A DNA stretch of 35,552 bases from Bdellovibrionales bacterium (GTDB lineage: Bacteria > Bdellovibrionota > UBA1018 > CAIMNF01). The stretch's first letter is position 1. Each line of letters starts with the position of its first letter. The notes under the pieces are model-generated. The model had not been told where the DNA came from. It worked only from the letters and a program-made list of their open reading frames with translations, and made no database searches. Of this stretch, positions 1-35,552 are shown piece by piece. Where the stretch lies: contig CANHQK010000021.1 in assembly GCA_947462765.1 (NCBI GenBank), positions 1-35,552 of the forward strand, in the 5' to 3' direction. A program made the position numbers and the translations under genes.

Positions 1-437
1 AAGTGAATCATGCCAAGAAAAAAAGAGGCTGGAGCGGTGTTGAACCCCGCGCGGATGGATGCCTCGAAAAGAGGCACGGCTATTTCTTTCTGTCCGGTTC
101 TGAATCGAATGACTCCGAGCTCGAATTGATAAGGCGCGAGCTCTTTTTCGGGTGCCCCTGATTGGACTTTGGCTTGAATCAGAGCGTCGTATGTTTGTGC
201 ACTTTCGGTGTCATTTTTAGCTGTTTTGAGGGCCAGAGCCTTCAGTTCAAGAAATTCAATCGTTTGGGGAGTGTCGCGGAGCAGCTCGTTCAGAAGTTTG
301 AGGCTCTCTCGATATTTCTTTTCGTTGAATGCGATGACAGCCAAGCTGTACTTCGGTTCCTGCTGCTTGAGGATATCAGCTCGAGCAGGAGCGACTACGT
401 ACAAACACAAAATCAAAAAAGTGGAGATGATCCTCAT
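1..437 (-). CDS. exported TPR-like protein, 3' end cut off by the window edge
   Basis: Reading the minus strand from an ATG at 437 gives 145 codons with no stop before base 1, so only the N-terminal part is present. The start encodes a signal peptide (MRIISTFLILCLYVVAPARA, cleavage after ARA). The mature part is helical, with TPR-like pairs: AVIAFNEKKYRESLKLLNEL, then LELKALALKTAKND, then YQFELGVIRFRTGQKEIAVP. Such exported TPR proteins usually scaffold envelope complexes; the partner here is unknown. It is divergent from the FecR gene, with 75 bp between the start codons. No clear Shine-Dalgarno sequence precedes the ATG, and an in-frame GTG six codons upstream is a possible alternative start. 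That this is a real gene is supported by the signal peptide and the open frame; the TPR assignment is by pattern only. Confidence 0.75.
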   Translation of the reverse strand, partial: MRIISTFLILCLYVVAPARADILKQQEPKYSLAVIAFNEKKYRESLKLLNELLRDTPQTIEFLELKALALKTAKNDTESAQTYDALIQAKVQSGAPEKELAPYQFELGVIRFRTGQKEIAVPLFEASIRAGFNTAPASFFLGMIH

Positions 438-457
438 ATGGGTCCGAAGTGACACTC

Positions 458-487
458 TTGTTGGGCTTGAAGCCTGCCGAATAAGAT
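458..487 (+). promoter_or_regulatory. predicted sigma70-type promoter of the FecR gene
   Basis: TTGTTG (458-463), an 18-bp spacer and TAAGAT (482-487) precede the FecR gene. The predicted transcript would start near 494 and include the purine-rich GGGAGG ribosome-binding region, so this is an ordinary leadered gene, in contrast to several other promoters in the window. Confidence 0.4.
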
Positions 488-512
488 TAAGAGTAAGGGA
501 GGGGTGGGGTAA

Positions 513-1559
513 ATGAAAAGGGGCATTCAGTCCGTTGTGGCTCTTTTCGGGTTGGTTTTGGCCAGTCCGGCAATCGCATCCGATGCTCCCGTGGGGCGTG
601 TGGTGAGTGCGCAGGGCAAGGTAGTGGCCCGGGTGGACGGGGCTGGTTCCGTCTTGTCCAGGATGCGTTACCTGAAGTCGGGAGACTCCATTTATCGCAA
701 GGATTTGATCAACACCTCGAGTGACGGAAGCGTCAAAATCCTGTTCCAGGACGATTCAGTCATGGACGTAGGACCGAGCTCCCTGTTCAAGGTTGCCCAA
801 TACGATCCAGCAGCGGATTCGAAAAACCGACGCATCGAGATGGGCTTGGAGTACGGGAAGGTCCGTGCTTCCGTGAATCAAAAACTCGGTCCTCGCGGCA
901 AGTTCATTCTCCGTACCCGCGCTGCCACCATGGGTGTTCGCGGAACCGAGTTTTACGTGATGAGTGACATCCTCGGTGCTGAGGGGGGAAAGCCCGATCC
1001 GGAAGCCCCCAAATCCCAGCCGATCCAGACCCAAGTCGTGGTGACCGAGGGTAAGGTCGAGGTCACGAAGCAAGTGGCTCCCGGTGCCGCTCCGACAGAA
1101 CGCGAGGCAGCCAAGCCAATCGAAGTGAATCCGGGTGAAAAGATCACTGCTGTGGTCGAAACCGTTCCTCAAGATAAAGGTCAGGCCTCTTCGAGTCCTC
1201 CTGAAACGCGTGAGCCTCCGAGAGTCGAAAAAGTGAGTCCGGAAGAAATCAAAACGGTCGAGGCCGAGGTGAAACTGAAGGACACCACATTCGCGAGGGC
1301 AATCATCGTTGAACCTCAAGCTGAGCAGGGTGGCACTGGATTACCCCAGGTGCAAGGGGGCCAGGGCACGGGAGTGGGGGGCGAGACGCTGGCTGCGATT
1401 CAAGACATGATGGCAAAGCAGCCGGTCAACATCGAGGTCCCGAAGGCCGGCGAGCTTGGAATTCCCGGGTCCTTCCAGGCCCAGCCCGGATTCAGCGGCA
1501 ATTTTCTTCCGGGGTTCAATCGGCCGATGGCCAAGCTGAGAGTGATCTTTAATCGATGA
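513..1559 (+). CDS. FecR-domain exported protein
   Basis: 348 aa. A signal peptide (MKRGIQSVVALFGLVLASPAIA) is followed by a FecR-type domain at roughly residues 50-150: a 'LKSGDSIYRKDLINTSSDGS' segment, then VKILFQDDSVMDVGPSS, and the characteristic ATMGVRGTEFYV motif near residue 138. In TonB signalling FecR is an anti-sigma regulator, but stand-alone exported FecR proteins without a transmembrane helix or sigma factor are common in delta-like bacteria and probably bind envelope polymers or protein partners; this one is of the second kind. The C-terminal half is Pro/Glu/Gly-rich and probably disordered. A strong GGGAGG-type ribosome-binding site precedes the ATG. It is followed after 18 bp by a lipoprotein gene and then its larger paralogue, most likely one operon, which suggests a role with those surface lipoproteins. 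Confidence 0.85.
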   Translation: MKRGIQSVVALFGLVLASPAIASDAPVGRVVSAQGKVVARVDGAGSVLSRMRYLKSGDSIYRKDLINTSSDGSVKILFQDDSVMDVGPSSLFKVAQYDPAADSKNRRIEMGLEYGKVRASVNQKLGPRGKFILRTRAATMGVRGTEFYVMSDILGAEGGKPDPEAPKSQPIQTQVVVTEGKVEVTKQVAPGAAPTEREAAKPIEVNPGEKITAVVETVPQDKGQASSSPPETREPPRVEKVSPEEIKTVEAEVKLKDTTFARAIIVEPQAEQGGTGLPQVQGGQGTGVGGETLAAIQDMMAKQPVNIEVPKAGELGIPGSFQAQPGFSGNFLPGFNRPMAKLRVIFNR

Positions 1560-1577
1560 GTTCAGGGTGAGGGGTGA

Positions 1578-3428
1578 ATGGGGACCTGGGTGATCATGCG
1601 GATTCTCGGTTTGGGGCTGCTGACTGCAGTCTCCCTGTCCGCTTGCTCACTCGAACAACGATCGGCTGAGTCAGGGTATGCTCGCATCCAGCTTAACACC
1701 CGCTCACATTTTGGGGGACCCGCGCGGCTCGCAACCATCCCAGGAACGGCGGCGCCCAACACCAGCTCTTATTATGTTCTCGACGTCGAGGGAGAGGGTA
1801 TTCCCCGCTCCCTCGTCGAACCTCAGAACTGTTTCAGGGTCAGTCCGGTCAGTAGTGTGATGGTTTCTGCTTTCCGACAAGCTGGAGAGCCGGAGCGGAC
1901 CGAGGTCGAACTGTTGGTGCCGATCGGGATCAATCGGAAAGTAAGGATTTACCGGGTGGAGATCAACCTCGCTCCCGGTACCGAGCCCCCGCGGTTTGGT
2001 GAAAGTCCCTTCGCATTCAAGATGCGCAATCCACAGCATGACTACTTTGGAGAAAAACACCTTTTGGCTGAGGCCGAAATACCAGTTTTGAATGGAGATC
2101 AGAGTGTGACTGTGGTTGAGCGGCCGATCGCGCAACCACTGGGTAATCAATGTCCGGGGGGTGGGCCGCCACCGATTTCGAACGGAGAGGTGGTTCTCAG
2201 TAATTATTTCCCTAACTCCTCGATGGTGTTCTGGAATTCTCCCTTTGAATTAAAAGTGAATGGACGGATCCGAAAGGCTTTGATGACTGATTCTCTTTCG
2301 GTTACTCCACCTACCGCCTCGTTTCCTGGTACGGGCGCGGTCACACCCCAACAACCGGGTTCCTACACACTCCTACTGGGGCCGCCACCCAACACTTTTG
2401 TTCAGGACTTCAGTCAAGTCTTTCAGGTAACCCCATTGGCTGTAGGGGCATCAAGCAACGCTTCGGTCAGTTTGAGCTACTCAGGAAGCGGGTATACCCA
2501 GAGTCCGATTTCTTGGAGCTTCCCTTTTTTAGTGCGAACGGAAGTGGCTCCAGCAATCGTATATAGCCTTGCATTCAATGTTCCACTCACTGTCAGTTCG
2601 GGAGGTGGGGCGTCTACCACTTACTCCAATACTTTCAGCGTGAACTTAGTCGCATCGAACCCAATGGAACTTATGCCCGCCTCGCCTGATGATGTCATGG
2701 CTTATTTCACAGGGTCGGGAGGCGGACCGGAGGTTGAGCTTTCCAATGCCCCGCCGTCAGCACCCGGAACGCCCTGTCCACTTAAGGCAGGTAGTCAACC
2801 CGTGAGTCATCTCGTGCTCAACCCAGGCCAAAGTTGCCAGTACTATGTGCGCGTTTATCGACACTTGATCAATGCCTCATCCCCCGGTTCCGCTCTAGCT
2901 CGTTATGTGATTAAGGTTTCTTCGAAATCTAATGGGATGTATGGGCAGCAAACCGCTCGAGTAGTGGATGCTAGTGAGCCAAATGCAGCGATCGTCTACA
3001 ACGGAACTTGGTCAATTCCAACGGTTTATAATTTCAATGAGATTCTGATCAACTCGAGTGGTGTTCAAAGCTATCCCTCTGGGACGCTGATCACTGTTAC
3101 AGGTACGGGTTATGTCATACCCACTTCAGGTCAAGTCGAGTTTGAGCGGGTGTTTGTTCGATACCAAAATGGGGTCAGTTGTTCATCGTCCGTCAGTGAT
3201 TTTTGCGGATTGAAGGTCAATCCCTCTGGAGCTCAGGGACTGGTACTACCCTCTCACGCTTCTGGATCAAGGCCTGTATTTGCCCGAGTAGTGGTCAGGG
3301 TCACCCATGCCGCAACCCCTCCCAGCACTGTAAAGTTCTACAAACAAGAGGTGAGCTTCGGAGGCGCTTATGTGGCTGTTGCCGAAGATGATGCTGTGGC
3401 TGAGCTGAATGTAAAAGTGGGTAAATGA
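1578..3428 (+). CDS. large lipoprotein, short paralogue of the NHL-repeat lipoprotein
   Basis: 616 aa. The signal sequence ends in a lipobox (SLSAC, Cys23), predicting lipidation and envelope anchoring. The mature N-terminus (SLEQRSAESGYARIQLNTRS) is almost the same as that of the next gene, and similarity runs along the whole chain: FGESPFAFKMRNP, GDQSVTVVE, PPPISNGEV, GTPCPLKAGS, a Cys-flanked segment near the end, and a final KQEVSFGG beta segment. It therefore corresponds to the N-terminal head of the 1266-aa protein without its repeat domain. The composition (Ser/Pro/Val/Tyr, repeated beta-like stretches) suggests Ig-like or adhesin-like domains, but no family is recognised. The start at 1578 is preferred because a GTGAGGGGTG ribosome-binding region precedes it; an in-frame ATG at 1596 is possible. 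Base composition from about 2400 looks more AT-rich than the housekeeping genes. Confidence 0.85.
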   Translation: MGTWVIMRILGLGLLTAVSLSACSLEQRSAESGYARIQLNTRSHFGGPARLATIPGTAAPNTSSYYVLDVEGEGIPRSLVEPQNCFRVSPVSSVMVSAFRQAGEPERTEVELLVPIGINRKVRIYRVEINLAPGTEPPRFGESPFAFKMRNPQHDYFGEKHLLAEAEIPVLNGDQSVTVVERPIAQPLGNQCPGGGPPPISNGEVVLSNYFPNSSMVFWNSPFELKVNGRIRKALMTDSLSVTPPTASFPGTGAVTPQQPGSYTLLLGPPPNTFVQDFSQVFQVTPLAVGASSNASVSLSYSGSGYTQSPISWSFPFLVRTEVAPAIVYSLAFNVPLTVSSGGGASTTYSNTFSVNLVASNPMELMPASPDDVMAYFTGSGGGPEVELSNAPPSAPGTPCPLKAGSQPVSHLVLNPGQSCQYYVRVYRHLINASSPGSALARYVIKVSSKSNGMYGQQTARVVDASEPNAAIVYNGTWSIPTVYNFNEILINSSGVQSYPSGTLITVTGTGYVIPTSGQVEFERVFVRYQNGVSCSSSVSDFCGLKVNPSGAQGLVLPSHASGSRPVFARVVVRVTHAATPPSTVKFYKQEVSFGGAYVAVAEDDAVAELNVKVGK

Positions 3429-3429
3429 A

Positions 3430-6400
3430 ATGTCATTGCGTCAATTTTCACGACTATCGGTCCTTTCTTTAGTGATTGCCTTGAGTGCCTGCTCGCTCGA
3501 ACAACGATCGGCTCAGTCAGGGTATGCTCGCATCCAGCTCAATACACGTGCGCATTCAGGAGGACCTTCCAGGCTCGGGACCCTGACGGGTAATGGCATG
3601 ACTCTTCCCACAGCCAGTTCGTATTACGTGGTAGATGTGGAAGGCGAGGGAATTCCCAGAGAAATCATCGAGCCTTCGAAATGCATCCGGGCTAGTCCCC
3701 TAAGTAGTGCTCTGGTTGCGGCGTTTCCGGCACCGGGTGAGCCGGAGAGGACCGAGATCGAGCTGCTCGTTCCGGTGGGTGCCAATCGGAAGATTCGGAT
3801 CGTTCGGGTAGATTTGAACATTCCAAGCGGGAGCGCTTTTCCGCAGTTCGGAGAGAATCCGTTCCGGTTCAAGATGCGGAATCCCTCTTACTCGGTCAAT
3901 CCAAATCTGTTCATTCTGGCTGAGGTGGAGATTCCGTTCCTGAATGGAGACCAGAGCGTGACCTTGGTCGAGAAAGCCTCGCCACTTCCGTTACCGAATC
4001 AGTGCTCGAATCCCGGACCGCCTCCCATCTCGAACGGTGAGGTCCAGATCAGTGATTATGAGCCCTTCAGAAGTCAGGTTCTTTGGAGCGGAACTTACGT
4101 TTTTAGATTGAGAGGGAGATTGACACGGCTGCAAAGCGGTTTTTCTTCTTATTACACTTCATCACCCGTCTTGAGCATACCGAGTGGGACCGTGACAGCA
4201 GAAGGTTCTCCTCCTCCGGTTATTTCGGTGGGGGGACCGGCTCCAGCCCCGATGCAAGTCTGGTTTTCGCGCGCATTCACCTTCACACCCCCGGCCGTGT
4301 TGCCGCTTTCGCAGGTTGTGACGGGGACTATTCCCTATACCGGGGGAACCCTCCCTTCGATTTCCTGGACTTTCCCGGTGACGGTTCGATCTGAAACTGC
4401 ACCCTTGAATGTGGCGACTTCCATTACGGGTACCCCCTTGATGTTGGATGGCATGACCTACGCGAACACCTTCAAGGCGCAAATCGGGGCAAGTCGTTCT
4501 GTGGAGCTGCAAGCGATCGACTTGGGCTCGGATATTTTGGGATATTACGCCGGTTCCTCCTTGGAGCCCGCACTCGAATTGGTACCACCTCCCCCTTCGG
4601 CAACGGGAACTCCCTGTCCTCTGAAAGGGCCCGGCTCTCCGGGCTCTCCGTTGTTTATCAGCCCAGCTGCTGTTTGTGATGTTTACGTGAGGACTTATCA
4701 GCAGACCGGCTTCGCCCATTACGTATTGAATCTGAAATCAGTGTCGGGTGGGAATTTTGGTGCTCAGACGGCGATCCTGACACCAGCTGCCGGATTGAGC
4801 TTTTCTCTCAATGCCCGGGGTGAGAGTGGTATCGAAGGGATTCAAACTTCGGCATCTACCCTCACTTTTGATGGAAGCACGATCCTTCCCGTTGCCACGC
4901 CTACTCTGAACGGTAATTGGGCACTGCCCGTCGCGGAAGCCGGGGCGACACTCACGCTCGAGCAGGTCCGTACGAGATTTGCGAACGGGACTGAGTGTGC
5001 CCAGATCTCCAATCCTTTTTGTGGGGTGACGATCACTGCGGGCAATCCGACTTCCCTGACCTTTCCGAGTCATGTGGGTGGATCTCCATTAGTGGAGTTA
5101 AATGTCGTGGTGAACAAGGTGATTTCCTCGAATACCACCCACTATCGGCAGACCATCCGGCTAAACAATTTAGTTTATACCGGGGTGCTTGACGATCTGC
5201 CTGCGGTGACGCCTGCACCTACACCTGCACCTACACCCACACCTGCACCCACACCTACACTAAATTCCCTTTCTCTCATTGCAGGTTCCATCGGTGGAGC
5301 TGGAAATCTCGATGGAACGGGCACATCTGCGAGGTTTAACGATCCATCCGGCGTCGCGGTGGATGGATCGGGCAATGTTTATGTGTCTGATTCTAGCAAT
5401 CACACCATCCGTAAAATCACTTCGGCAGGGGTGGTCACTACCTTGGCTGGGACTGCTGGATCCCTAGGCTCGAGTGACGGGACTGGCGCCTCTGCTAGGT
5501 TTAATAATCCAGAAGGCGTCGCAGTGGATGCTTCGGGCAATGTGTATGTGGCTGATAGGGGCAATCACACCATCCGCATGATCACCTCGGCAGGTGTGGT
5601 CAGTACATTGGCTGGGACAGCTGGGACCTTGGGATCGAATGACGGGACTGGCGCCTCTGCTAGGTTTAACAATCCATCCGGCGTCGCGGTGGATAGCTCA
5701 GGCAATTTGTATGTGTCTGATTCTAGCAATCACACCATCCGTAAAATCACTTCGGCAGGTGTGGTCAGTACTCTGGCTGGGACAGCGGGGACCCCTAGCT
5801 CGAGTGACGGGACTGGCGCCAATGCGAGGTTTAACAATCCACAAGGTGTCGCTGTGGATGGCTCAGGAAATGTGTATGTGGCTGATAGGTTGAATCACAC
5901 CATCCGAAAAATTACCCCCGCAGGTGTGGTCACTACCTTGGCTGGGACAGCAGGGTCCCTAGGCTCGAGTGACGGGACTGGCTCCGCTGCGAGATTTAAA
6001 AATCCAGAAGGCGTCGGGGTGGATTCCTTGGGCAATGTGTATGTGGCTGACACACAGAGTTACACCATCCGCAAGATCACCTCGGCAGGTGTGGTCAGTA
6101 CTCTGGCTGGGACAGCGGGGACCCCTAGCTCGAGTGACGGGACTGGCTCCGCTGCGAGGTTCTATTTTCCTGATGGCATTGGGGTGGATGGCTCAGGCAA
6201 TGTGTATGTGGCTGATAGGAGCAATCACACCATTCGTAAAATCACTTCGGCAGGTGTGGTCAGTACCTGGGCTGGGACAGCAGCGTCCCTAGGCTCGAAT
6301 GATGGGACTGGCGCCGCTGCTAGGTTGGACAATCCACAAGGTGTCGCGGTGGATGACTCAGGTAATGTGTATGTGGCTGATTGGGTGAATTACACCATCC

Positions 6401-7230
6401 GCAAAATTACCCCCGCAGGAGTGGTCGGTACTTTGGCTGGGACAGCGGGGGCCTTGGGATCAATTGACGGAACTGGCGCCACTGCGAGGTTTTACGGTCC
6501 ATCCGGCGTCGCGGTGGATGGCTCGGGCAATGTTTATGTGTCTGATTCTAGCAATCACACCATCCGTAAAATCACTTCCGCAGGGGTGGTCACTACCTTG
6601 GCTGGGACTGCTGGATCCCTAGGCTCGAGTGACGGGACTGGTGCCACTGCGAGGTTCAACACTCCAAAAGGTGTCGCTGTGGATGGCTCAGGCAATGTGT
6701 ATGTGGCTGATAGGGGCAATCACACCATCCGAAAAATTACCCCCGCAGGAGTGGTCAGCGCTTTGGCTGGGACAGCTGGGACCTTGGGATCGAATGACGG
6801 GACTGGCGCCTCTGCTAGGTTTAACAATCCATTCGGCGTCGCGGTGGATAGCTCAGGCAATGTGTATGTGGCTGATTCTAGCAATCACACCATCCGTAAA
6901 ATCACTTCGGCAGGTGTGGTCAGTACTCTGGCTGGGACAGCGGGGTCCCTAGGCTCGAGTGACGGGACTGGCGCCAATGCGAGGTTTAACAATCCACAAG
7001 GCGTCGCAGTGGATGCTTCGGGCAATGTGTATGTGGCTGATACGGGCAATCACACCATCCGCAAGATCACCCAGGCAGGAGTGGTCAGTACTCTTGCCGG
7101 GGCTCCGGGGAACAGAGGTATTGCACCTGGGGCTTTGCCCTCCACTTTGAGCGCTCCCCAAGGGGTGGCTGTTCGGGGTAGTGACGTTGTGGTGACCTCT
7201 GGAGGCTCAGTGCTCTTGATTGGACCCTGA
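3430..7230 (+). CDS. giant lipoprotein with C-terminal NHL-repeat beta-propeller array
   Basis: 1266 aa. The lipobox is ALSAC (Cys21). Residues 1 to about 590 are a paralogue of the preceding 616-aa lipoprotein. A Pro/Thr/Ala linker (about 595-611) leads into 11 consecutive 55-residue NHL repeats (628-1232), each with the pattern DGTG..ARF..P.GVAVD.SGNVYVAD..NHTIRKIT.AGVV.TLAGTAG, and a final degenerate repeat (1233-1266). NHL repeats form beta-propellers of about six blades that bind proteins, RNA or ligands; 11-12 blades imply two stacked propellers or an elongated array. The lipid anchor and linker imply that the array projects from the membrane, a plausible adhesion or recognition module. 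The gene starts 1 bp after the upstream stop, so co-translation is likely. No function can be assigned beyond the architecture. Confidence 0.9.
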   Translation: MSLRQFSRLSVLSLVIALSACSLEQRSAQSGYARIQLNTRAHSGGPSRLGTLTGNGMTLPTASSYYVVDVEGEGIPREIIEPSKCIRASPLSSALVAAFPAPGEPERTEIELLVPVGANRKIRIVRVDLNIPSGSAFPQFGENPFRFKMRNPSYSVNPNLFILAEVEIPFLNGDQSVTLVEKASPLPLPNQCSNPGPPPISNGEVQISDYEPFRSQVLWSGTYVFRLRGRLTRLQSGFSSYYTSSPVLSIPSGTVTAEGSPPPVISVGGPAPAPMQVWFSRAFTFTPPAVLPLSQVVTGTIPYTGGTLPSISWTFPVTVRSETAPLNVATSITGTPLMLDGMTYANTFKAQIGASRSVELQAIDLGSDILGYYAGSSLEPALELVPPPPSATGTPCPLKGPGSPGSPLFISPAAVCDVYVRTYQQTGFAHYVLNLKSVSGGNFGAQTAILTPAAGLSFSLNARGESGIEGIQTSASTLTFDGSTILPVATPTLNGNWALPVAEAGATLTLEQVRTRFANGTECAQISNPFCGVTITAGNPTSLTFPSHVGGSPLVELNVVVNKVISSNTTHYRQTIRLNNLVYTGVLDDLPAVTPAPTPAPTPTPAPTPTLNSLSLIAGSIGGAGNLDGTGTSARFNDPSGVAVDGSGNVYVSDSSNHTIRKITSAGVVTTLAGTAGSLGSSDGTGASARFNNPEGVAVDASGNVYVADRGNHTIRMITSAGVVSTLAGTAGTLGSNDGTGASARFNNPSGVAVDSSGNLYVSDSSNHTIRKITSAGVVSTLAGTAGTPSSSDGTGANARFNNPQGVAVDGSGNVYVADRLNHTIRKITPAGVVTTLAGTAGSLGSSDGTGSAARFKNPEGVGVDSLGNVYVADTQSYTIRKITSAGVVSTLAGTAGTPSSSDGTGSAARFYFPDGIGVDGSGNVYVADRSNHTIRKITSAGVVSTWAGTAASLGSNDGTGAAARLDNPQGVAVDDSGNVYVADWVNYTIRKITPAGVVGTLAGTAGALGSIDGTGATARFYGPSGVAVDGSGNVYVSDSSNHTIRKITSAGVVTTLAGTAGSLGSSDGTGATARFNTPKGVAVDGSGNVYVADRGNHTIRKITPAGVVSALAGTAGTLGSNDGTGASARFNNPFGVAVDSSGNVYVADSSNHTIRKITSAGVVSTLAGTAGSLGSSDGTGANARFNNPQGVAVDASGNVYVADTGNHTIRKITQAGVVSTLAGAPGNRGIAPGALPSTLSAPQGVAVRGSDVVVTSGGSVLLIGP
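5311..7125 (+). repeat. 11 tandem 165-bp coding repeats (NHL units)
   Basis: Eleven in-frame 165-bp units begin at 5311, 5476, 5641, 5806, 5971, 6136, 6301, 6466, 6631, 6796 and 6961. Each starts with GA(C/T)GG(A/G)AC(T/G)GG. There are no indels: every unit is exactly 165 bp. Units 1 and 8, and 3 and 10, are especially similar at the nucleotide level, which points to recent block duplication or gene conversion. Confidence 0.95.
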
Positions 7231-7281
7231 TTTAATTGCCCGCCTCTGCTGTTCTTGCCGAGGATAACCAGCATCCGATAG

Positions 7282-7317
7282 TCAGACCCATCATTCGAAA
7301 AGGCGAATGGGGTCTGA
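7282..7317. repeat. REP-like imperfect palindrome carrying the GGGGTCTGA motif
   Basis: The left arm TCAGACCCATCATTCG (7282-7297) pairs with the right arm CGAATGGGGTCTGA (7304-7317) around the loop AAAAGG, with a 2-nt bulge. It lies 51 bp after the NHL gene and directly before the transposase remnant. It has no T-run, so it is a poor intrinsic terminator. GGGGTCTGA/TCAGACCCC palindromes are typical of REP-like elements and transposon ends in many proteobacterial-type genomes. The remainder of 7231-7610 outside this hairpin and the pseudogene shows nothing recognisable. Confidence 0.5.
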
Positions 7318-7600
7318 TACCTGAGGCTCCAGGAAAGCCGTGTTCCACAAGTTCAATTCGCCGATCTAGAAACCTTCGAACACTCGAAACGGGCCGAAAT
7401 CCCACGTAAGAAGTACGGATACAGAAAAGATGAAAGGCCTTTGGGGTGGCGTCGGATGTTTGAAAGTCTAAAGGACGTGCTTGATCCAAAAGCAATTGTT
7501 GAATCGGATCAGAACCTGCATTATCCCAGGTTCGTTCAATAGAACCTTCGATCAGCTCTTCTCACTCGACCACACCTGCGCCATGCTTCGGGCGCAATGA
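7318..7600 (+). pseudogene. decayed transposase (IS1-like/ISNCY DDE type) remnant
   Basis: No intact gene is present, but two frames read as transposase pieces. The frame from 7318 has no start codon and encodes VQFADLETFEHSKRAEIPRK, then KKYGYRKDERPLGWRRMFES, then IVESDQNLHYPRF, stopping at TAG 7540. A +1 frame picks up from 7547 with FDQLFSLDHTCAMLRAQ and stops at 7598. These match my recollection of the conserved order in one IS1-related transposase group: an 'E(S/T)FEH(S/T)K' acidic motif, a 'KYG.R.D.R' linker, an 'I.(S/T)D..P.YP' second acidic block, and an 'LF(S)..HTCAMLR' C-terminal block. A stretch between TFEHSK and RAEI seems deleted, a frameshift separates the last block, and the C-terminus is missing. 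It is a dead insertion-sequence relic; the family assignment is from memory and should be treated as probable only. Confidence 0.55.
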
Positions 7601-7610
7601 AAGGGGGCAG

Positions 7611-8456
7611 TTAGTGAATCAGCCCGTGGAGCTTCAGCTTCTCCATTAGGGTCACGCGCTCCATGCGGGCGGCGCGAGCGGTCTTGTCGAGGTCGTGATT
7701 GAAGCTCTTGAGAAGTTCGGAGAGATAGATCTTCTCGAACTCCGAGCGGGTGGCTTGGAAGTTGATCTTGTCGTGGCCGAAGTCAGGCAGATCACGCATC
7801 TCGACCCGCTCGGAATCACAAGACACCGCCGCCATCCGGAGCACGTTCCGGAGTTCGCGGAGGTTGCCCGGCCAATCGTAGTCGCGGAGCTTGCGCCAGG
7901 CGGTCTCGGAGAAGCCTTTGATGAACTCCTTGTGGAGCTCCTGCGTGATCTCCTGCAGGATGCCCATGGCAATGTCCTCGAATTCGTCTTCGCGCTCGGC
8001 CAGGTTCGGCATCTCGATGCGGTTCTTCGAAAGTCGGAGCAGGAGCTCGTCATTGAACATCCCCGCGCGGGCGCGGGAATCGATCTGAGGAACCGCGGTG
8101 GCAATGATCCGCACATTGGCGATCATCGGCACGGTCCCGCCTTTTTGGGATTGGGGGACTGCGCGGGTTTTCAGGAAATTCAGCACCACCAATTGTTCCG
8201 AGACCGGATAGTTGGCGATGTCATCGACAATCAGGGTGCCGCCGTTGCAGTCGCGAATCTGCTCGGCGATGGTCCGATCGCGGGTGGCCATGATGCAGAT
8301 CTGGGCCGCGCGAGGGGAGTTCTTGTGAATCCACTTGGCCAGCGCTCCCTTGCCGGTGCCTGTGCCGCCGATGACCAGTACGGGTTCATCATCGGACTGG
8401 GCAGCCGAAAGCGCGATTTTCCGTTGGGACGAGGGAATGAAATAGACCATGCTCAT
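7611..8456 (-). CDS. AAA+ ATPase of the sigma54-activator type lacking GAFTGA, with Fis-like C-terminus
   Basis: 281 aa. The order matches NtrC-family central and C-terminal domains: Walker A GGTGTGKG (about residues 30-37), Walker B GGTLIVDDI (about 72-80), a sensor/arginine-finger region LLLRLSKNRIEMPNLAERE, then DWPGNLRELRNVL, and a Fis-type helix-turn-helix tail (SEFEKIYLSELL...DKTARAARMERVTLMEKL). There is no receiver or other sensory N-terminal domain. The GAFTGA loop that contacts sigma54 should lie between Walker A and B, but that segment reads ATRDRTIAEQIRDCNGG, so canonical sigma54 activation is unlikely. It may be an ATP-dependent DNA-binding regulator or an inhibitor of such activators. 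It is transcribed alone from the promoter at 8468-8497. A second ATG two codons downstream (8450) is possible. Confidence 0.85.
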   Translation of the reverse strand: MSMVYFIPSSQRKIALSAAQSDDEPVLVIGGTGTGKGALAKWIHKNSPRAAQICIMATRDRTIAEQIRDCNGGTLIVDDIANYPVSEQLVVLNFLKTRAVPQSQKGGTVPMIANVRIIATAVPQIDSRARAGMFNDELLLRLSKNRIEMPNLAEREDEFEDIAMGILQEITQELHKEFIKGFSETAWRKLRDYDWPGNLRELRNVLRMAAVSCDSERVEMRDLPDFGHDKINFQATRSEFEKIYLSELLKSFNHDLDKTARAARMERVTLMEKLKLHGLIH

Positions 8457-8467
8457 AGTGTCTTTCG

Positions 8468-8497
8468 AGTATAGCGGAAACGGGGCGCGTTCACCAA
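8468..8497 (-). promoter_or_regulatory. sigma70-type promoter of the AAA+ gene
   Basis: On the minus strand TTGGTG (8497-8492), an 18-bp spacer and TATACT (8473-8468) lie upstream of the ATG at 8456. The -10 ends 11 bp before the start, so the leader would be about 5 nt, too short for a standard ribosome-binding site. Confidence 0.5.
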
Positions 8498-8570
8498 GGG
8501 CAATTAGCGTCAGAATCTTACCGATTTCAGCTTGTTTTCAATGAAGATACACTTGAGCTTTGGAGGTCTC

Positions 8571-9362
8571 ATGAAGACATTTTGGCCGGTGGTGGTGTTC
8601 GCGTTCCTGATGGTCCCGGAATCCCACGGGCGTGGATTCGGGGGGCGTGAGGATTTGGTTCAGGTGGCAAACGGGCAAGGGGTTGCGGCACCGAGCTTTC
8701 ATGGCGCGCTTTTCGGGCAAAACCCCGCCGGCCTGGTTCAAAACCAGCGCTTGAAGGTACAAGGGGGCGTTGCAGCACTCGATGATTCCACTACGAATCT
8801 TAAGGCCTCGGGTGCGATTCTGGCCGGGAATGGGACCCTTGGGGCAGGCATCGGCTATTCCCAGTTTGACTCCGGAGCTTACGCGTCAGGAACCGGAGCC
8901 CTCCATTGGGGCGCCGCAGGAACCCTTCAATCCCTATCGACGACCCTTGGCATTTCCGGACGGAGTGTCTCGGGCGGAGCTTCGACCTACGATCTCGGCC
9001 TTTTCTTTGATTTCATCCCCCGGACTCGCATTGCGGCGATGGCCAAGGACGTCGGAAACGGCCTGCACCTGGTCGGGGCCGGTCTCCAGTTCATGGTGGA
9101 TTCCATGGTCGACCTCGTGATCGATGCGGACTACGAGACCCGACTCAAGCAAGGGGTGGTGAAACCCGGATTCTCCCTCCATACGGATCGTGTCCAGTTC
9201 ACCGCTGCTTATGGGTTCCGGTATGTGGGTTCTGCCGATCAGTACTTGTTTTCCCGGATGACCGCCGGGATCGGGATCCGGATCGCCGATTCCATCCTGC
9301 TCCAGTACCAGTACCGGAGTCTGCCTCAGCATCTCGTCGGTTTGACTTTGCGCCTGAACTGA
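8571..9362 (+). CDS. predicted outer-membrane beta-barrel protein (FadL/PorV-like)
   Basis: 263 aa from the ATG at 8571, which follows a GGAGG ribosome-binding site; upstream in-frame ATGs at 8532 and 8541 lack one and would put 10-13 residues before the signal peptide. The signal peptide is MKTFWPVVVFAFLMVPESHG. The mature protein has a GQNPAGL motif near the N-terminus (as in FadL/PorV-type barrels, NPA(G/A)L) followed by alternating polar/hydrophobic beta-strand-like stretches rich in Gly and aromatic residues (GTLGAGIGYSQFDSGAYASG, VQFTAAYGFRYVG, SILLQYQYRSLPQ) to a short strand at the C-terminus (LVGLTLRLN). This fits an outer-membrane barrel with perhaps 10-14 strands. The ligand is unknown. 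The next gene appears to have its own promoter inside the 3' end of this one. Confidence 0.7.
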   Translation: MKTFWPVVVFAFLMVPESHGRGFGGREDLVQVANGQGVAAPSFHGALFGQNPAGLVQNQRLKVQGGVAALDDSTTNLKASGAILAGNGTLGAGIGYSQFDSGAYASGTGALHWGAAGTLQSLSTTLGISGRSVSGGASTYDLGLFFDFIPRTRIAAMAKDVGNGLHLVGAGLQFMVDSMVDLVIDADYETRLKQGVVKPGFSLHTDRVQFTAAYGFRYVGSADQYLFSRMTAGIGIRIADSILLQYQYRSLPQHLVGLTLRLN

Positions 9363-9370
9363 CTTAGCGT
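9342..9370 (+). promoter_or_regulatory. sigma70-type promoter just upstream of the RGG/PRAP gene
   Basis: TTGACT (9342-9347), a 17-bp spacer and TAGCGT (9365-9370) precede the ATG at 9380. The -10 ends 9 bp before the start codon, so the mRNA would have 0-3 nt of leader. No Shine-Dalgarno sequence is visible (GTTTTGGCACT precedes the ATG). Confidence 0.5.
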
Positions 9371-9379
9371 TTTGGCACT

Positions 9380-10102
9380 ATGAAAACCCTGACCGAATTC
9401 TCGGGATTCGTCCTGAAAGATGCCGTTGCCAAGAAAGCCGCCCTCCTTGCCGAAGGAAAAACCGAGGAAGAGGCGCATGCCCAGATTCTCGAGATGCTCA
9501 AGCTCGACGAGGCCAAGGCGGGTTTCTATAAGAACGTGGTCGACATGACCAGTTCGCGGATGGACCGGGTCAAGCGGGTGGTGGTGGCGCTCAAGGCCAC
9601 TGAGACCGAGAAGGTTCCCGAGTCTTACACCGAACGCGAAGGGCACTTTTACTTGATCGAGTATTTTCACAGTGCAGACCAGCGCGGAAGTTCTGATCGT
9701 GCAAGAGACGATGATCGTCGGGGTGGACGCCGCGACGGACGTCGTGAGGGTCGGCGCGATGGCGGAAGAGGACGTGGAGATCAGCGCGAGGGCGGTGGAC
9801 GTCCTCCGCGCGGTGAGCGTCCGGCTCCACGCACCGATGCTGTATTCAAAACAGATGGCGCAGCCAGAGGCGAAGCCAGCGCTCCGCGTCCTGCGCGTGC
9901 TCCCAGACCTCCTCGTGAGCCCAGGGCCCCGCAGGCGCCACGTGCACCTCGTGCACCAAGGGCTCCGCGTGCGCCTCAAGGACCGAAAGGTGCGGGAGAG
10001 CTCCGGTTGGTGTTGAAAGGCCAGTCTGAGACCCGCCTTCAGGGTTCAGCGCCGGCAGAGGCGACTGCCGCTCCGGTCACTTCTGAAGCGCCACAGGCAT
10101 AG
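9380..10102 (+). CDS. small helical protein with RGG-like and Pro-Arg-Ala repeat tail
   Basis: 240 aa. Residues 1 to about 95 form a compact, mostly helical domain (FVLKDAVAKKAALLAEGKTE, then EEAHAQILEMLKLDEAKAGFY) with no family I recognise. The rest is low complexity: an Arg/Gly/Asp-rich block (RRGGRRDGRREGRRDGGRGR), then a run of Ala-Pro-Arg triplets (RAPRAPRAPRAP) and an Ala-rich end. RGG and basic Pro/Ala tails occur in RNA-binding and phase-separating proteins, so nucleic-acid binding is a reasonable inference. There is no signal peptide, so it should be cytoplasmic. A plausible -35/-10 lies directly upstream. The last 26 bp overlap the 3' end of the convergent gene at 10077-10499. Confidence 0.75.
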   Translation: MKTLTEFSGFVLKDAVAKKAALLAEGKTEEEAHAQILEMLKLDEAKAGFYKNVVDMTSSRMDRVKRVVVALKATETEKVPESYTEREGHFYLIEYFHSADQRGSSDRARDDDRRGGRRDGRREGRRDGGRGRGDQREGGGRPPRGERPAPRTDAVFKTDGAARGEASAPRPARAPRPPREPRAPQAPRAPRAPRAPRAPQGPKGAGELRLVLKGQSETRLQGSAPAEATAAPVTSEAPQA

Positions 10103-10499
10103 CATTCAGAGAACCGATCGATTCAGGCTTCGGGAAGGCTTCCATCACGGTCTTGAGATCAGTGGAGTCCGTCCGGTATTCGAAAACGGTACGGGGAAGG
10201 CTCGATTTGCTCTCGAGGCGGACCAGCTCGATTTTCAGGCCGGCTTTTTCAATCTCGGATTCAATGGTTTTCGTGATGATGATGGCATCGGGCGCTTTGC
10301 TAAAGAGGGATTCGTTCGAGGGTGCGTAGCCCATTTTTTTGAGCACCAGGCGCACCAAGCGGCCCTCTTCGTTGCTCAGGTTGTCGAGCAGGTGTACCTT
10401 CAGGGCCGGCGCGGCCGAGGCACTTAGGCTCAACCAGAAGGAGCCAAGGATGCAGACTAAACCGAAGAGCTTGATATTGAGAATTCCGAACCGCTTCAT
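10077..10499 (-). CDS. small exported protein of unknown function
   Basis: 140 aa. A signal peptide (the LFGLVCILGSFWLSLSASAA region) is followed by about 108 mature residues with an alpha/beta pattern (PALKVHLLDNLSNEEGRLVR, DAIIITKTIESEIEKAGLKI). No family is recognised; the segment RLVRLVLKKMGYAPSNE resembles periplasmic ligand-binding folds only superficially. It is monocistronic, reading tail-to-tail into the RGG/PRAP gene with a 26-bp overlap. The upstream 96 bp contain a good sigma54-like promoter match (10512-10527). The CAGGGT before the ATG lies too close to act as a normal ribosome-binding site. Confidence 0.7.
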   Translation of the reverse strand: MKRFGILNIKLFGLVCILGSFWLSLSASAAPALKVHLLDNLSNEEGRLVRLVLKKMGYAPSNESLFSKAPDAIIITKTIESEIEKAGLKIELVRLESKSSLPRTVFEYRTDSTDLKTVMEAFPKPESIGSLNAMPVALQK

Positions 10500-10511
10500 A
10501 CCCTGATCTAA

Positions 10512-10527
10512 AGCGAAAGGTGTGCCA
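10512..10527 (-). promoter_or_regulatory. candidate sigma54 (-24/-12) promoter
   Basis: The minus strand reads TGGCACACCTTTCGCT, against the consensus TGGCAC-R-N4-TTGC-W. The -24 GG and -12 GC are spaced correctly, and one consensus position differs (TTGC is TCGC). Transcription would begin about 2 nt before the ATG at 10499. A match this good could arise by chance about once in a window of this size, so its position right before a start codon is the main support. Confidence 0.35.
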
Positions 10528-10595
10528 GCCCGGGATCGAATCCGGGGGCATTTCGGGAAGTTTCCCTGCCCAGACCGGAGAGGGGTGTCTAAACC

Positions 10596-11558
10596 TTAGA
10601 CAGAGCGCAGGTAAAAGCCCTTGAGGTAGCGAAGTTTCGGGTCCAGGGGCGTCGGAAAGCTCTCGGGCAGATCGACTCGACCCAGACACTGGAGCCGGGT
10701 TCCCGTTTGGCGGGCAGCGGTTTCAACCTCTCCCAGGAAGGCTCTTTCAGAGATGTTTTCCGAATTGATCGAGGTCACCAGAATGCCGTTTTTCGCAAGG
10801 AGAGGCAGGATCAAGGCATGCAAGCGGGCGAGATCCTTCCCGGTCGAAAAGGCACCCGTTTTTGTCCTCGAGAAAGACGGCGGATCGCAAAGAATCGTAT
10901 CGTATTCGAGGCCTTTTTTCTTCAGCCGGGGCAGCCAATCGAACACGTCGCCGTAAATGAAATCTCCCGTCGGTCCTTTGAGCCCCGCTTGCTCCCAATT
11001 CTCCCGCGCCCATTCGATCGTGGGCTTGGAAAGATCGAGTGTGGTCACACTCGATGCGCTACCGGCACCCGCAGCAACAGACAGCGCGCCGGTGTAAGCG
11101 AACAGGTTCAATACTCGCTTGCCTTGCTGTGTCCGGATGAGCCAGCGTCGAAGGGGAGCATGGTCTAAAAAAAGTCCGGGATGCTTGGTGTCTCTCATTT
11201 GGACCAGGTAAGGAATCCCGAATTCCTTCACGATGAACTTGCCTTCGCGAACTTCTCCGTCCAGAACGATGGAGTCGGCTTCGCTGGCCACTTTCGAGCG
11301 GTCCATGAGGACGATTCCCACGCTTCGCAGTGGCAGCTTTTGACGGAGCACTCTGACGACTTCTTTGAGTACGGGATCAGGTACCGGTGCCCATTGGGTG
11401 ATCCAAGCTTGATCTTTGAAAACGTCGATCGCGAGTTGGGACAGAGAGGGATCGGTACTCTCTCCGGGGCCGTAAAACACCCGGAGTGCCTCGCTCTCCT
11501 GGAATGCGCCCAAGGATTCACGAAGTGTGAAGGCGGTGTTCAGCGTGGATTCAAGCAT
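10596..11558 (-). CDS. SAM-dependent rRNA methyltransferase, RlmI/RlmK (PF10672) type
   Basis: 320 aa. The N-terminal part (to about residue 125) is the substrate-binding region of the YccW/RlmI-type family, without a clear PUA domain. The Rossmann methyltransferase domain follows: motif I VLNLFAYTGALSVAAGAG, motif II VTTLDLSKPTIEWAREN, an acidic GDVFDWL, and motif IV CDPPSFSR. These enzymes modify 23S rRNA (m5C1962 by RlmI, m7G2069 by the RlmK part of RlmKL), and the exact base here cannot be told from sequence. Its ATG overlaps the stop of the upstream pseudouridine-synthase gene by 8 bp (ATGCTTGA), so the two RNA-modification genes are translationally coupled. The assignment to the family is firm; the target is not. 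Confidence 0.88.
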   Translation of the reverse strand: MLESTLNTAFTLRESLGAFQESEALRVFYGPGESTDPSLSQLAIDVFKDQAWITQWAPVPDPVLKEVVRVLRQKLPLRSVGIVLMDRSKVASEADSIVLDGEVREGKFIVKEFGIPYLVQMRDTKHPGLFLDHAPLRRWLIRTQQGKRVLNLFAYTGALSVAAGAGSASSVTTLDLSKPTIEWARENWEQAGLKGPTGDFIYGDVFDWLPRLKKKGLEYDTILCDPPSFSRTKTGAFSTGKDLARLHALILPLLAKNGILVTSINSENISERAFLGEVETAARQTGTRLQCLGRVDLPESFPTPLDPKLRYLKGFYLRSV

Positions 11559-12147
11559 GTTTCAAACTCTCCCAAAGTCCTGCGAGGTCCGGCGCCAATG
11601 GAGCCTCGAATCTGCCTACGGGTGTTTCGAGCGAATGAGCATGAAGGCAGACCCGCTCCGAAGGTTTTCCCCCGAATGAACGATCGCCGAGAAGGGGAAA
11701 TCCGGCCTGAGCGGCATGTTCGCGGATTTGGTGAAAGCGACCGGTGAGGGGCGTCGCCTTGCCGAGAAAGTGGGTCGGGGTGGATTCCATCACTTCAAAC
11801 AGCGTTTGCGCCGGCTTCCCCTCCACCGGGGTCCGGATCTGGATTGCCGGGCGCGATGGAGGAGGAGAGGCCAGGAAATGGTAAATTTTTTTGGCCATCC
11901 GATCTTGAAACCAGGCACAACCGGTGCGATGGGCGTCCGGGGTCTTGGCAACGAGCATGACTCCACTGGTGAATCGATCCAGTCGATGGATCATGTACGC
12001 TGAACCCACCGCGCTCTCCCGGAGCCAGAGACTCACCACCCGGTCAGAAGGGGAGGGGTGACGGGCGGGAACACTCAACCACCCCGGAGGCTTGTCGAGG
12101 GCAACAAAGCCCTCGTTTTCAAACAGGATGCGGGGGGTGGTTTCCAT
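11551..12147 (-). CDS. RluA-family pseudouridine synthase
   Basis: 198 aa from the ATG at 12147. The start of the domain reads ILFENEGFVALDKPPGWLSV, followed by the catalytic motif IHRLDRFTSGVMLVAKT (Asp of HRLD is the catalytic residue), then the PLTGRFHQIREHAAQAGFPLLGD block typical of the RluA/RsuA superfamily. It converts uridine to pseudouridine in rRNA or tRNA. At under 200 residues with no S4 domain it resembles the compact TruC/RluA forms; the target is unknown. The frame stays open far upstream, but that extension is antisense to the ZIP gene and is rejected. This start also fits the promoter at 12155-12183. The methyltransferase gene follows with an 8-bp overlap. Confidence 0.88.
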   Translation of the reverse strand: METTPRILFENEGFVALDKPPGWLSVPARHPSPSDRVVSLWLRESAVGSAYMIHRLDRFTSGVMLVAKTPDAHRTGCAWFQDRMAKKIYHFLASPPPSRPAIQIRTPVEGKPAQTLFEVMESTPTHFLGKATPLTGRFHQIREHAAQAGFPLLGDRSFGGKPSERVCLHAHSLETPVGRFEAPLAPDLAGLWESLKHA

Positions 12148-12154
12148 CCGCTCA

Positions 12155-12183
12155 AGCTTATCGTCATTGAGGGGGACCGTCAA
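12155..12183 (-). promoter_or_regulatory. sigma70-type promoter of the pseudouridine-synthase/methyltransferase operon
   Basis: On the minus strand TTGACG (12183-12178), a 17-bp spacer and TAAGCT (12160-12155) are followed after 7 bp by the ATG at 12147. This is close to consensus and predicts a leaderless transcript. It overlaps the opposing ZIP promoter. Confidence 0.6.
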
Positions 12184-12195
12184 ATGGGGTAGGCT
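12167..12195 (+). promoter_or_regulatory. sigma70-type promoter of the ZIP/photolyase operon
   Basis: TTGAGG (12167-12172), a 17-bp spacer and TAGGCT (12190-12195) are followed after 6 bp by the ATG at 12202. Transcription would start at or next to the ATG. The -35 of the divergent promoter (12178-12183) lies inside this spacer, so the two promoters cannot easily be bound at once. Confidence 0.5.
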
Positions 12196-12201
12196 TGGTT
12201 C

Positions 12202-13089
12202 ATGATCCTGCTGCTGGCCTCTCTTGCGATCGCGCTTTCCATGATCCTGCTCGGAATGTGGATCATGGGACGTGCCGGAAGACATGTGAACATGGATCGT
12301 CTTCAAGTGTTCATTGCGATCGCAACGGGATTCATGATGGCAGTGCTGTTTCTGGATCTGCTGCCTGAAAATCTGATGGAATACCCATCGGGTCCCAGGT
12401 CGTTTTTCAATTGGTCCCTTGTCGGAATGGGACTGGTCATCGCCTTCGAGCGGTACGGAGTTCCGAGGCTGAGATTCGTGGAGCGGTTCTTCTCTACAGA
12501 TGATGCGACCCTCGCAAAGATCGAGACCCACGACGGACACGTGCATGAGTCCCACGGGCACCACGAGCACCATGATCTGAAGGAGGCGACCCATTGTGAT
12601 CACTCCCATGAGCACGGACATTTGCATCAGCACACCCACCTCGAGGTCCTCGGTCATGGAGAAGTGTGCTCGGCCATAGCGTGTTTCATGATTTGTGCTT
12701 TTTTCGACGGTGTGGCGCTCTCGTCGGTACAGGCCGTGGATCAGAAACTGGGCATCGTTTTAGTGGTCGGAGTGATTCTGCATCTGCTCCCTGAGGGGGT
12801 TCTCTCGGGGGCCATGGCCCTCGCCGGCGGAGCCAGCATGCGTTCTGCACGCAAGGTCCTGTTTTTCATCGGGGGGGCATTCCTGCTCGGTTCTTTGATC
12901 CCGCAGGTTTTCCGGGGTCTTGAACACACCTTTCTCGCCATTTCGAGCGGGATCCTGATTTTTGTCACCTTGGTTCAACTGCTTCCGACAGCACTCAAAC
13001 TCCGATTCGCTCCGGGATGGATTCTGGCCGGATCGGCGGTGTACTACGGATCCCACGCGATTCTGGCGGCTTTAGGAGTGAATTTCTGA
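12202..13089 (+). CDS. ZIP-family metal transporter with His-rich loop
   Basis: 295 aa with about eight transmembrane segments. After three helices there is a cytoplasmic loop rich in His (HDGHVHESHGHHEHHDLKEA and HCDHSHEHGHLHQHTHLEV), the usual metal-binding loop of ZIP transporters. TM4 reads CFMICAFFDGVALSS and TM5 reads VILHLLPEGVLSGAMALAGG. TM5 keeps the HxxPEG metal-site motif. In TM4 the usual HNFxDG reads CAFFDG: the His is Cys and the Asn is Ala, so the metal site is altered. Substrates are likely divalent zinc, iron or manganese. There is no Shine-Dalgarno sequence; a -10 box ends 6 bp before the ATG. The stop overlaps the start of the photolyase gene (TGATG), so the two are co-translated. 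Confidence 0.88.
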   Translation: MILLLASLAIALSMILLGMWIMGRAGRHVNMDRLQVFIAIATGFMMAVLFLDLLPENLMEYPSGPRSFFNWSLVGMGLVIAFERYGVPRLRFVERFFSTDDATLAKIETHDGHVHESHGHHEHHDLKEATHCDHSHEHGHLHQHTHLEVLGHGEVCSAIACFMICAFFDGVALSSVQAVDQKLGIVLVVGVILHLLPEGVLSGAMALAGGASMRSARKVLFFIGGAFLLGSLIPQVFRGLEHTFLAISSGILIFVTLVQLLPTALKLRFAPGWILAGSAVYYGSHAILAALGVNF

Positions 13090-14483
13090 TGAGCGGTTTC
13101 AAAAGAAGTCTGGTTTGGTTGAGGCGCGACCTTCGACTCTCCGATCATCGGGTTTTATTCGAGGCCTGCGCCTCCTCCGAGGAGGTCGTTCCGGTGTTCC
13201 TGATCGATGAGGACATCCTGGACGGATTGCCGAAGGACAACCGGCAAGTCCACTTTATCCAAGGGTGTCTGGACGAGCTGGATGAGCGACTTCGCGAGAA
13301 AGGCTCGAGACTGGTCGTGATCCGCGGGCGTCCGCGGGAGGCGATTCCCGCTTTGGCGGCACGCCTCGGGGCCGAAGCCGTATTCTTCGGTCACGATTAC
13401 GAACCTGCGGCCAAGAAACGCGATCAAGAAGTCGGCAAAATCCTTTCCAAGCAGGGAGTGCAGGTCCGGGCCTACAAGGACCAGGTGATCTTCGAGTCGA
13501 GAGAGATTCTCGGTGGAAGCGGAGATCCTTACCGCGTGTTCACCCCCTATTCGAAGAATTGGCTCAAAACTCTCGAGTCCGGCATTGAGGGACACTTGAA
13601 GGACTACCGACCCGACTTCAAGAAACTGGTCGCATCCGGAAAAATCGCCGATCGCAATGCCCGCTTTTCGGAGCTCGGATTCGTGGAGAGCTTCCTGTTC
13701 GTGTCGCCCGGTGAAAAGGCTGCGAAGAGTCTGCTCCGCGCTTTTACGAAGAAAATCACCGCTTACCATGAACAACGGGATTTTCCTGCCCTTGAGGGTA
13801 CTTCCGGTCTTTCTCCCCACTTCCGTTTCGGGACGATCTCGCCGAGAGAGGGTGTCCGGTTCGCTCGTGAGCATCTGTCGGCCGGTGCCAAGACCTGGCT
13901 CAATGAGCTGATCTGGCGGGAATTCTATCAGATGATTCTTGATCAGTTTCCGCACGTCGAGAAGGGGGCCTTCAAACCCGAGTACGATCGGCTCAAGTGG
14001 TCTTCGAATCAGGCTCACTTGCGTGCCTGGTGCGAGGGCCGTACCGGTTATCCGATTGTCGATGCGGCCATGAGACAACTGAATCAGACCGGCTTCATGC
14101 ACAATCGCTTGCGGATGGTGGCGGCGATGTTTCTCACCAAGGATCTGCTCATCGACTGGCGAGAGGGGGAGCGGTACTTCGCTTCCCAGCTCCTCGATCA
14201 CGAGCTCGCCGCCAATAACGGAGGGTGGCAGTGGAGTGCCTCGACCGGTTGCGATGCCCAGCCGTATTTTCGAGTCATGAATCCGATTTCACAGAGCGAG
14301 CGCTTTGATTCCGAAGGCGAATTCATCCGGAAGTATGTGCCGGAACTGAAGGGGCTCGATGCCAAGCGAATCCACTGGCCTCACGAGGGAGGGCTCTTCT
14401 CTTCGGCGCCGGCCGGGTACCCCGAGCCGATTGTGGATCACAAGACCCAGCGCTTGAAAGCCATCGCCTTGTTCAAGAAGTGA
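13089..14483 (+). CDS. phrB: deoxyribodipyrimidine photolyase (class I cryptochrome/photolyase family)
   Basis: 464 aa. The N-terminal antenna-binding Rossmann domain begins SLVWLRRDLRLSDHRVL. The C-terminal FAD-binding domain has LSPHFRFGTISPREG, WLNELIWREFYQMIL, the GYPIVDAAMRQLNQTGFMHN motif, and NNGGWQWSASTGCDAQPYFR with MNPISQSERFD, all diagnostic of DNA photolyases of the CPD class I group. It repairs UV-induced pyrimidine dimers using FADH- and blue light. The start is the ATG overlapping the ZIP stop; the frame is open further upstream, but that part is out-of-frame ZIP coding sequence. The tail lies 3 bp from the convergent C15 peptidase gene. Pairing with a metal transporter looks incidental. 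Confidence 0.93.
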   Translation: MSGFKRSLVWLRRDLRLSDHRVLFEACASSEEVVPVFLIDEDILDGLPKDNRQVHFIQGCLDELDERLREKGSRLVVIRGRPREAIPALAARLGAEAVFFGHDYEPAAKKRDQEVGKILSKQGVQVRAYKDQVIFESREILGGSGDPYRVFTPYSKNWLKTLESGIEGHLKDYRPDFKKLVASGKIADRNARFSELGFVESFLFVSPGEKAAKSLLRAFTKKITAYHEQRDFPALEGTSGLSPHFRFGTISPREGVRFAREHLSAGAKTWLNELIWREFYQMILDQFPHVEKGAFKPEYDRLKWSSNQAHLRAWCEGRTGYPIVDAAMRQLNQTGFMHNRLRMVAAMFLTKDLLIDWREGERYFASQLLDHELAANNGGWQWSASTGCDAQPYFRVMNPISQSERFDSEGEFIRKYVPELKGLDAKRIHWPHEGGLFSSAPAGYPEPIVDHKTQRLKAIALFKK

Positions 14484-14486
14484 TCC

Positions 14487-15089
14487 TTACGGGAGTTTCT
14501 TGAATCCGTTCAGGATCACGGCTGCGCACAACTCGGCCGTGAACATTCCGCCCATTCCTGTTCGGGGCACATGCACGAAGCCGAACCAAGGCGCATCGGG
14601 AGCCGACCAGTGACGGGACATCCGCGCGCAAAGGTGATTGCAAATGAAATACCCGGGATTCAGCGAGGTGCGGATCCGGGAAAAAGCCTCGAACGGAAAT
14701 CGCAGGGGGAGCGTATCGTCAGGGCGGAGTTCAGGGAAGATCGGCGATTTCGAACGGATGACTCCCGCATTGTCCGCAAGGTCCGGAACATCATCCAAAT
14801 TGTTCGCGCGCGTTTCGATCTTGAATTCCTCAGCGCCCTCTCCAATCGAGAGCACGCCCTCGATCCGGATTCCCTTTGAAGCCAACTCCGACACCCGGGC
14901 CAGAAGGGATTCTGTACACCGGTCATACTCCACCGGTAAGATGTGAGGATGGATCCGGGTTGAGAGGTCTGTTTCTAGACCGGCGAGGCGGATCACCTCA
15001 TTCAATACCGCTTCGGAATTATTCACGGATCTGCCAGCAAAGGGCTGAAAGGCGGTCAAAAGCCAATGACGCTGGTTTTTGCCGGCCAT
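14487..15089 (-). CDS. pcp: pyroglutamyl-peptidase I-like cysteine peptidase (family C15)
   Basis: 200 aa. The opening LLTAFQPFAGRSVNNSEAVL matches the family's LLTGFEPFGG...N(P/S)S. HILPVEYDR and VLSIGEGAEEFKIETRANNLDD (with the active-region Glu) follow. The catalytic Cys is in GYFICNHL, matching the GxYLCN motif, and the catalytic His in FVHVPRTG. Pcp removes N-terminal pyroglutamate from peptides in the cytoplasm. Divergence in the first motif (A and Q for G and E) makes exact substrate specificity uncertain. The ATG follows the topA stop with no gap (TGAATG), so this is the last gene of a ddl-topA-pcp operon. Confidence 0.82.
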   Translation of the reverse strand: MAGKNQRHWLLTAFQPFAGRSVNNSEAVLNEVIRLAGLETDLSTRIHPHILPVEYDRCTESLLARVSELASKGIRIEGVLSIGEGAEEFKIETRANNLDDVPDLADNAGVIRSKSPIFPELRPDDTLPLRFPFEAFSRIRTSLNPGYFICNHLCARMSRHWSAPDAPWFGFVHVPRTGMGGMFTAELCAAVILNGFKKLP

Positions 15090-17705
15090 TCAGGACTTCT
15101 TTTTCCGGCTTTTCTTTTTCGTCGATGAGGTCGATTCAAGCTCGGCTCGCGCCTTCACAATCTCGATCGCTTGTTCGAGGGTGAGCTTCTCGGCATCCAT
15201 TTCTTTGGGTACGGTGGCGTTCACCTTGCCCCATTTGAGGTACATGCCGTACTTTCCATCCAAAAGCTCAATGTCCTGTTCTTCGTATTTTCCCACGGTC
15301 TTCAGGGCCTGGGCGCCACGGCGATGCTTCTTCTCCTCGCGCAACAACTCCATGGCACGATCGAACGTGATGGTGAACACATTGTCGTCTTTTTTGAGAG
15401 AGCGGAAGTCTCCATCACACATCACGTAAGGACCGAACCTTCCGAGATTGGTGAGGACCGGCTTTTGCTTGTCCGGATGGAGTCCCAGTTCGCGGGGCAA
15501 AGAAAGAAGCTCGAGAGCTTTTTCGAGTTCGATGGTCTTCGGATCCATTCCTTTTAAGAGCGAAGCGCGCCTGGGCTTCGGCTGGTCGTCGGTGACCGGT
15601 CCGAGCTGAACATAGGGCCCGTAGCGACCGGAAAGGCAGTACACATCGAGCCCGGATTTAGGATCTTTTCCGAGGCTCTGAGGGCCCTTCTCGGAAGCAA
15701 TCAGCAGATCCTCGACCTGCGTGACCGTCAGATCGCCGGGGGCGATGTCATCCGGAATGGTGGCATGAATCTCTTCCGCACCCGCTTTGCCCGGCTTCAC
15801 CACATAGGCGCCGTAGCGACCGATCTTGACCTCGACTTCTTTCAGATGGTCGAGCTGAACGGTACGCGATTCGGTCGGGTTGATCTTCTTTTCCTGGTTT
15901 TTGACCTGCTCGGCGAGGCCTGATTTTCCGCTGAAAAACTGCTTCAGGTAGGGGAGGTACTCCCGCTTTCCTTCTGCAATCTCGTCGAGGGAGTTTTCCA
16001 TCTCCGAGGTGAATCGGTAGTCGACGAGGTTCTCAAAGTGATTCTCGAGCAACTGGATCACTGCCACCCCGGTAAAAGTGGGAACGAGTGCATTGCCGAG
16101 CTTCCGGACGTAGCCCCGATCGAGGATGGTGTCGATGATGGAGGCATAGGTCGACGGACGGCCGATGCCTTCTTTTTCGAGTTGTTGAACGAGTGAGGCT
16201 TCGGTGAAGCGGGCAGGGGGTTTGGTGGTGTGAGACTGGGCTTCGATCGAATCCACCGAGACTTTGTCTCCGGATTTCATCTCGGGCAGAATCACTTCGC
16301 GGTCCTCGAGTGAGGCCTCCGGGTCGTCGGTCCCTTCCACGTAAGCACGGAGGAATCCGGGAAAGAGGATGCGGGATCCGCTCGCCGAAAAAGTCACTTT
16401 GTCTTTTCCTGCTTGGGCTTCGATGCGGACGCTGACCGAGAGCTTCCGCGCTTCAGCCATCTGGCAAGCCACGGTACGCATCCAGATCATCTCGTACAGG
16501 GCGAGTTCACGACCGGTGAGTCCAGTTTCGCGAGGGTGCTTGAATTCAGCGCCGGCCGGACGGATGGCTTCGTGCGCTTCCTGGGCGCCCTTGTTTTTGG
16601 AGCTGAATTGTCTTGGCTCAGGCGAGAGGTATTCCTTGCCGTAAAGCTCCTCTACTGCGTTTCTGGCTCCACGGATCGCTTCGCTCGAAAGATTGGGCGA
16701 ATCCGTACGCATATAGGTGATGAAGCCCTGTTCGTAAAGGCTTTGTGCGGTCCTCATGGCGTCGCGAGCCGACATCCCGAGCTTGCGGTTGGCTTCCTGC
16801 TGGAGACTCGAGGTGATGAAGGGAATGGAGGGCTTCTGGGTGAATTGTTTTTCTTCGACCGACTGGACCGTGTAGTCAGCCGTTCTAAGCGCATCCTCGA
16901 GTCTGCGTGCTTCGGTCGATTCGAGAAGGAGGATCTCGCCGTCCTTTTTTTCGAGGAGCTTGCCGGTGGACTCATCAAAATCCTTGGTGGTCGCGATCCG
17001 CTTGCCGTTCAGGGCAATGGTCTTTGCGGTGAATATCCCGCCATTCGCACCTGACTTTTTAAGTTCCGCTTCGAGGTTCCAATACGTCGCGCTCCTGAAG
17101 CGGATGCGTTCGCGCTCGCGGGCCACGATCAAGCGGAGTCCGGCAGACTGCACCCGGCCGGCCGAAAGACCGTAGGCGATCTTTTTCCAGATCAGAGGTG
17201 AAACGGTGTATCCCACCAGTCGATCGAGGATCCGGCGTGTCTCCTGGGCACGGACCAGTCGCATATCGACCTCGCGTGTGTCCGCCAGTGCCTGTTCGAT
17301 CGCGGTCTTGGTGATTTCGTGAAACACCATTCGTTTCACAGGAATCTTCGGTTTCAGCACCTCGAGCAGGTGCCACGAGATGGATTCTCCTTCGCGGTCC
17401 TCGTCGGTTGCGAGGTAGAGGATCTCAGCTTGGGCCAGTTTCTTTTTCAGATCAGTGATGACCTTGGACTTCCCTTTCGGGACGACATACAGGGGCTCGA
17501 AGTCCTGATCGACGTTGACGCCCACCTTGGCCCACTCTTCTTTCTTGAACTTTTCAGGGATGTCAGCGGCGGACTGGGGCAGATCTCGGATATGACCCAT
17601 CGATGCCTCGACCACATAGGACTTGGGCAGGAACTTTCGAATGGTCTTGGCTTTCGTGGGTGACTCGACGATCACCAGGCAGTTTTTTGACGTTTCTTTG
17701 GCCAC
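15090..17705 (-). CDS. topA: DNA topoisomerase I
   Basis: 871 aa, type IA. The TOPRIM domain has LVIVESPTKAKTIRKFLP and ATDEDREGESISWHL (acidic metal-binding DxD). The active-site Tyr lies in GFITYMRTDSPNLSSEA. Instead of Cys4 zinc fingers, the C-terminus holds about four TopA C-terminal repeats of the GxYGxYV type (IGRYGAYVVKPG, SGRYGPYVQLGP, LGRFGPYVMCDG, DGKYGMYLKWGK) and ends in a Lys/Arg/Ser tail for DNA binding. It relaxes negative supercoils and is normally essential. The start is a GTG at 17705, supported by AAGAGGTGAG five bases upstream, a ribosome-binding site that contains the ddl stop codon. It is the middle gene of the ddl-topA-pcp unit. Confidence 0.96.
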   Translation of the reverse strand: MAKETSKNCLVIVESPTKAKTIRKFLPKSYVVEASMGHIRDLPQSAADIPEKFKKEEWAKVGVNVDQDFEPLYVVPKGKSKVITDLKKKLAQAEILYLATDEDREGESISWHLLEVLKPKIPVKRMVFHEITKTAIEQALADTREVDMRLVRAQETRRILDRLVGYTVSPLIWKKIAYGLSAGRVQSAGLRLIVARERERIRFRSATYWNLEAELKKSGANGGIFTAKTIALNGKRIATTKDFDESTGKLLEKKDGEILLLESTEARRLEDALRTADYTVQSVEEKQFTQKPSIPFITSSLQQEANRKLGMSARDAMRTAQSLYEQGFITYMRTDSPNLSSEAIRGARNAVEELYGKEYLSPEPRQFSSKNKGAQEAHEAIRPAGAEFKHPRETGLTGRELALYEMIWMRTVACQMAEARKLSVSVRIEAQAGKDKVTFSASGSRILFPGFLRAYVEGTDDPEASLEDREVILPEMKSGDKVSVDSIEAQSHTTKPPARFTEASLVQQLEKEGIGRPSTYASIIDTILDRGYVRKLGNALVPTFTGVAVIQLLENHFENLVDYRFTSEMENSLDEIAEGKREYLPYLKQFFSGKSGLAEQVKNQEKKINPTESRTVQLDHLKEVEVKIGRYGAYVVKPGKAGAEEIHATIPDDIAPGDLTVTQVEDLLIASEKGPQSLGKDPKSGLDVYCLSGRYGPYVQLGPVTDDQPKPRRASLLKGMDPKTIELEKALELLSLPRELGLHPDKQKPVLTNLGRFGPYVMCDGDFRSLKKDDNVFTITFDRAMELLREEKKHRRGAQALKTVGKYEEQDIELLDGKYGMYLKWGKVNATVPKEMDAEKLTLEQAIEIVKARAELESTSSTKKKSRKKKS

Positions 17706-17711
17706 CGGGGC

Positions 17712-18845
17712 TCACCTCTTATTCCGGAGTAATGCAAGCTCGATGAGTTTAGTCAAGAGCTCCGTATAAGGGATGCCACTCACTTCGAAGAGTTTGGGGA
17801 ACATCGAGATGCTCGTGAAACCGGGAAGTGTGTTCACTTCGTTCATGTAAAAGGCTCCGGAATCACGATCGAGGAAAAGGTCGACCCGGGCGTAGCCCTC
17901 GAGCTCCAGAGTGACGAAGATTTTCTCTACCATCTGCGTCATCTTTTGGTACTGTTCGGGAGTGATCTCGGCCGGGATCTTGAAAACCGCCCCCGCCTCG
18001 TCGTTGTACTTGGCATCGTAGGTGTAAAATTCGTGAGTCGGAATGATTTCGGCCGGCGTGCTCACGAAAGGTTTCAGCGAGCGGTCGGGGTTCTGGAGAA
18101 CTGAGAATTCGATTTCGCGGGCAGTGATCGCTTTTTCGATCAGGACCTTATTGTCGTAACGGAAGGCCTCTTCCAATTTAGGAAGGAACTCTTCACGCGT
18201 CTTGACCTTGTACACGCCGACTGAAGATCCCTCACGCGCAGCCTTCACAAAGACGGGGAATCCGAATGCGTTTTGGACCTCGTTCCGGAGCAGTTCCCGC
18301 TTCTGGATGGAATCCCAGGATCGCGCCACACGATAGGGTACCACCGGGATGTCCGCATGCTCTGCAAGTCGTTTAGCGACTTCCTTGTCCATTCCGATCG
18401 CGGATCCGATCACTCCGCTTCCGGTATAGGCAACTTCGGCACTCTCGAATAGGCCTTGAAGGGTCCCGTCTTCGCAGTTCTTTCCGTGGAGCATGGGGAT
18501 CAGGACATCGACCATCTCCATCTTCCCCGCATGGGCCACATCCAAGTAGGTGAACACTGCTTTCGGGCGTCCGCGAGAATCCTTGTGAGGGCGTGGAAGG
18601 AGGACGACTTCGGGGGTCATGACTGCTTGCGGAAGGCTGCTTTCGCCGCTTTGCGCAAAGCTTTCCGGGACATTGGCCCAGTGAAAGGTGCCCTGTTTGT
18701 CGATATAAATGGTTCTGGGTTCAAACCTCTTTCGATCCAAGCGCTTGAATACGCTTGCTGCAGAGCGAAGCGAAACCTCGTGTTCGCTACTCCGGCCTCC
18801 ATAGAGGATGCCAACGATGATCTTTTCCCCGGGAACATTCGCCAT
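17712..18845 (-). CDS. ddl: D-alanine--D-alanine ligase
   Basis: 377 aa, of DdlA-like length. Visible motifs: ILYGGRSSEHEVSLRSAASV (N-terminal Ddl motif with the catalytic Glu), MLHGKNCEDGTLQGLFE (usually HGxxGEDG; here one Gly is Cys), PVFVKAAREGSSVGVYKV (ATP-grasp Lys and Ser-rich loop), EIEFSVL, and NEVNTLPGFTSISMFPKL (metal and substrate-binding Asn/Ser). It joins two D-Ala molecules for peptidoglycan precursors, using ATP and Mg2+. It heads the ddl-topA-pcp operon, separated from topA by 6 bp. No Shine-Dalgarno sequence is visible; a -10 box ends 6 bp before the ATG, suggesting a leaderless message. It is divergent from the dehydrogenase gene. Confidence 0.95.
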   Translation of the reverse strand: MANVPGEKIIVGILYGGRSSEHEVSLRSAASVFKRLDRKRFEPRTIYIDKQGTFHWANVPESFAQSGESSLPQAVMTPEVVLLPRPHKDSRGRPKAVFTYLDVAHAGKMEMVDVLIPMLHGKNCEDGTLQGLFESAEVAYTGSGVIGSAIGMDKEVAKRLAEHADIPVVPYRVARSWDSIQKRELLRNEVQNAFGFPVFVKAAREGSSVGVYKVKTREEFLPKLEEAFRYDNKVLIEKAITAREIEFSVLQNPDRSLKPFVSTPAEIIPTHEFYTYDAKYNDEAGAVFKIPAEITPEQYQKMTQMVEKIFVTLELEGYARVDLFLDRDSGAFYMNEVNTLPGFTSISMFPKLFEVSGIPYTELLTKLIELALLRNKR

Positions 18846-18851
18846 GACAGA

Positions 18852-18881
18852 AGGGTAGCACCTCTGCTAGTGTCATCCCAA
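18852..18881 (-). promoter_or_regulatory. sigma70-type promoter of the ddl operon
   Basis: On the minus strand TTGGGA (18881-18876), an 18-bp spacer and TACCCT (18857-18852, preceded by TGC as an extended -10) are followed after 6 bp by the ddl ATG. The transcript would start at about the A of ATG. Confidence 0.45.
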
Positions 18882-18912
18882 ACAAAAATCTTGCTGAAAA
18901 CAGGAGTGAATC

Positions 18913-20205
18913 ATGAGTCACAACTTGAGATCCGGTCTGTACGAAACCTCCCCCCTTTATCAAAACGCGGTCATGGACCTCGAGATGGCGGGGAAGACCA
19001 TGGGGCTCTCCTCCAACGTTCTTGAGCGCCTGAAAATGCCGAAGAAAGCGATGTGTGTCAGCATTCCGGTGCGCATGGATGACGGTTCTGTGAAGACTTT
19101 CGAAGGCTACCGCGTGCAACACAGCACCACTCTCGGACCGGGTAAGGGCGGGATCCGCTTCCATCCTGAAGTGAATCTCTCCGAAGTCTCCGCTCTGGCC
19201 ATGCTCATGACCATGAAGTGCTCCCTCGTCGGGCTCCCGCTCGGTGGCGCTAAAGGCGGAATCCGGGTTGATCCTTCGCAGCTTTCACGCGCTGAACAGC
19301 AAGCGCTCACCCGGAGGTTCACCATGGAAATCATTTCCATGATCGGACCCGAGCAAGACATTCCGGCTCCGGATGTCGGAACCGACGGTCAACACATGGC
19401 CTGGATGATGGATACTTACTCGATGGCCAAAGGCCATGCTGTTCCGGGCGTGGTGACGGGCAAGCCGATGGAAATCGGCGGTTCCGCGGGACGTCCCGAG
19501 TCTACCGGTCGTGGTGTAGTGTACGTGATTGAGCACGCCATTGAATTGCTGAAGAAGCAGAACAAAGCGGATTTCAAATTGAATCAATGCACGGCTGCGG
19601 TTCACGGATTCGGCAAGGTCGGAACCGTAGCAGCCGAGGAGCTTGCGATCCGGGGTTGTAAAGTTGTTGCCGTGAGTGATTTCTTTGGCGGGATTTACGA
19701 CAAAAACGGCCTCGACATCAAGGATGTGAATGCTTACATGGCCAAGAACCGGACCCTCAAGGGCTACCCCAAGGCCGAAGCCATCACCAATGAACAACTG
19801 ATCGCGCTGAATGTGGACATCCTGGTCCCTGCCGCGATCGACGGGGTCATCACTCGCGAGAACATGAAAAATGTCAAAGCGAAGATCATCAGTGAGGGCG
19901 CCAACGGTCCGATCACCTCCGAGGCGCAGCAGTATCTGGAGAGTCAGGGCGTTTACATCATTCCTGACATTCTCGCAAACGCCGGTGGCGTGATCGTGTC
20001 TTACTTCGAATGGGTCCAGGGTCTCCAGCAATTCTTCTGGAACGAGAAGGAAGTGAACGAAAAGCTCGCCGAGATCATGGCCCGCGCATTCCACCGGGTC
20101 GCGGGGAACGCTGAAAAATTCAATTGCGGCATGAAAACAGCCGCCCTGATCACCTCGGTTGAGCGCTTGTCCCAGGCAATGCTCCTTCGTGGCCTCTTTC
20201 CTTGA
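18913..20205 (+). CDS. gdhA: Glu/Leu/Phe/Val dehydrogenase, probably NAD-type glutamate dehydrogenase
   Basis: 430 aa. The substrate domain has GYRVQHSTTLGPGKGGIRFH, MTMKCSLVGLPLGGAKGGI (with the conserved Lys residues), and PAPDVGTDGQHMAWMMDTYS. The Rossmann domain has AAVHGFGKVGTVAAEEL, with GxGxxG-like VHGFGKVG, and SDFFGG. The C-terminal ANAGGVIVSYFEWVQ closes the active site. The chain length and the GYRVQH...GGAKGG pattern fit hexameric GudB/RocG-type glutamate dehydrogenases, which interconvert glutamate and 2-oxoglutarate. Leucine or other branched-chain specificity cannot be excluded. Unlike its divergent partner ddl, it has a good Shine-Dalgarno sequence (CAGGAGTGAATC). It is followed after 7 bp by a secreted enzyme gene. 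Confidence 0.9.
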   Translation: MSHNLRSGLYETSPLYQNAVMDLEMAGKTMGLSSNVLERLKMPKKAMCVSIPVRMDDGSVKTFEGYRVQHSTTLGPGKGGIRFHPEVNLSEVSALAMLMTMKCSLVGLPLGGAKGGIRVDPSQLSRAEQQALTRRFTMEIISMIGPEQDIPAPDVGTDGQHMAWMMDTYSMAKGHAVPGVVTGKPMEIGGSAGRPESTGRGVVYVIEHAIELLKKQNKADFKLNQCTAAVHGFGKVGTVAAEELAIRGCKVVAVSDFFGGIYDKNGLDIKDVNAYMAKNRTLKGYPKAEAITNEQLIALNVDILVPAAIDGVITRENMKNVKAKIISEGANGPITSEAQQYLESQGVYIIPDILANAGGVIVSYFEWVQGLQQFFWNEKEVNEKLAEIMARAFHRVAGNAEKFNCGMKTAALITSVERLSQAMLLRGLFP

Positions 20206-20212
20206 GGCGGGG

Positions 20213-21367
20213 ATGATCTCGGCAATCGCTTTTGTGCTCCTCCTGTTTTCAGGTCAAGCCATGGCTTGGGACGGGCATCGTCTCATTCATGATCGACTGA
20301 TTCCTGCAATCGAGGAAGCTAGTAGGCGCCACCTCGTCCAGAAGGTCAAGATCCCCTGTCAGGAGGATGAGCGTCGTGAAATCGAGAATCTGGCTCGAAC
20401 TCTCGGAGTCAATGCTTCCAAGATTCCTTTGCACTCGACCGCGAAGTGCGGAAAGAAAATTCTGTCCACAGAGAGTACGGTTGCAGAGCTGTTTTTGTCC
20501 GATTGGGTCGATGAACCTGATTTCGGAATGGACCAGGATCTGCCTGCCGAAGCGGATCCTGCGGGAGACCGTGCCTGGATGGGTGGGTTGAACGGGCCGA
20601 CCTCGCAGGGCTTCCGGCACATGGTTTTTCCAGGGTTTGAGTGGGCCTCACCTGTTCGCTCGATCCAGATTCCATTCCGCCCGGTCGGTCAGGCGCTCGA
20701 GAGGATTCGGGTTCTGCGTTCCGCTTCAGATCGTTATCGTAAGGAGCAAAATCTTTTTTGGGCGCTACGTCTCCTGAATTGGGAACTGCATTTGATCCAG
20801 GACCTTCATCAGCCCTTCCATGTCACCCAGGTCCCGCATGTGCAGATGTTGCCGTGGAAGTCGATTTTCAGCGGCTTCGTTGCGAGATCGACCCAGACCA
20901 TGGCGAACTACCATTTCGCCTACGAGGGTCTGGTGCAGGAGATGCTTCGGGAAAAGACCGAGGGAGCGCTAGGAGAGTGTTTGGCGGGTGAGGACAGTCG
21001 GGTGTTCTCGGATCCGTCCGAGTTGATGCTCGAGCCCCGCAAAGAAGCCTGGGGTCTCGGGCGCGCACTTCTCGGTTTGCTGGGAGATTATCCCAAATCG
21101 ACCGCGGTCAATCTGCCTCAAGGTATTGGCGGGATCGATTATTTCGGATTGGTTCGCGGCAAACCTCTGTTTGTGAACGACGAGGAATCCGACTTTCTCG
21201 ATCGTGATGAGAAACGGGCGGTGGAGCGATCTTCGGTGGTCGTCGGAGCGGTTGACTCACTCAAGTCGGCGACCTGCGGGCTGTTCCGGGTGATGGGCGC
21301 CTACACTCGAGGCGAGATCGGCCGGTTTTTCGAAGACTCCTCGATTTCAATCAAAACAGGAAAGTGA
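20213..21367 (+). CDS. secreted zinc-dependent S1/P1-nuclease / phospholipase C-like enzyme
   Basis: 384 aa from the ATG at 20213, which is preceded by TTGAGGCGGGG; an earlier in-frame ATG at 20159 lies inside the dehydrogenase. The signal peptide (MISAIAFVLLLFSGQAMA) would be cut before Trp19, leaving a mature N-terminus WDGHRLIH. In S1/P1 nucleases and bacterial zinc phospholipase C the free amino group and carbonyl of an N-terminal Trp bind zinc, and a nearby His is a ligand. The core motif HLIQDLHQPFH (His193, Asp197, His199, His203) matches HxxxDxHQPxH. A further HxxxE (YHFAYEG, His234, Glu238) matches the Glu seen in phospholipase C rather than the Asp of S1. The substrate, nucleic acid or phospholipid, is therefore open. 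Its 3' end overlaps the convergent EEP gene by 67 bp. Confidence 0.8.
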   Translation: MISAIAFVLLLFSGQAMAWDGHRLIHDRLIPAIEEASRRHLVQKVKIPCQEDERREIENLARTLGVNASKIPLHSTAKCGKKILSTESTVAELFLSDWVDEPDFGMDQDLPAEADPAGDRAWMGGLNGPTSQGFRHMVFPGFEWASPVRSIQIPFRPVGQALERIRVLRSASDRYRKEQNLFWALRLLNWELHLIQDLHQPFHVTQVPHVQMLPWKSIFSGFVARSTQTMANYHFAYEGLVQEMLREKTEGALGECLAGEDSRVFSDPSELMLEPRKEAWGLGRALLGLLGDYPKSTAVNLPQGIGGIDYFGLVRGKPLFVNDEESDFLDRDEKRAVERSSVVVGAVDSLKSATCGLFRVMGAYTRGEIGRFFEDSSISIKTGK

Positions 21368-22113
21368 TCCGAGAAGGTTCCCGTATCAGGCACTTCAACT
21401 CTCAGGGGTTTGAACCTGGATTTTTTCAGAATGAAACCGTCCAGGCGCTCGTGTGGCTCGGGCGTCGGGTAGGTCGGCCCCGGAGAGGGGATGGCTTCGA
21501 ACTCGTGACTCAAGTCTTCATGGACATCGATCGATCCATTGAAGTCTCCTCCGCAAAGATCAGGCGTGAAGTCCCTGATCCGCTCATCGAGTCGCAGAAG
21601 GTGCAGCTTTCGATTCTCCTGAGAGAAAGCCTCAAGGTGTAGGTTGACGATCCTGAGCCCGCCCGTTTCAACCATCTGGAAGTACCGGTGAAGGTACAGC
21701 CGATTGTACCACTCCGGGTTTTCCCGTGGTTTCGGGAGAAGGTCGTTCTGGAGACTCTTGATTGGAAATCGGGATAAGATGCCTCCACCGGAGCGGATCC
21801 TGCCGAAGTGATTCAGGGGATTCCATCCGGGGTAGGGCACCCAGGGAAGATCCCAACTGGTACAGTGTGAGCGGTGGATCAGGCCCGAACGTCGAGCCAG
21901 TGTGTCGAGTTGGTTGCGCCGGAATGAGCGGGAGGAGTCGAAATCCACTTCTTGCAGGAGGGCGATATCAGTACCGGTGTTCCGGATGAGCGTGGCCATG
22001 GCGCTCAGCGTGTTTTCGTAGTGCACGGCCGGATGACGTCGCCACCCCGGAGTGCCTTCCGACCCGTTCCCGTGCGCATATGAGATATTCCAAGTCAGGA
22101 TTTTAAGCCCCAT
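21301..22113 (-). CDS. endonuclease/exonuclease/phosphatase (EEP) family protein
   Basis: 270 aa from the ATG at 22113. EEP-fold motifs appear in order: KILTWNIS at the N-terminus, IALLQEVDFD (metal-binding Glu), SGGGILSRFPI, IVNLHLEAFSQENRKLHLLRL, CGGDFNGS (catalytic DxN), DGFILK, and TFSDHFPVLIEIE (catalytic SDH). Members hydrolyse phosphodiester or phosphomonoester bonds in DNA, sugars-on-lipids or nucleotides; the substrate here cannot be inferred. There is no signal peptide. The frame is open upstream to 22785, but that part is antisense to the beta-lactamase-fold gene and is rejected. The last 22 codons overlap the 3' end of the S1/P1-like gene; the conserved fold ends before the overlap. 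Confidence 0.85.
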   Translation of the reverse strand: MGLKILTWNISYAHGNGSEGTPGWRRHPAVHYENTLSAMATLIRNTGTDIALLQEVDFDSSRSFRRNQLDTLARRSGLIHRSHCTSWDLPWVPYPGWNPLNHFGRIRSGGGILSRFPIKSLQNDLLPKPRENPEWYNRLYLHRYFQMVETGGLRIVNLHLEAFSQENRKLHLLRLDERIRDFTPDLCGGDFNGSIDVHEDLSHEFEAIPSPGPTYPTPEPHERLDGFILKKSRFKPLRVEVPDTGTFSDHFPVLIEIEESSKNRPISPRV

Positions 22114-22128
22114 GATAGTCTTCACAGT

Positions 22129-23022
22129 ATGAGGATCATCGTCGTGGATTGCAAATACGTCGAAAACGAATTCGCCGCGGCGTATCTTCTGGTTGATGGA
22201 GATCGCGGGTTTTTCATCGAATGCAATACGAACCATGCCTTGCCGCATCTGGTTCAGGCGGCCCGGAGTGAGGGGCTTTCTCCGGACCAGATCGAGGGAC
22301 TGCTCATCACCCATGTCCACCTCGACCATGCAGGTGGTGCGGGCCTGTTTTTGAAGACCTTTCCGAATGCCATCCTGTACGCACATCCGAAAGCGGCTCG
22401 CCATGCTATCGATCCTTCCCGATTGGTGGAAAGTGCCACACGTGTTTATGGAGAGGCCTTCATGGATCGTCTGTACGGCACCATTCTTCCCTGTTCGGTC
22501 GAGCGGGTCCGGGAAGTCACGGACGGGGCAAGGGTCCCGTTCGGTCCTGAAGGACTGGAAATCCGTCATGTGCGGGGGCATGCGAACCATCATGTGATCG
22601 CACGCGAGCCGGTCTCGGGGACTGTCTTTACAGGAGACGCCTTCGGAGTGAGCTATCCGGTTGCGAATACCCGCGGGATCGTGGCCATTCCCTCGACCAG
22701 TCCCACCGATTTCGACGGTGAAGAGGCTTTGAAAGCGATCGATATGATTGAGTCGATGCATCCCGAGCGGGTCGCCTTGACCCACTACGGATTCATTGAG
22801 AAGGATCTCATTCCAATTGTAGCGGATCAGCTCCGGACCGGCATTCGGACTTCGATGGAGATCGTGTCGGAGATCCGATCGGGTACTCTTCTCCCAGAGA
22901 GAGTCGAAAGTGAACTGTTCTCAAGGATCGGTGCTGGCATGCGATCTCTGGATCTGGGCACCTTCGGGATTGATCTGAAAGTGAACGCGCAAGGTCTCAT
23001 TCACGCGGCGACCAAGTCCTGA
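22129..23022 (+). CDS. metallo-beta-lactamase-fold hydrolase
   Basis: 297 aa. The metal-binding motif THVHLDHAGG (His62, His64, Asp66, His67) and the later ligands VRGHANHH, TGDAFG and LTHYG are in the expected order for a dinuclear-zinc MBL hydrolase of the glyoxalase II type. The N-terminal VENEFAAAYLLVDGDRGFFI matches the family's 'N.YLI...G..LID' start, here with IECN. The substrate is unknown; thioesters, lactones and nucleotides are all possible in the family. It starts only 15 bp from the divergent EEP start, with TAGTCT (22116-22121) ending 7 bp before the ATG. Its stop abuts the stop of the convergent HD gene. Confidence 0.88.
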   Translation: MRIIVVDCKYVENEFAAAYLLVDGDRGFFIECNTNHALPHLVQAARSEGLSPDQIEGLLITHVHLDHAGGAGLFLKTFPNAILYAHPKAARHAIDPSRLVESATRVYGEAFMDRLYGTILPCSVERVREVTDGARVPFGPEGLEIRHVRGHANHHVIAREPVSGTVFTGDAFGVSYPVANTRGIVAIPSTSPTDFDGEEALKAIDMIESMHPERVALTHYGFIEKDLIPIVADQLRTGIRTSMEIVSEIRSGTLLPERVESELFSRIGAGMRSLDLGTFGIDLKVNAQGLIHAATKS

Positions 23023-24339
23023 TCATTCGAAGAGGAGGGCCTTATCCCTCGCCCGGGTTGAAAGCTTGCGGTGGTCCTCTGGGGATACGAAGATCCTCGA
23101 GATCGAGCGGCTGTTCGGATATTGGGTGAACAGGGTCGTGCACTTTTGAATCGGGATGAAGCTCGGTGCCGAATAAAGGTTGTCGTAACAGACGAAAATC
23201 GGATGATCGGACTTGCCGAAATACTTCGACAGGATTCCGGTCGAAGTGCTTTCGATGAAAGAGAGGTTCTTCGATTCGAGTTCCTGCCGGACTTTTTTCA
23301 GAATCCGTTCTTGCTGTTCCCGCGCGTTCGCGGTCGAGGGAATCCCGCTGTGTGTTTCTACCAGCATCTTATAGGGCTGTTTCTCGGTGATCCGTTTTGC
23401 CCAATGATTCCCCGAGCGGGAAAGGTGTGCGTAGAGGTGGGCATCCGTGCAACGGGCATAGGCTTCGATATCGGCCGGTAGCTTGTAGTCACACTCAGGG
23501 TCGTTCAGATAATTCGCAAGCATCTCATCGTAAACCACGGTTTTATGGTGGAGATACACCTGCATGAACATGTTGAAGCGCGCGAGCAGGAAGTCCTCGA
23601 AGGCATAGAGTGCCCGATGGCGGATGGCCAGATAGAGCTTCCCGTCATGGTGGTGGGCGCAAAGGTTTCTGAGAATCCACGAGTGATCGAACACGCCGTA
23701 GTTCACGCCACTGTAAAAGCTGTCCCGCCGGAGATAGTCCATGCGGTCGGCATCGAGTTCGCTTGAAATCAGTTGATGGAGGATCGGCTTAAAATCGATC
23801 AGTTCGCCATCGAAGGTTTCATGGAAAAAGCCGTCCTCGACCCCGATTTCCGATTCAATGAGTGAGGCGATGTGGATCGGGCTGAAGCCGTGGACCTTGC
23901 CTGCTTTTTCGAGAACCGGGGTCAACGGGGAATCGAGGATGATCTTGAGGGTGTAGTCCTCATGGGTGGCTTTTCGACGGGAGTTTTTAGAGGCGTCGAG
24001 CTTCGAGACCTCGGGCATGGCGAACTCGGTCGTATGAGAGAGTGGGCCGTGGCCGACATCATGAAGGAGTGCTGCGAGTCGGACCACGGCACGGTAACGC
24101 TTCCAGGTTTCGGGAAAGCGACGTTTGAGTCCGTCAAAAATGGCTTCGAATGACTCGGTGGCGGTGTGGAGTGCGCCCACGCTGTGAATGAACCGGTTGT
24201 GGGTGGCGCCGGGGTAAGAGTGCTCGGCGAATCCGGTCTGGCGGATCTGGCGCAGCCTCTGGAACAGAAAGGACTCGAGTACAGGGAGCTCGTGCGGCTC
24301 GATCAGGATCACACCATGGATCACATCCCGAATGTCCAT
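23023..24339 (-). CDS. HD-superfamily phosphohydrolase (SAMHD1/dGTPase-like)
   Basis: 438 aa from the ATG at 24339. HD motifs: MDIRDVIHGVILIEPHELPV at the start, FLFQRLRQIRQTG, HNRFIHSVGALHTA (first metal His), LLHDVGHGPLSHTTEF (HD pair and third His), and SELDADRMDYLRRDSFYSG (final Asp). This is the layout of the YwfO/SAMHD1-like branch, which includes deoxynucleotide triphosphohydrolases; nucleotide hydrolysis is likely, with specificity unknown. The start is chosen because ACAGGGAG lies 7 bp upstream and the family begins with an 'IRDPIHG' motif near residue 3. An ATG eight codons earlier (24363), 3 bp after the histone-like stop, is possible. It is probably the last gene of a tadG/histone-like/HD unit. 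Confidence 0.85.
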   Translation of the reverse strand: MDIRDVIHGVILIEPHELPVLESFLFQRLRQIRQTGFAEHSYPGATHNRFIHSVGALHTATESFEAIFDGLKRRFPETWKRYRAVVRLAALLHDVGHGPLSHTTEFAMPEVSKLDASKNSRRKATHEDYTLKIILDSPLTPVLEKAGKVHGFSPIHIASLIESEIGVEDGFFHETFDGELIDFKPILHQLISSELDADRMDYLRRDSFYSGVNYGVFDHSWILRNLCAHHHDGKLYLAIRHRALYAFEDFLLARFNMFMQVYLHHKTVVYDEMLANYLNDPECDYKLPADIEAYARCTDAHLYAHLSRSGNHWAKRITEKQPYKMLVETHSGIPSTANAREQQERILKKVRQELESKNLSFIESTSTGILSKYFGKSDHPIFVCYDNLYSAPSFIPIQKCTTLFTQYPNSRSISRIFVSPEDHRKLSTRARDKALLFE

Positions 24340-24366
24340 CGCACGGCTCCCTGTCTCGTTCATGAA

Positions 24367-25047
24367 TCAGTCTTCGTCTTCGTCGTTGAAGTCTTCAGAA
24401 TCATCGAGGTCGAACTCTTCTTCCTCTTCATCCTCGAGTTCCTCGTCTTCGTCACCGAAGTCATCTTCTTCGTCTTCGAGATCCTCGTCCATTTCGGACT
24501 CATCTTCTTCCTCGTCATCGAAACTGCGAGAAAAATAATCGTCCTCGTCCATTTCCTCTTCTTCGTCCATCTCCCGGAGAGATTCTTCGTCGTCGATCAG
24601 AGTCTCTTCCATGCCGGAGTCTTCGTCATCGCCGAAGGAGTGTTCCTCGCCTTCGGATTCTTCCATGGCGTGGCTCAAGGTTGCACCTGCGGCAGCGGCG
24701 GCAGCAGTAGCGGCGAGAGCGGTGGCCAGGCTGGTTTTTTGCTCGGTCACTTTAGGAGCGGCGGCCGCTTTTGGAGCGGCTTTTTTAGGAGCGGCCTTCT
24801 TGGCGACCGACTTTGCAGGGGCCGCTTTTTTGGCAGCGACTTTTTTAGCCGGAGCTTTCTTCGCGGTCGTTTTCTTGGCAACGACCTTTTTGGCGGACGC
24901 TTTTTTGGCCGGAGCGACTTTAGCGGCGGCTTTTTTCTTTGCCGGAGCTTTCTTCGCTGCTTTCTTCTTGGCCGGGGCTTTTTTAGCAGCCGTTTTTTTC
25001 GGAGCTGCTTTTTTTGCGGATTTCTTTGTGGTTTTTTTCTTTGCCAT
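24367..25047 (-). CDS. histone H1-like protein with a basic N-half and strongly acidic C-half
   Basis: 226 aa. Residues 1 to about 104 are built almost only of Lys, Ala and Pro ([19 protein letters not shown]), like eukaryotic H1 tails and bacterial HctB/AlgP-type DNA-binding proteins. A hydrophobic Ala-rich stretch ([19 protein letters not shown]) separates this from residues 127-226, which are mostly Asp, Glu and Ser ([20 protein letters not shown]). The protein is thus a charge-separated polyampholyte. The basic half probably binds DNA; the acidic half could mask it or bind a basic partner. The start at 25047 is supported by AAGGAGA five bases upstream. Long ORFs on the opposite strand are by-products of the AAG/GAA/GCC-rich sequence. 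It lies 64 bp after the tadG-like gene, probably in one unit. Confidence 0.85.
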
Positions 25048-25111
25048 GGTGTTCTCCTTCATGGTGAAGGTGCCAAAGGGGGTCCGAATTGGCAAGTCTG
25101 AAGCACTCTAA

Positions 25112-27205
25112 TCAATGAGACATTTTTTCCACGTCCTCGTCGTCGGCTGAGAGGCCTTGTCGCATCAGGTCACGGAAGGAAACCAGTTTGACCGAGTAGC
25201 CGAATCGAGGAGTGAAGCGCACATCATAGGCGCTCACCTTGTGGTGATCCGGGCTCCAGGAGGTTCTGACTTCCTTTGAAGTGATGGAGAGGTAGGGCTT
25301 GGACTGGAGGGGGGGTTGAATAGGAAGCTCCAGGGCTGCAAAGGTCTCGGTTTCTCCGTGCTCGCTCGCGCTCCCCCCGCTAGAGAGGGCGCTTCCCCCG
25401 ATGTAGTTGGTGAGCGAAGTTTTGAGCTTGTCACGCAGGCTCGAAAGGTCCAGGCCGATCGGATCGGTACTGACCGAAACGCTCGGGAAGATGGATTGGA
25501 GGAATTGGTCCACTTTCTGGGCTACTGAGGCGCCGCCTTGCGGAAAGACGGGGGCGTAAAAGCGGTAAACCTGAGGCTTGCCCGTGACTGACTTGGGATC
25601 CGAGAAGGGAATGAATTCGAAGTCCATCGGGTTCGAGCCACCATCGGCGCTGGGAGCTGGCGGGATGATGTTGAAGAGCCCCACTTCGGTCGGATTGGGA
25701 GCCAGGGCGTGACGCTGCGCGTCCAGGATGGCCGAAATGCTGGGCGAGGTGCCTCCCGCCAAGGTGTGCATGTCCCTGATGAATTTCATGCTGAAGAAGC
25801 TGATGCCGTTTCCGAGTGAGAGGTTCGGGCTCTTGCAATCGGATGAACAAAAGACTGTATTGTTGACGGCTGGCAGGTCTGATTTGGTTACAACAAAGTC
25901 GGCGGCCGAGAGATTTTTGGGTCCGATCCTGCTCCCGAAAGGTTTGGCTGCGGCCATCGCATCGAGTTCGAGCTCCCCCGAACCTTGCATGAACAGGAGT
26001 CCCCTCGGTTTCACGAAGGTCCTGAGTCGTACGGCATAGAAAACATTCTTACCCCCGCCCGAAGAAAGCTTCACTCCGACCGGAGCATCGTTGGCGTTGA
26101 TTTTGTAGATGAAGGAGTCGCAGGCGGTTGGATTACTGCTGGAAATTGAACTTCCCGCTGGTTTCGGGATCATGGCTTGTACAAAAACCTTGAAGGATGC
26201 CTTGACCTCCTCGAGTTCCAGCATTTTGGCAGGTTGGAGTTCTTCGAGGCGTGTTTTCTCGGCATCGAAGACCGAACTGTTCAAATTTCCAAGAGCCGAC
26301 CGGTAAGCCAGAATGGTCCGCTCGTGGGCGTCAGTCCCCTGGGCGTTCTCGAGGGCCTTCATTCCATCCCAATCGATATTCGCCGGTTTTTCGTTGATGA
26401 AGTCTTTCAGTGTCTCGATCCTCATCAGATTGATCACGTTTCTCGGAAATAGCCCCAAGCCTTGAATCAAGTTTTTGATCTGATCCTTGATCTTGGCTCT
26501 TTCGGTATTGGTCAGCGTGCTTGCGGTGACGGACTGGAGCATTTGATCGATGCTCGAATCATCGAGATCCCCCCTGAAAAGCCAGGCGAGCGCCGCGAAA
26601 ACATTCACTCCGGATCGCCCCGAACAGATGTCGTTCGCAATGCCTGAAATGCTGGTCACGGAGTTCAAGTAGGCTTGGGTGATCGAGTTGAGGGAGGCGA
26701 GGACACCTCCCACGGCATTCTGAACGTCGTAGGCGGTATTCCGGTAGTTCACGGCCAGGCAGCTGTCCGAGCTCATTTCTGTCGCAGCCGAAATCGGCAG
26801 GCAAACCACCGGGACTTTCAGGGGAAGGACTGTCGCAGTCGAACCGAGCGAGTAGTCGAGCTTCTTGAAGTCGTAATCTGCCGTGTCAGCACCGGCTCCG
26901 GGAAATTGCGCGTTTCCCATGCTGCTCACAAATGCGTAACGGAACACGAATTTCTTGAACTGCCGTCTCATGTCGTAATTCAAGTACGAGATTGCGTTCA
27001 GTTGGCGCGCCTGGGCGGCTGCGCCTGCGTATGCTGCGGCATCCGCGGCGGTTTGCACGCTGATCTTGGCATTGATCAGAAGCCCCGTGTTCACAGCGAA
27101 CATGAAGAACATCAGGAAGCTCGAAACCATGATTGCGAGCAGGATCGCGGCCTGTCCGTCTCGACTGGATTTGTCATTTAATTGGCGAGGACCAGGCGAT
27201 TGCAT
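25112..27205 (-). CDS. TadG-like Flp-pilus-associated protein
   Basis: 697 aa from the ATG at 27205. Near the N-terminus RDGQAAILLAIMVSSFLMFF leads into one membrane helix and then INAKISVQTAADAAAYAGAA, the signature of the TadE/TadG-like group. Such pilin-like or VWA-containing proteins are secreted through Tad systems and anchor Flp pili or the assembly platform. No VWA MIDAS motif is apparent in the rest, which is Ser/Ala/Leu-rich with no recognised domain. No minor pilins, TadB/C or RcpA are in the window, though a Tad ATPase gene lies about 5 kb away. An in-frame GTG six bases upstream (27211) is possible, but the ATG fits the promoter, whose -10 ends 6 bp before it. The histone-like and HD genes follow. 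Confidence 0.8.
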   Translation of the reverse strand: MQSPGPRQLNDKSSRDGQAAILLAIMVSSFLMFFMFAVNTGLLINAKISVQTAADAAAYAGAAAQARQLNAISYLNYDMRRQFKKFVFRYAFVSSMGNAQFPGAGADTADYDFKKLDYSLGSTATVLPLKVPVVCLPISAATEMSSDSCLAVNYRNTAYDVQNAVGGVLASLNSITQAYLNSVTSISGIANDICSGRSGVNVFAALAWLFRGDLDDSSIDQMLQSVTASTLTNTERAKIKDQIKNLIQGLGLFPRNVINLMRIETLKDFINEKPANIDWDGMKALENAQGTDAHERTILAYRSALGNLNSSVFDAEKTRLEELQPAKMLELEEVKASFKVFVQAMIPKPAGSSISSSNPTACDSFIYKINANDAPVGVKLSSGGGKNVFYAVRLRTFVKPRGLLFMQGSGELELDAMAAAKPFGSRIGPKNLSAADFVVTKSDLPAVNNTVFCSSDCKSPNLSLGNGISFFSMKFIRDMHTLAGGTSPSISAILDAQRHALAPNPTEVGLFNIIPPAPSADGGSNPMDFEFIPFSDPKSVTGKPQVYRFYAPVFPQGGASVAQKVDQFLQSIFPSVSVSTDPIGLDLSSLRDKLKTSLTNYIGGSALSSGGSASEHGETETFAALELPIQPPLQSKPYLSITSKEVRTSWSPDHHKVSAYDVRFTPRFGYSVKLVSFRDLMRQGLSADDEDVEKMSH

Positions 27206-27211
27206 GGGCAC

Positions 27212-27240
27212 AGGCTAACCCTTTGGAGTTCCAAAATCAA
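27212..27240 (-). promoter_or_regulatory. sigma70-type promoter of the tadG-like unit
   Basis: On the minus strand TTGATT (27240-27235), a 17-bp spacer and TAGCCT (27217-27212) are followed after 6 bp by the ATG at 27205. No Shine-Dalgarno sequence is present, so a leaderless transcript is predicted. Confidence 0.6.
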
Positions 27241-27241
27241 T

Positions 27242-27270
27242 TCGACGGAAAGCCCGGGCTCGGATAAACA
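27242..27270 (+). promoter_or_regulatory. sigma70-type promoter of the BMP/nucleoside ABC operon
   Basis: TCGACG (27242-27247), a 17-bp spacer and TAAACA (27265-27270) are followed after 6 bp by the ATG at 27277. The -35 lies 1 bp from the opposing -35 (27235-27240), so both polymerases would bind back to back. No Shine-Dalgarno sequence precedes the ATG (CATAAAGT). Confidence 0.5.
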
Positions 27271-27276
27271 TAAAGT

Positions 27277-28278
27277 ATGAGAAACATTCTGCGCCCCCTA
27301 GGTTTCGTGCTGCTCTCGGCCCTGGCTGTTCTGTCTGTTCCGGCCGCTTCCGCGCAGATCCGGGTCGGTCTGGTCCTCGAGCGCTCCGGCAAGGACGACA
27401 AGTCGTTCAACGCTTCGGCCTACCAGGGGCTCAAACGTGCCGAGAAAGAACTCGGTGTGATGACCAAGACCGTCGAGGCTCCGGACAATGCCGCTTATGA
27501 GTCCCTTCAGCGGGCCTTTGCCGAGAAAAAGTTCGATCTGATCATTGCGGTTGGCTTCCACCAACTCGAGTCAGTCAAGAAGAATGCGGCAAGATTCCCG
27601 GGCCAGAAGTTCCTCCTGGTCGATGAAGATGCCAAAGCTCCGAATGTCCGCTCGGTCATGTTCGAGGAGCACGAGGGAAGTTACCTGGTAGGGGCTCTGG
27701 CAGCCTTGCATGCTCCGGGAGGCAAAGTCGGCTTCATCGGCGGAATGGACGTACCGTTGATCCGCCGTTTCGAAACAGGCTACGCGGCCGGCGCGAAAAA
27801 GATCAACCCCAAGATGCAAGTGCTCTCGAACTACCTCGGTGTCACTGGGGAAGCCTGGAACAATCCGCCCAAGGCCAAGGAGCTGGCTCTCGATCAGTTC
27901 AATCGCGGAGCCGAGGTGATTTTCGTGGCTGCCGGGAACTCAGGAGTGGGCGTGTTCGATGCCGCTGCCGAAAGAAAGAAGCTCGCAATCGGGGTGGACT
28001 CGAATCAGAACTGGCTCAAGCCCGGGTTCATTCTGACCAGTATGCTGAAGCGGGTGGATGAGGCGGTCTTTGATTCCGTGAAGCTCTACAAAGAGGGGAA
28101 ATTCAGCACCGGACTGATCCGTTACGGAGTGAAGTCCAAAGGTGTGGATTACTCGCTCGACGAGCACAATGCAAGATTGGTATCCGAGACCGACAAAAAG
28201 CAGTTGGAACAGCTTCGTACGGAGATCGTGAAGGGAAAGATCAAGGTTCCGGACTATTACCTGATCCAGAAAAAGTGA
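27277..28278 (+). CDS. BMP-family substrate-binding protein of a nucleoside-type ABC transporter
   Basis: 333 aa. The signal peptide ends PAASAQ, so it is a free periplasmic protein and not a lipoprotein as in Gram-positive or spirochaete relatives. IRVGLVLERSGKDDKSFNAS opens the BMP fold (the family's 'G.v.DkSFN.sa..G'), followed by FDLIIAVGFHQLESV, KVGFIGGMDVPLIRRFETGY, AEVIFVAAGNSGVGVFDAA, and AIGVDSNQN. BMP proteins bind purine nucleosides for uptake. It heads a five-gene operon: its stop overlaps the ATPase start (TGATG), with two permeases and a lipoprotein after that. The gene order SBP-ATPase-permease-permease matches known nucleoside uptake operons. Confidence 0.92.
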   Translation: MRNILRPLGFVLLSALAVLSVPAASAQIRVGLVLERSGKDDKSFNASAYQGLKRAEKELGVMTKTVEAPDNAAYESLQRAFAEKKFDLIIAVGFHQLESVKKNAARFPGQKFLLVDEDAKAPNVRSVMFEEHEGSYLVGALAALHAPGGKVGFIGGMDVPLIRRFETGYAAGAKKINPKMQVLSNYLGVTGEAWNNPPKAKELALDQFNRGAEVIFVAAGNSGVGVFDAAAERKKLAIGVDSNQNWLKPGFILTSMLKRVDEAVFDSVKLYKEGKFSTGLIRYGVKSKGVDYSLDEHNARLVSETDKKQLEQLRTEIVKGKIKVPDYYLIQKK

Positions 28279-29801
28279 TGAACGCGATCGAGTTCCGGAA
28301 GATCACCAAGCGTTTCGGAGGGTTCACTGCGAACCGGGATCTTTCTTTCTCGGTGAAGAAGGGATCGATCCATGGATTGATCGGTGAGAACGGTGCGGGT
28401 AAGTCCACCGCGATGAAAGTGCTTTTCGGGATCCACCCTGCAGACTCGGGCGAGATCCTGATCGAAGATCGGCCTGCACGCATCACGAATCCGGTGCATG
28501 CGATGAAGACCGGGATCGGCATGGTTCATCAGCACTTCATGCTGGCGGGTCCTGAAACCGTACTCGACAATATCATTCTCGGACACGAGCCCGGGCGGGT
28601 GTTCGTCGGGCGCAAACGGGCTGAAGCCGAGCTCCGGTCCATTGCCAAGACCTACGGGCTCGATTTCGATCGTTGGGACCGTCCCGTGTCCGAGCTTTCG
28701 GTCGGGGAGCAACAGCGGGTTGAGATTCTAAAGCTCCTTTACCAGCGTTCGAAAGTGCTTATCCTCGATGAGCCCACCGCTGTGCTCACTCCGCAGGAGG
28801 TCAAGGACCTTTTCGGAAATCTCATCCGTTTGAGAGAGGAAGGGAAGACCATCATTCTCATCTCCCACAAACTGAAAGAAGTTCTCGGATACTGCGATGA
28901 GATTACCGTGATCCGCCGGGGTGAAACCGTTGGAACCCGCAAGGCCTCTGAAACCGATGAGGCTGAGCTCGCACGGATGATGGTGGGTCGGGATGTTTCC
29001 TTCACCTACCAGGGTGAGCGGAAAATGTTCGCAGGTACCGCGGAGATGCGCCCCCTCGTTCGGGTGGAGGGCTTGTCGATCGAAAGCACGACCGAGCCTT
29101 TGCGTGATGTGAGTTTTGAGTTGAAGCCAGGAGAAATTCTCGGGGTCGCAGGTGTCCAGGGGAACGGGCAGTCGACTCTTCTGCGTGCGCTCGCCCATCC
29201 CGCACACCACCGGTCCCGCTGGAGCGGAGGATATCAGTTTAACGGCAAGGATCATTCAGAAAGCGATCCGATCACTCTCCGGAATGACGGGCTCGGACTG
29301 GTCCCGGAGGACCGCCTCTCCGAGGGCTTGTTACTGAATCAGGATATGACCGAGAATTTTCTTCTGGGTCAGCATGAAGATCCGCGTTACTCGAAGAATG
29401 GATTCCTGCTACGAGCCAAAGCACGTGCGGTCACGGAGTCGAAGATCAAAGAGTTTGACATCCGTCCGCCTTACACCACTGTTTGGACCGGCCGGATGAG
29501 CGGCGGGAATCAGCAAAAGCTCGTGATGGCCCGTGCGCTGGATCCGGGGCCCACTGTACTGTACATCGCGCATCCCACACGTGGGGTCGATGTGGGGGCC
29601 ATCGAAAAAATTCATGATGCCATTGTCCGGGAGCGCAATCGCGGTAAAGCGATCTTGCTGTTTTCTTCCGAGCTCGACGAACTCATCGATCTTTGTGATC
29701 GGATGCTGGTCTTTTATAACGGTGGAGTGCGTGCGGAGTTTGCCCGTCCCGAGTTCGACCCTTGGACGATCGGTAGGGTGATGGGTGGAGGCGACCGGTG
29801 A
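28278..29801 (+). CDS. ABC transporter ATP-binding protein, nucleoside/BMP type (double cassette)
   Basis: 507 aa with two tandem ABC domains, as in RbsA/MglA/NupO. The first has Walker A GENGAGKST, signature LSVGEQQRVEI and Walker B VLILDEPTA, with H-loop ISHKLKE. The second has a degenerate Walker A GVQGNGQST (the Lys is Gln), signature MSGGNQQK and a degenerate Walker B VLYIAHPTRG (the catalytic Glu region is AH). Loss in the second cassette is normal in this family, which hydrolyses ATP at one composite site. It energises nucleoside or sugar import through the two permeases encoded next. The start is the ATG overlapping the BMP stop; a GTG one codon earlier is possible. Confidence 0.93.
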   Translation: MNAIEFRKITKRFGGFTANRDLSFSVKKGSIHGLIGENGAGKSTAMKVLFGIHPADSGEILIEDRPARITNPVHAMKTGIGMVHQHFMLAGPETVLDNIILGHEPGRVFVGRKRAEAELRSIAKTYGLDFDRWDRPVSELSVGEQQRVEILKLLYQRSKVLILDEPTAVLTPQEVKDLFGNLIRLREEGKTIILISHKLKEVLGYCDEITVIRRGETVGTRKASETDEAELARMMVGRDVSFTYQGERKMFAGTAEMRPLVRVEGLSIESTTEPLRDVSFELKPGEILGVAGVQGNGQSTLLRALAHPAHHRSRWSGGYQFNGKDHSESDPITLRNDGLGLVPEDRLSEGLLLNQDMTENFLLGQHEDPRYSKNGFLLRAKARAVTESKIKEFDIRPPYTTVWTGRMSGGNQQKLVMARALDPGPTVLYIAHPTRGVDVGAIEKIHDAIVRERNRGKAILLFSSELDELIDLCDRMLVFYNGGVRAEFARPEFDPWTIGRVMGGGDR

Positions 29802-30871
29802 AGAATTCCGATCAATTGAGAATCCCCCAGAGTGTCCGTTCTTTCCTGAGGTCGGTAGTCGGTGCGATTGGTGGACTACTAGCAGGGCTACTCATTTGTC
29901 GTTTTGCCGGAGAATCGCCCGGGAAGGTCCTGACCGTACTCCTCAACAGCAGCTTCGGAAGTGGATACGATTTCGGGATGACGCTGTTCTATATGGCATA
30001 TTTCATTCTCGCGGGGCTCGCGGTGGCCATTCCCTTCAAAGCCGGTTTGTTCAATATCGGGGGAGAGGGGCAGCTCACCATCGGTGCCCTGGCCGCGGCC
30101 TGGGCAGGCGTTGCCGGGGCCGGCATCCAGTCTCCTCTGTTGGCCGTGTTGTTTGCGACCGCGGCCTCTTTCCTTGCAGGCGGAATCTGGGGTGCGATAC
30201 CCGGTTACCTTAAAGCCAAGCGTGGCAGTCATGAGGTGATTACCACGATCATGATGAACTTCATCGCGGCAGGCGTGACATCGTACTTCACCCTTTACGT
30301 GCTGAAAGACCCGGAATCCTCCCAGGCCGAGACAATTCCATTGTCCCCGGTGTTCCAATTGAAGCCCTTCGCTTTTTTCAACGGGGCTCCGATGGGGGAA
30401 TTGATCATCGTACTCATGGTCATGACTCTTCTTCTCCATGTGGTCTTGAGAAATTCGGTTTGGGGATACCGATTGAAGGCAACCGGGGAGAATGAAACCG
30501 CCGGATCGACATTCGGGATCTCGGCCCCGGGCGCCTGGTTCAGTTCCATGTTCGTCGCGGGTGGCATGGCCGGATTGACCGGTTTGGTCGAGGTGTTGGG
30601 CAATGCCCATCGTTTCAAAATCGGGTTCTCCGCCGACTACGGATTTGTTGGCATCGCGGTGGCTTTGGTCGCGCGCGGAAACATTCTCGGGATCCTGCCT
30701 TCCGCATTCCTGTTCGGTGTCCTGCAAAAAGGGGCGGGGAGTCTCGATCTTGAAACTGACAAGGTGACCCGTGACCTCACTTATATCATTCAGGGGCTGA
30801 TCATTCTCGGTGTGGCCTCGGATGGTCTTTGGGAACTCCCTGCCAGATTGTGGAGGAAGCGCAATGCTTGA
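29798..30871 (+). CDS. ABC transporter permease, nucleoside/BMP type (first)
   Basis: 357 aa with about nine or ten hydrophobic segments, matching the BPD_transp_2 (branched-chain/ribose/nucleoside) permease family. Motifs: GLFNIGGEGQLTIGALAAA (the family's 'LFNIGGEGQ'), SHEVITTIMMNFIAAGV, RLKATGENETAGSTFGIS and GFVGIAVALVARGN. The start is GTG at 29798, overlapping the ATPase stop (GTGA), with a GGAGG ribosome-binding site six bases upstream. It pairs with the second permease to form the channel. Its stop lies inside the next gene, an 8-bp overlap. Confidence 0.93.
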   Translation: MKNSDQLRIPQSVRSFLRSVVGAIGGLLAGLLICRFAGESPGKVLTVLLNSSFGSGYDFGMTLFYMAYFILAGLAVAIPFKAGLFNIGGEGQLTIGALAAAWAGVAGAGIQSPLLAVLFATAASFLAGGIWGAIPGYLKAKRGSHEVITTIMMNFIAAGVTSYFTLYVLKDPESSQAETIPLSPVFQLKPFAFFNGAPMGELIIVLMVMTLLLHVVLRNSVWGYRLKATGENETAGSTFGISAPGAWFSSMFVAGGMAGLTGLVEVLGNAHRFKIGFSADYGFVGIAVALVARGNILGILPSAFLFGVLQKGAGSLDLETDKVTRDLTYIIQGLIILGVASDGLWELPARLWRKRNA

Positions 30872-31739
30872 AGCTGTTTTCTCGAACTGGATTCTACCCA
30901 CCTTGAGAGTGTCGACTCCCTTGATTTTCGCTGCGCTCGGTGGGATGTGGTGCGAGCGGAGCGGGGTCGTTCAGATCGGCCTAGAGGGGATCATGCTGGT
31001 CGGTGCTTTTTTCGCCGCAGTCGTGACCCACTCCACCCAGAACCCTTGGTGGGGACTGGGTGCTGGTATGGTCGCCGGGCTGGTTCTCTCGCTGGGTTAC
31101 GGGCTGACCGTACTCAAGCTGAAGGCCAATCAGATAGTCGCCGGGACGGCATTCAATCTTTTTGCCATGGGGGTTCCCCCTTTCCTGTCGATGATCTGGT
31201 ACGATTCCACCGGTTCGACACCGGTGATTCCGAGTGAGGCTCTTTTTCGCTCCGCCCCCTTGTTCCTGATGGTCGCATCGGTTGTGCTGAGTGCCGTGTT
31301 CTACCACCGGAGCAAGTTCGGATTGCGTGTCCGTTTTGCCGGTGAGCATCCGAAGGCGCTCGAGAGCGCCGGGATCTCTGTTCAAGGCAAACGCTGGCAA
31401 GGCATAGCGTTGAGCGGAATGCTGGCGGGACTCGGTGGGGCGACCCTGTCCATCTATTTGGCCTCTTCCTTCTCCCGTAACATGTCTTCCGGCAGGGGCT
31501 TCATTGCGCTAGCTGCGGTCATTCTCGGAAAATGGTTGCCGATTCCCACTGTGGTAGCTTGTCTGCTCTTCGGATTCACCGAGTTGCTTCAGATTCGTCT
31601 TCAGGGAGTCGTACTTTGGGGAGAGCGCCCGGTTCCGGTACAATGGATTCAGATTCTGCCCTATCTGATCACGATTGTCGTGCTTGCCTTTGCCATGGGC
31701 CGCACTCGGGCACCGAAGGCGCTAGGAGGGGTTGAATGA
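30864..31739 (+). CDS. ABC transporter permease, nucleoside/BMP type (second)
   Basis: 291 aa from the ATG at 30864, which has GGAGG seven bases upstream; the frame is open to an ATG at 30810, but that lies in the previous gene. Visible motifs are LIFAALGGMWCERSGVVQIG (family 'a.GG...ERsGV.nIglEG'), LEGIMLVGAFFAAV, LKANQIVAGTAFNLFAMG, FGLRVRFAGEHPKALESAGI and GRGFIALAAVILGKW. It is the smaller of the two BPD_transp_2 permeases, as is usual in BMP-type operons. The stop overlaps the start of the lipoprotein gene (ATGA). Confidence 0.92.
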   Translation: MLEAVFSNWILPTLRVSTPLIFAALGGMWCERSGVVQIGLEGIMLVGAFFAAVVTHSTQNPWWGLGAGMVAGLVLSLGYGLTVLKLKANQIVAGTAFNLFAMGVPPFLSMIWYDSTGSTPVIPSEALFRSAPLFLMVASVVLSAVFYHRSKFGLRVRFAGEHPKALESAGISVQGKRWQGIALSGMLAGLGGATLSIYLASSFSRNMSSGRGFIALAAVILGKWLPIPTVVACLLFGFTELLQIRLQGVVLWGERPVPVQWIQILPYLITIVVLAFAMGRTRAPKALGGVE

Positions 31740-32611
31740 ATCGCACCCGGATCGTTTTGATGCTGTTGCTCATGCCCCCTGTCATGTCCGGGTGCAAGGT
31801 TGTGAATCATGCCCTCGAGCTCCTTGGGTTCATTACACCGGTCAAGAAAGACAGGACCCCCGAGGAGATTCATGACGAAAAGAATCTCGCCTCGCAAAAC
31901 CCCGACCCTGTGCTGTCGGCAGAGGCCATGTCGAAGCAGAACTCGGAAATCCTCTCTGAGATGTTCCGGGTCGTTTTCAATCAGGAAGCGGTCGATGACA
32001 AAACAGATTTCTCCGGATTACTGCAGTCTTTGAACCAAGGAGCAAGTCTGGAAGGCATCTATCGCGGGATCATCGCAGGCTCCCGATACCGGGCTCTTGA
32101 GTCGAAGGGCCAGGCGGCTTCTCCCGATGAGTTGAAGGCTTTCGCCATGGAAATGAGCGAATTGCAGGACATCATGAGGAGTCCCACAGAGTTCTCCAAT
32201 GTCGATGCGAAAAAAGCTCCGGAAATCGTCTTTCCTGACGGGGATATTCCTGTTGTCGCTTCGCCGTCCTCACAAGAAGTGAAAAAGAAACTCGATAAGG
32301 CGTCCAGGGTGCAGGAGTTGGTCCGTATTTTCATCGGCGCCTCATCCTTCACATTGAAGCGGACCCTCGGTGAAGAAGCGCTCCGTAAGTTCGATGAAGA
32401 CAAGAGTGATCCGGGAGTGGTGGCCCATTGGTACGCCAAACTTGTGCTCCGCTTGGCAACGAGCAAGGTCGACTTCGGATTGGAGTTGCGAAACCGCGCC
32501 GACTTCGATTTTCATTTCAAGTTCGCCCAGAAGATCGCGATCGACCGGGTCAAATGGGAGGTCCTCAACCGTTATCACCGCTATCTCAATGCGGCAGGAC
32601 GCTCACGGTAA
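31736..32611 (+). CDS. unknown lipoprotein translationally coupled to the ABC permease
   Basis: 291 aa. A type II signal (MNRTRIVLMLLLMPPVMSGC, Cys20) predicts a lipoprotein. The mature part is mostly helical and charged, with segments such as EAMSKQNSEILSEMFRVVFN, SLEGIYRGIIAGSRYRALES and a C-terminal KIAIDRVKWEVLNRYHRYLN. No family is recognised. The start overlaps the permease stop by 4 bp (ATGA), so it is made with the transporter. It could be an envelope accessory factor for uptake or an unrelated passenger. Its last 9 bp overlap the end of the convergent Tad ATPase gene. Confidence 0.75.
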   Translation: MNRTRIVLMLLLMPPVMSGCKVVNHALELLGFITPVKKDRTPEEIHDEKNLASQNPDPVLSAEAMSKQNSEILSEMFRVVFNQEAVDDKTDFSGLLQSLNQGASLEGIYRGIIAGSRYRALESKGQAASPDELKAFAMEMSELQDIMRSPTEFSNVDAKKAPEIVFPDGDIPVVASPSSQEVKKKLDKASRVQELVRIFIGASSFTLKRTLGEEALRKFDEDKSDPGVVAHWYAKLVLRLATSKVDFGLELRNRADFDFHFKFAQKIAIDRVKWEVLNRYHRYLNAAGRSR

Positions 32612-33751
32612 GGCGCGAATCCCCTGATTCTTGAGACTTTCGAGTACTTTTGTCGAAAGATTGAAACGGAATGAACCCTCATCGCTTTGAAGGTCGAGGG
32701 GGTGGGTCGGATCGAAAGAGAACACCTCCTGCAGAAGGATGGTGTCCTGCTCGAGTCCGGTCACTTCCTGAATTGAAATGATTTTTCTGATTCCAGAACG
32801 GAAGCGTTTGATCTGGACGATCAGCTGGACCGCACTTGAGATCTGCCGGCGGATCGCTGGGAGCGGGAGTTCGAGCCCAGCCGACATGGCGAGAGTCTCA
32901 AGCCTGAACAGTGCATCCCGAGGGGTGTTGGCGTGGATGGTGGTCATCGATCCCTGGTGGCCGGTATTCATGGCTTGAATCATGTCCATGGCTTCAGGGC
33001 CGCGGCACTCACCAATAATGATCCGATCGGGTCTCATACGGAGAGCGTTCGCCACAAGGTCCCTGGCGGTAATGCTCTCCGTTCCCATGGATCGCGGGCG
33101 GGTCATCATCTTCACCTGATTAGGAAGAATCAGCGGAATCTCAGCTGTGTCTTCGATGGTCACCAGGCGTTCATGAGGGGGCACGAGCGCGATGAGGGCG
33201 TTCATGAAAGTGGTCTTGCCGGTACCGGTGCCTCCGCTGATCAGGATGTTTTGCTTGCCTTGTATGCATGCGTTCAGAAAGTGGGCCATCCGTTGGTCGA
33301 GAGAGCCATTCTTGGAGAGCGCACTCAAGCTGTAACGTTTAGGGAATCGACGGATCGTGATGCAAGGCCCCCCTTCCGTGATGGGGGGAGCGGCGATGTG
33401 AACGCGCGAACCGTCCGGAAGGCTGGTCATGCCGAGGGGGGACTCCGGAGTGATCTGCTTACCGGTCGGTTCCATGAGGATGCGGACGACCCGGTTGAGT
33501 TCTTCCAGGCTCTTGAAGCGAACGGGGGTGACGACGATCTGACCGCGTTTTTCGATCGCGATATTCCGGAGGTCGTTCACCATGATCTCCGTGACGTCGG
33601 GATCCTGAAGAACTGTATTCAGTAGACCGAGGTCCGGAAGTCGGATTCCCCGGCTGGTCGCGGCGGGATTGGGATCAGTGGCACCCGTCGGCATCGCTCC
33701 GGCATTCGAATCCGTTTTCTCGTTTTCATCGATATTGGTGCGGAAACCCAT
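32603..33751 (-). CDS. CpaF/TadA-type secretion ATPase
   Basis: 382 aa from the ATG at 33751; a GTG five codons upstream (33766) is possible. After a short low-complexity N-terminus comes the type II/IV secretion ATPase core: LNTVLQDPDVTEIMVNDLRN, GSRVHIAAPPITEGGPCITI, ILISGGTGTGKTTFMNALIA (Walker A), LVTIEDTAEIPL (Asp box), DRIIIGECRGPEAMDMIQAM (Walker B), and GHQGSMTTIHANTPRDAL (His box). Such hexameric ATPases power assembly of Flp/Tad pili or related systems. No other tad machinery genes are adjacent. The tadG-like gene about 5 kb away is the only apparent partner. The 3' end overlaps the lipoprotein gene by 9 bp. Confidence 0.9.
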   Translation of the reverse strand: MGFRTNIDENEKTDSNAGAMPTGATDPNPAATSRGIRLPDLGLLNTVLQDPDVTEIMVNDLRNIAIEKRGQIVVTPVRFKSLEELNRVVRILMEPTGKQITPESPLGMTSLPDGSRVHIAAPPITEGGPCITIRRFPKRYSLSALSKNGSLDQRMAHFLNACIQGKQNILISGGTGTGKTTFMNALIALVPPHERLVTIEDTAEIPLILPNQVKMMTRPRSMGTESITARDLVANALRMRPDRIIIGECRGPEAMDMIQAMNTGHQGSMTTIHANTPRDALFRLETLAMSAGLELPLPAIRRQISSAVQLIVQIKRFRSGIRKIISIQEVTGLEQDTILLQEVFSFDPTHPLDLQSDEGSFRFNLSTKVLESLKNQGIRALP

Positions 33752-33801
33752 ATTCAAATTATCCACAGTTTGTGTAAAGGATGCTAGGATGTTTACAAAT
33801 C

Positions 33802-34149
33802 ATGGGCACGGGCGAGGACAAAGGATTGACGCACAAGGATGACTCGAGCGGGGGCGTGGCGGTGCAGGAGGCGGTGCCAAAAACCGCCGAGCCCAAGCGT
33901 TATGCAGTCCTGCTCCATAACGACGACTATACGACCATGGAATTCGTCGTTGAGGTCTTGACGAATGATTTTTCGAAACCATCTGAAGAAGCGGTGGCTT
34001 TGATGTTGAAGGTTCACGAAGAAGGTAAGGCCGTAGCAGGTATCTATTCATTCGAGATTGCCGAATCCAAAGTCCAAAAAGTCACGGACAAGGCGCGACG
34101 CGCAGGATTTCCCCTGAAGCTGACCCTCGAGCCCGTGGAAAGGAGTTAG
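33802..34149 (+). CDS. clpS: ATP-dependent Clp protease adaptor ClpS
   Basis: 115 aa from the ATG at 33802; an ATG at 33781 and a TTG at 33826 (with GAGG eight bases before it) are also possible. The ClpS core is clear: RYAVLLHNDDYTTMEFVVEV (the HNDDYTTMEFV motif that binds N-degrons), VALMLKVHEEGKAVAGIYSF and AESKVQKVTDKARRAGFPLKLTLEP. ClpS delivers N-end-rule substrates to ClpAP. It lies 3 bp upstream of clpA, the classic arrangement. The N-terminal extension before RYAVLL (about 30 residues) is disordered; such extensions help deliver substrates to ClpA. Confidence 0.92.
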   Translation: MGTGEDKGLTHKDDSSGGVAVQEAVPKTAEPKRYAVLLHNDDYTTMEFVVEVLTNDFSKPSEEAVALMLKVHEEGKAVAGIYSFEIAESKVQKVTDKARRAGFPLKLTLEPVERS

Positions 34150-34152
34150 GTC

Positions 34153-35552
34153 ATGATCGGAAAAAGAGCTGAAGCGGTTTTGAATCGAGCGCTGGCAAAT
34201 GCGGTTGAGAGCAAACATGAGTTTCTGACGCTCGAGCACGTGATGTTGGTGTTGCTCGACGAGCCTGAGGTGCTTCAGGTATTGGAGGCTTGTAAGGCCG
34301 ATACCGGACGTTTGAAAACCGACTTGAAGGCTTACCTGCAAAAGGAAGTCCCTCTGGCCCCAAAGACCGAAAAAGGCGATCCGGAGAATCCTATCGCGAC
34401 TCTGGGAGTCCAGCGTTTGGTTCAACGAGCCATTTTTCAGGTTCAATCCGCCGGAAAAACGGAGATCGAACCGGCGGATCTGCTGGTGGCGATTTTTCAG
34501 GCGAAGGACTCCTGGTCACTCTATCTGCTCGGGCAACAAGGCATCGAGCGCCTCGATGTGGTCAATTTCCTGAGTCATGGTCAGACTTCCGAGGATGCGG
34601 GTTCCTCGTCTGCCCAAGAAGCGCCCGAGACGCCTAAGGCAAATGAGGGTAGGGCGTCTGCCAATGATGCCCTTTCGAGCTACGCTACGAATTTGAATGA
34701 GTCTGCCAAGCAGGGACGCTTGGATCCGTTGGTCGGTAGGAAAACTGAGCTCGATCGGGTGATTCAGACTCTGTGCCGGCGCAGAAAAAATAATCCTCTG
34801 CTCGTGGGAGAGGCCGGGGTCGGAAAAACCGCGATTGCCGAAGGTCTCGCTCAGAGGATCGTCTCGGGAGAGGTCCCGGATCTTTTGAAGCAGGCCGTGG
34901 TGTACTCGCTCGATCTCGGATCCCTTCTGGCGGGGACGAAGTTCCGGGGTGATTTCGAGCAGCGCATGAAGCGGATCATCCAGGCCCTCGAGGTCAAACA
35001 CAACAAGGGTGTGTTTCCGATTCTCTTCATCGATGAGATTCACACCATCATCGGTGCGGGTTCGGTGAACGGCGGAACTGTCGATGCCGCCAACTTACTG
35101 AAGCCGATGCTCGCTCGAGGGGAGATCCGTTGCTTCGGTTCGACCACTTTCGGCGAATACCGCACTATTTTTGGTAAGGATCAGGCGCTCTCCCGCCGTT
35201 TCCAGAAAGTAGAGGTACCCGAGCCCACTCAGGACGAGACCATCCAGATTCTTCATGGATTGCGTCCGCAGTTCGAGACCCACCACCATGTGGTTTATTC
35301 TCCTGATTCGATCAAGACGGCAGTCGAGCTTTCGGTCAAGCATCTGACCGATCGTTTTCTACCGGACAAAGCGATTGATGTTCTCGATGAGGTCGGAGCG
35401 AAAATCCGGATCAAGCGGATGAAAGAGGGCGTTCCAGAGGATGCAGCGCCCACCGAAGTGACCGCACTCGACGTCGAAGAAATGATCGCCCAGATGGCCA
35501 GAATTCCTGCGAAAACCGTCACCCACTCCCAAAAGGACCGGCTGCAGGGGCT
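34153..35552 (+). CDS. clpA: ATP-dependent Clp protease ATP-binding subunit ClpA, 3' end outside window
   Basis: The open frame from the ATG at 34153 runs off the window edge after 466 codons. AGGAG seven bases upstream is a clear ribosome-binding site. The N-terminal double Clp repeat (LNRALANAVESKHEFLTLEH; LVQRAIFQVQSAGKTEIEPA) is followed by a linker (about 150-175) and the first AAA+ domain: DPLVGRKTELDRVIQTLCRR, Walker A LLVGEAGVGKTAIAEGLA (about residue 216-233), GTKFRGDFEQRMK, Walker B ILFIDEIHTIIGAG, and ALSRRFQKVEVPEPT. The order matches ClpA rather than ClpB, which has a coiled-coil insert, and clpS directly precedes it. It unfolds substrates for ClpP. Confidence 0.95.
   Translation, partial: MIGKRAEAVLNRALANAVESKHEFLTLEHVMLVLLDEPEVLQVLEACKADTGRLKTDLKAYLQKEVPLAPKTEKGDPENPIATLGVQRLVQRAIFQVQSAGKTEIEPADLLVAIFQAKDSWSLYLLGQQGIERLDVVNFLSHGQTSEDAGSSSAQEAPETPKANEGRASANDALSSYATNLNESAKQGRLDPLVGRKTELDRVIQTLCRRRKNNPLLVGEAGVGKTAIAEGLAQRIVSGEVPDLLKQAVVYSLDLGSLLAGTKFRGDFEQRMKRIIQALEVKHNKGVFPILFIDEIHTIIGAGSVNGGTVDAANLLKPMLARGEIRCFGSTTFGEYRTIFGKDQALSRRFQKVEVPEPTQDETIQILHGLRPQFETHHHVVYSPDSIKTAVELSVKHLTDRFLPDKAIDVLDEVGAKIRIKRMKEGVPEDAAPTEVTALDVEEMIAQMARIPAKTVTHSQKDRLQG

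Follow-up and report, generated by a model that had tools for sequence, protein, structure and literature searches.

Six genes in a stretch of 35,552 nucleotides (hereafter the window) from the MAG of a Bdellovibrionales bacterium (GCA_947462765.1, contig CANHQK010000021.1) are preceded by pairs of hexamers that are very probably promoters of the sigma-70 type, starting transcription on the A of the ATG or within about 3 nt of it. The boxes stand at a fixed distance from the start codon, are tied to genes that head transcription units, are linked to a -35 element and are conserved among orthologues; where transcripts start and how they are translated we infer from the sequence. A housekeeping promoter layout, TTGac, 17 bp and (TGn)TANNNT, would adjoin the open reading frame, RNA polymerase would start at the A of the ATG or 1–3 nt before it, and the leaderless or nearly leaderless mRNA would be translated, without Shine-Dalgarno (SD) pairing, by ribosomes recognising a 5'-terminal AUG. 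About a quarter of the divergently oriented genes would use this mode, alongside SD-led initiation for genes internal to operons and for other unit heads. The elements in the window and the genes that they precede, each gene being named by its start position and strand, are the following.

9342..9347, + strand: -35-like TTGACT of 9380+, within the final codons of the upstream gene
9365..9370, + strand: -10 box TAGCGT, 9 bp before ATG 9380
9380..10102, + strand: gene without Pfam match, candidate leaderless or near-leaderless
11551..12147, - strand: RNA pseudouridine synthase gene (PF00849), candidate leaderless
12155..12160, - strand: -10 box TAAGCT of 12147-, 7 bp before the ATG
12178..12183, - strand: -35 TTGACG of 12147-, within the spacer of the 12202+ promoter
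12167..12172, + strand: -35 TTGAGG of 12202+, within the spacer of the 12147- promoter
12190..12195, + strand: -10 box TAGGCT, 6 bp before ATG 12202
12202..13089, + strand: ZIP zinc transporter gene (PF02535), candidate leaderless
17712..18845, - strand: D-Ala-D-Ala ligase (Ddl) gene (PF01820, PF07478), candidate leaderless
18852..18857, - strand: extended -10 box TGC-TACCCT, 6 bp before ATG 18845
18876..18881, - strand: -35-like TTGGGA of 18845-
25112..27205, - strand: Tad (TadE/G-like) domain gene (PF13400), candidate leaderless; start set at ATG 27205, not GTG 27211
27212..27217, - strand: -10 box TAGCCT, 6 bp before ATG 27205
27235..27240, - strand: -35 TTGATT of 27205-
27242..27247, + strand: -35-like TCGACG of 27277+, weak
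27265..27270, + strand: -10-like TAAACA, weak box, 6 bp before ATG 27277
27277..28278, + strand: BMP/PnrA-like substrate-binding protein gene (PF02608), candidate leaderless

All six -35/-10 pairs described in the initial annotation are present, and the distances given there hold: the -10 box ends 6–9 bp before the ATG (9 bp in 9380+, 7 bp in 12147- and 6 bp in 12202+, 18845-, 27205- and 27277+), and the spacer measures 18 bp in 18845- and 17 bp in the other five. On a fixed scoring scheme, five of the six reach promoter scores of 6.4–7.8; among 3658 random ATG codons, only 0.25% reach 6. 27277+, whose box TAAACA does not end in T, scores lower for that reason: it has 3.5 at 6 bp, and a score of 3 is reached by 3% of the random codons. 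A generic sigma-70 scan demanding a TATAAT-like box (at least 4/6 matches to TATAAT in the second hexamer and 9/12 in all) recovered none of the six and found 3 sites in 18.8 kb, with 5.2 expected; the boxes of the six are of the TANNNT type, not TATAAT.

SD sequences were sought as a list of eight strings between -18 and -3 before the start codon. Their proposed absence from the six genes was borne out for five; 18845- has AGGTG, which ends 13 nt before the ATG, on the 5' side of the proposed start of transcription, and is not kept in all orthologues. All seven genes named as SD-bearing (30864+, 29798+, 34153+, 25047-, 513+, 18913+ and 8571+) match the list, and their promoter scores do not exceed 2.5. 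That every one of the six heads its unit is uncertain for 9380+, because the preceding gene on the same strand ends at 9362, its stop codon lying 17 bp before 9380, and the -35 falls in that gene's last codons; the two may be co-transcribed.

The gene statistics are based on 0.84 Mb sampled from this genome, a sample which includes 218 divergently oriented genes and in which gene starts were called by coding content alone; some calls are wrong (27130 was given for 27205-, and 12147- was missed altogether). TANNNT ends 6–8 bp before the start in 49 of the 218 (26 at 6 bp, 15 at 7 bp and 8 at 8 bp), where other offsets average 8.0 genes and never exceed 12; further genes of the sample have it at 9 bp (5) or 10 bp (4). 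Taken together, the 49 genes also show TGn and a TTGAC-like -35 with a 17-bp spacer, neither of which was used in their selection. SD strings occur in 3/49 of them and in 41/169 of the other divergent genes (14/169 in a shifted background stretch), a depletion that is partly mechanical because the box fills part of the SD window. Counts of TTG-spacer-TANNNT-d-ATG made without gene calls were highest at d=6 (27) and d=7 (16), the other values of d between 2 and 25 giving 2–12, and the whole genome has 42 matches at d 6–7 against 10 at d 13–14.

Promoter scores of at least 4 were obtained for 57/218 divergent genes (6.4 at decoy offsets), 21/108 same-strand genes lying 11–59 bp behind their neighbour (1.7) and 3/135 overlapping genes (0.6). 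At score cut-offs of 3–4 the excess over decoys amounts to 23–27% of divergent genes and 1–2% of genes overlapping the preceding one; at score 4 the values are 23% and 2%, the box being restricted to genes able to head a transcription unit. Summed over five gene classes at score 4, the excess is about 87/665 genes (13%). The check proposed in the initial annotation, upstream composition by gene class, shows TANNNT peaking at 6–8 bp in divergent genes and hardly at all in overlapping operon genes; an SD peak is seen in genes that closely follow a neighbour on the same strand. The suggestion that unit heads are leaderless would apply to roughly a quarter of the divergent genes by this excess; the heads are mixed, some of the others having an SD string. 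A free-motif mixture model for the leaderless fraction was discarded as overfitted, since likelihoods were high for decoys too and no genes were left in the 'no motif' class; it yielded no usable fraction. The search for 16S rRNA gave no match in the MAG, the same search being positive in 9/14 control genomes, and the anti-SD could therefore not be read.

The window has three divergent pairs that include one of the six genes, with start codons 54, 67 and 71 bp apart; such short gaps would fit genes needing no leader. A special coupling of divergent pairs with two leaderless promoters was considered and dropped: 17 such pairs occur among 109, with 15.8 expected, and the 17 omit both such pairs of the window because 12147- was uncalled and the 27205 start miscalled.

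In orthologues, which come from related genomes and do not count as independent, the box lies 6–9 bp before a start in 47/60, against 8.1 at decoy offsets. TANNNT stands at 7–9 bp in 10/12 orthologues of 9380+, several of which also have TTGACT, a hexamer constrained there by codons as well; at 6–7 bp in 9/10 of 12202+; and at 6–7 bp in 6/10 of 27205-, one of them before TTG, with TTGATTTT at the -35 region kept in five (L130–L134). For 12147- the box is at 6–9 bp in 4/10 (the four at 7–9 bp) and 10 bp away in two further orthologues, the rest having no TANNNT at that place. The wider TANNNA/T is found at 6–8 bp in 10/10 orthologues of 27277+ (one before TTG), against 3.3 at decoy offsets. All eight scored Ddl orthologues have exactly 6 bp, as have two more by eye; these scored genes belong to genus members, and the order relative L099 has AGGAGG 9 nt before an ATG instead (by eye). 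The box moves with the start codon even in Ddl or BMP orthologues whose N-terminus is several codons longer or shorter.

Stretches of two other genomes, G002 (TANNNT at 6–8 bp in 6/48 divergent genes against 1.3) and G012 (1/20 against 0.8), are too small for a ranking of lineages, and whole-genome pattern counts were therefore used. These are in excess in the host's order and in three Myxococcota genomes; no excess was found in five Firmicutes and three Bacteroidota. The rest of the host phylum has little (ratio 1.19, median 1.26) in the set relied on, 60 genomes taken mechanically as every fourth from G040 to G288, minus three of the host class or order; a first set of 35 genomes elsewhere in the phylum (ratio 1.55), chosen with the signal counts in view, was set aside. 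We consider the chances even that leaderless expression is a standard, inherited mode of unit heads throughout this Bdellovibrionota-like order (and Myxococcota), used by at least a quarter of divergent heads, in which case the order would join Actinobacteria and Deinococcus-Thermus as a heavy user.

The same boxes might instead start transcription 2–10 nt upstream, giving a short leader devoid of SD and not strictly leaderless mRNA. A leader of 1–4 nt would suit 9380+ and the sample genes at 8, 9 and 10 bp, and 8456- has TATACT ending 11 bp before its ATG, with no SD in the upstream stretch examined. With the usual spacing from -10 to +1, however, a gap of 6–7 bp puts the start on or beside the A of the ATG, which is where the sharp peak at 6 and 7 bp (41 of the 49 genes) places it, and the scored Ddl orthologues do not depart from 6 bp; we regard short leaders as an unlikely explanation. 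The reading of the six genes as leaderless is favoured by the peak, the tie to unit heads and the SD contrast, with the reservations that heads are mixed and that for 9380+, with its 9 bp gap, a leader of 0–3 nt appears more likely than none.

It is very improbable that the signal is an AT-rich translation signal, such as a site for ribosomal protein S1, and not a promoter. The S1 gene is present in this genome, and a bias towards A and T between roughly -20 and -10 has been discussed as possibly S1-related in a Nakagawa-type analysis (PMC5397173); such a site would nevertheless have no reason to be linked to a -35 and TGn, and the signal lies at unit heads and is nearly missing from overlapping operon genes. 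More improbable still is that start codons are wrong and that translation really begins farther downstream, behind an SD and an ordinary leader: although some start calls did err, as noted above, the peak persists without any gene calls, and start and box are kept together in orthologues, including the shifted Ddl and BMP starts.

Promoters that start transcription at or next to the ATG remain our preferred reading. The leaderless mode itself is already known from other bacteria; what is added here is a gene-level case in one MAG, together with pattern counts across its order, phylum, Myxococcota, Firmicutes and Bacteroidota. Gene prediction that looks for an SD may place the start codons of genes like these wrongly. 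If 5'-end mapping confirms the starts, these Gram-negative relatives of predatory bacteria would offer a comparison for the coexistence of SD-led and leaderless initiation and for the replacement of one by the other between orthologues.

A literature search for leaderless with Bdellovibrio or Bdellovibrionota returned no title or abstract start on leaderless genes in this lineage. In B. bacteriovorus, 140 attack-phase promoters have been mapped, and the word 'leaderless' is absent from the main text of that study (Karunker et al. 2013, PMC3627812). As in the leaderless transcriptome of Mycobacterium tuberculosis (PMC3898074), leaderless genes would form a regular class; the ORF-adjacent TANNNT likewise resembles the -10 motif of Deinococcus-Thermus, where it is reported as the true -10, enhanced by a -35; a scan of species from all over Bacteria is reported to show the motif as well (Zhong et al. 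2025, PMC12340547). Start sites were mapped in the former, a member of another phylum, and the latter motif was tested by experiment, whereas our case is built on sequence, with the -35 visible in averaged sequences.

At the time of the survey closest to our data, Bdellovibrio was classed among the delta-proteobacteria. Widespread use in Gram-negative bacteria of this kind, held to be notable in the initial annotation, had already been listed in that survey for 8/33 delta-proteobacterial genomes, leaderless genes averaging 15.8%; its main text does not specify the genomes and does not name Bdellovibrio (Zheng et al. 2011, PMC3160421). The boxes described here are like its TA-led genes, in which a leaderless gene has as its promoter a TA-like box some 10 bp ahead of its start, and the summed excess of 13% stands beside its delta-proteobacterial mean.

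All six leaderless-type promoters claimed from the sequence in the initial annotation (a TANNNT-like -10 box about 6–9 bp before the start codon and a TTGAC-like -35 element at a spacer of 17–18 bp) were found in the window as described. They were scored with a fixed promoter model, the weights of which were set by hand when the motif was already known; scores of at least 6 were reached by 0.25% of random ATG codons (n = 3658).

Genes with leaderless-type promoters: start position, strand, product (Pfam), promoter score, and orthologues with a box 6–9 bp before an in-frame start.
9380 (+), no family found in a Pfam search; 7.4; 10/12
12147 (-), pseudouridine synthase; 7.8; 4/10
12202 (+), ZIP transporter; 6.5; 9/10
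18845 (-), D-Ala-D-Ala ligase (Ddl); 6.4; 8/8
27205 (-), Tad-domain protein; 6.5; 6/10
27277 (+), BMP/PnrA-like binding protein; 3.5 at a distance of 6 bp and 4.0 at 5 bp; 10/10 with the wider pattern TANNNA/T (3.3 at decoy offsets)

In order to assess conservation, orthologues were collected from up to 12 related genomes; ATG, GTG and TTG all counted as possible starts if in frame and close to the aligned one, and this applied equally to decoy offsets (other box-to-start distances, used as background). Collectively, 47 of the 60 orthologues, which come from related and hence non-independent genomes, carry the box, versus 8.1 at decoy offsets. The distance is exactly 6 bp in all eight Ddl orthologues, including two with the start placed five codons further into the gene. 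The Ddl gene of another family of the order (locus L099), read by eye, has AGGAGG 9 nt before an ATG and lacks an abutting -10 box; judged from these sequences, the difference from the genus is an apparent switch between a leaderless-type and a Shine-Dalgarno-led start.

The initial annotation had also suggested plotting upstream bases by operon position. For this, 684 genes were called from coding content only, ignoring any signal upstream of them, in the window together with 800 kb of the genome. TANNNT ends 6–8 bp before the start in 49 of 218 divergent genes, two of the 49 being window genes (the other offsets give an expectation of 8.0 and at most 12), in 11 of 133 same-strand genes at least 60 bp from their neighbour (expected 3.5, maximum 6) and in 11 of 206 at no more than 10 bp (expected 1.7, maximum 4); in close same-strand genes, Shine-Dalgarno strings peak 5–9 bp before the start. 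Promoter scores of at least 4 were obtained for 57/218 divergent genes (6.4 at decoy offsets), for same-strand genes at ≥60 bp (13/133 versus 2.8), 11–59 bp (21/108 versus 1.7) and 0–10 bp (5/71 versus 0.4), and for overlapping genes (3/135 versus 0.6). Since some content-based starts are wrong, these counts are probably lower bounds. When alternative starts were allowed, the excess was 26–27% in divergent and 1–3% in overlapping genes (cut-offs 3 and 4). At score 4, the excess summed over the five position classes amounts to ∼87 of 665 genes (13%).

Neither the -35 element nor TGn played a part in selecting the 49 divergent genes. The consensus of the hexamer 17 bp upstream of their boxes is T (0.67), G/T, G (0.51), A (0.43), C (0.37); the G of TGn stands two bases before the box at a frequency of 0.63. 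At least four of six TTGACA matches occur at spacer 17 in 13/49, the highest of spacers 10 to 25; for control boxes farther upstream the figure is 13/99, spacer 17 likewise being their top spacer.

Only 54 bp (12148–12201) separate the start codons of 12147 (-) and 12202 (+), and the two divergent promoters within interlock, the -35 of each lying in the spacer of the other, so that presumably one is occupied at a time to the exclusion of the other. A comparably short interval is seen at this locus in several relatives. At the 27205 (-)/27277 (+) pair, the -35 elements stand back to back with 1 bp between them. A special coupling of divergent pairs with two such promoters was considered and rejected, as 17 were counted among 109 pairs versus 15.8 expected. 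A seventh candidate is a metallo-beta-lactamase-superfamily gene (22129–23022, +), with TAGTCT ending 7 bp before its ATG (score 3.9). Upstream of 8456 (-), TATACT ends 11 bp before the ATG, for which a leader of ∼5 nt is expected, and the upstream stretch inspected lacks a Shine-Dalgarno sequence. Elsewhere, two adjacent lipoprotein-like genes (1578–7230, +) resemble each other in their N-terminal parts; the second contains, in addition, a long array of what we take to be NHL-like repeats.

The window corresponds to contig 21 in a MAG of 2.33 Mb (97 contigs, 91% complete), whose lineage is here termed Bdellovibrionota-like. In protein comparison, its Ddl has 94% identity to that of JAIXWV01 ('Proteobacteria bacterium' D4_MAG_00031) and 89% to that of 'Oligoflexia bacterium' Umea_bin-07902; residues 1–232 are 95% identical to the Ddl of a MAG bearing the title 'Bdellovibrio sp. 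ZAP7', and identity falls to ∼52% with Bdellovibrionales bacterium GWB1_55_8 and others. Judged by its equal pattern counts, GWB1_55_8 is probably genome G031, a member of the same order.

Whole genomes were searched for TTGA-spacer-TANNNT-ATG at 6–7 bp against a background at 13–14 bp (counts in this order). The own genome gave 42 versus 10; the genus, own genome included and G004 removed by the completeness filter, 722 versus 351, with an excess in 11/11 genomes; and a draw of 32 more genomes from the family and order 1497 versus 778, with an excess in 27/28 and in all four added later. Other families of the class gave 138 versus 116 (excess in just 1/3), and 60 genomes taken mechanically from elsewhere in the phylum 4507 versus 3780 (excess in 45/60), family ratios there including 1.61 (f13) and 1.08 (f15). 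The strong excess thus belongs to the genus and order; the phylum overall shows little. Genomes with a high background, presumably AT-rich, dilute the ratio.

A further set represents 22 of the 47 loci matching Ddl, picked before their counts were known. Four titled genomes of the own order gave 43/11, 50/17, 38/8 and 46/10. Among the 18 outside it, the most significant excess was in a MAG labelled Treponema denticola (G302, locus L039; 75/12); others were Myxococcota (32/5, 32/9, 14/4), Elusimicrobia (40/19, 46/21), Kaiserbacteria (13/2), Spirochaetaceae (39/22), a delta-proteobacterium (13/8) and one further genome (31/26). The negative controls, five Firmicutes (122/128, 121/144, 142/136, 76/92, 90/98) and three Bacteroidota (88/100, 27/34, 20/36), showed no excess.

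Among the papers listed by a literature search on leaderless genes with Bdellovibrio or Bdellovibrionota, none described the finding for this lineage. The arrangement is that of the TA-led, leaderless genes of Zheng 2011 (PMC3160421) and of the Deinococcus -10-motif of Zhong 2025 (PMC12340547). The leaderless share averages 15.8% for 8 of 33 delta-proteobacterial genomes in the table of Zheng 2011, compared with an estimated 13% here. The finding is thus real, but both the type of arrangement and its extent were known before.
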